Shown: in pieces, positions 1 to 64,000 of the stretch
Position numbering within the stretch: position 1 is the stretch's first letter
Layout of the letters: each line of letters opens with the position of its first letter
Source of the DNA: Lineus longissimus
Taxonomy: Eukaryota; Nemertea; Pilidiophora; Heteronemertea; Lineidae
NCBI RefSeq assembly: GCF_910592395.1
Contig: NC_088315.1
Span: 20,409,219 to 20,473,218, forward strand
DNA length: 64,000 nucleotides
Direction: 5' to 3'
Notes under the pieces: model-generated
Database searches by the model: none
What the model was told of the DNA's origin: nothing
The model's input: the letters and a program-made list of their open reading frames with translations, nothing else
Program-made: the position numbers and the translations under genes

Positions 1-1085
1 CAGAGCGGGAACCTCAATCAGTCGTTCACATATTAAATACTTCGTGTGGTTTCGCTGACGTCTCATTTTTCTCTAATCGCCTGTGCATGTGACTTGTAAA
101 ACACAAGGGCTAAGCCGAATTCACACTCCGCGCGACCATTGCTATACCGCAGTGGAGTGGAAATCAACTATACAGAACGCCTAGTTTTCAGCTTGATATG
201 GCTGTCGTATCTTGTTTCCAAGGACTTTTTATCAATAGATATGTCAATTTTTCATTTTCGGTGTTAAGATTTTTTATGACTTCCACAAAACAGGATATAC
301 CTCAGGTTTCTCCGGAAAACAAGAGGGAGCATTGAAAAAAGACATTTTGAGAAAACCCTGAGATTCTATCTCTTCTGACAGCCGTATAAACCAAAAGGAC
401 GCATGATGCGGGGTTTTTCTGGAAGAAAGTGCGTCGTATCTAGCGACATGAATGAATGTATGTTTGAAAGGTTACATTCAAACGAAATGCTATTGATCTT
501 ACCTTTCTGGCCCAAAATCCTTTTTCGTATTATTTTGGGACAACACATTTTAAAAACTTTGCCATAAATGACAGGGCACGTATTCAAGTCCGATATTGAA
601 CTATTTTTTTCTGTTAATATGTTTTCTGATAACATTTTGATGAATATATAAAAAACGTACTTCTCAGAAAACCATGATGTAGTCAAAATTTATCAAATAA
701 ACGTTTGAGTTCAGCATTCTCTGCAATTCTTGTGTCTCTAACTTATACCACATTAGCTGATGAGAGTAGAATATAAACATTGAAGGCAAACCGCTCTGTA
801 GTGCAACATAAAAAACAGTGTATAATATGTACGGGAACTACAATGCATCAGGTAACGTCACTTTTAAAATTCTGCCCGGTACCATTATCTTTATTGATAA
901 AGGTATATTAGCTTACAACTCCTGCATTTAAAAACATGTAGACGTATAAGGTTAAGCTTGGCTGTTTCTCATCCTCCGCTATGAGGTGCACAGACAGCTT
1001 TTACAGTTTGGTCGAAAGAACACATATGGCATGCTACAGTTGCTAGCCTGTGTCTAAATGGCTATGTTAAATACTGATAAATGGG
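1..1085. other. No gene recognised
   Basis: AT-rich non-coding sequence. Short open frames on both strands (for example 366-686 on the minus strand) show no domain, signal peptide or convincing splice context. I see nothing else that can be named here. Confidence 0.5.
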
Positions 1086-1388
1086 TTGTCATGCGAAATA
1101 ATTAATAGCAATACGAATTTTCCCCATCTAATTGAATTGATTTCGTCTATCCGCAGGGAGCTTTTTGATGACTCGAAAAACCAGCATTTGTTGTTTAAGA
1201 TATTGTTAAACACGAAATTGATATTGGTTTTTTCGGAGAAGGATAAAGTTTATACGCTGTCAAATACCCATTATAACCAATTGGCGGAATATAATAGGCA
1301 GGTTTGGCAAACCTTCCCCGACGAAGACCTTCGAAACTGCTACAAAGTATGTATTTTATCCTCTAAGTCTAAGTACAAAGATTATTAA
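1086..1388 (+). other. Open frame of uncertain status, possible exon
   Basis: A 100-codon open frame with no ATG at its 5' end. It contains a plausible internal acceptor (TCTATCCGCAG just before 1159) and a plausible donor (ACAAA followed by GTATGT near 1346). The peptide between them is mixed and hydrophilic with aromatic residues (for example YNRQVWQTFPDEDLRNCYK), so it looks somewhat protein-like. I recognise no family, and no neighbouring exon could be joined to it with confidence. It may be an orphan exon or chance. Confidence 0.2.
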
Positions 1389-2935
1389 CGTGACGTGTAA
1401 ATTAACATAAGCTTAGAAAACGATGACACGACAGGCCTTCGCAGTTCGTCCTGCCTCTCCGTAGCGGTTGCGAAACCTGGCTAATGTGTATACAGCTACA
1501 CGTGCACGCTGTATTTTAGCGTACTGGTGTAGGTTGAATTAATTATGTGAGATGTTTAAAACTTGCCATGACTCTGCTCTTAAAATATGAATGAAGATCG
1601 TAACATTGTGTCGGCATCATCGACTAATTGTAGAATGATTGCCATCAAACATTGATGCAGAATTGTCAGCAGTGAGCGACAAAGATTGATAGATATATAT
1701 AAACAGGCTTCGTAGATTTCTAACCGAAAGGTTCCCGTCAAACGAAGTTACCAAAGATGCTTGTTCTTGGATCATGATTTCAAAGTGATCAAGGATGGAA
1801 AAGCACTAATCCATTTTTCTTATAAAATAGGCCAAGGTTTCCTTAGAAGATACCCATTGTATTTCTTAAAGGTGATCTCTAGCCATAATGATGGGCTTAA
1901 AGTGACCTTCTGAATCCGAATTATTCATTGCAAGACCAATTTGATGTGATAATGCGGATAATTAGAGCCAAAATCTGTCTCCAGACACTCTCTTAGAAAG
2001 AAAGGTTTTTCAGCTTTAGAAAACCTTTAAAGATTCATAGCATCATAATCGCCTTCAAGCGTGGCGGCGCAGAGAGCGGTTAGGCACATCATCCTCCTGG
2101 CCACCAAACAAAAACAACCAAGCTGTCCCTAAGAAAAGAACTATACTATTGTCACAAAGTTCAAGGTCCCTGTTGACAGTCGACATCTTCTTCATAGTGA
2201 TCCTTTGCAGAATAAGAGCCACACGTGTCGGTTTGTTAGCGCTGCTACCGCGCACTGAGAGAAAATCCCTCTCCTTATCTTACAGCACTTTCCCCCGAAG
2301 CCGTTTTAACACAACAACACTAATGTGTGAAATCTTACGCACCGTCTTCATTCTTTAGACATCTCCAGTTAATCTCAGAAAGCGACAGAAGTTAGTTAAT
2401 TGCTTTATTGGAATCCTTTGGCTCGATTTACCCGGGAATAGAAAGAAATGTGAAAAAAACATAGCGTCGGAGGTTATTATCGTGATTACTGAATGCTTGA
2501 AAGAAAGCATCGGCTCAACGACACAGAATTCCCTCGGAAATTGGGAGGAAATCACAAATTGGTTTCTATTGATCGACTTTCAGCCGTCAGTGTAACATTA
2601 TTAGGTGGGTAAGTTGAGGAAATGTTTTCGTAATCGGTTTACTTGTTTCACGATTGAAGACATCCCACAGCAGACGAATAGCTCGACAGGAGAGAAACAA
2701 CTTGTGAGCATCAAAGGTGAAGAGGGGCAGGAATAATGCGAAGAGACATAGGCCTACAGCCGAATTCATCCGGGAAGACCATCGGGGATTTTTACAATAC
2801 TAGCTCTTTATATCAGTGATGCTTTCGCAAAACTTTTACAACGCAAGCGATGTTGGCATTGTTTTGGTGCGATACGACGTGACAAAGCACTGTCGTATCG
2901 CATTCAATGTGGAACTCGGAGTATGAATACATTTC
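1389..2935. other. No gene recognised
   Basis: Intergenic or intronic sequence. Open frames of 60-70 codons occur on both strands around 2055-2769 and overlap one another in different frames. None carries a domain or splice structure that I can support. Confidence 0.45.
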
Positions 2936-2939
2936 AATG

Positions 2940-3240
2940 CATGGACACTCCATTACGTTGAATTGCCCTTGCCAGTTTAGGCCTATCGACTCCCATGAAA
3001 GCTGTTTCGTGGGGGTCGATGTCATCAAGATTTGCGCTGAGAACCCTTTGATAAGACAGTAGAACGATGGGAATTTAGGCCTTGGTGCGAGCGGGCTTTG
3101 TTTAGAGACAATAGACCGTGTATTGGGCTCGGCTTGAACTCTTTAACTGCAAGGTATGGAGACAAAAGGTAATGCACTAGCGGAACAACCACTCGTCAAG
3201 CAGCGTATTGTGCGTGAATGACATTTTTAGATATTCCGAG
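2940..3240 (+). repeat. Dispersed repeat family R1, copy a
   Basis: The segment includes TTTAGGCCTATCGACTCCCA, then AGCGGGCTTTGTTTAGAGAC, CGTGTATTGGGCTCGGCTTG and a distal part with GCGGAACAACCACTCGTCAA. The same blocks recur in the same order at 4750-4920 and in inverted orientation at 12203-12400, so this is an interspersed repeat. There is no long ORF, and I could not define terminal repeats or a target-site duplication. It is probably a non-autonomous transposon or a fragment of one. Confidence 0.65.
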
Positions 3241-3257
3241 GTGCTGACCAGAGTAGT

Positions 3258-3335
3258 AATCTTAAGGACAATAGAGCGTGTATTGGGCTAGGCCTGAATT
3301 CTTCTAACTGCGAGGTAAGCGGGAAAAACCTAATG
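3258..3335 (+). repeat. Dispersed repeat family R1, copy b (partial)
   Basis: A short second copy of the central R1 block (CAATAGAGCGTGTATTGGGC, then GGCCTGAATTC and an AACTGCGAGGTAAG part). It lies directly after copy a in the same orientation. It could be a nested or tandem partial duplication. Confidence 0.55.
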
Positions 3336-4243
3336 ATACCAACACGTCAATTTTTTCAATCGAATGAGTTTGGCTTTATTCTAAGTTTCTCACTTTTTAT
3401 CACTTCGCTCTATTTCCCCCAACTCCTAAACACGATTACGAACACAATTTCTCCGACAGATTGCGATAGAAGAGATTAGAATACGCGCTTCTTCCTTCCG
3501 AGATTGAACATTAGAGGAAGAAAAACGACAGCGTGTGCAATTTTACACCATGTGTTGTCAATAATTGCTTCAGGTTGTGATTCCCGCGAGAAATTAGCGC
3601 GAGTTTGTGCTTCTGTTTCCAGAGAGTTATAACATGAAAACCAAGCAATCCTCGGAAAGACAGTTAGTCGATTTACGCGGACTGCCGAGAATAGGATTAG
3701 TTATTGTTAGTGGTGTTGGTCTGGGTCGCTTATATCACATCAAAGCTCAGGTGTAGAGCTATATGACCAGATATCAACGAGAATATTGCAACTGCGGGAT
3801 GCTTGTTGTCCTCTGCAGCTATGGCACAACATTTTTTTTATCCAAATGGTTTGGTCTTAACCATACAATCTGCCGAGGCATAATTACTAAGAGCTGAAAG
3901 ATCTTACCATGAAAGAAAAAATACAAAGAAACGGAATGAAAAAAAAAACGATATAAAAACAACGAAAATAGTATCAAATGCGAACGATTCCCATTCATCG
4001 CTAAAGCTTTAGAAAATTCGTCTTTGGGCAATCTAGGAACGGGCTGACATACAGTTATACGTGGCTTTCAGCACTAAATCCAATCTGACAGAAATATATT
4101 GGATGCTTTTCGGGGAATCGCCAGCGGAGGTGTCTCAGAAACCAATTTCACCCAGCCCTTAATAGCAAGTGCTGCAATTACAGTGGTATCAGTTTTGGGA
4201 AATGTAATTTCATGGCACTGAACCCTAGAATGAAATATTTACA

Positions 4244-4310
4244 ATGTTATTGACTATGTATGGTTTGATTGTGTTTGTGGTGCTCGCGGTATTCAGCCTT
4301 GGGTGTCAGG
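4244..4310 (+). CDS. Candidate signal-peptide exon, possibly the first coding exon of the Ly6/uPAR-like gene at 20.5-23.6 kb
   Basis: An ATG in good context (A at -3) opens a typical signal peptide: a short start, the hydrophobic core GLIVFVVLAVF, then SLGCQ. A possible donor follows directly (CAGG, then GTGATT) and leaves phase 1. This is the phase needed by the acceptor at 20490, and the join would read ...SLGCQ-GWAIACYEC, a natural secretion leader in front of a Ly6 fold. Both complete CDS versions are then multiples of three (148 and 141 residues). Against this, the intron would be about 16 kb and would contain the LamG-PAN gene, and the donor is not strong. If unspliced, the frame runs on to 4591 as a 115-residue protein of unknown type. 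Confidence 0.35.
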
Positions 4311-4749
4311 GTGATTGTGATGAGTATAAGGTTGTGATAAGCCTCTCGTCTGCTCTGCTGAGCAGCTCCCCAAAAGAATTGGTTGCCACGACTCCACAGC
4401 AGGCAAAGGCGATATCTTCTCTGATGTCGCTAGATTCCACAGATACCATAGATTCCCCGCATTTCCTATATTCATTTGTTGGCTGGGTGCACCTTCGTCT
4501 CGGGGCTCTCTCTGACAAATGCCATCCTGCCTTTCAACTATTCCACAGAAGTCCATTTTTGTGGGCAGTGAAAATGTGCTCGTTGCCATAAACTTTAGAT
4601 GAGAATGTCAATTACATTGTTCACAGCAATTTCCTCATTCCCCGCCACACAATGGAAATGAATGAGATTATGTTCTGGGGACACACGTTGGAATCGGTCC
4701 CTTCAATAGGATTTACCCTAATAATCCTTTGAGAGCAGTGTGGAACAAA

Positions 4750-4920
4750 AGAAAGCTAAGCCTCGGTGCGGTGGGCTTTGTTCGCAGACGATAGAGCGTG
4801 TATTGGGCTAGACCTTAATTCGTTTAACCGCCATGTAACGGGTAAAACGTATTGTACTAGCGGAACAACCACCCGTCAAACAGCCTATTGTCCGCGAACG
4901 ACATTATAGATATCCCTGGA
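4750..4920 (+). repeat. Dispersed repeat family R1, copy c
   Basis: Matches copy a over GTGGGCTTTGTTCGCAGACG, GAGCGTGTATTGGGCTAG, CTAGCGGAACAACCACCCGT and the distal GCGAACGACATTATAGATAT part. It is diverged from copy a by scattered substitutions, so the insertion is not recent. Confidence 0.6.
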
Positions 4921-7060
4921 AAGAATGTGTCCGTGCTGAATGGAGCCGTAATGTGGAAGAGCATGCAGTTCTTTATTCCCCAAATCCCACGCTAGGGCTG
5001 TTTTGGGATATTTGAACAGTTCCCTTCATAGGTGAACTCCTGTGGGATCTTGATTTGTAGCGGCGTATGAACAGTGTAAAATGTCGCTTGCACGATGCTA
5101 TTCCACCGGGTGGTAAATCCAGGGACGTCTACAATAATACAAGGGAAATGGAATTGATCTTATGTCTCAGCGGGCGATTCAACTATCATCACGCAAGGTT
5201 TACCTAGCTGGTGGAGATGATGATCCCAGAGGCTGTCGTATTTTTCTCCCTGGTTAGATATTTTGCCAAAATGATAAGGAAGTTTTAGACAAAACCTGCT
5301 TCGCCAGCGAGAAAAGAGACAAAGTCTCGAGACAAATCGAGCTACATTCCCTGAGCAAGCAAAACACAAAGATGGAAGTAGCGCTATTGACATATGACAC
5401 CACCAGGGGGCTCTGCTCTATTAAACATGACACCACCAGGGGAGACCACCATTTTAAACTGCTACAGGTGATCTATGTGAAATGTCGCTTGCAGGATCCG
5501 AGTTCAGTGGGTGGTGATGTGTTCAGGAAGATTTATGATACCACCGGGATGGTATAGTTGGAGTTGAATTCCATTCAGTTGATCTCATATCCCGGGTAGG
5601 AACGCGACCACATTTGAGATAAGGTTTAGGTTAGGTTAACAGGATGAATATCGCATGGGAAGACTTCTCCTATTCAACTAACGGAAAATAGCAGCTTTGT
5701 CGCCTGGGTGAGTGCAGTGTCTTTGAAGATCACTTCTGGTCCTACAACTCAACCCATCGCCATTGGTCGCTTTTATGATGATGATGTTGATGATGTCTTT
5801 GGTTTTGAGCGGGCCGTTCAAAACTCCCCATTATAACTGTTTGTCTCGCTTTAAATTACCTTTAATCGTTTCTCTAAGCAAAGCACTTCGGTATTCTGCC
5901 TCGGGTAATACAGGATGCCCTCTTCTACATGTCTCCGCTGTAACGACTATGATAGCCACCCATCCAGCTTCTCTTTCATTCATTATTCATACCTCCACTT
6001 CAGGAATGTAATATACCCAAATAAACTACGATAATAGTCAGATATGATGGTAGGTGCGCCGGGGGCATTCAGACTTGTTTTTTTAGTGTGTGCTCCAATA
6101 AGGAAAGGTTAAGGAAATAATATCGATATTAATGCGCTGCCGGCCTATTTGTCTCGTTGAGAATCGTCTTATTTACCAAAGGTGATATGTCCGGTTGACT
6201 TGACGGGACGATCTTGCAGCGCCGAGGGCAACTGATATGCATTGATACCTGTCATTGTGTGGAGTCAGGAGCTCTTCTGTTTGTGAACTGGTTTATATTT
6301 TCAAGACTGGCGCGATTGTCCATAAAAATATATCGACAAGATTACCGGAGCACAAAACGGTCCAGGATAAAGGTTTAAATGTTGACGGATTGGCGGTGTT
6401 TTTCTACCAACTGTGGTCATAGAGCTACCGTTCGACACTGCAGACATAAGATAAGTTACCGGGCACACAAATGCTGCGCTACCTTGTAAAACTCTGACAA
6501 ACCGACATATCTCACAGTGGTAACACGAGGCTGATATTCTACCTCGATGCAAAGTGCATGGAATTTTGTTTTGACACTTTATTCATTTCATAGACAATAA
6601 ATTGTAAAAGGCGAGCAAATCATGTGTTGCATCAGCTAGAAGTTTTCAAACAATGGGAAATTATTAGGGAGTGTTGAATGTATTCTAATCTGGTCGATCG
6701 ATTTCTAAACTGTGGTCGTTCGATAAGATTCGTCTGGCGGTTTTGAGGTAATAGACCCATCGCGATAGCTACATTTGCTGCTATGGACCTATTGCCATTA
6801 GTACGTTGGCTGATGGTTCTACTCCTCCGCCAGGAGGTGGCGCTCTCAAGTGGTGGATTCCTACCAGAAGGTAATGCTTCTCTCAATTATCGCTGAAGAT
6901 AAGGTTGACACTTCGTCGTAGCCGTTATAATGGAACCAGAAGACATGGGGTATTTGACGCACCGGCCGATATAATGAAACCTCATCACGTTGGTACATTC
7001 TGTAAGAAGGCTGCCTTATCACTTACCTAAAGGCGCTTTGATATCAGAACGTTTGTTCAG
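4921..7060. other. No gene recognised; low-complexity patches
   Basis: Open frames are short and overlap between strands. A small direct duplication containing GACACCACCAGGGG lies at about 5393-5450, and a TGATGATGATGTTGATGATG run at about 5775. No exon with a supportable product was found. Confidence 0.4.
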
Positions 7061-7063
7061 AAT

Positions 7064-7660
7064 TTGTGGTTCAGCATGTTTACTACAAACATCGGTAATA
7101 AGTGGCAGAGTTCATCTACCGAGGTGCCACACAAACATATAATGGTACTTCCCACAACGCCTAATAACAAAAGCTGCAGCTGCCCTAGCCAGACTGAAGA
7201 GAATTTGGCGCGACAGAAACATCTCAATGACGTCGGAACTCCATCTCCTGAGGTCGTTGGTGATCTCAGTGGTCTTGATTGCAGCAGAATCGTGGACCAT
7301 CAACACCGAGTTCGACAAACGGATCAACGCATTTCAACTGAACTGCTACAGGAGACTACTCAACATCTACTATACAGCCCACACCACAAACATCCAAGTA
7401 AGACAACGGGTCACTCAGGACATTTGGTATCATGGCAGCCTCCTAATCGTTGCGAAGAAGAAAAAGCTTGGTTCGGCCATGTCACGAGAGCCAAGGGAAC
7501 ACTAGCAAACACCATCTTGCAGGGCACAGTGGAGGGTATCCGCCGACGCGGCCGTCCAAAGAGAATTTGGATGGATGACATGACGCACTGGACTGGAAGA
7601 AAGACCTGTGACCTGATCCGCCTCGCCGGGGACAGAGCCGTGTGGTCGTCGCATCGTTAA
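7064..7660 (+). pseudogene. Non-LTR retrotransposon (LINE) reverse-transcriptase C-terminal remnant
   Basis: The conceptual product, read across at least two frame changes, carries hallmarks of the region after the catalytic palm in LINE reverse transcriptases. These are FIYRGATQTYNGTSH near 7110-7160, AALARLKRIWRDRN with LLRSLVISVVLIAAESWT near 7175-7290, INAFQLNCYRRLLNI near 7330, and after a frameshift near 7455 the C-terminal WFGHVTRAKG, EGIRRRGRPKRIWMDDM and WTGRKTCDLIRLAGDRAVW. The YxDD catalytic part and the endonuclease are absent. Frameshifts and stops mean that it is dead. Assignment to a specific clade is not possible by eye. Confidence 0.85.
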
Positions 7661-8018
7661 CAGCTTAGGGTGGCCCCAATGGCCGCATGGCTGTGGAACA
7701 TGGTGATGATGAATCAACCTGAGTACCTCTCGATTGTGACGATATCTGGTTCGTCCTCGTCCCACCCATGGGACACACGCATGTAGAACTTGCATATGAC
7801 GCACATAACCGAGGAGCCCGGCGTCTTGGGACCTATAAGCTTAACTGCTGCTCGAAGAATTTTGCTGTATTCAATTTCTCTTAACTATAAAAGTAATTAA
7901 TCTACTATTTCCAGCGATTCTCTCCGTGACGTCAAACAACGATGATCTATCTTTTAGGTATTCAATTCAGTGGACAATTGAACTTGACCGATCAGATCAC
8001 ATGAACATGGCCTAATAT

Positions 8019-8160
8019 GGCCGTTTACACGGGACCGTCTAGATCGATCCGGATCGGTCAAGATTGGTCTGCCGCGTAAACGCGCACGAATGTGATCTGC
8101 TTTGATCTGGTCTTGTTCGATGTTCATACTAAAACTTACGTCATTCATGACGTCGCGAAC
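8019..8160 (-). mobile_element. MITE-like repeat family R2, copy a
   Basis: Begins with GGCCGTTTACACGG and contains GATCGATCCGGATCGGTCAA, CCGCGTAAACGC, GAATGTGATCTG and TTCGATGT. The reverse complement of 19166-19325 has the same blocks in the same order, so the two are opposite-orientation copies of one short non-coding element. It ends about 100 bp before the LamG exon. Strand is given relative to the other copy. Confidence 0.6.
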
Positions 8161-8257
8161 GATGTGATGTGATCTGGTCTAACACGAAGGCAGCCCGCAT
8201 CCTTAATGCGAATCCATACTTTATATAATTTCGCTGAACGCTAGCATTTTTTCTCAG

Positions 8258-8802
8258 AATGGAAAAGTTAGAGAAGGAATCATCATACACTAAGAAATCC
8301 TCTATATTTGGCAGAGTTCTCAGTTTTGTTGCCTCGGGATGTGCCCTGGTGCCCCAAATCGATATACTGGCGACTAGTGAATTCTCCGTCGCCATATTTG
8401 TTAAATTGAGACAAGATACCTTGCCTCAGTTCCTTGAGTGCGAGGCAGACGACAATAGGGTTTTGCTTCGAGGCCACGAGAATGCAAGACGTGTGTTGTG
8501 TCTTATAATTTGCCGTAAGTCCGATGGACGGGTTACCGGTTGTTTGAGTTACAGCACAAAAGAAAAACGGAAGGGTCCTGGCCCTTGGCAGTTTTTTGTT
8601 GCTAGCTTCAACAACATGACAGGAGCAACTCGGCTCTTCATGGATGGCGAAAAATCAAGCTTTCAGGCCATTGCCATCCCAGGTCTATCTTCTGGAAACA
8701 GGATTACAATTGGATGCCCGAGATTCGTCGGACTGATATCGGAAGTTGCGATCTTTCCAGTTACTCTCTCCAGCCACTCTATCAAGGAAATCTATCAGAA
8801 AT
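8258..8802 (+). CDS. LamG-like (concanavalin-fold) domain exon of a LamG-PAN gene
   Basis: The acceptor is TTTTTTCTCAG just before 8258 and the donor AAAT/GTAAGT after 8802. The exon encodes about 181 residues with a jelly-roll LamG-3-like pattern: VLSFVASGCALVPQ, then EFSVAIFVKLRQDTLPQFLE, PWQFFVASFNNMTGATRLFMDGEKS and ITIGCPRFVGLISEVAIFPVTLS, ending in SIKEIYQKC if read into the intron. The pattern (a 'FSVAIFVK' strand, 'W.FF..S.N..TG...LF.DG', and a final 'G.ISEVAIF...LS...I..IY') is typical of the family. An ATG lies one base inside the exon and no signal peptide is visible, so an upstream exon is expected but was not identified. The donor leaves phase 1 and joins 9706 to give Tyr. Confidence 0.7.
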
Positions 8803-9289
8803 GTAAGTCAAGTTTTGTCGAAAGAAATCATGTAGCAAGTAATCATTATATCAAGTCGTTTACCAATGAGACGAGCAAAGCTGATGAAGAGATGCGGCGG
8901 GACGGTGTCCTCCCGCAAGAAGACAGCTCGGGTAGAGAATTATAGGTTGCTTTCGTAGACCGTTGAACTTTTCTATGGAGCCCTTCCACCACACATTGAC
9001 TCCAAAGTTATCATGACCACAAACACATGCACAAACTCATAACATCTTATTAATGGCTCCGATTTTATGAATAGGTTCCGATCAGGCCAGAAACATTTTG
9101 AAATTGACTTTGCATTGGACAAAGCGACACGAACATACATTTATTTTCATATCGATATCCAGTCATTAGCAGAAAAAAAGGATTTCCGTTAGGTAATGTG
9201 ACAATTCAAATTTAAACACATCATTATGATATAGGAAAGTATAGATTAATCGTTGAATCCTTGATATAGGGTATGCAGAGTAAATCAGG

Positions 9290-9640
9290 TTACATCATCA
9301 TCATCGTCGTCACAGTCATAGCCCAGAGGCTTGGGCCTTAGTGATAATCATCATATATCAATGATTCTATGACACAGTCACTCACTCCGACAACTTGACA
9401 TTTCTATGTCGACTGTGCCACGACATCTCTCCAGGCATTACGGTCCTGAGCCGTCTCTGTCATCACCTCTGCCCTCTTCCACCGCTCTCTGCATGGCGGG
9501 CTACAACATCCACCCAGCGAGTCCGGCATCTTCCCCTTCGCCGTATGGCTGCAACATTCTCTTGTTGCCACTCCATCACTACCTTATGTCTATGACATAT
9601 AAACCTTTACTTCTGTGAAATGTGTGCCCACTGTTAATCA
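9290..9640. repeat. CAT/CGT microsatellite followed by a possible repeat-derived segment
   Basis: ATCATCATCATCGTCGTC begins a segment rich in CATC and CTCTC. It lies inside the intron of the LamG-PAN gene. Two overlapping open frames on the same strand are low-complexity. The layout, a short simple repeat beside a diverged segment, resembles the tail of an old interspersed element. Identity is not established. Confidence 0.3.
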
Positions 9641-9705
9641 TACTCGTCACCAAAAACAAGTCATTTACTAGAGTTGTTGATGTAACCTTTCGTTTTCATT
9701 TTCAG

Positions 9706-9965
9706 ACAACATATTCTCTAAGTCAAAACCGATCTTAGTTCAAACGGATGGGATCTCAGTCAGATCAAAGATTGGCTGTACCTTTGACTGTGCTATTCTC
9801 AATAGGTTCTACATAATGACCAAACCAAAGTGTGTCGGAGTGCGGTACGATTCGTCGGTGGGTGTCTGCCAGGTTGTCGGGAAGATTTCAGCGACACCCA
9901 CCCCAGCAGTCGTTCGGAACACAAATCGCACATCCATAACATTTCTACGCTATATACTGCTATAA
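9706..9965 (+). CDS. PAN/apple-like terminal exon of the LamG-PAN gene
   Basis: The acceptor is TTTTCATTTTCAG. Spliced in phase from 8802 it gives Y-NIFSKSKPILVQTDG, then a Cys-bearing PAN-like core: SKIGCTFDCAILNRFYIM, KPKCVGVRYDSSVGVCQVV. The spacing C-x3-C ... C-x-G-V-x-Y-D-x-x-x-G-V-C is characteristic of PAN/apple modules, which bind protein or carbohydrate. The frame ends at TAA 9963-9965, and an ATTAAA poly(A)-like signal lies at 10021. The protein would be extracellular with LamG then PAN. A degenerate inverted relative lies at 17517-17740. Exact family assignment is moderate because the exon covers only part of a PAN domain. Confidence 0.65.
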
Positions 9966-10029
9966 TGTCAATTCCATAATCTAGTAGCACAGTCCTACAA
10001 GATGACGGAAGAATGCTATGATTAAAACA

Positions 10030-12200
10030 CTGTTTCGTCACCCAATATGTACGATTTCAAGAAAAGAAATCAGAGCTTATTATTAGTGGTAGCAAGCATA
10101 GATTAGAGAAGAATTAAGAACTCAATATAACCCAGTAAATATGGGTCTATTGGTGTGCACATGTGCACTAGTTCAATATCTTCTTCAAGAAACAGCGTCG
10201 CTGAATTCACATATGGCTAGCTGTCCTACTCGGTCCTGAGAGTCTTTCTGCTTGGTTACCCCAAGTGTTTTTTCTACTTTTGATGACTTGCTTTATCGTC
10301 CATAACAAGTGCCCAAAAGAACTTAGAAAGGACAACTACATTTACTATACCGTTGATAGCTTTATCGTCTAGCTTCGTCTGTAAGCTGTTCATGAGTAGA
10401 GATGACTGTCAATTGCCGCGAACAAGACAGTGTAACCTTATATGGTCACGTATTGTCTACTCCACTTATAAGCCAGTCATAATACACCAGCGAGGTATTG
10501 TTACATCGTATTCGTACAATGCCGTTTCCTTCAGTTTTTGTCTTGTATATCTTTGTCTTGGTAAGGTTGCTATTGAGTTTCCTTTTCGTGTGAGTGTGTG
10601 TGCCTCTTGGCTGGTTTGTACACCAATCTCGGGACCGAAGCAGCGCGTCTGCTTAATAGGTAGTTCTGGCCGTTACATTGTTACATTCAATCGTTAAGTA
10701 AACGGAATGCGTTCTTTTTCTTACAATTCCAAAAAAGGATGAATCTCCCAAAATGTTTCAATCCAGACAAGCTCAATTAATAAACACGCTGGTATTGTCA
10801 TCTGTTGAAACATATTACATGTCCTCGTGGTTATTTTTGGACCTTTGTCATTATTAAACTTAGAGTTTTTATCTCTCGTATCAGCGAGACATCACAACTA
10901 TGATAGGAACACCTCACGTATTGAGTATATACTGCGTGGGCCGAAAACGCCGATATCGTTAAGAACCCACTCTCCAGAGGACTGGTATAGACGCACAAAG
11001 CCGCGCGTTTTTATCTTGAACAACATCACCCACATTCCCAACTCGACGTGACTCCAAGATCTGTCGCAGAAGTTCCCATGCACGTAGAATCTCTGACGGA
11101 GAATAATCGTCATAGATTATGTGAAGACCCATCATAGATTCTGATGACTGGCCATCGTGCAATCTATATTGGAATAGGAGAAATGTGTTGTCATTTTGCA
11201 GAATTTTCGAGACTATCACTCTATGGGTTTATAGTTCGATTTCCACGCGCACATGACGGGGAACCCATCGTATAGAATCACCGCTCCCCCCCCCTCCTCC
11301 AATACGCCACTGAAAATATTTTAAACTGATTTAAGACCTTAGCTATAAATCTTCTGAGAATTCTATCAGGATTAATGGACCTAGGCATGTTCGCTTTTAG
11401 GTGAATCTTCCTTCCCTGTCACGTTTGCAAGGCTGGTGATCACAACTCAGCTTCTCTAACATATCTGAGGCAACACGTACAAATCGTGTCAATGTCTTGC
11501 ATAATTCAAACAGCCGTCTTTCAGCTCTTATCGCCATCGTCAAATTACGGGTCTTGTTTGCACAAAATCTATTCATTTTTAATGAAGCTTAAGCTGATAA
11601 AGTTGGAGGCGCTTCTTGAGTATACATACTTGAGTAGGTCTTAGAGTTTGTTGTTCGTCCGAGGAAAAGAACTTCCCGTAAATTGCCGTCTAGTACCGTT
11701 TTCCAGCCACGCGAAAACATTTCTCTAGCTATTGCCGCGTAAACAACGAATCCTGGCCCATCAGTACTCTTCTTTATGTAATTTCCAGTGGCCGAAAGCC
11801 TCTGTGAGCTTTTCCTCTACCAACGAAGTTGGAAAATGAGCAGTAGGCGGGCGCAATCCTTTGATTAATTGGTTGTTGTTGCCCTTTCAAAAAACCGAAA
11901 GATTGATATTATTGTGCATCATGCCGTGAACATGACTGAGGAGCTGGTACAACGACACTTACTGCAAAAAAACCCACTAAAGAATCAATTTCTCCCTTGA
12001 GATGACAGCTACGTGATGTCAAAGATCAACCTCGTGCCGTGCTGAAAAAAATGATAATGATAATGCGACTCTCAAGTAAACAGATTGGTATTTGTGCACA
12101 TACCACATCGATATTAACTCCGAAGCACAAATAACAAAGGTAATGACGGGAATTTCCTTATGACTTGCGTAAATGTTTTGTCCAGCATAACGTTTTTTGT
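10030..12200. other. No gene recognised
   Basis: Between 10827 and 11219 three open frames, one on the plus and two on the minus strand, overlap over the same 300 bp. At most one can be real and none has a recognisable domain. The rest is AT-rich with a short C-run near 11286. I see no exon that I can support. Confidence 0.4.
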
Positions 12201-12202
12201 CC

Positions 12203-12400
12203 TTTACCACTCAGTTAAACGAATTCAGGCCTAGCCTAATATGCCGTATATTGTCTTTAAACAAAGCCCGCTCGCACCTAGGCCTAAATTTTATTGTTCT
12301 AAAGTCTAAAGGGTGATGAGGGCAAGTCTTGATAACATCGACCCCCATGAAACAGCTTTCTTGGGAGTCGATAGGTATCAACCGGCAGGGCAAATACACG
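12203..12400 (-). repeat. Dispersed repeat family R1, copy d (inverted)
   Basis: The reverse complement reproduces copy a blocks: the TATCGACTCCCA block, a GGGGTCGATG block, the AGCGGGCTTTGTTTA block and TAGGCCTGAATTCG. It is the only inverted copy in the window. The opposing orientation and wide separation support dispersal by transposition rather than local duplication. Confidence 0.6.
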
Positions 12401-12479
12401 TAATGACGTCGTTTTGGGATCTGGAGCGCGAGCCACTGGTCTTTTTTCATGTAACTTTGGCTTTTTGCTACCAAACATG

Positions 12480-13765
12480 TGGGGAGGGGGGGGGGGGTAT
12501 CTCATTTCCGTATCCGGGAACATGAGGGATGATTTACCAGGGAATTAAGATGGCGGGGGTCGAAATTGTCAGCTGATATCTTTAATAAATCCGCACGAAT
12601 GCTGCGCGGCGGCTCTGATACACTCCTATGCACAGCTTAGAGATTTTTTAGAGATGTTTTTACATTCTACTGAGATTTTCGTGAACTAATCAGATGATTG
12701 TCAGATATGAAATATCTTGAAAAGAATCTAGTTTCGTCGTGTCATAATGATGGGGTAATGCGGTGTCTGGGGTCCCGTTGATTGATGGTATGTGTTCTCG
12801 GGGACGAGCAAACATATTCTATAATTACAGCCCAAGGGATCATACGAATCCCAGCCGGCCTCATTAATGTACTTATCTTTGAGAAAAAAATGGTTTTGTT
12901 CCAGCAAATAAACGACATTGTTGTTGTTGTAGATTTTGAAAATTATCTGTACTGTACCAAAGTTATATGGCACGGCTTAACCCGCCGGTCATTAGAAGAG
13001 TTCCTTTATGGTTGAATGGTTGACAAGGTCGCTTGAGTTCAGCACTAACGCGGTCATCGATCGGATGGGTAATCGATCGGATGGGTGAGAGGCGTGTATT
13101 ACATCATCTACGCTAAACGGGAAGGTTTAACTCAAAGGGAATCAGCTTCATTATCAAATAGTTTATCTCAATTCCCAATGATATCGAAAGGACTCTGAAT
13201 CTATCATCTTAAAGACAAATTTGTTTAGTTTGGTAACGAATCAGGATATTCGCTTCAATCTAAATTGCTCACAAAATAGGCTGGACAATGTTAAAGATAC
13301 GAATAATAGTAAGAAACTTGATTTTGGCGGTGGTTGCTGAACGTCATGAAGCATTACCTTAGCCAACTACATGTATTTTGCATCAATATTGCTTAATGTA
13401 GGTTGATCTGACAGAAGTTACTGGGAAAGGATTTGGTTATAGAAAGCATTATTGGAGCGATTTCCGCCGCGAGGCTAGAAGGTCGTTATTATTCTTAGTG
13501 GCGGCCGAACGTTAATGGGTCGTTATGATGTCGCCCGAAGTCATCTGCAAATGCAAGAAATTGATGATGAAGAGCTTTTTTCCGGGATCAATTACACATC
13601 GAATGGGCCTGGTTCCGAAGAAGCTTTGACATAAAAGAGCGTAATTCTGCTTCACTTTGCAAAAAAATGAAGGAAATGTACAACAGACCCAAAAGAACCA
13701 TTATCAGCTACCTAAACGATGTAGCCTACAGTAAACCTCTCTATTAAGAACACCCTTGGGACGGG
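12480..13765. other. No gene recognised; short simple repeats
   Basis: A G-run follows 12480, and a short direct duplication of ATCGATCGGATGGGT lies at about 13056-13088. The opposing open frames at 12728-13015 lack any recognised domain. Confidence 0.4.
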
Positions 13766-13774
13766 CAAATACCT

Positions 13775-13852
13775 CAATAGAATCCCGAACCCGGGCCCTA
13801 TTGCGTGATAGTCAGAAGTTTTAACCACTAGGCTATGAATCTCTCTTTCCGT
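13775..13852 (-). repeat. tRNA-derived SINE head
   Basis: Read on the minus strand there is an A-box match TAGCCTAGTGG and, about 40 nt on, a B-box-like GGGTTCGGGATTC, spaced as in a tRNA gene. The acceptor stem and cloverleaf are not intact, so a SINE of tRNA origin is more likely than a functional tRNA. Confidence 0.6.
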
Positions 13853-16800
13853 TCAAGCTTTTTAATATTTGAACAGGTCTTCTCGCTTTCCGTAACAAGG
13901 TTAAAGCAGACGATAAAGCCTTGCCAGATACACCAATGCCATGCCTATCCATTACGGGCTTGGACAACAGAAGATGCAAAGGCTACTACCTTGACCGTCT
14001 CGAATTATGACCAGAATCCGTGATTGACAAGGCTAATGGCTTTGGTCTTGTCGTGAAGATGATAACAAGGGCACTCTAGATATTAGAAGGGCTACGAAAT
14101 GACTTGAGCCTGAGGGTGGAGTTCCTCTGATGACATTCGCTGCCACCGTGCTGGAAAGACCGCGTTGCCGCTGTACGACGATTGTTACAGGGTCAAACAC
14201 TGCTTCATGGAACTTCCTTCAAAAAGCAACGCGATATCGGTCGTCGAAGGCTACCTCTCTGATATACTGCGGTCAGCTAGAGAGTCATTCAAGAATGACA
14301 AATGCCTAGGTGAACAAGATTACCTCGGACAGGGACGGTCATAGATCCCTCGTTTCACAGTAAACAAGATTAACAGTGACTGGTCTGGTCATTTCCGTAT
14401 TCATCCTCGTAATTCTGGTAACTGTGACACCGCTCCCGGACTAATAAAGATTGTAGCAGGAGAAACAAACAAAGGATTTTATCTTAGGGGAATGGAGATA
14501 TTGTAAACAATATCAGTGATGATGAGAGGCCACCTTCACTTAGAAGTTCCCGAGGTAAAAAAACTAAGTGATGTATGGGCGACTAGGGGAATGGATTATA
14601 AAATGGCAGCCTGGATAAACCGCGACTTTGACAATGACGCTAGCATCGAACCCAATTTGGGAATGTTGCTTCCTCAACTCGTCTTCTCTGGCAATCCTTT
14701 GAAAGATGACTGTCAATACTCGAATTTGTGTAGAAATTGGTAATAACACCAACATTCGAACGGGATAGCCAACTTCGTCGCGCGTTTCTAGGATTGCGAC
14801 CCCGCCTATTACTCAGATGACGATTAGCAATTAACTTTCCCATCCGATTTCACCAGGGATATAATGACACCAGTCTCTCTCTGCGATAGACATCTTATAG
14901 TAGCATGGTAGCTCCCCCATTGATACACCGGGTCGACTCAATGACACTCAGTTTCTCCTGGGGAGTATACTGTTAATGGAGTAATGACTCTGATTCTTCC
15001 ATCCATTAAACTGTGATCCTGTAAGTGACACGTTCATACGGTTCAGCCCTGATTTCTGTGAGTCGTGTCATATTCAATAATGGAACCCCCGAGGGGGAAG
15101 TCTTTGTGTCCGTCTCGACGTAGCTTCGAGGATTCGCCTGCTGACTGGAAAATGGAAAACACCGCGTGCACATGACAGCCTGTCGACTTATGAGGCACAG
15201 TCCCTTGTTGGAAGCAAACAAAAACAAGCTTGCTTTGTGAAGCGTTTTGTCGGTGTCTTTTTTGTTTGGGTTGTGGTTGCTTGTTTCACAATCACTGGGG
15301 CTGCTGTTGTGTCGTGCTCGGCCCTTGGCAATGATATTAGGTCACTGACCAATATAAAGCTGGTCGTTACTTCCCTGCCACCACATTACATACAACCCTA
15401 TTTTGAACCATCAGAGGTACTCCGTCCGTAACCTCCCCTCATGTAACGGAGTCCGGGTCGGCGTAGTGGAGACAAAACTTGCGAGTCAGGATGATGCAAC
15501 AGCTACTCGCCTTTGATTCCTATTAAGAGCGTTTTCTGCCGTTGCCATATTGACATCCAACTTTTATCCCTCGCTTCACATTCTCCAAATAAATTAAAAC
15601 CCGGTAATTCTGTCGACGCTTGATAACAAAAAGAAACACCAATCATCGCGATGACTGATTAACGGCAGCTAAGTGAACGATCGGAGTAAAAACATAACAT
15701 GTTTTGGATTGGCAAACATCCCCATGCAACATAAACCAGTAATGAGTCCATCCATTCACAAAGTCTGTTCGCTGTTTGATTTTCACTGATGAAACCTTAT
15801 TAAATTTCCTTGGCAAATAGCGCCTGGCCGTCTCCACAGGACTGCCGTGTTCACCACACTTAAGAAGAAGGCACATTTTACATCTACACCATGCATCAAA
15901 CATTATGTTATTTCGGTAAAGTTAACTTGAAACAGACCACTCATAACTTCAAACAATATCCATGGTTTCTTTTTTTCTGGTTTGCGAGAAACCTGACGTG
16001 TTCCAATAATGAAACATTCTGTCGCCTTACGAATCCGCCGTTTGATCAAGCCAAAGGTTTTGCACCGTAATCATATTGCTTACGTTTGGAAGAGAAAACC
16101 TGTTAGCATCGCAGCAATCTTTTGTCGATGGTAATCGATTAGCATTATCGGGTTCATTTGTAGAACGGATGTGTAAGATATATAAAAGTCAGTAAATAGG
16201 CCAAATGGGAAGTCCTGTTGCTTGCTTGAAATGCCAGCGAAAAGGAAGAGCCAAATATATCGGTACACTCTCTTTGATTTTGAAGATATTGTAGCATTTG
16301 AAGCTTGCCCAGTCAATCATTGAAAAGATAAAGTTCTAGTTAGGGATAGTCATTTCTCTAAAGTGAAAAGTTTAGCGAAAACCTAACTTTTAAAGGACTA
16401 AACACTGTTAAAAGAACAGTTTTGTCTCCTACAGGGCTATACACATCGCCCGATACCTAAGAGCTAACACTGCCGCCTCTTAACTCAGTATTTTATAGGC
16501 CTTGCCGCAGTACTCAACGAACCCTCATCAGAGGAAACGAAGAAAATGTATTGAAGAAGTATCAACTTTGATATTCGAGATGCGCCTTATTTCAACCTCA
16601 TGTTATCATTAGCTCAGAAAATAATAAATCTCGTTCTCATGTTTCTATTCTAATCATGTAACATGAGGCTTGTAAGAAGCCAGGATGTGTACCTTGCCAA
16701 TCGATAGTCTATAAAAGAATGAAAGGACAACCCACGGAACTTGGCAGCATGAAAGAGAATGTTACCTTTTTCGTGGAGAGGTGGTATCCAATTATTAGTC

Positions 16801-17516
16801 TGAGGGCGCTCTGCTCGGAGCTAATAGAAGACGAGCATCTGCTTCCAGGAGAGAGACTTCCTTACAGCAGAACTCAGTGGTAATTTAACATCGTCCTTAC
16901 TCTCAGTATCAAATCAGGTGACCTGAAGTGCTACAGGTTTCTGACTGCATGTTGATCAAGAATTTATTTTCCCGAAACAACAGAGTCATCACTTCGTCTT
17001 CTACCAGAGGTAGATAGAGTCCACACAAAGCTATGTTCTCAGCTGATGGGGTTTTTTGCCTGCCCTGGCATAGACACCAGATACAAGGAGCCACGGTTTT
17101 ACATCTCATTCGAAGGACTGTGAATTGAAGAGCCAGGAATGTTTTTTTTCGCATAGACAGAACACGAGATCCTGTTTTCGATACTTTCCTTGAATGCAAA
17201 GAGTCAGTGAACTCGTGGCGCGCGAATACTAGTACCCTCCGCCAGAGTGTTGTCGAATGTCGCGCTTTGCATCGCCCTGATTATACGATGCGACCTTATT
17301 GCCTGTGATGTCGTCGCGTAGTATCAGGGTAATGAAAGATTTTGTGATGATGTCATAGTGACGTAACTCAAACTCCATGTAACACGTTTTCTACAGAATC
17401 GATCGCAGCGCGGATGGCTCACTCAGCAAATGCTTTGGGTTATAATCGGCAAAACCTGGTAATTTAATTGACGTATTGTTTTCCGTCTTGTGCGAGTGCA
17501 CACATTTAAATTCACA
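13853..17516. other. No gene recognised
   Basis: Several 60-100-codon open frames occur here (for example 14516-14743 plus, 15643-15903 minus, 16909-17199 minus). The minus-strand frame at 16909-17199 has cysteines and a protein-like look (APCIWCLCQGRQKT) but no family I can name and no partner exon. I leave these unannotated as genes. Confidence 0.35.
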
Positions 17517-17740
17517 TTATAGCAGAATATAGCACAGAAATGATGTATTAAATTTGAGATTAGTCATCAAAACGTCGCTTGATATGTTTTTTGGTGGTAG
17601 CTTGTTGATGACTTGGCGGACACCCCTCCCCGGATCGTACCACACTCCGAGACACTTGGGCTTGATCATTATGTAGAACCAATTCAGAATAGCACAGCCA
17701 AATGTGCAGTCGATCTTTGATTTTGACTGAGATCTATTTA
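17517..17740 (-). pseudogene. Degenerate inverted copy of the PAN-like exon at 9706-9965
   Basis: On the minus strand the translation CTFGCAILNWFYIMIKPKC, LGVWYDPGRGVRQVINK and final SFLCYILL followed by TAA aligns with CTFDCAILNRFYIMTKPKC, VGVRYDSSVGVCQVVGK and TFLRYILL of the functional-looking exon. Nucleotide similarity continues past the stop. There is a one-base insertion near the 5' part (GTCAAAATCAAAG against GTCAGATCAAAG), an in-frame TAG just upstream of it, and loss of the last conserved Cys (VRQV for VCQV). These point to a non-functional relic. No LamG exon was found beside it. Confidence 0.65.
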
Positions 17741-17986
17741 TCAAAAAGCGCCATTCCAGCATTTAGCACTCTTTGAAGCCAGTCCATAACGATTCGGAAA
17801 ACGAGGGTCCTCTTTACTCAAAGTCATCTCAAATAATGCTCCCTCGGCCTCAACAAACCAGATGTTATGACCGTTACCCTCCGTGAGAATTTCAGGCTGG
17901 CGTAACCGTCTTTGATATTCTATAATTTCCATTCCACTAAGAAGGTATAGCAACGCATTACACGGCGAGATATCTGTGGCGGACAT
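17741..17986 (-). other. Open frame of unknown status upstream of the inverted PAN relic
   Basis: An ATG-initiated frame of 81 codons on the minus strand. The sequence is protein-like (for example ILTEGNGHNIWFVEAEGALF), with no recognised domain. It overlaps the start of the PAN relic in another frame. It could be a residual exon of the inverted paralogue or chance. Confidence 0.2.
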
Positions 17987-17999
17987 CTCACAAAATTCG

Positions 18000-19160
18000 C
18001 TATCGATTTTTACTTCTTTTTTTTAACAAGAGTTAGTTGGCGAAGAATAATCAGCTTTACAACATATCAAAGTAGCTCGCGTGATAGATATTTGACTTAG
18101 TGCCTACACAGTATATATACGTGTGTCTGCGCCCTTTGAGGACAGTCTACGACAATTCGGTAAAAATGGTACAGTCCTCTCCTATATATCTCAATTGTCG
18201 TTTGTCTAGCGTCTCAAAATTCCAAGCTGTTTACTCTCTTTGAAAACTCCAGCCATAGCAACAATCTGAAGAAAGAATATTGATATTCGATATTCCCGTA
18301 ACTGAAGGAATGACCTGGTAATCCCATAACCGAGTATACTTTGATGGCAGACATTTTACATACTTCTTCATAAACCTTTGCTTCAGTGTTTCGGGTTTTG
18401 AATGGCAGTATCTTGGTGGAAAATAACCGTTTTCAAGGCCTAGACTTGCTGGCGTATAGCTTTTTTCGTCATCCCATTGTGCATTTGGTCCTAACTTATT
18501 TACTCAGAGCTACGGGAAGTTGCGAGATCGGACGTGAAAAACATCAGTTTTGAAGAAGCCATTTTGGACGATGGTGAAACTGCTTAAGAAGACCATCTCC
18601 AGTAATGTCAGTCCAGAGGACAGATGGAACGTCGAAGTGTTATTTTGCATAAACGCCTGGATGACTGAAAGCAAGTACTCCTAACTTTATGGAATCGAAT
18701 CTGAAACCGTGGTTTGTCTTCCTGTCAGCCGGAAGGCGACCTCCTGCACTGGTTAAACTACCGATAGAGTTGTTTATCACGTAGCCAACGTCATAAACTA
18801 CAATTCATTTTTTACTTGATTCTCAGCTCTCGAGTCAAATAGTTCTTTTAGTCACATTTGTGTTCGACACGCTACTGAAGGCTCCCAGCGGATATACCAC
18901 ATCTATTCAAAGAGGTTATAAAGCAGTCGCGCAGCCCACATGACCGCCCATCTATTAGTGATTACCAAAGCCATTAGGCTCAGGGCAGCAGCAGCAGCAG
19001 CATGCTAATTTGCCAATATCGAAATCGAGACTGGAAAAAAAACTGCGGACACACGCAGGAGAATCAGAGACTATCCATTAAGTAATTACGCACAGTGGTT
19101 TGGATTTCCATAACCCCACCCCCCCTCCCCCAAGTGACAGAAGTTAACGCGCAAATGTAC
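18000..19160. other. No gene recognised
   Basis: Non-coding sequence with a short AGCAGCAGCAGCAG run near 18987 and a C-rich patch near 19115. No exon is supportable. Confidence 0.4.
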
Positions 19161-19165
19161 AGTAT

Positions 19166-19325
19166 GGCCGTTTACATGGGATTAAATCAAAGCAGGCTAG
19201 ACGTAAGTCTCGTAATGACGTATGTACATCGAACCAGACCAGATTACATTCTTGGGCGTTTACACGGCAGAATAATCTAGCCTGATCCGGATCGATCGAG
19301 ATCATTTGATGACGTGTAAACGGCC
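19166..19325 (+). mobile_element. MITE-like element R2, copy b, with terminal inverted repeats
   Basis: Starts GGCCGTTTACA and ends TGTAAACGGCC, a perfect 11-bp inverted terminal repeat, with 160 bp between the outer ends. It has no coding capacity. The interior matches 8019-8160 in opposite orientation (GATCCGGATCGATCGAGATC and neighbouring blocks). A target-site duplication is not clear. Confidence 0.7.
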
Positions 19326-19556
19326 CTGGTGACCCTCGAGTTTATTTTCACCTCGAACCATATCCCGTTTGACGCGTACGCAGTGTTTCCCTTGCTGTTT
19401 GTTTCTTGTCGGGAACACTGAGACCGACTTTGACCCGTTGTTCTCCGTGTCTCCCTCTTGAATGGTTATGATCTTCCTGGCTGTCTGTCGTATGGAAACG
19501 CTGTAGTATTTACAACCAAAGACGTGTCACCGCGAACCTTAGCCAAAACTTGCCGG

Positions 19557-19720
19557 TCTTCCTGATTTATCCGACATGCGTCCGACATTTTCCGACTTTT
19601 TTTAATGAGGAGTGAACCAAACACTCAGAGTGACCTAAATGAAACAGTCGGACAATGTCGGACTTTTGTCGGATAAATCAGGAATCAAAGTTAGAGAAAC
19701 CATTAAAAAGTCGGAAAAAG
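19557..19720. repeat. Inverted-repeat element R3 with TCCGACA/TGTCGGA arms
   Basis: The left arm CCTGATTTATCCGACATG with CCGACATTTTCCGACTTTTT faces the right arm TGTCGGACTTTTGTCGGAT, AAATCAGGAA and AAAAAGTCGGAAAAAGCC. A third, single arm lies at 20354-20425. It is non-coding and could be a foldback or MITE-like repeat. Confidence 0.55.
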
Positions 19721-20353
19721 CCTTCTATTTGTGATGAATCGACAGGTATGAAAAAACTGTTCGCTCAGAATTCGACATCAGTTCGACACTAAATAACTGG
19801 TCACAACCATGTTGTTATTCCTGGTCAAGTGCGACAGAACAACGTTTCTACGACAACAGAAGCCCAAATTGACTGAGACCGTGATTTATTAGTTTCTTCT
19901 TGACATCGTATTTACCTTGGTATTTGTCATTGGTGAGTGATATTGAACGACCATTCAATCATGCTGGATCGTGTGTCTTGGGTCATTGCTTCATTGATAG
20001 GTCGCAACAAATTATCTATAGTTCGAGGCAAGTGCTTGAACCAGACCGCGATATATTAGTTGCCTCTTGTCATGTGTTTATCTTTGCATTTGTCATCAAG
20101 TCATTCACGTTCGCCAAAAGGAAAGTTATCTTGTTTAGCATGCCATCTGTCAATGACTAGATCGGAGAAAATGTTTAGATCGGGTACACTCCGACTGCAG
20201 TGGATCGGTCTTGATCCAACCTCTCTGCCACTAAAAGGATGACAATGGACAGCCTCGGGAGTTACTATACAAACTGTACATACACATGACATATACAAGG
20301 TCATTCTTTAAAGTGTTTGCACACCTCATTAACCCCATTCAACATATTGGCCT

Positions 20354-20425
20354 GGACAATCTCGGACTTGCGTCGGATAAATCAGGAAAAACTTAGGGAA
20401 AACGGTGAGAAGTCGGAAAAAGCCT
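20354..20425 (+). repeat. Single arm of repeat R3
   Basis: Matches the right arm at 19645-19720: CTCGGACTTGCGTCGGATAA, ATCAGGAAAAACTTAG and AGTCGGAAAAAGCCTTT. It lies about 65 bp before the Ly6 exon acceptor. Confidence 0.55.
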
Positions 20426-20490
20426 TTACTAATGAATGCACTGCTTTAATGCCACTCAAAATAAGATACTTTAACATTCTCTCATTTTAG

Positions 20491-20643
20491 GTTGGGCAAT
20501 AGCGTGTTACGAGTGCGTCACATTGGAGGACCCGGCGTGCGCTGATCCGTTCAACCCGTGGAAGTTTAACCCAGTAATATGCAAAGGTGATGGCAGTGAC
20601 GGCGAGGTGAAGTGTGCGAGTCAAAAAGAACATTCTTCCTCAA
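20491..20643 (+). CDS. Ly6/uPAR-like protein, exon with N-terminal half of the domain
   Basis: The acceptor TTCTCTCATTTTAG and donor TCAA/GTAAGT are both phase 1. The product begins GWAIACYECVTLEDPAC, then FNPVIC and EVKCASQKE, supplying five of the ten cysteines of a three-finger Ly6/uPAR fold. The CYEC start directly after a leader is typical of invertebrate Ly6 proteins of the quiver/sleepless kind. The rest of the fold is supplied by one of two downstream exons. A leader exon is required upstream; the best candidate is 4244-4310. Confidence 0.75.
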
Positions 20644-20859
20644 GTAAGTAATCTTTAAAGGTGACATGCATGCATAAAACCCTAACGGCCAAGTTAGAAA
20701 ACACTAAAGCCCGACCACCAAACGACCAACTACACTTGAAACATGATAGACACCCAGCGACTGGTCTCACTTGACTGCACAAACAACAAGTTCATTGGCG
20801 TGGCAGGTCACAGAGACGCTCTCGTGAAAAGAAAAATGAAAAACCCGAGGAATACCTCT

Positions 20860-20940
20860 AGCGGGTTCGAACTCGGAACCCTCGCCACTTTATCCTTACC
20901 GTCTTACCCACTAAGCCATGAAGCCGTTGTTGTGAACGAA
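20860..20940 (-). repeat. tRNA-derived SINE head
   Basis: On the minus strand the A-box TGGCTTAGTGG and B-box AGTTCGAACCC have tRNA-like spacing. The flanks do not pair as an acceptor stem, so this is a SINE rather than a tRNA gene. It lies in the Ly6 gene intron. Confidence 0.6.
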
Positions 20941-21607
20941 CATACTTTTCAGTTTTCATTTCACGTACAAGCCTGACAGAATGGCGTCTTTTGTGCAATC
21001 TGTACCATTTTCAGTTTCAAAGCGGCCTTTTAAATTTGCCTTTTTACAATATTGGCAAAGTGAATTCATAAGATACATAATCAGGAGATGAACATGACAC
21101 CCTCTGATGATTATAGGAGCACGCAGCAGTTTTTCGAGTTTTAAAGATGCAAAACATTTTCCCGCTTTGCTAGTATTAAAACCATGGGTGTATTGAGGAA
21201 CTGTCGGATGAAGTGGCATTCGATTTCAATCAATAATTCGCGAGGTCCCAATGGCCACTTATAGCACACAGACATAGGAACTGATGCTCATACCAGTGCT
21301 CTGTTGGTCAATACGGTAGCGCCACTGCGCCCTGCTGGTGGTCTATCATATCTGTCGGCGTTTGAAAACATGGCTAACCGGTCGTTTTAAACATGGCGGA
21401 CGGGCGTTCGTGTGTACCAACTTGGCCGTTGGGGTTTTTATGCATGCATGTCAGCTTTAACCTCTAAATCAGAGTTATTCGAATATATTGCTGTGTCAGC
21501 TCTGTTAAAACTGGATGGTTAGCGTAAACTCGTGACAGGAGACAGTGGAGAGATGCACATCGATGGAACGGCCAATATGTGCAGCCAAATAACGTGAAGC
21601 ACTCTTA

Positions 21608-21772
21608 GGGCCAAATTCATAAAGGGCGTTTAAGGGTTAGATGTGTGTAACTTCTCCCTGATCAGTTTCAGGGCCTATTCATATTCTGTGAAGATTTATA
21701 TGAAGGACCTGAATATGTCTATTCAGTAGTTAAACGCTGTTTTAAGCTAAACGCCCTTTATGAATTTGGCCC
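21608..21772. mobile_element. MITE-like palindromic element
   Basis: About 165 bp bounded by inverted termini, GGGCCAAATTCATAAAGG at the left and CCTTTATGAATTTGGCCC at the right, with the match continuing inward through GGGCGTTTA / TAAACGCCC. It has no coding capacity and could form a long hairpin. It lies in the Ly6 gene intron. The other end of the same intron carries a SINE. Confidence 0.7.
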
Positions 21773-22536
21773 GTAGTGTTGTGTTCCAAATCAGGCCTGT
21801 GCTTTCTTGTAAGAACGATGCAAAGGCCTGCTGGGGGAGAATGTACTACGTAGTGATCAGGAGGTTCTGATAACATAGAGTTGCTTTTAGGGCTAAGTCT
21901 TTTCTCATGAGGTCTACACAACTTCATATTTGCATCGTGTTACATGTATGATTACGATATTCTCTCGGCTCTTTCCACCAATGTTGACTCACGTACAGCA
22001 CGTTATTCTGTTGGAATATCCTGCATGGCATTGTTTCACCACAGTAGAGAGGCATGTTTTTCAAAAACAACCTCGTGTTTAGCTTTATTTCACCTCCCTG
22101 AACCTCAAATGAGTCAAACACACCACTTTGAAGTTTAAAAAATAGCCAACTTAACAGCAAGCTAAGTAGATTAACCTGTTCAATATAAACATTTTTTCTA
22201 AAACGCGGTATAGAACCTGCCGCGGACTTCGCATGCTAATTTCAAACGATAAAAAAGCGCTATGTCGCCCGCTCTTTGGAAATGGCTTGTTCGTTCTTCA
22301 CGTCACGCATGACACGTTACTTGTGAAAACGTGAATTCTTTATAATCGCAGTCTAACTGCATGTTAGTCTCCTGAATACCATCAATCTGACCCCGCTCGC
22401 TCCTGCCTGTGGTCCGCCTGTAAACGCCCCAGCGGGAGTGTTTGGGAGCAGCAGGCCTCACAGCCCCGTAGTTCTAAGCTTTGTTTCTTTGTTTTGAAAT
22501 CATATTTGACTAACAGCCTGTTCTCTGCCTTTGTAG

Positions 22537-22763
22537 ACTCGATCGCCCATGTACAAAGAGGGTGCTACGTCAGTGGACAATTACAAGGCCTGAATGACAG
22601 CAATGGCTGCCGACTGTGGACCAATCAGCAGGGCGACTATACAGCTTTATACTGCTTCTGTAGCACAGACTATTGTAACGGATCAGTCTCGTCCCATTGC
22701 ACGACATTCTACCTAACTGTAGTTGCTTTAATACTGAACCATTTAGCGAGGTTGGCTTCCTAG
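22537..22763 (+). CDS. Ly6/uPAR-like protein, terminal exon version A
   Basis: The acceptor CTGCCTTTGTAG is phase 1 and fits the donor at 20643. It encodes RGCYVSGQLQGLNDSNGCRL, then YTALYCFCSTDYCNGS, completing the Ly6 cysteine set with the diagnostic CFC...CN end. A hydrophobic tail (FYLTVVALILNHLARLA) ends in TAG. CN, a small-residue stretch and a hydrophobic C-terminus indicate a GPI-anchor signal, so a cell-surface protein of about 148 residues with the candidate leader. Homologous to exon B at 23413-23618. Confidence 0.75.
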
Positions 22764-23412
22764 GATTAACCACAGTGCGCATGCTCCATCATCATCTACG
22801 TCATCAAAGTTACCGACAGACGTTTTGTCTGAGGTGGCTTTTGCCTCATGCTGATTTTATATGGATTCATCACGTCACGAAGAATGGTGGTTTTTTGTGT
22901 GTGCCATTCTATTTGTGCGTGCCTTTACCGAACATTCATCATCATAGGGTACGATTCCGTTGAGAGGATGAGCCTTCTTTCGGTGAACTTCAGGGGTAGG
23001 TTATGGAAAGGTTAGCCCATGAGAGCTAGCAATGCGTAGAGATCTGGTCACTTCCTCTCCTGCTCGTAAAATCCTACCATCGATGATCCAATGGAGGAGA
23101 CCGATTTTGAGACGCCCTGGAAGGCGAACGCGAACGCCAAACTCGTTGTTCAACGTCCTGAACTCATGTCAAACAATGGATTAGTGTCGGCGGGGAACGC
23201 ATGGTATGGTTTCGTAATCTCGTAATACGGAGCATACGCGAACAGTCCCAATGTTCGACTTCGAACAAGAAGATATGACTTGCCGATCGTGACATCAAAC
23301 CGCCGGGTAATGGCAACCATGAAGCAGACTTATCATCGCCATTATACCAGTTTCCATGTTGTTATGTTTTTTGCTAGGTGAAATGCTAACCTCGATTCCT
23401 TTTTCGTTTCAG

Positions 23413-23618
23413 TTGTCCGAGGTTGCTACACAGGTGGTCAAATCCCGAGCCTGAATTGGACGAACGGTTGCCGTGATTGGACGAATGATGTCGGCTATAC
23501 TGCCCTCTATTGTTTCTGTGATAAAGACATGTGCAACGCTTCGAAAAGAACCTGTACTGTAACGGAACACTTTCTGCTTGCTCTGGTGATGGCTTGGAAA
23601 CTTTTAATGGCCATGTGA
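23413..23618 (+). CDS. Ly6/uPAR-like protein, alternative terminal exon version B
   Basis: The acceptor TTTTTCGTTTCAG has the same phase 1 as version A. It encodes VRGCYTGGQIPSLNWTNGCR, then GYTALYCFCDKDMCNAS and a hydrophobic end (HFLLALVMAWKLLMAM) before TGA. All five cysteines of this half and the CN motif are kept, and surface residues between them differ from version A. Because both exons carry their own stop, a transcript can use only one as its translated end. They would give two GPI-anchored proteins with the same N-terminal half. Alternatively, B could belong to a second gene whose first exons lie elsewhere. Confidence 0.7.
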
Positions 23619-23619
23619 G

Positions 23620-25350
23620 ATATAGAGAAAATAAGACTAAGATTTTGCACGACTCGGTCGGAAATCCGTCTGTACGGACCTAAACTCATCAATATGAATG
23701 GTTCCCCGGCCTGTTGATGGCGAAATTAGACACAAATCTAACTAATTTTTACAAGAAAATCTACCAAAAGAAGAAAACGTCTTCAGTGGACATAACTGGT
23801 TAAAAATATTATTGCTGTGGTGTGTAAGTTCTGTTCAGCTTAATGTGGTCTGCGCATAAGACGGTGAGAAACCACGCACTACTTTCAAGATGGCAGCACT
23901 ATATTTAATCAGTGCTTTTGTCTGTTACTCTTGTTCGGTTGTTCCCCTTTGTGACGAATCGTTGGTCTGACAGTGTAATCTAAAGTATCCTAGTCGCTGT
24001 AGCATTGTTCTCTGCTTATATTCATTAGACCTCGTTTCGGCGCTAATGGTCTAGTCGTCATAACCATAACCGCTTGGCTGGTGTAACATTTTGAACCAGC
24101 TGAAACGCCACCGCTGGCGCATTTTGATTCGTTTGAGTGTAATAGAGATATATTGGTACCTCCGTCTCTCCATAGGCGCCGCTCGGGTGGCGCTGTTCTT
24201 TTTTCACGAAATTCAAGATAAGATTTTAAGGGGACTTTAGTTGAGGTCTTCTTCGTCTCTGTTTATACACCTTTCCAGAAATGGGGCGCTGAGTGTCCGA
24301 AATAGAGATGTCATAAGGGGAAACTAGGCCTCATGGTGGAGGGACAAAGGAGATGGTCATGGTTGACCAACACACTTGAGTGCCTTTAATGACGGCAAGG
24401 GGGAAAAAGTCAGTTCCGATGCAAGCCACCAATTTGGGAAGCATGTATAAGTATACTCGTTTTAAGATTGTTGTAAGACATTTAGTTAGGATCTTAACAC
24501 GATCTTGTAACGAATGTACTTGCGCATTGACACGAAATTGAACAAAGAATCTTATATCTTGATTTTCGACCTGGTCTAGTTCCATTCTCGGGGAGCAAGG
24601 CGAGCTAAACGATACTTCTAGTATGGATTTAATCCCTGAATAGTATGGATAATGCACTGTCTGATATGCCCGTCATCGAAGCCAATTAACATTTGTACAA
24701 ATATGTATTAGCACTGTCTAATCTTATGGTTTAACCCAGTTCTAGGTTAGAGAAAAAATTATTGACTCTCGTTTTAATTTAATACATCTATTAGGTCAAG
24801 GGTTGGGATTGTATAATACATGTATTAGATTTAAAGCCTTACGTCGTGCGTTGAAAATTTGAATCAATTTGAAAATTTCCCAATTGCGTATATACATGTA
24901 CGTACTGCACTGTAAAACATCTCCCCGTAAATTTTACGGGAGAAGAACAGCAGCTCAACTGCCGACAAAAAAACCTAAAATCAACGGTATTCCATGGGAG
25001 TTCAAATCCATATTTTGGACGTATTAATGCAATTGGTAATTTTCAAATTCAATGGCAAATTTACCTTTTTTGCGAACGGCGTAGACTTTTAAACTGTTTC
25101 AAAGCAAATGTAAGTTTTATTTGTTACAGGGGCAGTTTACAGATAAAATAAACTTTGGATAATATCATCCAGGTTGTAAAGCGTGTTTTGTTATTCTGAA
25201 TGTTGTAATAAATCGCGTGTTTGCAGCGCAAAGAACCCACAACAAGTGTCGAGCGTGCACACTGACGGTTTATGACCTCATAGACAGAAAGGAATCCCTC
25301 CGTTCCAACATGACGATCTATTGGCGTTGTGCGTCGGTGACCCCACTCAG
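23620..25350. other. No gene recognised
   Basis: AT-rich intergenic sequence. The CCCGTAAATTTTACGGG palindrome at about 24925-24941 looks like the end of a small inverted-repeat element, but its partner was not found. The open frame at 24331-24657 on the minus strand has no domain. Confidence 0.4.
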
Positions 25351-28300
25351 GTAGCAGTAATGCAGCCCTAGCACAAGTCCACACACGCAACCTCCACCCT
25401 ATGGCAGTAATGCAGCTCTAGCACAAGTCCACACACGCAACCTCCACCCTATGGCAGTAATGCAGCTCTAGCACAAGTCCACACACGCAACCTCCACCCT
25501 ATGGCAGTAATGCAGCTCTAGCACAAGTCCACACACGCAACCTCCACCCTGTGGCAGTAATGCAGCTCTAGCACAAGTCCACACACGCAACCTCCACCCT
25601 GTGGCAGTAATGCAGCCCTAGCACAAGTCCACACACGCAACCTCCACCCTATGGCAGTAATGCAGCTCTAGCACAAGTCCACACACGCAACCTCCACCCT
25701 ATGGCAGTAATGCAGCTCTAGCACAAGTCCACACACGCAACCTCCACCCTGTGGCAGTAATGAAGCTCTAGCACAAGTCCACACACGCAACCTCCACCCT
25801 GTGGCAGTAATGCAGCCCTAGCACAAGTCCACACACGCAACCTCCACCCTATGGCAGTAATGCAGCTCTAGCACAAGTCCACACACGCAACCTCCACCCT
25901 ATGGCAGTAATGCAGCTCTAGCACAAGTCCACACACGCAACCTCCACCCTGTGGCAGTAATGCAGCTCTAGCACAAGTCCACACACGCAACCTCCACCCT
26001 GTGGCAGTAATGCAGCCCTAGCACAAGTCCACACACGCAACCTCCACCCTATGGCAGTAATGCAGCTCTAGCACAAGTCCACACACGCAACCTCCACCCT
26101 GTGGCAGTAATGCAGCCCTAGCACAAGTCCACACACGCAACCTCCACCCTGTGGCAGTAATGCAGCCCTAGCACAAGTCCACACACGCAACCTCCACCCT
26201 ATGGCAGTAATGCAGCCCTAGCACAAGTCCACACACGCAACATCCACCCTATGGCAGTAATGCACCTCTAGCACAAGTCCACACACGCAACCTCCACCCT
26301 GTGGCAGTAATGCAGCTCTAGCACAAGTCCACACACGCAACCTCCACCCTATGGCAGTAATGCAGCCCTAGCACAAGTCCACACACGCAACCTCCACCCT
26401 GTGGCAGTAATGCAGCTCTAGCACAAGTCCACACACGCAACCTCCACCCTGTGGCAGTAATGCAGCTCTAGCACAAGTCCACACACGCAACCTCCACCCT
26501 ATGGCAGTAATGCAGCTCTAGCACAAGTCCACACACGCAACCTCCACCCTATGGCAGTAATGCAGCTCTAGCACAAGTCCACACACGCAACCTCCACCCT
26601 ATGGCAGTAATGCAGCTCTAGCACAAGTCCACACACGCAACCTCCACCCTATGGCAGTAATGCAGCTCTAGCACAAGTCCACACACGCAACCTCCACCCT
26701 ATGGCAGTAATGCAGCGCTAGCACAAGTCCACACACGCAACCTCCACCCTGTGGCAGTAATGCAGCTCTAGCACAAGTCCACACACGCAACCTCCACCCT
26801 GTGGCAGTAATGCAGCCCTAGCACAAGTCCACACACGCAACCTCCACCCTATGGCAGTAATGCAGCTCTAGCACAAGTCCACACACGCAACCTCCACCCT
26901 GTGGCAGTAATGCAGCTCTAGCACAAGTCCACACACGCAACCTCCACCCTGTGGCAGTAATGCAGCTCTAGCACAAGTCCACACACGCAACCTCCACCCT
27001 ATGGCAGTAATGCAGCTCTAGCACAAGTCCACACACGCAACCTCCACCCTATGGCAGTAATGCAGCTCTAGCACAAGTCCACACACGCAACCTCCACCCT
27101 ATGGCAGTAATGCAGCTCTAGCACAAGTCCACACACGCAACCTCCACCCTGTGGCAGTAATGCAGCTCTAGCACAAGTCCACACACGCAACTTCCACCCT
27201 ATGGCAGTAATGCAGCTCTAGCACAAGTCCACACACGCAACCTCCACCCTATGGCAGTAATGCAGCTCTAGCACAAGTCCACACACGCAACCTCCACCCT
27301 ATGGCAGTAATGCAGCTCTAGCACAAGTCCACACACGCAACCTCCACCCTGTGGCAGTAATGCAGCTCTAGCACAAGTCCACACACGCAACCTCCACCCT
27401 ATGGCAGTAATGCAGCTCTAGCACAAGTCCACACACGCAACCTCCACCCTATGGCAGTAATGCAGCTCTGGCACAAGTCCACACACGCAACCTCCACCCT
27501 ATGGCAGTAATGCAGCTCTAGCACAAGTCCACACACGCAACCTCCACCCTATGGCAGTAATGCAGCGCTAGCACAAGTCCACACACGCAACCTCCACCCT
27601 ATGGCAGTAATGCAGCGCTAGCACAAGTCCACACACGCAACCTCCACCCTATGGCAGTAATGCAGCCCTAGCACAAGTCCACACACGCAACCTCCACCCT
27701 ATGGCAGTAATGCAGCTCTAGCACAAGTCCACACACGCAACCTCCACCCTATGGCAGTAATGCAGCGCTAGCACAAGTCCACACACGCAACCTCCACCCT
27801 GTGGCAGTAATGCAGCTCTAGCACAAGTCCACACACGCAACCTCCACCCTATGGCAGTAATGCAGCTCTAGCACAAGTCCACACACGCAACCTCCACCCT
27901 ATGGCAGTAATGCAGCTCTAGCACAAGTCCACACACGCAACCTCCACCCTATGGCAGTAATGCAGCTCTAGCACAAGTCCACACACGCAACCTCCACCCT
28001 ATGGCAGTAATGCAGCCCTAGCACAAGTCCACACACGCAACCTCCACCCTATGGCAGTAATGCAGCGCTAGCACAAGTCCACACACGCAACCTCCACCCT
28101 ATGGCAGTAATGCAGCCCTAGCACAAGTCCACACACGCAACCTCCACCCTATGGCAGTAATGCAGCTCTAGCACAAGTCCACACACGCAACCTCCACCCT
28201 ATGGCAGTAATGCAGCTCTAGCACAAGTCCACACACGCAACCTCCACCCTATGGCAGTAATGCAGCGCTAGCACAAGTCCACACACGCAACCTCCACCCT

Positions 28301-28664
28301 ATGGCAGTAATGCAGCCCTAGCACAAGTCCACACACGCAACCTCCACCCTATGGCAGTAATGCAGCTCTAACACAAGTCCACACACGCAACCTCCACCCT
28401 ATGGCAGTAATGCAGCCCTAGCACAAGTCCACACACGCAACCTCCACCCTATGGCAGTAATGCAGCTCCAGCACAAGTCCACACACGCAACCTCCACCCT
28501 GTGGCAGTAATGCAGCTCTGGCACAAGTCCACACACGCAACCTCCACCCTATGGCAGTAATGCAGCGCTAGCACAAGTCCACACACGCAACATCCACCCT
28601 ATGGCAGTAATGCAGCTCCAGCACAACTCCACACGCGCAACCTCCACCTTTTGGCAGTGATGAC
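25351..28664. repeat. 50-bp satellite array, about 66 copies
   Basis: Head-to-tail 50-bp monomers, each with GGCAGTAATGCAGC, TAGCACAAGTCCACACACGC and AACCTCCACCCT. Copies are nearly identical apart from a few recurrent positions: A or G at the first base, and T, C or G at base 17 of the monomer (GCTCTA, GCCCTA, GCGCTA). The period is not a multiple of three and stops occur, so it is not coding. The last copies at the 3' end (28600-28664) are more diverged, as expected at an array edge. No flanking transposon ends were seen. Confidence 0.95.
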
Positions 28665-28669
28665 AACTC

Positions 28670-29818
28670 CATTGACCCAACTGCATGGTTCCTGCCAACA
28701 CGTTGCTTTGATGCTTCGGTCTTTGAGCACAACCAAAATGCAAAGCTTCATGGAATTTTAACCGTGTCTCTTAATTGTACCAAAGAGGTTGAATAGAACC
28801 TTCTTTGGATAGAGGAATTGGGATTATAGGTACAGACCCCTACACAACAAAAGGTGCAGTGTCCCCCCCAAAAAGAAATAAAAAACATAAAAACATAATG
28901 TAAAAAGTTTGTTAAATAGGGCCATTCACCCTGCGCCGTATGCACACATGTTCTTAAGTCCTCTGCTATAGCATAAGGCTTTGTGTATGATACTTATCTG
29001 TCAAACTACCGATGTTGCAGTCGAGTTGGTAACATTGGTGGTATTAGTGCCCCTCGTTGAAGCTATTCAGGTTTATTAAATGGATCGAAACAAAATAATG
29101 ACTTTGACTTATTTTGGCCCTTGTGACGATGGCCTTGATCAGCCAGTGACCACCTGTAAAACTTAATGTCCAGTCGGCTTTTTGTGACAAAAATGAAATA
29201 AATCGTTCTAATTCATTCAGTTCAATTTATTATCATTTTATAAGTAGCCATGACGCTTTTACTGATATAAACATAAGTACGCACAGGCATATTATGCATG
29301 TATATCGATATCCAATAAATACAAGAAAAAAGTTCAATCTATGACAAGGCGTACCCTTAACAGGAGACAAATCAGGAGATAATGGAAGCTGACCTAGTTA
29401 CATATCCAAAATATATAATTAATAAGTTACATAACTACTAAGAAGAGTACGTATATCATTGAATATAACCTGTGATTCAAGCAAAGGCAGGTGTGGAAAT
29501 ACAGGTTAAAAGGTGCTTAAATTCAAAAGTATGATACAGGGTTGGTGATCAAAGCCGAGTAAGATAGAGTCACGTTACATGGTGTTGGCCCAGTCCAAGC
29601 GGAGAAGGTACACCGCTGAGGTGTTTAAAAAGTTCGCACCTGAATCCCCGCTGTGTGGCGGATATACCTAACAATTCGACTCTCCTCGCTAATGAGGCGT
29701 ATGGATGACTGTGACCGTGAAGGCAAGCTGGCGTTAAGACACAGCCGGGATCTCCATTGGTTTTGTCTTGAAGCAGTGGTCATTCTTTCGTGTGAAAACG
29801 TTTAGATCGGTCGCCAAA
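28670..29818. promoter_or_regulatory. Upstream region of the giant receptor gene
   Basis: This interval separates the satellite from the start codon at 29819 and must hold, or lie downstream of, the promoter and 5' UTR. It is AT-rich. No TATA box or initiator could be assigned with confidence, because the transcription start is unknown. No other gene is seen. Confidence 0.3.
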
Positions 29819-30984
29819 ATGGGTGCGCCGCTCCTGGTGATGGGTAAGTTAAATATTTTACATTTCGTTGTTTTTTAAAGAAAATCATGGTTTTCCTTCA
29901 CTTGGCTATGTCCTCAAAACAGCTTTTCACTTTGAGAATGCTTGTTGACAGACTCTATCAAAATAAAAGCATCGCAGAATGTTGTTCCATTTGGTGGGCT
30001 TTAAGTTTACACACCAACTGAACGGTTTATCTGAGAGTCATAACAGAGGGCTAAGCATGTTTATACCAGAATCTTTCAATAAATGGACCGAACGACTCCG
30101 ATACTACCGAATCAATGAAACATTTTTCATCGAATTCGGTCGCGCCTAAGCCACAGGGAAAATAATGAGTGCTTCATTGGCACCTGCCAAATTTGAACTA
30201 TATTTTTATGAAATTTGAATTGCTGGTTGTCGCAATGCCAATTCCGGGGATCCCGTCTTGAAAGGACGCCCAATTTTACCAGCTGTCGTTTTTTTCTTGC
30301 ACAAAGTTGTCTGCCTTATTACGCATGCATATATGAGAAGGCCTTGACCCTCCGTCGGCTTTTAGTCTAATTAAATAGTCAGTTGATCCGTAAAAGGTTA
30401 TAAAAGATGGGTTGTTTGTTATTATATATCCTTATGTCGGTTAATCCTTCCTTCACAGAATGGTTATGTGAATAGTGTCACTCATCGAACATGTCAAACT
30501 AACCCGGAGAGCAGAGGTGAAATGATACGTCCCCATCGTGGCCTTAGATGATTCATGGGCTGAAATTAGATTTTACATTTTGTCCATGATAATGGTATAA
30601 TAAGATGCTTGTCCGAAATTCGGGGGTTTTACACTCAAGTGTTTTTTTAAAGAATTGACGTGTGTTTCTGTCATAATCTCAATATCAGTGGAGAGGGATC
30701 AGATAGATTTCGAGTTTGTTACCGTGTTTACATCTTGTACACGATCAGTGCATTATCCTCGAATACCAGGGTCAGTGATATGCCCCTCCCCTCGCACAAA
30801 TTACTGATCTCGGCAGCAGTGTTTGGTGATCTCGTTGATAAGTGTCGATTGAGCCCGCGCATGTCGTGATACATAGTACCCAAGAAGTTATTTTCGCAAT
30901 GTTTTCTTTGTACACAATATACTGATATTACGGTTTTCATTTCAGTGTTGTTCATGGTCGCAGCCTCACGGGTCACATCGTCAG
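29819..30984 (+). CDS. Signal peptide of the giant receptor (exons 29819-29843 and 30946-30984)
   Basis: The start codon sits in a strong context (CCAAAATGG). Exon 1 (29819-29843) ends ATGG/GTAAGT in phase 1. Exon 2 (30946-30984) has acceptor TTTTCATTTCAG and donor TCAG/GTAGGT, again phase 1. Together they read MGAPLLVMVLFMVAASRVTS, a leader with a hydrophobic core and small residues before the likely cleavage point. The join to unit 1 gives ...TSSA-VNLAENKP, an ideal start for an F-type lectin domain. This ATG is chosen because it is the only in-frame start that yields a leader. Confidence 0.8.
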
Positions 30985-33900
30985 GTAGGTGCAATTTCTT
31001 CTTCTTATTCAGCATTCGCTCTGCACTTAAAGGTGTTATTCCCCGGTATGTAGTCCTCCTGCAAGGCGGGATGAGTATTTTACGAGCCGTAGCGGTTACT
31101 AGGTGCCTATCAGTTTTTTCGGTCACCCATTGGTAACCCCAAAATCCTGTCAACTGAGTTTGACTGAAAGAAAGTTTCAGCTGGTGAATTGCACCCTAGG
31201 CGGCAGCACTGAATGGAGCAAGTTTTGGCAACCTAGGTGACAGTAGGCGAACTAAAGTAACTGGAGTTTGTATGGGATATTCCCGAGGTCAAAGTCAGTA
31301 TTTCCGCTTAATGTGCAACTACATTTGTGGGAAACTTTTGATGTGATCCTTTAATTCATCATCATTAAAGCAATTTCACCCAGGCCCGAAATGTTGCTAC
31401 GAAAGAGAGCCTTTTTTGATTTGGCCCATAGCCTAACATCCTTTCCTTGGGGAAGGGGGGGGGTCATATAAAGACATAAATAATAATCAAAAATATAACA
31501 ACCGAGGTCCCCCCCTTGTGGCCAGAAATGTGCGGCTGTAGAGGATAACGGAAAACGTCATAGTGCTGAAGAGGCATTGTCTTTTTCTCAAAGGTCTATA
31601 ATTTTCAACAATTCGCCGATGTTTGATTGCAGAAGTTGACCAGAACTAAACCCAAGCCTTCTGATTGGCTCGTTGAAAAAGAGCACATCAAGATGCAGAA
31701 TTTGGCGCATTTGATTTTTTTTGGACTGGCTGATCCAACAGAAATGACTCTAAATTTTCTTTTGGAATACCTACATTGTTCTTCTTTTGACCAGCTGTTA
31801 ACCTAGCGGAGAACAAGCCAACAAACCAATTTGATGACCTAGATGGTGTTGACAGATCTCACTATGCAGTGGACGGGGATCGGGGACAGATGTACCACGA
31901 AGACGGGTGTACGCATACTCTCTTCAACGCCCAGGACACCTCCAACAACAACTGGTGGTCGGTTGACCTTGAAAGTAACGCACGTGTGGCGATGGTTGTG
32001 CTCTATAATCGTGGAGACTGCTGTGGTAGGTACACAGCCCGCAGTGACTGCATACATGACATTTGAATTATTGTACTACCTGTTTTCAGAATCAAGCTTC
32101 ACGCTTAGGCGACCTCCTTTCAGTTCTTCTCCTTCAACGCCAGGCCTAGGATCAGTTTTGTGACCAAACCTGGTGATTTAGCGGGTCCGTTCCGATGAAC
32201 TCCTCTTCAGTATGTTCCTTTCTAAGAAGTTTGAGTCATTTGAAGTTTCCACTTTGGAATTGCACAGGGTAACAGATTAAATTTAAACGAAATTTAGATA
32301 ACATTTCATATCCTTGTGTGATGAATATGTTTCAATTTCTACACAATTTTGAACTTTTTATGCCCAGGGTCCAGATTAGCTGATTTCGACATCGTTGTTA
32401 CGAAAACGGCTCCAGTGAAAGGCCAAAAACTCGAGTACACCCCCTCCGATGTTTGCTTCCACAAAGATGGCGGACTTGAGACAGGAGCAGTGCTAACTGT
32501 CCCATGTTTGAAGCGTGGCAAATATCTGGCAGTTGTGAGATCAAGGGAGGAGCCGCTGACGTTGTGTGAGGTCGAAGTTTACGAGGCTCCACCTGGTAAG
32601 ATACCTTAGTGACATGGCATCCTCCGTCCCTGATTCTGTCATCCACTGTTAGCCATTATGATCAAGCAAGTAGTTGCATAAACACAGCCTGCGAAAGAGT
32701 CCGGGGGACGAGGTACAGCCACCTGACTACGGTGGATCCTTCAATGTGCCTCATGAAAAGAATCTGATGCAAATAACAGAACCGTAATCATCTTTAACGT
32801 CAACCAAAAATATTCATGAGCATATACCTTTGAAAAACGGCGATGCTCAAGGGAAATTTATTAGGTTTGTTCGACAGCTTTTTTGAGGATACGACTCTAC
32901 CTTGTTCTTCAGGTTATGGTCACCGTACTGGAGACTGCAGTGGCAGCGACATCAAGAAAGTTGAAGGACCAAGTGTTGGCGAGTGTGCGAGGGAGTGTAA
33001 TCTATTAGCCAACTGTAAGGGCTTCATGTTCAACGACCAGGGCACCGGTAGTTACTGTTGGCTGAAAAGTGGCGAGTGTACAACACTGACTTATACGAGT
33101 ACCACCAATTACCACTTCTTCAGCAAAATAGGTGAGTGAATCCTTAACTGTCAGCACAGAGATAGTTGACTCATTTTAGTTTGGACGAATTTGAGTTTGA
33201 ATAGACTGCAGGTACCTTTATCATACAGTTTATGTACACTCTTAAAACAAAGCGATTGTGACCTTTTCGAAAGAGTTTAAGGTTTTACAGCCCACACAAA
33301 TGCAACCCCTAGACGTCTTTGCCCCTGATTGTTTTGGAGTAGTGCAAAAGCGCAATGGAAAGCTAACTGTGTTTTCTGAAAAACTCTTAAATGTTTTTCA
33401 CCAGCTCAGGCCAACAGCTTGCTAGAGCGTTGTTCTTCCAGCACTGATGATGGATGACGAGCAATACATTCCTGTCCTCAGCGTGTCCTCTTCATAGTAA
33501 TCACTTTAATCCTCTTAAGGGTGAATACAATTCAATTTAATCAATTTAATTTCAGATATTGAGCTGGTTAAGTCACCCGATGGACATTATCAAATCACAA
33601 GCCTCGACGATGCAGAGGATTACTGCAGTAACTATGCCCCAGGTTGGAAGGTGGCGTCCTACGCCGAGATGATGGCAGCATTCGACTTGGGCTATGAATA
33701 TTGTAGCTGTGGATGGCTTTCTGATGGCAGAGCTGGTTATGTTATGCAGGAGTGGCGCACTGGATGTGGTGCTCGAGGTTACAGCTTCTGCGGATCCAGG
33801 GGGCGCTACAACACTTATTGCACCTCCGCAGGTAAGGAAAAACAAATAGCCTCGTTTTAAGTGAGAAAATCAAGCGTACAGGGAATCTATATCCTCATCC

Positions 33901-36900
33901 TCCGTGCGCAGGACCGGAACTCTGTTTATAGATAAAGTCGTTCTGACCCTGCTTGAATTGGCCGCCCTTGCATCCAAATGGCCTTGACTAAGGCCATTTC
34001 GTTATTATAAGACTTTTGGGGCTTTTAGTCACACGAAAGTTTGTAATATGGTTAAAAAGATAGCTTAAAACATTTTGGTTGACCCAGTTATTTTAAATCT
34101 TGACTAATCAATAATAAACATTCACAATTCGATATGCTCACTTTTAATGGTAATTTTGTGCACACCCAAATTCGGTTAGTTTTTAAACCTTGAAGTTTTA
34201 TGATGTAGCCTTTTAGACATGAATTGGGATGGGGAGGGGGGGGGCTAAGCGGGATTATCTTTCATACAATCTTTTGTCTGTAGCACACGAAGGAGTAAAA
34301 AGGTAACGTTTTTTTTACTTCAGCAACAATAGAAGCAACAACGCTAATACCAACAACGACTCCCTTCCAAATAACAACAACCACAACAGCTTCCCCATCA
34401 GCAGGTTAGTGGGCCTTAATCTTAAGCAAGGATGAGAGAACGACCGAGGTCAAGGAAATCCACATGTTTTTGTTGGCCTTTTTGGCTACTTTTAGTTAAA
34501 TTAATAGACACTGGTAAACAAATCCACCGGTGCAATTTGAGATGAGTTTAGGGGAACACAATGGGTTGTAATTGTTAAAGTAGTGCATCCCTTGCCGTGA
34601 CCTGGGTGTTAGTTGAGAGAGAAACCAGACTAACCTGATACTAGTACATCAGTGGGCAACGTTAGAAAAACTTAATAAAAGCTTTCAAACAATATAAGCT
34701 TCAATTGACAAACAAATTTTCTTTTCAGGGCCCGTTTTCGACCTTTCATTTATACTGAATACCGACTTTACAGAAGATCTAAAGGATCCAAGTAGCCAAG
34801 CATACAAGGATTTGGCAGAAAGGGTTGTGGCAATGGTGGGTGTGCAGAGGTGGATTAGTAATACATCCTCTATCCTACCACATAGACAGCTGAGAATGTC
34901 GATATTTAAGCTGGCATACCCGTCAGCAGAATGTAACTTGCCAAATATCAAAATAGCAAATAGCAAACGGCATTAGGCATGTTTGGATAGAACTTTCAAC
35001 AGTTATAATCGGTGAATTATCCTATTGACAAATATCCTTTTCAGTTGATGAAGGGTTACAAAGACTCTCCTATGGGTGACAAGATCAGCAAAATCAATAT
35101 TGTCGGCTTCAAGTAAGTTGGATATTTTTGTGAGTTTTAAGTCAATGCGCAATGATTCAGATGTGTTGTCCTCTTCATGAAACAAGCCATTTGTAAATAA
35201 CGTTCCATCATCGTTATCTCTATGTTCAGCGGTTCCCTTTGGAGCCTCCTGTTTTCATAATAGAGAATGTGATAGGGGGAGGCTTTAACTCAATGTCACC
35301 AAGGTGATCTGTTGAAAGAAATACAGTCTTTTGTGGTTGATTCGTCGAACTTTGAAGATACTGTTGTATGATGCATATCGCAAGAAGTTTTAAGATTAAA
35401 TGCTAGTTCTCATCAATTAGTTTTATTGTGGCTGTAAACTGCACGGCGTCTGTTAGAACCATTATTAAACATTCTGCTGCCTGCTCTCGATTCACACACA
35501 ACACACGTCAAGTCATGCCATGGGCCAGTGACATCAGAAATACATTTCATTTGCAATCTTTATTAGATTCACAAACAAAGCGCTCAATATATCTGTATTT
35601 CTCATTTCTTTTACTTGCCAATACTTATAGGGAAGGAAGTATAGTGGTTCTAGTTCAGATAGAATTCACTGCGAGTTTGACTGAGGACGACATGCAAACT
35701 ATCAATAGTGATAGCATTGCTCAGACGCTGTATAACTTTGCTAAAGATGAACCACTTCCTGCCGATCTTGCAGTAGAAGTAGAGTCCATTTCCGTTTCTA
35801 AACCAGGTAAGCAATAACATACAGCCCGAAAATACTTTTTTATGGTAAATTAGCTAACTTTACATTTCATTTATATTATTCATCACTTTCATTATTTTGG
35901 GTCTGCGTGGTATTTTTGGACTGAAGCCTTATACGAGGGTTTGTCACCTCTAAGTAAGACCTGGTGTTGGATGGGTAAAGCATCATCCAATCCAAAGCTT
36001 ACTTGGAAGTTCTCCAGGAATCTGAGATATCACTTTTCGCCTTGTCTTCTCCAATAGTTGAATAATTGAACCATGTACGTCATTGTCCAAGGTGCTATAG
36101 TTCTGAAAATCTTCAAGACGAAGCCAAATCTGTCAATTTTGTCTATCTATCTATCAATGCTTATTGTCCTTGAACAGCTGTTAACCTAGCGGAGAACAAG
36201 CCAACAAACCAATTTGATGACCTAGATGGTGTTGACAGATCTCACTATGCAGTGGACGGGGATCGGGGACAGATGTACCACGAAGACGGGTGTACGCATA
36301 CTCTCTTCAACGCCCAGGACACCTCCAACAACAACTGGTGGTCGGTTGACCTTGAAAGTAACGCACGTGTGGCGATGGTTGTGCTCTATAATCGTGGAGA
36401 CTGCTGTGGTAGGTACACAGCCCGCAGTGACTGCATACATGACATTTGAATTATTGTACTACCTGTTTTCAGAATCAAGCTTCACGCTTAGGGGACCTCT
36501 TTTCAGTTTTTCTCTTTCAACGCCAGGCCTAGGATCAGTTTTGTGACCCAACCTGGTGATTTAGCGGGTCCGTTCCGATGAACCCCCTTCAGTATGTTCC
36601 TTTCTAAGAAGTTGAGTCATTTGAAGTTTCCACTTTGGAATTGCACAAGGTAACAGATTAAATTTAAACGAAATTTAGATAACATTTCATATCCTTGTGT
36701 GATGAATATGTTGCAATTTCTACACAATTTTGAACTTTTTATGCCCAGGGTCCAGATTAGCTGATTTCGACATTGTTGTTACGAAAACGGCTCCAGTGAA
36801 AGGCCAAAAACTCGAGTACACCCCGTCCGATGTTTGCTTCCACAAAGATGGCGGACTTGAGACAGGAGCAGTGCTAACTGTCCCATGTTTGAAGCGTGGC

Positions 36901-39900
36901 AAATATCTGGCAGTTGTGAGATCAAGGGAGGAGCCGCTGACGTTGTGTGAGGTCAAAGTTTACGAGGCTCCACCTGGTAAGATACCTGAGTAACATGGCA
37001 TCCTCCGTCCCTGATTCTGTCATCCACTGTTAGCCATTATGATCAAGCAAGTAGTTGCAAAAACAGAGCCTGCGACAGAGTCCGGGGGACGAGGTACAGC
37101 CACCTGACTACGGTGGATCCTTCAATGTGCCTCATGAAAAGAATCTGATGCAAATTACAGAACCGTAATCATCTTTAACGTCAACCAAAAATATTCATGA
37201 GCATATACCTTTGAGTAAAGGCGATGCTCAAGGGAAATTTATAAGGTTTGTTCGACAGCTTTTTTGAGGATACGACTCTACCTTGTTCTTCAGGTTATGG
37301 TCACCGTACTGGAGACTGCAGTGGCGGCGACATCAAGAAAGTTGAAGGACCAAGTGTTGGCGAGTGTGCGAGGGAGTGTAATCTATTAGCCAACTGTAAG
37401 GGCTTCATGTTCAACGACCAGGGCACCGGTAGTTACTGCTGGCTGAAAAGTGGCGAGTGTACCACACTGACTTATACGAGTACCACCAATTACCACTTCT
37501 TCAGCAAAATAGGTGAGTGAATCCTTAACCGTGGATGCAGAGCTAGTAGACTCATTGTAGACTCTGATTCTTTGATCCGACACCGAGGTGGTGTGTCTTA
37601 CTAGAATGGTCTCAAGTAGATTACCGGACTGTTCGGATGGTGAAGCAGAGGGATGTATATTTGGCGCAAAAAGAGGCCCTATGAGTAGAATACACAAAAA
37701 CTAAAACACATGTAGCATAGTCAATGGAATTATTTATTTTCACAAACAACTTCAAATTAGTTTATAATTCGATATATGGAAAAACTTGTAAGAATGTCTT
37801 TTCACAAAGTGGCCTTTTGAGGACAAAGCCACAAGCTGAATGTTCACATCAACCAAACGTTTATACAGTCAAGTTACTTTCAGACGTTCGACTGGTGAAG
37901 TCACCCGATGGACATTATCAAATCACAAGCCTCGACGATGCAGAGGATTACTGCAGTAACTATGCCCCAGGTTGGAAGGTGGCGTCCTACGCCGAGATGA
38001 TGGCAGCATTCGACTTGGGCTATGCATATTGTAGCTGTGGATGGCTTTCTGATGGCAGAGCTGGTTATGTTATGCAGGAGTGGCGCACTGGATGTGGTGC
38101 TCGAGGTTACAGCTTCTGCGGATCCAGGGGGCGCTACAACACTTATTGCACCTCCGCAGGTAAGGAAAAACAAATTAGTTCTAAATGGTAATTTTATGCA
38201 CACCCAAATTCTGTTAGTTTTTTAGCCTTGAAGTTTTATGATGTAGCCTTTTAGACATGAATTGGGATGGGGAGGAGGGGGGGGGGCGGGCTAAGCGGGA
38301 TTATCTTTCATACAATCTTTTGTCTGTAGCACACGAAGGAGTAAAAAGGTAACGTTTTTTTTACTTCAGCAACAATAGAAGCAACAACGCCAATACCAAC
38401 AACGACTCCCTTCCAAATAACAACAACCACAACAGCTTCCCCATCAGCAGGTAAGTGGGCCTTAATCTTAAGCAAGGATGAGAGAACGACCAAGGTCAAG
38501 GAAATCCACATGTTTTTGTTGGCCTTTTTGGCTACTTTTAGTTAAATTAATAGACACTGGTAAACAAATCCACCGGTGCAATTTGAGATGAGTTTAGGGG
38601 AACACAATGGGTAGTAATTGTTAGTGCATCCCTTGCCGTGACCTGGGTGTTAGTTGAGAGAGAAACCAGACTAACCTGATACTAGTACATCAGTGGGCAA
38701 CGTTAGAAAAACTTAATAAAAGCTTTCAAACAATATAAGCTTCAATTGACAAACAAATTTTCTTTTCAGGGCCCGTTTTCGACCTTTCATTTATACTGAA
38801 TAACGACTTTACAGAAGATCTAAAGGATCCAAGTAGCCAAGCATACAAGGATTTGGCAGAAAGGGTTGTGGCAATGGTGGGTGTGCAGAGGTGGATTAGT
38901 AATACATCCTCTATCCTACCACATAGACAGCTGAGAATGTCGATATTTAAGCTGGCATACCCGTCAACAGAATGTAACTTGCCAAATATCAAAATAGCAA
39001 ATAGCAAACGGCATTAGGCATGTTCGGATAGAACTTTCAACAGTTATAATCGGTGAATTATCCTGTTGACAAATATCCTTTTCAGTTGATGAACGGTTAC
39101 AAAGACTCTCCTATGGGTAACAAGATCAGCAAAATCAATATTGTCGGCTTCAAGTAAGTTGGATATTTTTGCGAGTTTTAAGTCAATGCGCAATGATTCA
39201 GATGTGTTGTCCTCTTCATGAAACAAGCCATTTGTAAATAACGTTCCATCATCGTTATCTCTATGTTCAGCGGTTCCCTTTGGAGCCTCCTGTTTTCATA
39301 ATAGAGAATGTGATAGGGGGAGGCTTTAACTCAATGTCACCAAGGTGATCTGTTGAAAGAAATACAGTCTTTTGTGGTTGATTCGTCGAACTTTGAAGAT
39401 ACTGTTGTATGATGCATATCGCAAGAAGTTTTAAGATAAAATGCTAGTTCTCATCAATTAGTTTTATTGTGGCTGTAAACTGCACGGCGTCTGTTAGAAC
39501 CATTATTAAACATTCTGCTGCCTGCTCTCGATTCACACACAACACACGTCAAGTCATGCCATGGGCCAGTGACATCAGAAATACATTTCATTAGCAATCT
39601 TTATTAGATTCACAAACAAAGCGCTCAATATATCTGTGTTTTTTCATTTCTTTTACTTGCCAATACTTATAGGGAAGGAAGTATAGTGGTTCTAGTTCAG
39701 ATAGAATTCACTGCGAGTTTGACTGAGGACGACATGCAAACTATCAATAGTGATAGCATTGCTCAGACCCTGTATAACTTTGCTAAAGATGAACCACTTC
39801 CTGCCGATCTTGCAGTAGAAGTAGAGTCCATTTCCGTTTCTAAACCAGGTAAGCAATAACATACAGCCCGAAAATACGATTTTATGGTAAATTAGCTAAC

Positions 39901-42900
39901 TTTACATTTCATTTACATTATTCATCACTTTCATTATTTTGTGTCTGCGTGGTATTTTTGGACTGAAGCCTAATACGAGGGTTTGTCACCTCTAAGTAAG
40001 ACCTGGTGTTGGATGGGTAAAGCATCATCCAATCCAAAGCTTACTTGGAAGTTCTCCAGGAATCTGAGATATTACTTTTCGCCTTGTCTTCTCCAATAGT
40101 TGAATAATTGAACCATGTACGTCATTGTCCAAGGTGCTATAGTTCTGAAAATCTTCAAGACGAAGCCAAATCTGTCAATTTTGTCTATCTATCTATCAAT
40201 GCTTATTGTCCTTGAACAGCTGTTAACCTAGCGGAGAACAAGCCAACAAACCAATTTGATGACCTAGATGGTGTTGACAGATCTCACTATGCAGTGGACG
40301 GGGATCGGGGACAGATGTACCACGAAGACGGGTGTACGCATACTCTCTTCAACGCCCAGGACACCTCCAACAACAACTGGTGGTCGGTTGACCTTGAAAG
40401 TAACGCACGTGTGGCGATGGTTGTGCTCTATAATCGTGGAGACTGCTGTGGTAGGTACACAGCCGCAGTGACTGTATACATGACATTTGAATTATTGTAC
40501 TACCTGTTTTCAGAATCAAGCTTCACGCTTAGGCGACCTCCTTTCAGTTTTTCTCCTTCAACGCCAGGCCTAGGATCAGTTTTGTGACCCAACCTGGTGA
40601 TTTAGCGGGTCCGTTCCGATGAACTCCTCTTCAGTATGTTCCTTTCTAAGAAGTTTGAGTCATTTGAAGTTTCCACTTTGGAATTGCACAGGGTAACAGA
40701 TTAAATTTAAACGAAATTTAGATAAAATTTCATATCCTTGTTTGATGAATATGTTTCAATTTCTACACAATTTTGAACTTTTTATGCCCAGGGTCCAGAT
40801 TAGCTGATTTCGACATCGTTGTTACGAAAACGGCTCCAGTGAAAGGCCAAAAACTCGAGTACACCCCCTCCGATGTTTGCTTCCACAAAGATGGCGGACT
40901 TGAGACAGGAGCAGTGCTAACTGTCCCATGTTTGAAGCGTGGCAAATATCTGGCAGTAGTGAGATCAAGGGAGGAGCCGCTGACGTTGTGTGAGGTCGAA
41001 GTTTACGAGGTTCCACCTGGTAAGATACCTGAGTAACATGGCACCCTCCGTCCCTGATTCTGTCATCCACTGTTAGCCATTATGATCAAGCAAGTAGTTG
41101 CATAAACAGAGCCTGCGAAAGAGTCCGGGGGACGAGGTACAGCCACCTGACTACGGTGGATCCTTCAATGTGCCTCATGAAAAGAATCTGATGCAAATAA
41201 CAGAACCGTAATTATCTTTAACGTCAATCAAAAATATTCATGAGCATATACCTTTGAAAAACGGCGATGCTCAAGGGAAATTTATTAGGTTTGTTCGACA
41301 GCTTTTTTGAGGATACGACTCTACCTTGTTCTTCAGGTTATGGTCACCGTACTGGAGACTGCAGTGGCGGCGACATCAAGAAAGTTGAAGGACCAAGTGT
41401 TGGCGAGTGTGCGAGGGAGTGTAATCTATTAGCCAACTGTAAGGGCTTCTTGTTCAACGACCAGGGCACCGGTAGTTACTGCTGGCTGAAAAGTGGCGAG
41501 TGTACAACACTGACTTATACGAGTACCACCAATTACCACTTCTTCAGCAAAATAGGTGAGTGAATCCTAACCGTGGATGCAGAGCTAGTAGACTCATTGT
41601 AGACTCTGATTCTTTGATCCGACACCGAGGTGGTGTGTCTTACTAGAATGGTCTCAAGTAGATTGCCGGACTGTTCGGATGGTGAAGCAGAGGGATGTAT
41701 ATTTGGCGCAAAAAGAGGCCCTATGAGTAGAATACACAAAAACTAAAACACATGTAGCATAGTCAATGGAATTATTTATTTTCACAAACAACTTCAAATT
41801 AGTTTATAATTCGATATATGGAAAAACTTGTAAGAATGTCTTTTCACAAAGTGGCCTTTTGAGGACAAAGCCACAAGCTGAATGTTCACATCAACCAAAC
41901 GTTTATACAGTCAAGTTACTTTCAGACGTTCGACTGGTGAAGTCACCCGATGGACATTATCAAATCACAAGCCTCGACGATGCAGAGGATTACTGCAGTA
42001 ACTATGCCCCAGGTTGGAAGGTGGCGTCCTACGCCGAGATGATGGCAGCATTCGACTTGGGCTATGAATATTGTAGCTGTGGATGGCTTTCAGATGGCAG
42101 AGCTGGTTATGTTATGCAGGAGTGGCGCACTGGATGTGGTGCTCGAGGTTACAGCTTCTGCGGATCCAGGGGGCGCTACAACACTTATTGCACCTCCGCA
42201 GGTAAGGAAAAACAAATTAGTTCTTAAGGGTAACTTTGTGCACACCCAAATTCTGTTAGTTTTTAAGCCTTGTAGTTTTATGATGTAGCCTTTTAGACAT
42301 GAATTGGGATGGGGAGGGAGGGGGGCTAAGCGGGATTATCTTGTATACAATCTTTTGTCTGTAGCACATGAAGGAGTAAAAAGGTAACGTTTTTTTTACT
42401 TCAGCAACAATAGAAGCAACAACGCCAATTCCAACAACGACTCCCTTCCAAATAACAACAACCACCACAGCTTCCCCATCAGCAGGTTAGTGGGCCTTAA
42501 TCTTAAGCAAGGATGAGAGAACGACCGAGGTCAAGGAAATCCACATGTTTTTGTTGGCCTTTTTGGCTACTTTTAGTTAAATTAATAGACACCGGTAAAC
42601 AAATCCACCGGTGCAATTTGAGATGAGTTTAGGGGAACACAATGGGTTGTAATTGTTAAAGTAGTGCATCCCTTGCCGTGACCTGGGTGTTAGTTGAGAG
42701 AGAAACCAGACTAACCTGATACTAGTACATCAGTGGGCAACGTTAGAAAAACTTAATAAAAGCTTTCAAACAATATAAGCTTCAATTGACAAACAAATTT
42801 TCTTTTCAGGGCCCGTTTTCGACCTTTCATTTATACTGAATAACGACTTTACAGAAGATCTAAAGGATCCAAGTAGCCAAGCATACAAGGATTTGGCAGA

Positions 42901-45900
42901 AAGGGTTGTGGCAATGGTGGGTGTGCAGAGGTGGATTAGTAATACATCCTCTATCCTACCACATAGACAGCTGAGAATGTCGATATTTAAGCTGGCATAC
43001 CCGTCAGCAGAATGTAACTTGCCAAATATCAAAATAGCAAATAGCAAACGGCATTAAGCATGTTCGGATAGAACTTTCAACAGTTATAATCGGTGAATTA
43101 TCCTATTGACAAATATCCTTTTCAGTTGATGAAGGGTTACAAAGACTCTCCTATGGGTAACAAGATCAGCAAAATCAATATTGTCGGCTTCAAGTAAGTT
43201 GGATATTTTTGCGAGTTTTAAGTCAATGCGCAATGATTCAGATGTGTTGTCCTCTTCATGAAACAAGCCATTTGTAAATAACGTTCCATCATCGTTATCT
43301 CTATGTTCAGCGGTTCCCTTTGGAGCCTCCTGTTTTCATAATAGAGAATGTGATAGGGGGAGGCTTTAACTCAATGTCACCAAGGTGATCTGTTGAAAGA
43401 AATACAGTCTTTTGTGGATGATTCGTCGAACTTTGAAGATACTGTTGTATGATGCATATAGCAAGAAGTTTTAAAATTAAATGCTAGTTCTCATCAATTA
43501 GTTTTATTGTGGCTGTAAACTGCACGGCGTCTGTTAGAACCAGTATTAAACATTCTGCTGCCTGCTCTCGATTCACACACAACACACGTCAAGTCATGCC
43601 ATGGGCCAGTGACATCAGAAATACATTTTATTAGCAATCTTTATTAGATTCACAAACAAAGCGCTCAATATATCTGTGTTTCTCATTTCTTTTACTTGCC
43701 AATACTTATAGGGAAGGAAGTATAGTGGTTCTAGTTCAGATAGAATTCGCTGCGAGTTTGACTGAGGACGACATGCAAACTATCAATAGTGATAGCATTG
43801 CTCAGACCCTGTATAACTTTGCTAAAGATGAACCACTTCCTGCCGATCTTGCAGTTGAAGTAGAGTCCATTTCCGTTTCTAAACCAGGTAAGCAATAACA
43901 TACAGCCCCAAATTACAATTTTATGGTAAATTAGCTAACTTTACATTTCATTTACATTATTCATCACTTTCATTATTTTGGGTCTGCGTGGTATTTTTGG
44001 ACTGAAGCCTAATACGAGGGTTTGTCACCTCTAAGTAAGACCTGGTGTTGGATGGGTAAAGCATCATCCAATCCAAAGCTTACGTGGAAGTTCTCCAGGA
44101 ATCTGAGATATCACTTTTCGCCTTGTCTTCTCCAATAGTTGAATAATTGAACCATGTACGTCATTGTCCAAGGTGCTATAGTTCTGAAAATCTTCAAGAC
44201 GAAGCCAAATCTGTCAATTTTGTCTATCTATCTATCAATGCTTATTGTCCTTGAACAGCTGTTAACCTAGCGGAGAACAAGCCAACAAACCAATTTGATG
44301 ACCTAGATGGTGTTGACAGATCTCACTATGCAGTGGACGGGGATCGGGGACAGATGTACCACGAAGACGGGTGTACGCATACTCTCTTCAACGCCCAGGA
44401 CACCTCCAACAACAACTGGTGGTCGGTTGACCTTGAAAGTAACGCACGTGTGGCGATGGTTGTGCTCTATAATCGTGGAGACTGCTGTGGTAGGTACACA
44501 GCCCGCAGTGACTGCATACATGACATTTGAATTATTGTACTACCTGTTTTCAGAATCAAGCTTCACGCTTAGGCGACCTCCTTTCAGTTCTTCTCCTTCA
44601 ACGCCAGGCCTAGGATCAGTTTTGTGACCCAACCTGGTGATTTAGCGGGTCCGTTCCGATGAACTCCTCTTCAGTATGTTCCTTTCTAAGAAGTTTGAGT
44701 CATTTGAAGTTTCCACTTTGGAATTGCACAGGGTAACAGATTAAATTTAAACGAAATTTAGATAAAATTTCGTATCCTTGTTTGATGAATATGTTTCAAT
44801 TTCTACACAATTTTGAACTTTTTATGCCCAGGGTCCAGATTAGCTGATTTCGACATCGTTGTTACGAAAACGGCTCCAGTGAAAGGCCAAAAACTCGAGT
44901 ACACCCCCTCCGATGTTTGCTTCCACAAAGATGGCGGACTTGAGACAGGAGCAGTGCTAACTGTCCCATGTTTGAAGCGTGGCAAATATCTGGCAGTTGT
45001 GAGATCAAGGGAGGAGCCGCTGACGTTGTGTGAGGTCGAAGTTTACGAGGTTCCACCTGGTAAGATACCTGAGTAACATGGCATCCTCCGTCCCTGATTC
45101 TGTCATCCACTGTTAGCCATTATGATCAAGCAAGTAGTTGCAAAAACAGAGCCTGCGAAAGAGTCCGGGGGACGAGGTACAGCCACCTGACTACGGTGGA
45201 TCCTTCAATGTGCCTCATGAAAAGAATCTGATGCAAATAACAGAACCGTAATTATCTTTAACGTCAATCAAAAATATTCATGAGCATATACCTTTGAAAA
45301 ACGGCGATGCTCAAGGGAAATTTATTAGGTTTGTTCGACAGCTTTTTTGAGGACACGACTCTACCTTGTTCTTCAGGTTATGGTCACCGTACTGGAGACT
45401 GCAGTGGCGGCGACATCAAGAAAGTTGAAGGGCCAAGTGTTGGCGAGTGTGCGAGGGAGTGTAATCTATTAGCCAACTGTAAGGGCTTCATGTTCAACGA
45501 CCAGGGCACCGGTAGTTACTGTTGGCTGAAAAGTGGCGAGTGTACAACACTGACTTATACGAGTACCACCAATTACCACTTCTTCAGCAAAATAGGTGAG
45601 TGAATCCTAACCGTGGATGCAGAGCTAGTAGACTCATTGTAGACTCTGATTCTTTGATCCGACACCGAGGTGGTGTGTCTTACTAGAATGGTCTCAAGTA
45701 GATTGCCGGACTGTTCGGATGGTGAAGCAGAGGGATGTATATTTGGCGCAAAAAGAGGCCCTATGAGTAGAATACACAAAAACTAAAACACATGTAGCAT
45801 AGTCAATGGAATTATTTATTTTCACAAACAACTTCAAATTAGTTTATAATTCTATATATGGAAAAACTTGTAAGAATGTCTTTTCACAAATTGGCCTTTT

Positions 45901-48900
45901 GAGGACAAAGCCACAAGCTAAATGTTCACATCAACCAAACGTTTATACAGTCAAGTTACTTTCAGACGTTCGACTGGTGAAGTCACCCGATGGACATTAT
46001 CAAATCACAAGCCTCGACGATGCAGAGGATTACTGCAGTAACTATGCCCCAGGTTGGAAGGTGGCGTCCTACGCCGAGATGATGGCAGCATTCGACTTGG
46101 GCTATGAATATTGTAGCTGTGGATGGCTTTCTGATGGCAGAGCTGGTTATGTTATGCAGGAGTGGCGCACTGGATGTGGTGCTCGAGGTTACAGCTTCTG
46201 CGGATCCAGGGGGCGCTACAACACTTATTGCACCTCCGCAGGTAAGGAAAAACAAATTAGTTCTAAATGGTAATTTTGTGCACACCCAAATTCGGTTAGT
46301 TTTTAAACCTTGAAGTTTTATGATGTAGCCTTTTAGACATGAATTGGGATGGGGAGGGAGGGGGGGGGCTAAGCGGGATTATCTTTCATACAATCTTTTG
46401 TCTATAGCACACGAAGGAGTAAAAAGGTAACGTTTTTTTTATTTCAGCAACAATAGAAGCAACAACGCCAATACCAACAACGACTCCCTTCCAAATAACA
46501 ACAACCACAACAGCTTCCCCATCAGCAGGTTAGTGGGCCTTAATCTTAAGCAAGGATGAGAGAACGACCGAGGTCAAGGAAATCCACATGTTTTTGTTGG
46601 CCTTTTTGGCTACTTTTAGTTAAATTAATAGACACTGGTAAACAAATCCACCGGTGCAATTTGAGATGAGTTTAGGGGAACACAATGGGTTGTAATTGTT
46701 AAAGTAGTGCATCCCTTGCCGTGACCTGGGTGTTAGTTGAGAGAGAAACCAGACTAACCTGATACTAGTACATCAGTGGGCAACGTTAGAAAAACTTAAT
46801 AAAAGCTTTCAAACAATATAAGCTTCAATTGACAAACAAATTTTCTTTTCAGGGCCCGTTTTCGACCTTTCATTTATACTGAATACCGACTTTACAGAAG
46901 ATCTAAAGGATCCAAGTAGCCAAGCATATAAGGATTTGGCAGAAAGGGTTGTGGCAATGGTGGGTGTGCAGAGGTGGATTAGTAATACATCCTCTATCCT
47001 ACCACATAGACAGCTGAGAATGTCGATATTTAAGCTGGCATACCCGTCAGCAGAATGTAACTTGCCAAATATCAAAATAGCAAATAGCAAACGGCATTAG
47101 GCATGTTCGGATAGAACTTTCAACAGTTGTAATCGGTGAATTATCCTATTGACAAATATCATTTTCAGTTGATGAAGGGTTACAAAGACTCTCCTATGGG
47201 TAACAAGATCAGCAAAATCAATATTGTCGGCTTCAAGTAAGTTGGATATTTTTGCGAGTTTTATGTCAATGCGCAATGATTCAGATGTGTTGTCCTCTTC
47301 ATGAAACAAGCCATTTGTAAATAACGTTCCATCATCGTTATCTCTATGTTCAGCGGGTTCCCTTTGGAGCCTCCTGTTTTCATAATAGAGAATGTGATAG
47401 GGGGAGGCTTTAACTCAATGTCACCAAGGTGATCTGTTGAAAGAAATACAGTCTTTTGTGGTTGATTCGTCGAACTTTGAAGATACTGTTGTATGATGCA
47501 TATCGCAAGAAGTTTTAAGATTAAATGCTAGTTCTCATCAATTAGTTTTATTGTGGCTGTAAACTGCACGGCGTCTGTTAGAACCATTATTAAACATTCT
47601 GCTGCCTGCTCTCGATTCACACACAACACACGTCAAGTCATGCCATGGGCCAGTGACATCAGAAATACATTTTATTAGCAATCTTTATTAGATTCACAAA
47701 CAAAGCGCTCAATATATCTGTGTTTCTCATTTCTTTTACTTGCCAATACTTATAGGGAAGGAAGTATAGTGGTTCTAGTTCAGATAGAATTCACTGCGAG
47801 TTTGACTGAGGACGACATGCAAACTATCAATAGTGATAGCATTGCTCAGACCCTGTATAACTTTGCTAAAGATGAACCACTTCCTGCCGATCTTGCAGTA
47901 GAAGTAGAGTCCATTTCCGTTTCTAAACCAGGTAAGCAATAACATACAGCCCCAAATTACGATTTTATGGTAAATTAGCTAACTTTACATTTCATTTACA
48001 TTATTCATCACTTTCATTATTTTGGGTCTGCGTGGTATTTTTGGACTGAAGCCTAATACGAGGGTTTGTCACCTCTAAGTAAGACCTGGTGTTGGATGGG
48101 TAAAGCATCATCCAATCCAAAGCTTACTTGGAAGTTCTCCAGGAATCTGAGATATCACTTTTCGCCTTGTCTTCTCCAATAGTTGAATAATTGAACCATG
48201 TACGTCATTGTCCAAGGTGCTATAGTTCTGAAAATCTTCAAGACGAAGCCAAATCTGTCAATTTTGTCTATCTATCTATCAATGCTTATTGTCCTTGAAC
48301 AGCTGTTAACCTAGCGGAGAACAAGCCAACAAACCAATTTGATGACCTAGATGGTGTTGACAGATCTCACTATGCAGTGGACGGGGATCGGGGACAGATG
48401 TACCACGAAGACGGGTGTACGCATACTCTCTTCAACGCCCAGGACACCTCCAACAACAACTGGTGGTCGGTTGACCTTGAAAGTAACGCACGTGTGGCGA
48501 TGGTTGTGCTCTATAATCGTGGAGACTGCTGTGGTAGGTACACAGCCCGCAGTGACTGCATACATGACATTTGAATTATTGTACTACCTGTTTTCAGAAT
48601 CAAGCTTCACGCTTAGGCGACCTCCTTTCAGTTCTTCTCCTTCAACGCCAGGCCTAGGATCAGTTTTGTGACCCAACCTGGTGATTTAGCGGGTCCGTTC
48701 CGATGAACTCCTCTTCAGTATGTTCCTTTCTAAGAAGTTTGAGTCATTTGAAGTTTCCACTTTGGAATTGCACAGGGTAACAGATTAAATTTAAACGAAA
48801 TTTAGATAAAATTTCATATCCTTGTTTGATGAATATGTTTCAATTTCTACACAATTTTGAACTTTTTATGCCCAGGGTCCAGATTAGCTGATTTCGACAT

Positions 48901-51900
48901 CGTTGTTACGAAAACGGCTCCAGTGAAAGGCCAAAAACTCGAGTACACCCCGTCCGATGTTTGCTTCCACAAAGATGGCGGACTTGAGACAGGAGCAGTG
49001 CTAACTGTCCCATGTTTGAAGCGTGGCAAATATCTGGCAGTTGTGAGATCAAGGGAGGAGCCGCTGACGTTGTGTGAGGTCGAAGTTTACGAGGCTCCAC
49101 CTGGTAAGATACCTGAGTAACATGGCATCCTCCGTCCCTGATTCTGTCATCCACTGTTAGCCATTATGATCAAGCAAGTAGTTGCATAAACAAAGCCTGC
49201 GAAAGAGTCCGGGGGACGAGGTACAGCCACCTGACTACGGTGGATCCTTCAATGTGCCTCATGAAAAGAATCTGATGCAAATAACAGAACCGTAATTATC
49301 TTTAACGTCAATCAAAAATATTCATGAGCATATACCTTTGAAAAACGGCGATGCTCAAGGGAAATTTATTAGGTTTGTTCGACAGCTTTTTTGAGGACAC
49401 GACTCTACCTTGTTCTTCAGGTTATGGTCACCGTACTGGAGACTGCAGTGGCGGCGACATCAAGAAAGTTGAAGGACCAAGTGTTGGCGAGTGTGCGAGG
49501 GAGTGTAATCTATTAGCCAACTGTAAGGGCTTCATGTTCAACGACCAGGGCACCGGTAGTTACTGTTGGCTGAAAAGTGGCGAGTGTACAACACTGACTT
49601 ATACGAGTACCACCAATTACCACTTCTTCAGCAAAATAGGTGAGTGAATCCTAACCGTGGATGCAGAGCTAGTAGACTCATTGTAGACTCTGATTCTTTG
49701 ATCCGACACCGAGGTGGTGTGTCTTACTAGAATGGTCTCAAGTAGATTGCCGGATTGTTCGGATGGTGAAGCAGAGGGATGTATATTTGGCGCAAAAAGA
49801 GGCCCTATGAGTAGAATACACAAAAACTAAAACACATGTAGCATAGTCAATGGAATTATTTATTTTCACAAACAACTTCAAATTAGTTTATAATTCGATA
49901 TATGGAAAAACTTGTAAGAATGTCTTTTCACAAATTGGCCTTTTGAGGACAAAGCCACAAGCTGAATGTTCACATCAACCAAACGTTTATACAGTCAAGT
50001 TACTTTCAGACGTTCGACTGGTGAAGTCACCCGATGGACATTATCAAATCACAAGCCTCGACGATGCAGAGGATTACTGCAGTAACTATGCCCCAGGTTG
50101 GAAGGTGGCGTCCTACGCCGAGATGATGGCAGCATTCGACTTGGGCTATGAATATTGTAGCTGTGGATGGCTTTCTGATGGCAGAGCTGGTTATGTTATG
50201 CAGGAGTGGCGCACTGGATGTGGTGCTCGAGGTTACAGCTTCTGCGGATCCAGGGGGCGCTACAACACTTATTGCACCTCCGCAGGTAAGGAAAAACAAA
50301 TTAGTTCTTAAGGGTAACTTTGTGCACACCCAAATTCTGTTAGTTTTTAAGCCTTGTAGTTTTATGATGTAGCCTTTTAGACATGAATTGGGATGGGGAG
50401 GGAGGGGGGGGGGGCTAATCTTTCATACAATCTTTTGTCTGTAGCACACGAAGGAGTAAAAAGGTAACGTTTTTTTTACTTCAGCAACAATAGAAGCAAC
50501 AACGCCAATACCAACAACGACTCCCTTCCAAATAACAACAACCACAACAGCTTCCCCATCAGCAGGTTAGTGGGCCTTAATCTTAAGCAAGGATGAGAGA
50601 ACGACCGAGGTCAAGGAAATCCACATGTTTTTGTTGGCCTTTTTGGCTACTTTTAGTTAAATTAATAGACACCGGTAAACAAATCCACCGGTGCAATTTG
50701 AGATGAGTTTAGGGGAACACAATGGGTTGTAATTGTTAAAGTAGTGCATCCCTTGCCGTGACCTGGGTGTTAGTTGAGAGAGAAACCAGACTAACCTGAT
50801 ACTAGTACATCAGTGGGCAACGTTAGAAAAACTTAATAAAAGCTTTCAAACAATATAAGCTTCAATTGACAAACAAATTTTCTTTTCAGGGCCCGTTTTC
50901 GACCTTTCATTTATACTGAATACCGACTTTACAGAAGATCTAAAGGATCCAAGTAGCCAAGCATATAAGGATTTGGCAGAAAGGGTTGTGGCAATGGTGG
51001 GTGTGCAGAGGTGGATTAGTAATACATCCTCTATCCTACCACATAGACAGCTGAGAATGTCGATATTTAAGCTGGCATACCCGTCAGCAGAATGTAACTT
51101 GCCAAATATCAAAATAGCAAATAGCAAACGGCATTAGGCATGTTCGGATAGAACTTTCAACAGTTATAATCGGTGAATTATCCTATTGACAAATATCCTT
51201 TTCAGTTGATGAACGGTTACAAAGACTCTCCTATGGGTAACAAGATCAGCAAAATCAATATTGTCGGCTTCAAGTAAGTTGGATATTTTTGCGAGTTTTA
51301 AGTCAATGCGCAATGATTCAGATGTGTTGTCCTCTTCATGAAACAAGCCATTTGTAAATAACGTTCCATCATCGTTATCTCTATGTTCAGCGGTTCCCTT
51401 TGGAGCCTCCTGTTTTCATAATAGAGAATGTGATAGGGGGAGGCTTTAACTCAATGTCACCAAGGTGATCTGTTGAAAGAAATACAGTCTTTTGTGGTTG
51501 ATTCGTCGAACTTTGAAGATACTGTTGTATGATGCATATAGCAAGAAGTTTTAAGATAAAATGCTAGTTCTCATCAATTAGTTTTATTGTGGCTGTAAAC
51601 TGCACGGCGTCTGTTAGAACCATTATTAAACATTCTGCTGCCTGCTCTCGATTCACACACAACACACGTCAAGTCATGCCATGGGCCAGTGACATCAGAA
51701 ATACATTTTATTAGCAATCTTTATTAGATTCACAAACAAAGCGCTCAATATATCTGTGTTTCTCATTTCTTTTACTTGCCAATACTTATAGGGAAGGAAG
51801 TATAGTGGTTCTAGTTCAGATAGAATTCGCTGCGAGTTTGACTGAGGACGACATGCAAACTATCAATAGTGATAGCATTGCTCAGACGCTGTATAACTTT

Positions 51901-54900
51901 GCTAAAGATGAACCACTTCCTGCCGATCTTGCAGTAGAAGTAGAGTCCATTTCCGTTTCTAAACCAGGTAAGCAATAACGTACAGCCCGAAAATACGATT
52001 TTATGGTAAATTAGCTAACTTTACATTTCATTTATATTATTCATCACTTTCATTATTTTGGGTCTGCGTGGTATTTTTGGACTGAAGCCTAATATGAGGG
52101 TTTGTCACCTCTAAGTAAGACCTGGTGTTGGATGGGTAAAGCATCATCCAATCCAAAGCTTACGTGGAAGTTCTCCAGGAATCTGAGATATCACTTTTCG
52201 CCTTGTCTTCTCCAATAGTTGAACAATTGAACCATGTACGTCATTGTCCAAGGTGCTATAGTTCTGAAAATCTTCAAGACGAAGCCAAATCTGTCAATTT
52301 TGTCTATCTATCTATCAATGCTTATTGTCCTTGAACAGCTGTTAACCTTGCGGAGAACAAGCCAACAAACCAATTTGATGACCTAGATGGTGTTGACAGA
52401 TCTCACTATGCAGTGGACGGGGATCGGGGACAGATGTACCACGAAGACGGGTGTACGCATACTCTCTTCAACGCCCTGGACACCTCCAACAACAACTGGT
52501 GGTCGGTTGACCTTGAAAGTAACGCACGTGTGGCGATGGTTGTGCTCTATAATCGTGGAGACTGCTGTGGTAGGTACACAGCCCGCAGTGACTGCATACA
52601 TGACATTTGAATTATTGTACTACCTGTTTTCAGAATCAAGCTTCACGCTTAGGCGACCTCTTTTCAGTTTATCTCTTTCAACGACAGGCCTAGGATCAGT
52701 TTTGTGACCCAACCTGGTGATTTAGCGGGTCCGTTCCGATGAACCCCCTTCAGTATGTTCCTTTCTAAGAAGTTGAGTCATTTGAAGTTTCCACTTTGGA
52801 ATTGCACAAGGTAACAGATTAAATTTGAACGAAATTTAGATAACATTTCATATCCTTGTGTGATGAATATGTTGCAATTTCTACACAATTTTGAACTTTT
52901 TATGCCCAGGGTCCAGATTAGCTGATTTCGACATCGTTGTTACGAAAACGGCTCCAGTAAAAGGCCAAAAACTCGAGTACACCCCCTCCGATGTTTGCTT
53001 CCACAAAGATGGCGGACTTGAGACAGGAGCAGTGCTAACTGTCCCATGTTTGAAGCGTGGCAAATATCTAGCAGTTGTGAGATCAAGGGAGGAGCCGCTG
53101 ACGTTGTGTGAGGTCGAAGTTTACGAGGCTCCACCTGGTAAGATACCTGAGGAACATGGCATCCTCCGTCCCTGATTCTGTCATCCACTGTTAGCCATTA
53201 TGATCAAGCAAGTAGTTGCAAAAACAGAGCCTGCGACAGAATCCGGGGGACGAGGTACAGCCACCTGACTACGGTGGATCCTTCAATGTGCCTCATGAAA
53301 AGAATCTGATGCAAATAACAGAACCGTAATCATCTTTAACGTCAACCAAAAATATTCATGAGCATATACCTTTGAAAAACGGCGATCCTCAAGGGAGGTT
53401 TGTTCGACAGCTTTTTTGAGGATACGACTCTACCTTGTTCTTCAGGTTATGGTCACCGTACTGGAGACTGCAGTGGCGGCGACATCAAGAAAGTTGAAGG
53501 GCCAAGTGTTGGCGAGTGTGCGAGGGAGTGTAATCTATTAGCCAACTGTAAGGGCTTCTTGTTCAACGACCAGGGCACCGGTAGTTACTGTTGGCTGAAA
53601 AGTGGCGAGTGTACAACACTGACTTATACGAGTACCACCAATTACCACTTCTTCAGCAAAATAGGTGAGTGAATCCTTAACCGTGGATGCAGAGCTAGTA
53701 GACTCATTGTAGACTCTGATTCTTTGATCCGACACTGAGGTGGTGTGTCTTACTAGAATGGTCTCAAGTAGATTGCCGGACTGTTCGGATGGTGAAGCAG
53801 AGGGATGTATATTTGGCGCAAAAAGAGGCCCTATGAGTAGAATACACAAAAACTAAAACACATGTACTAAGTCAATGGAATTATTTATTTTCACAAACAA
53901 CTTCAAATTAGTTTATAATTCGATATATGGAAAAACTTGTAAGAATGTCTTTTCACAAATTGGCCTTTTGAGGACAAAGCCACAAGCTGAATGTTCACAT
54001 CAACCAAACGTTTATACAGTCAAGTTACTTTCAGACGTTCGACTGGTGAAGTCACCCGATGGACATTATCAAATCACAAGCCTCGACGATGCAGAGGATT
54101 ACTGCAGTAACTATGCCCCAGGTTGGAAGGTGGCGTCCTACGCCGAGATGATGGCAGCATTCGACTTGGGCTATGAATATTGTAGCTGTGGATGGCTTTC
54201 TGATGGCAGAGCTGGTTATGTTATGCAGGAGTGGCGCACTGGATGTGGTGCTCGAGGTTACAGCTTCTGCGGATCCAGGGGGCGCTACAACACTTATTGC
54301 ACCTCCGCAGGTAAGGAAAAACAAATTACATGTAGTTCTTAATGGTAATTTTATGCACACCCAAATTCTGTTAGTTTTTAAGCCTTGAAGTTTTATGATG
54401 TAGCCTTTTAGATATGAATTGGGATGGGGAGGGAGGGGGGGGGGGGGCTAAGCGGGATTATCTTTCATACAATCTTTTGTCTATAGCACACGAAGGAGTA
54501 AAAAGTAACGTTTTTTTTACTTCAGCAACAATAGAAGCAACAACGCTAATACCAACAACGACTCCCTTCCAAATAACAACAACCACAACAGCTTCCCCAT
54601 CAGCAGGTTAGTGGGCCTTAATCTTAAGCAAGGATGAGAGAACGACCAAGGTCAAGGAAATCCACATGTTTTTGTTGGCCTTTTTGGCTACTTTTAGTTA
54701 AATTAAAAGACACCGGTAAACAAATCCACCGGTGCAATTTGAGATGAGTTTAGGGGAACACAATGGGTTGTAATTGTTAAAGTAGTGCATCCCTTGCCGT
54801 GACCTGGGTGTTAGTTGAGACCCTGTATAACTTTGCTAAAGATGAACCACTTCCTGCCGATCTTGCAGTAGAAGTAGAGTCCATTTCCGTTTCTAAACCA

Positions 54901-57900
54901 GGTAAGCAATAACATACAGCCCGAAAATACGATTTTATGGTAAATTAGCTAACTTTACATTTCATTTACATTATTCATCACTTTCATTATTTTGGGTCTG
55001 CGTGGTATTTTTGGACTGAAGCCTAATACGAGGGTTTGTCACCTCTAAGTAAGACCTGGTGTTGGATGGGTAAAGCATCATCCAATCCAAAGCTTACTTG
55101 AAAGTTCTCCAGGAATCTGAGATATCACTTTTCGCCTTGTCTTCTCCAATAGTTGAATAATTGAACCATGTACGTCATTGTCCAAGGTGCTATAGTTCTG
55201 AAAATCTTCAAGACGAAGCCAAATCTGTCAATTTTGTCTATCTATCTATCAATGCTTATTGTCCTTGAATAGCTGTTAACCTTGCGGAGAACAAGCCAAC
55301 AAACCAATTTGATGACCTAGATGGTGTTGACAGATCTCACTATGCAGTGGACGGGGATCGGGGACAGATGTACCACGAAGACGGGTGTACGCATACTCTC
55401 TTCAACGCCCAGGACACCTCCAACAACAACTGGTGGTCGGTTGACCTTGAAAGTAACGCACGTGTGGCGATGGTTGTGCTCTATAATCGTGGAGACTGCT
55501 GTGGTAGGTACACAGCCGCAGTGACTGCATACATGACATTTGAATTATTGTACTACCTGTTTTCAGAATCAAGCTTCACGCTTAGGCGACCTCCTTTCAG
55601 TTTTTCTCCTTCAACGCCAGGCCTAGGATCAGTTTTGTGACCCAACTTGGTGATTTAGCGGGTCCGTTCCGATGAACTCCCCTTCAGTATGTTCCTTTCT
55701 AAGAAGTTGAGTCATTTGAAGTTTCCACTTTGGAATTGCACAAGGTAACAGATTAAATTTGAACGAAATTTAGATAAAATTTCATGTCCTTGTTTGATGA
55801 ATATGTTGCAATTTCTACACAATTTTGAACTTTTTATGCCCAGGGTCCAGATTAGCTGATTTCGACATCGTTGTTACGAAAACGGCTCCAGTGAAAGGCC
55901 AAAAACTCGAGTACACCCCCTCCGATGTTTGCTTCCACAAAGATGGCGGACTTGAGACAGGAGCAGTGCTAACTGTCCCATGTTTGAAGCGTGGCAAATA
56001 TCTGGCAGTTGTGAGATCAAGGGAGGAGCCGCTGACGTTGTGTGAGGTCGAAGTTTACGAGGCTCCAACTGGTAAGATACCTGAGTGACATGGCATCCTC
56101 CGTCCCTGATTCTGTCATCCACTGTTAGCCATTATGATCAAGCAAGTAGTTGCATAAACAGAGCCTGCGAAAGAGTCCGGGGGACGAGGTACAGCCACCT
56201 GACTACGGTGGATCCTTCAATGTGCCTCATGAAAAGAATCTGATGCAAATAACAGAACCGTAATCATCTTTAACGTCAACCAAAAATATTCATGAGCATA
56301 TACCTTTGAAAAACGGCGATGCTCAAGGGAAATTTATAAGGTTTGTTCGACAGCTTTTTTGAGGATACGACTCTACCTTGTTCTTCAGGTTATGGTCACC
56401 GTACTGGAGACTGCAGTGGCGGCGACATCAAGAAAGTTGAAGGACCAAGTGTTGGCGAGTGTGCGAGGGAGTGTAATCTATTAGCCAACTGTAAGGGCTT
56501 CATGTTCAACGACCAGGGCACCGGTAGTTACTGCTGGCTGAAAAGTGGCGAGTGTACCACACTGACTTATACGAGTACCACCACTTACCACTTCTTCAGC
56601 AAAATAGGTGAGTGAATCCTTAACTGTCAGCACAGAGATAGTTGACTCATTTTAGTTTGGACGACCTGTATTTGAATTTGAATAGACTGCAGGTAGGCCT
56701 ACTTTTATCATACAGTTTATGTACACTCTTAAAACAAAGCGATTGTGACCTTTTTGAAAGAGTTTAAGGTTTTACAGCCCGCACAAATGCAACCCCTAGA
56801 CGTCTTTGCCCCTGATTGTTTTGGAGTAGTGCAAAAGCGCAATGGAAAGCTAACTGTGTTTGAGGAATTGTATCCTATTTGATGCACGGGTGACTCGTGT
56901 TATGTGTCCCTCCCCCCCCCCCCCCCCCCCCATGGTCGTATTCTTGTGGCATGTCATCAGATGACGATCCGCATTGCTTCATCAATCACTTTGATCGATT
57001 TCAGAGCCGTCATTCGAGGTCTCCTTTAAACTCAACCAGATCTTCACGAATGAGTTGAGCAATCCTGATTCGGAGGCCTATAAGGCATTAGCTGCACTGG
57101 TTATGAACATGGTGAGAATTCGGCTTATTTCGAAGCCAGAGCGCAATGTTCGTTAGGGTACAAATCGTCATGTTACAGAATGCAATGTACTCTTGTTTAG
57201 ATACAGTGATGACGTTTCCACTATAATTGCGATTTGATTTAATTTATCAGTAAGAATGAAATTAGTGAAAATAATCTACATGTAGTTGGGAATGCCTTGA
57301 CTGGGATTCGAACCACAGATCTGATTGCTTGTCAACTGCTCCACCAGTTGATCTATTGCGATTGCAAAGATATTCGCAAAAATACTTGTGCTGATAGCTT
57401 AAACGTTCCAGTTATTCCGTGTTGGTATCTGTACATGATACGTCTTCTGCATGCCACCTCTAGATATTCAAAAGCCCATAATATGGCAAGCTTTTTCTGT
57501 TTTGCTCATAGTCCCGGCTATCATCGTTACATTGTACATTCAGCTGCCTCTCTAACATTTCAAAGCTTTGTTTTTCTTCAGATGTTGAATGCCTACCAGA
57601 ACAATCCATATATTGGAAAAATTTCAATTCAGGGTTTCAAGTAAGTTGGATCATTCACCATAGGATGTCGTTAGAATCGTTAACATTGGCAACTTAAAGT
57701 CAACGTACGTGTACATCAACCGTCATGTACACTATCACATAAAGCATAAAGAAGCACGGGTAGTGAAGAACAACGATAATATCCGCAAGTTTCAAGTTCG
57801 CTATCTAGTTATAGCCTCTATAAAAACACTTTAACAAATGTACCTGGATGGCTCACAATTATCAACTTCTCCTTCTCCCTCTTTCATAATTTAATGATTC

Positions 57901-60900
57901 TGTCATATTTCAGGGCAGGAAGTGTTATTGTAGCGACAAAAGTGGAACTTGCGGATGGTGTTACGGCGGAGGCTGCGAACGGCATCAGTAGCGAAAGTAT
58001 TGCTGCCACCTTGGTTGACTTTGTTAAAGATGACCCATCTGCCGCCAATCTTGGTGTTGATGCAGGTTCCATTGTTGTCAAAGGTAAGATGTCTAGTCTT
58101 GTCATGGCTCTCTTACACCTTTTTTTTACATAAACCTTAGATAACATCAGATTGCATGACGATTGTTGCAAAAATGAGATATTTCTTACGAGGTACATAT
58201 TGTTAATCGAATTAATGCAAATTTTTCGATTAAAATGCAAATTTTGTTTTTCTAAATACATTTTCAGAATGCTTCTAAATAGATAATGGTAGACGCCCTC
58301 TTTATATGTAGCAGTATATCAATAAAAAAAATGTATATCGAAAAAGAGGAAAGTTTAGGACACCAATAATATATTTTCTACATTTCTCTCAATAGAAAGC
58401 AGTGATATTGAAAACGTAACACCTGGAGTCACCGAATCCGCGATGGAAACCACAACACCTGGAGTCACCAAATCCATGATGGAAACCACAACACCTGAAG
58501 TCACCGAATCCGGGATGGAAACAACAACACCTGGACTCACCAAATCCGTGATGGAAACCACAACACCTGGAGTCACCAAATCCGTGATGGAAACCACAAC
58601 ACCTGGACTCACCAAATCCATGATGGAAACGACAACACCTGGAGTCACCAAATCCGGGATGGAAACCACAACACATGGAGTCACCGAATCTGTGATGGAA
58701 ACAACAACACCTGGACTCACCAAATCCATGATGGAAACCACAACACCTGGACTGACCGAATCCGGGATGGAAACAACAACACCTGGAGTCACCAAATCTG
58801 TGATGGAAACAACAACACCTGGACTCACCAAATCCATGATGGAAACCACAACACCTGGAGTCACCGAATCCGGGATGGAAACAACAACACCTGGACTCAC
58901 CAAATCCTTGATGGAAACTACAACACCTGGAGTCACCGAATCCGGGATGGAAACAACAACACCTGGACTCACCAAATCCGTGATGGAAACCACAACACCT
59001 GGAGCCACCAAATCCGTGATGGAAACCACAACACCTGGACTCACCAAATCCGTGATGGAAACCACAACACTTGGACTCACCAATTCCGTGATGGAAACCA
59101 CAACACATGGAGCCACCAAATCTGTGATGGAAACCACAACACCTGGAGCCACCAAATCCGTGATGGAAACCACAACACCTGGAGTCACCAAATCCGTGAT
59201 GGAAACCACAACACCTGGAGTCACCAAATCCGTGATGGAAACCACAACACCTGGAGCCACCAAATCCGTGATGGAAACCACAACACATGGAGTCACCAAA
59301 TCCGTGATGGAAACCACAACACATGGAGCCACCAAATCCGTGATGGAAACTACAACACCTGGAGTCACCAAATCCGTGATGGAAACCACAACACCTGGAG
59401 TCACCAAATCCGTGATGGAAACCACAACACATGGAGTCACCGAATCTGTGATGGAAACCACAACACCTGGAGTCACCAAATCTGTGATGGAAACCACAAC
59501 ACATGGAGCCACCAAATCCGTGATGGAAACCACAACACCTGGACTCACCAAATCCGTGATGGAAACCACAACACCTGGAGTCACCAAATCCGTGATGGAA
59601 ACCACAACATATGGAGTCACCGAATTTGTGATGGAAACCACAACACCTGGAGTCACCAATTCCGTGATGGAAACCACAACACCTGGAGTCACCAAATCCG
59701 TGATGGAAACCACAACACCTGGAGTCACCAAATCCGTGATGGAAACCACAACATATGGAGTCACCGAATCTGTGATGGAAACCACAACACCTGGAGTCAC
59801 CAAATCTGTGATGGAAACCACAACACATGGAGCCACCGAATCTATGATGGAAACCACAACACCTGGAGTCACCAAATCTGTGATGGAAACCACAACACCT
59901 GGAGTCACCAAATCCGTGATGGAAAAAACAACACATGGAGTCACCGAATCTGTGATGGAAACCACAACACCTGGAGTCACCAAATCTGTGATGGAAACCA
60001 CAACACATGGAGCCACCAAATCCGTGATGGAAACCACAACAGATAGAGTGACAACACTTCGAATGGAAACTACTACCTTAGCAAGTACGTATCCTCTAAG
60101 ATGTGCTTGTCTACACTTCCTGATTAGGGAACGCCCGATCAAATGGCCTGTACTCTACATGCTTAGAAATTCTGAATTGAATCCACTTAATGAGTGGACG
60201 GCACCGCATGCAACAGGTTGAGAGAGGTTGGAGTCATTCACTTTGTTTTTTATGACGCGTTGTCCAAATTCCACTAAGTCTAATCCAGCAGACTTCAAAG
60301 TTTCACATGAAACAAGATATTTTGTATTTTCTTTGTAAAACCGTGATAAACCAAAATGCTATTTACTGGTGAAATTGTCCTTATGGGTCTCACTATCCGG
60401 TCATTAAACTAGGGCAAGTTGGAATTCCTTTTGGTAATTGCATGCGCGAGACCAATACACGTTGGCCCTGCAGCGCCATTCCCAAGTATTTGAAAATTGG
60501 AACAGCTCGTGTTCAGCGTATTTTCTTGTGGCTTAGGTAGGAGATAGAAATTCCAATTGCCGTAGTGCAGTACTTAAGCAAGCGAATTCGCTGAAACTTG
60601 GAATTTATAGTATTTGCATAACGCAAAGGAATTGTTGAAATTTATATTCAGTATGTTTAGATTTAAAACTTAATTTTCACATTTTTAAACGAATGGAATA
60701 CGCCTTCAAGGTGATGCCCTGGCAGAGGTGATTAATTATCAAATTCTGTTCACATTTACAGAGCCATCCTTTGACGTTTCGTTTAAATTGAAGAAGAATT
60801 TTACAAAAGATTTGGAGGATCCAAGTTCTGAGGCTTATAAGGAACTCGCAGCAAAGATGATGGATATGGTAAGAACAATATCTGGATGATTTGCAGAAGT

Positions 60901-63232
60901 GATCATCATCAAATATGGCCGACACTAAGCTTTCAAATGCTAATTTTGACGAATGTACATGTTTTGTACATAACCTTATCACTTCGTTCATTGTTACCGT
61001 CAAATCTGTCTAATTAAAGTTCATCATGCCCATGCATTATTTATTCCAGTTGATAAACGCGTACAAGAATAATCCATCTGTTGGAGCAGTTTCAATCATT
61101 GGATTCAAGTAAGTAAAATGCTGACTGCATTGTAGACCTACCAGAACCTTACAGGGTGCGCTAAATTGGCGGGAAATTTTAGCAAATTGAGCGCGGCCAA
61201 CCAAGTGTTAACTCGCGTATGCATTGCTCCACGCAACACGGCGAGATAGCGTGACATTTGGTTGGTCAATCGCTGCAGTTTACGCCGAAGTTTACTGGTA
61301 TTCTTGTCTTAACAGTTAAAGGGACAACTTGGGCGAGAGATCAAGATGGCCAGGAGGACAATGTCTCTACGCACCGCCAGATCTAGCATCATACTCATGC
61401 ATATCTCTAATGATTTTCGTTCATGTTGCGAGGACCTTTATATTCCGTTCCTGACCATCCTGAGATCAGGTTTTTGCTATTCTCCTACCTTGAAATATCG
61501 AGAGGCGGAGTATATTTAAAACCACCGATTACGTCAGGGTGGTTCTTGAATATTGCGCAGTTTTAATAATTTTCCAATGATCTTGTTCGGAGAAGCTGCG
61601 GTACTGCTGGAAGCCATTTTTGTATAAACAAACCATGATATCTCATGCTTGAGTTTTCCCCTTAATAGATCGTTGTTTTCCCGTTTTTCAGGGAGGGCAG
61701 CATCATCGTAATATCAAAGGTGGAACTCGCGGAAAATGTGACAGCAGACGATGCGAAATCGATCGACAGTGAAAGCGTGGCTTCAACTTTGGTGGAGTTT
61801 GTTAAAAATGACCCTCAGGTAGCTGCTGATTTGGGCATTGATACGGAATCTATTTCTGTTAAAGGTAAGTCAGTACTTATGTCGGGAGCGACCAAGGAAA
61901 GTTTCACAACTCTATAAGAGATAGACGAATGACAAAACTCAAAGTAGGCAAATATATTTTATCGGCAGCGGCTGAAGAGTTCTCTGATTTCTCTTGCTGC
62001 TAATGAATCAGAGTGTCGCGTCGGTGGGGAGTTTTTGCAAATCACCCGAAATGCCAACGTGAACGCCTATCTCATTGTTTTACCATCTGATAACGAAGTC
62101 AAACAATGGGAGCCTCTGACGCCTGCTGTCTGGAAGCTGAGCAATGTCAATAGATTGAGGGTCAAGATGGGGAACTGTAGTCAGCCAAAGTTCACCAGCA
62201 TCATCTCTTAAAATGAACTTCCTAACTTGCTGTTTGCAGCTGTCCTTCCAACACAACCACCCCGTCCAACCCCTCTCGAAAGTAAGTAAACATCTTTTAG
62301 CATTTTACCCGTTTGATATTGAGAATGGAAGAATTTGAGTAACTAAAGTTAATAAAGGGCAAGGAAACAGATTGCAAAAGGTAATAAATTACGCTTAATC
62401 AAGTCAAACTAACAGAACAAATTTTTATTTATGAATTGTCTTGTTTTCAGCCGTCACACCCGAGCCTTCAACCGAAAGTCCTCAAATGACAACTTTCTCC
62501 TCAGCAGGGTCAGGTAAGTAATCAATCCACACATGAGAGATCTGGGGATTCACTCGCAAAAATAGAGGTTTTGAGCTTCTGAAAAACTATTTATGTTTTT
62601 TTCAGCCAACACTAAACATGCAACCGGTTGAGGAAATATTATTAACACCACAATCCCTTGCCTAGTTTGTATTCAAAACGTTCCATAAACCAGATTTCTT
62701 GGCAAAACGCTCCGCATCATTGATGCATTTCTACTTAGTTTTTAAAAGACTGTATCATACATGCCATGTTGACATTGAATTGTAACTTGTTTCAGCTGGG
62801 ACATCGACGATACGAATTTGGCTCCCGATCTTGATGGTAATCTTGGTGCTTCTTCTGATTGCTGTGATAGGACTGATGACGTTTTGCATACTCAAGAAAA
62901 AACACCCAGCCCACAAATATCAACATTATCGAGGAGAAAAGTAAGTCTGAGAGTCATTTGGCCAACTCCATCCAGCAACCTGTAGGCCTATAGCACATCA
63001 GTTCGACTGGTGAAGCCGCAGGAAGTTTGAAGGGAAAGGTTTAGTCAAAGACACTTTCACAGATTCCATCATCCAACAGAACTCAACTGGCTATCGTCAT
63101 CAAGAATCTGGGTATGCCCTTCAAAAACTTTGGACATTCAGGGAAAATGAATGTTCTAAAGTACGTTTTCTATGTTCTTGTTTCAGTGAGTATGAGAGTG
63201 ATCGGGCCAGTGTGGCATCGTCTAAAGTCTAG
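29819..63232 (+). CDS. Giant modular mucin-like receptor: F-type lectin / PAN / Link / SEA array, mucin domain, one TM helix (gene span)
   Basis: A gene span assembled from 58 predicted exons. Every splice site is GT/AG and every junction keeps frame. The summed CDS is 11,367 nt (3,788 residues). Order: signal peptide (1-21), units 1-5 (22-2331, 462 residues each), unit 6 (2332-2676), unit 7 (2677-2902), SEA (2903-3014), mucin repeats (3015-3577), SEA (3578-3690), Pro/Thr stalk, TM near 3731-3755, tail to 3788. Domain boundaries mostly fall on phase-1 introns, so whole modules can be duplicated or lost without frame damage. The predicted product is a type I surface glycoprotein. F-type lectins bind fucose, Link domains bind hyaluronan, and SEA domains often self-cleave; that this protein does so is inference. 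The exons are given in the entries below. I know of no named protein with this architecture, so no symbol is offered. Confidence 0.8.
31795..35806 (+). CDS. Array unit 1: F-type lectin, PAN, Link, Thr linker, SEA
   Basis: Exons: F-lectin a 31795-32025, F-lectin b 32368-32595, PAN 32913-33131, Link 33556-33831, Thr linker 34324-34404, SEA a 34729-34835, SEA b 35045-35112, SEA c 35631-35806. The lectin shows VNLAENKP, AVDGDR, GCTHT, NNNWWSVDL, NRGDCCGSR (the RxDx4R fucose motif with the upstream His) and LTLCEVEVY. PAN has six cysteines (GDCSG, GECARECN, ANCKGF, SYCW, GECT). Link shows GHYQITSLDDAEDYC, YCSCGWLSDG and RYNTYC. The linker is TTTPFQITTTTT-like. SEA carries EGSIVV, the self-cleavage consensus. 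Odd points: Ser in CSGSD where all other units have Gly, DIELV rather than DVRLV at the Link start, and a unique intron before the Link exon that is shared only with unit 7. Confidence 0.85.
36178..39848 (+). CDS. Array unit 2: F-type lectin, PAN, Link, Thr linker, SEA
   Basis: Exons: 36178-36408, 36749-36976 (F-lectin), 37294-37512 (PAN), 37884-38159 (Link), 38370-38450 (linker), 38770-38876, 39086-39153, 39673-39848 (SEA). All splice sites and phases are as in unit 1, and the fucose-motif His, RGD and Arg are unchanged. Distinct residues: CEVKVYE for CEVEVYE in the lectin, GYAYCSCGW for GYEYCSCGW in Link, and NDFTED with LMNGYKD in SEA. The PAN-Link intron is the units 2-6 type, which reads open into the Link exon from 37724. 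That extension lacks a splice reason to be coding. Confidence 0.85.
40220..43887 (+). CDS. Array unit 3: F-type lectin, PAN, Link, Thr linker, SEA
   Basis: Exons: 40220-40450, 40792-41019 (F-lectin), 41337-41555 (PAN), 41926-42201 (Link), 42405-42485 (linker), 42810-42916, 43126-43193, 43712-43887 (SEA). Complete and in frame. Distinct residues: EVPPG at the lectin end (shared with unit 4), GFLFND in PAN (shared with unit 6), and EFAASL in SEA (shared with unit 5). A one-base deletion follows the F-lectin a donor in the intron and does not affect coding. The SEA motif EGSIVV is intact. Confidence 0.85.
44259..47931 (+). CDS. Array unit 4: F-type lectin, PAN, Link, Thr linker, SEA
   Basis: Exons: 44259-44489, 44832-45059 (F-lectin), 45377-45595 (PAN), 45966-46241 (Link), 46448-46528 (linker), 46853-46959, 47169-47236, 47756-47931 (SEA). 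Complete, with all cysteines and the fucose motif kept. EVPPG is shared with unit 3, TDFTED with units 1 and 5. The linker acceptor reads TTTATTTCAG where the others have TTTACTTCAG. Confidence 0.85.
48303..51967 (+). CDS. Array unit 5: F-type lectin, PAN, Link, Thr linker, SEA
   Basis: Exons: 48303-48533, 48876-49103 (F-lectin), 49421-49639 (PAN), 50010-50285 (Link), 50485-50565 (linker), 50890-50996, 51206-51273, 51792-51967 (SEA). Complete and in frame. LMNGYKD is shared with unit 2 and EFAASL with unit 3. The G-run in the Link-linker intron is followed by a short deletion (the AGCGGGATT stretch present in other units is missing near 50415). Confidence 0.85.
52339..54606 (+). CDS. Array unit 6: F-type lectin, PAN, Link, Thr linker; SEA deleted
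   Basis: Exons: 52339-52569, 52910-53137 (F-lectin), 53446-53664 (PAN), 54035-54310 (Link), 54526-54606 (linker). Distinct residues: NALDTS for NAQDTS in the lectin and GFLFND in PAN. The expected SEA a and b exons and the 5' half of SEA c, including the GSIVV motif, are missing, so the linker donor most simply splices to unit 7 at 55273, which keeps phase 1. See the entry at 54820 for the SEA remnant. Confidence 0.8.
54820..54901 (+). pseudogene. Truncated SEA c exon remnant of unit 6
   Basis: The intron sequence after the linker (GTTAGTTGAGA) runs straight into the second half of SEA c (CCCTGTATAACTTTGC ... TCTAAACCAG/GTAAGC). Against unit 5 this equals loss of about 1.1 kb (roughly 50781-51886), with AGA as microhomology at the junction. 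The normal acceptor is lost. The preceding GGGTGTTAG could act as a substitute acceptor (start about 54815). Spliced from 54606 it reads V-ETLYNFAKDEPLPADL and so on in the correct frame, which would add a SEA tail without a cleavage site. The polypyrimidine tract is weak, so skipping is more likely. Confidence 0.7.
55273..56607 (+). CDS. Array unit 7: F-type lectin and PAN only
   Basis: Exons: 55273-55503, 55844-56071 (F-lectin), 56389-56607 (PAN). The lectin acceptor is AATAG rather than the AACAG of units 2-6. The lectin ends EAPTG and PAN has TTTYHF instead of TTNYHF. No Link or Thr-linker exon follows. The PAN donor (phase 1) joins the SEA exon at 57005 in frame. The intron after PAN matches unit 1 rather than units 2-6 for about 250 bp and then diverges near 56862, marking the right edge of the duplicated array. 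Confidence 0.85.
56912..56931. repeat. 20-base poly-C run
   Basis: An uninterrupted run of 20 C in the intron just beyond the edge of the array. It is a G-quadruplex-prone and length-unstable tract, and its length may be affected by sequencing. Confidence 0.9.
57005..58083 (+). CDS. SEA domain preceding the mucin exon
   Basis: Exons 57005-57111, 57582-57640 and 57914-58083, with the same three-exon structure and phases (1, 0, 2, 1) as the array SEA domains. The middle exon is three codons shorter. The sequence is clearly diverged: EPSFEVSFKLNQIFTNELSN, MLNAYQNNPYIGKISIQGFK, AGSVIVATKVEL. AGSVIV corresponds to the G/S self-cleavage site. It is more like the 60762-61864 SEA than like the array copies, so it predates the array expansion or is the older type. 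Confidence 0.8.
57285..57370 (-). repeat. tRNA-derived SINE head
   Basis: On the minus strand a B-box GGTTCGAATCC is perfect, and upstream GATCAACTGGTGGAGCAG resembles an imperfect A-box and D-arm. It is inserted in a SEA intron. An intact tRNA is unlikely because the anticodon-arm spacing is irregular. Confidence 0.5.
58396..60084 (+). CDS. Mucin-like tandem-repeat exon (36-bp repeats)
   Basis: A single 1,689-bp exon; acceptor TTTCTCTCAATAG, donor TTAGCAA/GTACGT, both phase 1. It begins ESSDIENVTPGVTESA and then has 45 consecutive 12-residue repeats (58443-60062) of the type METTTPGVTKSV, varying at Pro/His/Tyr, Val/Leu/Ala and Lys/Glu. Thr, Ser and Pro make up more than half of the repeat, as in O-glycosylated mucin domains. 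No cysteines occur. There is no stop in all 45 repeats, so the reading frame is under constraint or the array is young. It separates two SEA domains and would form a long stiff stalk. Confidence 0.85.
60762..61864 (+). CDS. Membrane-proximal SEA domain
   Basis: Exons 60762-60868, 61050-61108 and 61692-61864. Reads PSFDVSFKLKKNFTKDLEDP, LINAYKNNPSVGAVSIIGFK, EGSIIVISKVELAENVTADD. EGSIIV fits the self-cleavage consensus. Lengths and phases equal those of the SEA at 57005-58083. In transmembrane mucins the membrane-proximal SEA is the site where the extracellular part is held non-covalently to the TM subunit; by analogy this is its likely role here. Confidence 0.85.
62240..62513 (+). CDS. Pro/Thr-rich stalk (exons 62240-62281 and 62451-62513)
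   Basis: Exon 62240-62281 encodes AVLPTQPPRPTPLE, and exon 62451-62513 encodes TVTPEPSTESPQMTTFSSAG. Both are phase 1 to phase 1. They form a short O-glycosylatable stalk between the last SEA domain and the membrane helix. Confidence 0.75.
62606..62631 (+). other. Possible alternative exon giving a secreted form
   Basis: An excellent acceptor (TTTATGTTTTTTTCAG) lies between the stalk and TM exons. Spliced from the donor at 62513 in phase 1 it adds ANTKHATG and then TGA, which would end the protein before the membrane helix. No AATAAA was seen between here and the TM exon, so it may be chance or may trigger decay. Confidence 0.3.
62796..62940 (+). CDS. Transmembrane helix and start of the cytoplasmic tail
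   Basis: The acceptor is TTGTTTCAG. It encodes TSTIR, then the hydrophobic helix IWLPILMVILVLLLIAVIG, LMTFCIL, the stop-transfer KKKHP, and HKYQHYRGE. There is a single helix, and positive charges on the inner side fix a type I orientation. The donor AAAA/GTAAGT leaves phase 2. Confidence 0.85.
63187..63232 (+). CDS. Terminal exon: end of the cytoplasmic tail
   Basis: The acceptor is CTTGTTTCAG. Joined to 62940 it reads N-EYESDRASVASSKV and then TAG at 63230-63232. The last four residues, SSKV, fit the class I PDZ-ligand pattern (Ser/Thr at -2, hydrophobic at 0). Two tyrosines in YQHY and one in EYES are possible phosphorylation sites. A signalling role is inference. Confidence 0.75.
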
Positions 63233-63418
63233 ACTGATATCATCCAATCTTCTGCGATATTCTACCTACAATCACCGACAGACTCGCCCGCCTGGTTCTG
63301 CCCCACAGAGGCGACTCACTCTGGACGATTGAGGAGTGGACGAAATTCAAAATGCAGTGGCCCATGATTGTAAATATATTGTTGGCGTCATCTGCGTGTA
63401 AATAGTCAATGACATTTT

Positions 63419-63548
63419 ATTAAAGGCCACAATCATTATCCATTGCCTTCATTAATGTTATATATTGTCAATTATTTTAAAAGCTCGGAGATATACACAT
63501 TTATATTTTGTAATAATGCAATGTACAGGTAATACTTTTGACAATAAA
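63419..63548 (+). terminator. Polyadenylation signals of the giant receptor gene
   Basis: ATTAAA at 63419-63424 and canonical AATAAA at 63543-63548 lie 190-320 bp after the stop codon. This fits a short 3' UTR ending within the window. The cleavage site itself is not visible. Confidence 0.5.
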
Positions 63549-63549
63549 G

Positions 63550-64000
63550 GATGTGAGTTTCACAAAAGCTATAGTTTTCGCTTGCTGTACGTGGCCCTAT
63601 ATCAGGAAACAGGAGTGTGTGCAATCAAAGGCATTTACGGAAATAGGGGGTCAAAACAGTCGGAGTATGAACATTTCTTCAGCTTGGCATGCCAATCAGT
63701 ATTCGGATCAATCAATTATGCACCTCTGCCAACTGTCTGGCTGCGATGGTCTCGGCTCTCTCACCGTTTTGGTAATACAGTGGAGGTGGTGACTGGTTGT
63801 GACCGTCTCTCATCTGTCGCCGTTTTGTCCTTGCGTTTTGTCTATGCGGGGGAGTTGCCAGGCCCGATTCGCTCTATATTTGTCACTGCCTTTTCTCTGC
63901 AGCGCCCGATTTGGTCTTATTGTAACCATTTTCGACTCCCCTCTCCCCCTCACCACCACCACCGCACCGTGGTTGCAAGACGGTGGACAGGCACCCGGCC
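63550..64000. other. No gene recognised downstream
   Basis: Intergenic sequence after the poly(A) signal. A C- and CAC-rich patch lies near 63935-63970. An 84-codon open frame at 63538-63792 has no ATG start and no domain. Confidence 0.4.

Follow-up and report, generated by a model that had tools for sequence, protein, structure and literature searches.

To our knowledge, membrane mucins of the MUC16 or SEA type carry no lectin, PAN or Link domain, and we likewise know of no F-type lectin, PAN or Link units in IMPG2, whose order of a SEA domain, a long glycosylated stretch, a second SEA domain and a transmembrane (TM) segment is the one met again at the C-terminus of the protein described below, a likeness of description and not of sequence comparison. 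The SEA-type membrane mucins combine glycosylated or mucin stretches with SEA domains, a single TM segment and a short tail, and MUC16 has about 56 SEA domains (available text of PMC4456727). IMPG2 is a membrane protein with two SEA domains; in the mouse the second carries a GSIVV hinge, and a 33-kDa fragment from the retina fits cleavage there (PMC10877459, in part). The SEA domain of MUC1 has been suggested to come apart under mechanical stress (PMC11681175, in part). F-type lectins have been joined to other partners. Oyster sperm bindin, an acrosomal protein, consists of one to five tandem F-type lectin domains, each with a mid-domain intron that serves as a place of recombination and through which the array changes, and its binding pocket is under positive selection; the Drosophila proteins furrowed and CG9095 are predicted membrane proteins in which an F-type lectin is combined with C-type lectin and CCP domains (both in the available sections of PMC5712786). 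Link domains outside the chordates are patchy in distribution, with protostome examples in mussel and Owenia; those of mussel consist of Link with or without a TM region (XLINK2 has one), and one is joined to C1q (PMC12383584, in part). The main text of that article contains neither 'nemert' nor 'Lineus', and lophotrochozoan phyla other than molluscs and annelids are described as neglected (PMC8878817, in part). Nemertean lectins are little studied, and no paper naming both an F-type lectin and a nemertean was found in the literature searched.

The locus analysed here lies in a window of 64,000 nucleotides of the genome of the ribbon worm Lineus longissimus (contig NC_088315.1). A hand-built splice model on the forward strand runs from an ATG at 29819 to a TAG ending at 63232, exactly the limits given by the original prediction, and encodes 3,788 residues, in agreement with the predicted size of about 3,790. 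For one repeat unit, exon limits were placed by hand according to splice sites and reading phase; the other units were then mapped by blastn and the unique ends added. As predicted, the exons splice in frame, the terminal stop codon being the only one in the coding sequence of 11,367 nt; their number is 61 and not the 58 first proposed. Introns measure 169 to 1,102 nt in the model and are GT-AG in 60 of 60 cases. Forty-five of them are in phase 1, eight in phase 2 and seven in phase 0, those in phases 0 and 2 lying within SEA domains and ahead of the final exon. Neighbouring modules are joined in phase 1, which allows duplication of modules in frame. Feature coordinates are collected in Table 1.

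Table 1. Features of the F-type lectin–PAN–Link–SEA gene, in window coordinates
Feature	Position	Strand	Remark
Exon 1, signal peptide part 1 (ATG)	29819..29843	+	model; residues identical in P0001
Exon 2, signal peptide part 2	30946..30984	+	model; residues identical in P0001
Unit 1 F-type lectin	31795..32595; exons 31795-32025, 32368-32595	+	
Unit 1 PAN exon	32913..33131	+	
Unit 1 Link exon	33556..33831	+	
Intron read-through, end GKEKQIASF and stop of P0001	33832..33860	+	
AATAAA in intron stretch found in unit 1 only; possible poly(A) signal of short form	34113..34118	+	weak
Unit 1 Thr-rich linker exon	34324..34404	+	
Unit 1 SEA	34729..35806; exons 34729-34835, 35045-35112, 35631-35806	+	
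Unit 2 F-type lectin	36178..36976; exons 36178-36408, 36749-36976	+	
Unit 2 PAN exon	37294..37512	+	
Unit 2 Link exon	37884..38159	+	
Unit 2 Thr-rich linker exon	38370..38450	+	
Unit 2 SEA	38770..39848; exons 38770-38876, 39086-39153, 39673-39848	+	
Unit 3, F-lectin, PAN and Link	40220..43887 (whole unit); F-lectin 40220-40450, 40792-41019; PAN 41337-41555; Link 41926-42201	+	
Unit 3, Thr linker and SEA	Thr 42405-42485; SEA 42810-42916, 43126-43193, 43712-43887	+	
Unit 4, F-lectin, PAN and Link	44259..47931 (whole unit); F-lectin 44259-44489, 44832-45059; PAN 45377-45595; Link 45966-46241	+	
Unit 4, Thr linker and SEA	Thr 46448-46528; SEA 46853-46959, 47169-47236, 47756-47931	+	
Unit 5, F-lectin, PAN and Link	48303..51967 (whole unit); F-lectin 48303-48533, 48876-49103; PAN 49421-49639; Link 50010-50285	+	
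Unit 5, Thr linker and SEA	Thr 50485-50565; SEA 50890-50996, 51206-51273, 51792-51967	+	
Unit 6 (without SEA)	52339..54606; F-lectin 52339-52569, 52910-53137; PAN 53446-53664; Link 54035-54310; Thr 54526-54606	+	
Remnant of third SEA exon (unit 6 deletion)	54818..54901	+	skipped in model; stop three codons after its AG if spliced in
Unit 7 F-lectin and PAN	55273..56607; F-lectin 55273-55503, 55844-56071; PAN 56389-56607	+	
Diverged SEA	57005..58083; exons 57005-57111, 57582-57640, 57914-58083	+	
Mucin exon, 563 aa	58396..60084	+	36-nt tandem repeat; 33% Thr
Membrane-proximal SEA	60762..61864; exons 60762-60868, 61050-61108, 61692-61864	+	
Two Pro/Thr linker exons	62240..62513; 62240-62281, 62451-62513	+	
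Transmembrane exon and start of tail	62796..62940	+	hydrophobic peak VILVLLLIAVIGLMTFCIL
Last exon, end of cytoplasmic tail and TAG stop	63187..63232	+	
Candidate poly(A) signals of long form	63419..63548	+	ATTAAA 63419, AATAAA 63543

In the model protein, a signal peptide is followed by five units of the form F-type lectin–PAN–Link–Thr linker–SEA and by a sixth that lacks the SEA domain. The C-terminal part comprises a seventh unit (F-type lectin, PAN and a diverged SEA), the mucin exon, a further SEA domain, linkers, one TM helix and a tail. The predicted inventory of seven F-type lectin, seven PAN, six Link and seven SEA domains, with a mucin domain, a TM helix and a tail, is thus reproduced in the model. 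Apart from the signal peptide, the hydropathy scan gives one strong stretch, the TM helix. The protein contains 121 cysteines and three N-glycosylation sequons, none of which lies in the units. The join of units 6 and 7 must leave out the remnant of a SEA exon listed in Table 1. Since all introns have canonical ends, the single stop is terminal and the domains score above curated Pfam cut-offs, the model stands above chance, and we regard it as highly probable that a single genuine gene, encoding a membrane protein, occupies the locus.

The domain assignments rest on Pfam scans of the exons and open frames of unit 2, of a typed composite unit and of the two unique SEA regions, the remaining copies being assigned by their identity to unit 2. 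On the composite unit, scores against curated cut-offs were 48.2 vs 26.4 bits for SEA (PF01390), 46.2 vs 27.8 for F5_F8_type_C_2 (PF22633, positions 1-57 of the 91 of the profile being matched), 42.1 vs 27 for Xlink (PF00193), 28.5 vs 27 for PAN_4 and 24.9 vs 21.4 for PAN_1. Pfam thus backs every type of domain; the F5/8 type C profile PF00754, with 25.2 bits on the composite unit, does not reach its cut-off of 28.2. The unique SEA domains exceed the 26.4-bit cut-off as well, with 32.3 bits for that of unit 7 and 37.0 bits for the last one. Among sequences of the PDB, the lectin finds striped bass FBP32 (9.2e-21) and the eel lectin 1k12 (1.7e-12) over most of the domain, the Link domain finds aggrecan and TSG-6, and the SEA domain finds SEA chains of transmembrane proteases, with MUC1 as a weak match (E 0.1). 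The mucin exon contains 33% Thr, 8% Ser and 6% Pro over its 563 residues. The layout of a membrane mucin (a long Ser/Thr/Pro repeat, SEA, TM and a short tail) is present.

For the F-type lectin family, the available text of PMC5712786 gives His52, Arg79, Arg86, the adjacent cysteines 82-83, a further two disulfides and a cation motif. The histidine, the RxD and the second arginine of the Lineus domains align with those of FBP32 and 1k12, and their six cysteines, identical in all copies (0 differ), align with six of 1k12. RGDCCGSR and YAVDGD each occur seven times in the model protein, that is, the adjacent cysteine pair and a cation motif of the h2DGx kind. The spacing between histidine and arginine departs from the family. 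H-x31-RxDx4R is found in seven of seven domains, five residues being inserted relative to the eel lectin, and the HX26 form has no occurrence in the model protein; the motif of the review is HX24RXDX4(R/K), with 26 residues in the eel lectin, and indels in the loops are permitted there (PMC5712786, in part). In a loose regular-expression scan that also returned some spurious rows, the spacing was 26 in most domains of eight relatives from outside Lineus, 31 in the Lineus protein P0019, and 33 and 37 in P0018 (the latter without the histidine). The assignment to F-type lectins is accordingly made by profile, since the strict motif spacing fails, and the affinity for fucose is uncertain because the spacing is 31 and not 24-26. 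Judged from the aligned residues, the lectin units are likely to bind a fucose-like sugar. The predicted fucose binding thus stays plausible with respect to the aligned triad and is weakened with respect to its spacing.

The Link domain has six cysteines, two of them added to the four canonical ones, which line up with those of CD44. Compared with the residues of TSG-6 and CD44 that we take to be the hyaluronan contacts, the tyrosine after G-[KR] and that of GRxGY are kept, a Lys/Arg is replaced by His, and Arg78-Tyr79 of CD44 is replaced by Ser-Cys. With a pair of tyrosines left from this presumed contact set and none of the basic residues compared, a reading as hyaluronan receptor is unsupported. 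Hyaluronan binding by the Link domain, put forward as a possibility from the first inspection, is doubtful, few of the presumed contact residues being kept despite the four canonical cysteines.

All seven SEA domains keep a cleavage-type hinge, G-S-[IV]-[IV]-V, in the form GSIVV in five of them and as GSVIV and GSIIV in one each; the last two differ from the usual motif, and an eighth match, at residue 3009, lies outside a hinge position. Such motifs do not prove cleavage, because the two SEA sites proposed in MUC16, in contrast to which the G-S hinge motif is kept here in seven of seven domains, were not confirmed (PMC4456727, in part). Were up to seven hinges cleaved, the chain would become a string of beads held together by folding.

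The units are intragenic duplications of recent date that include introns, a point on which the original prediction is silent. Units 3, 4 and 5 are 98.0-98.2% identical to unit 2 over the whole 4.04 kb, introns included, the pieces of units 1, 6 and 7 are 97.1-99.3% identical to it (both by blastn), and exon by exon the copies agree with unit 2 at 97-100%. The copies also have differences of their own. About 300 bp between the Link and Thr exons are unique to unit 1 (33848-34145); unit 6 lacks about 1.1 kb relative to unit 2, which takes most of its SEA domain; unit 7 lacks Link and Thr linker, so that its lectin and PAN are followed directly by an older SEA domain. The introns behind the PAN exon of units 1 and 7 (33124-33374 and 56600-56861) match each other at 94% over 262 nt and resemble for about 50 nt only the different sequence that units 2-6 share at this place; the first and last copies therefore seem to retain an older intron.

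Exons have changed less than introns among these copies. In units 2-5, the set to which the test was limited because an alignment including unit 1 had misaligned intron stretches, 19 of 1,386 exon columns are variable vs 72 of 2,664 intron columns (Fisher p 0.007), and gaps occupy none of the exon columns vs 25 of the 2,664 in introns. Pooled over 21 unit pairs, pN/pS is 0.25 (pS 0.0223, pN 0.0057), a value built on few differences and non-independent pairs, with fewer exons for the pairs involving units 6 and 7. The first lectin exon (F1), which encodes the histidine and the first arginine of the pocket, has two variable positions in 231 over the seven copies. These figures speak for a protein that works and is under constraint, though gene conversion may also even out the copies.

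Taken as a whole, the gene product would be a membrane-tethered, multivalent, glycan-binding mucin capable of shedding, a reading to which we give somewhat better than even chances. It would be a type I membrane protein displaying seven F-type lectin–PAN modules, six of them joined to Link, on Thr-rich linkers and a mucin stalk of 563 residues. Terminal sugars resembling fucose, whether on microbes, in mucus or on other cells, could be the ligands of the lectins, with the repeats supplying avidity. The SEA hinges, if self-cleaving as in IMPG2 or MUC1, would leave pieces joined by folding alone, and a chain so cleaved could shed under pull and keep the epithelium clean or intact. The copies suggest that the array may have grown when a 4.04-kb segment with eight exons was recently duplicated in frame. 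A more specific version is tentative and, in our estimate, rather unlikely in its full form: all seven hinges self-cleave in the secretory path, the lectin–PAN–Link–mucin beads stay linked non-covalently and snap off singly under pull, the recent and probably polymorphic 4-kb duplication sets the number of beads, and the anchor remains in place when the outer beads carry off bound microbes or debris.

Among the alternatives, the one that survives best starts from the public protein P0001 (LOC135493022, Lineus longissimus, 348 aa), which equals residues 1-339 of the model, the residues peculiar to unit 1 included, and then continues with GKEKQIASF, translated from the intron as far as a stop at 33860. 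This identity implies that P0001 and the model share their first five splice junctions. With 9% of the length of the model, P0001 has exactly the form of a secreted F-type lectin–PAN–Link protein, and such a product of 348 aa could be the main one, the long chain being rare or the remainder a separate transcript. The AATAAA at 34113, 253 nt past the stop of P0001, lies in the intron stretch found in unit 1 only, although AATAAA occurs 12 times over 29.8-64.0 kb and five of these are the single copies that each full unit has in its Thr–SEA intron. Against this reading, the 55 further exons are open, have GT-AG sites and show the pN/pS of 0.25 between units, and short gene models are what would be expected when reads map to near-identical repeats. 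The later introns were also scanned for signal-peptide starts, defined by simple consensus as a hydrophobic signal that begins with ATG, is encoded by one exon or by a joined pair, and ends at a phase-1 donor, each intron being taken alone. The scan recovers the split signal peptide of the gene itself as the sole match in 29.8-31.8 kb and finds no other start on either strand of the 58 introns that follow, which makes several separate genes less likely. At E 1, tblastn with the lectin, PAN and Link of the unit listed no match upstream of 31,700. A short secreted lectin–PAN–Link form ending in the first Link intron may thus exist, on the evidence of P0001 with weak support from the AATAAA; that it is the main product we consider unlikely.

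Less probable again is a role as a gamete or self-recognition molecule, comparable to oyster sperm bindin, with repeat number varying between individuals. The tandem lectins and the mid-domain intron recall bindin, each F-type lectin of the Lineus gene being split by an intron after DCCG, and units about 97-98% alike would be prone to change in copy number. In Lineus, however, the lectins are accompanied by PAN, Link, mucin, SEA and TM parts, and the units show conservation: where the pocket of bindin is under positive selection (PMC5712786, in part), the F1 exon scarcely varies. Self-recognition, one of the functions first envisaged, is for this reason not favoured, the units being near-identical and their pN/pS low in a comparison of copies within one genome. 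Slightly less credible still is a secreted component of gel or slime rather than a receptor-like coat. Ribbon worms live under thick mucus (PMC6410017, in part), and the mucin exon, the Thr linkers and the many SEA hinges able to free the ectodomain would suit such a use, but neither the strong TM helix nor the tail, which has a splice-joined exon to itself, does so, and Pfam scans of the composite unit and of two C-terminal pieces gave no VWD or cystine-knot match. The gel-forming coat of the original prediction consequently fits poorly with the TM helix and tail. An assembly artefact (stacked haplotype copies) or a decayed array or pseudogene is very improbable: near-identical tandem copies often cause assembly errors and unit 6 has a deleted SEA, but no model exon is broken in frame, the copies differ privately (introns of unit 1, deletion of unit 6, end of unit 7), and the assembly, presumably the version from which the window comes, was built from 79-fold PacBio data with HiFi libraries, fragments of 12-20 kb that are long compared with a 4-kb unit, and purge_dups (PMC8593623, in part), private differences and long reads together making haplotype stacking less likely.

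Searches of 5.8 billion proteins, covering lengths of about 254-1,909 and 2,083-6,629 aa under word limits, found no other protein with this domain combination and no longer copy of the model; within the same limits of length and words, and in the part of the literature consulted, no second case was met of the combination for which the original prediction knew no described protein. Between 2,083 and 6,629 aa, where the words were drawn from the initial 500 residues, two matches cover 3% and 2% of the query, and no giant relative was found in this range. Between about 600 and 1,909 aa, where scoring was confined to the 8,000 candidates with most words in common, eight matches cover 16-28%; all have PF22633 and none has PF00193 or PF01390. 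Between about 254 and 808 aa there are 13 matches, of which P0001 covers 69% and the other 12 cover 21-33%.

Three further Lineus proteins, P0017, P0018 and P0019, have F-type lectins 23-54% identical to those of the window. P0017 has six Pfam F-type lectin stretches followed by a Thr/Pro-rich stalk and what looks by eye like a TM segment. P0018 joins laminin G to two F-type lectins, with a PAN-like stretch between them by eye that is 29.9% identical (E 0.002 in one direction of the comparison, 0.33 in the reverse) and is not established as PAN. P0019 combines fn2, VWD and EGF with an F-type lectin of the same 31-residue spacing as in the window. Pfam at E 0.01 gives no Link, SEA or PAN in any of the three. 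With these three further mosaics, shuffling of F-type lectins seems to be a habit of the Lineus lineage, and the gene of the window is a new architecture among them rather than a new kind of molecule. If the proposed reading is true, a single chain unites multivalent lectins of the fucose type with SEA mucins sensitive to shear, two strategies known separately, and the near-identical units offer a natural series on how shedding depends on the number of repeats and on cleavage of the hinges. As P0001 covers roughly the first tenth of the gene, the case suggests how repeats of recent origin within a gene can keep most of it out of public annotation.

Outside the gene, two overlapping open frames at 7031-7660 look retroelement-like by eye, with no Pfam match at E 0.01. 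The open frame at 22368-22763 has a weak QVR/Ly-6-like match of 25.4 bits, below the cut-off of 27.3. On the strand of the gene, an open frame at 8238-8945 matches Laminin_G_3 with 29.9 vs 27.6 bits, laminin G being the domain that P0018 joins to F-type lectins. A 50-bp tandem repeat of 66 copies with 97% matches occupies 25354-28662 and ends about 1.2 kb upstream of the start codon.
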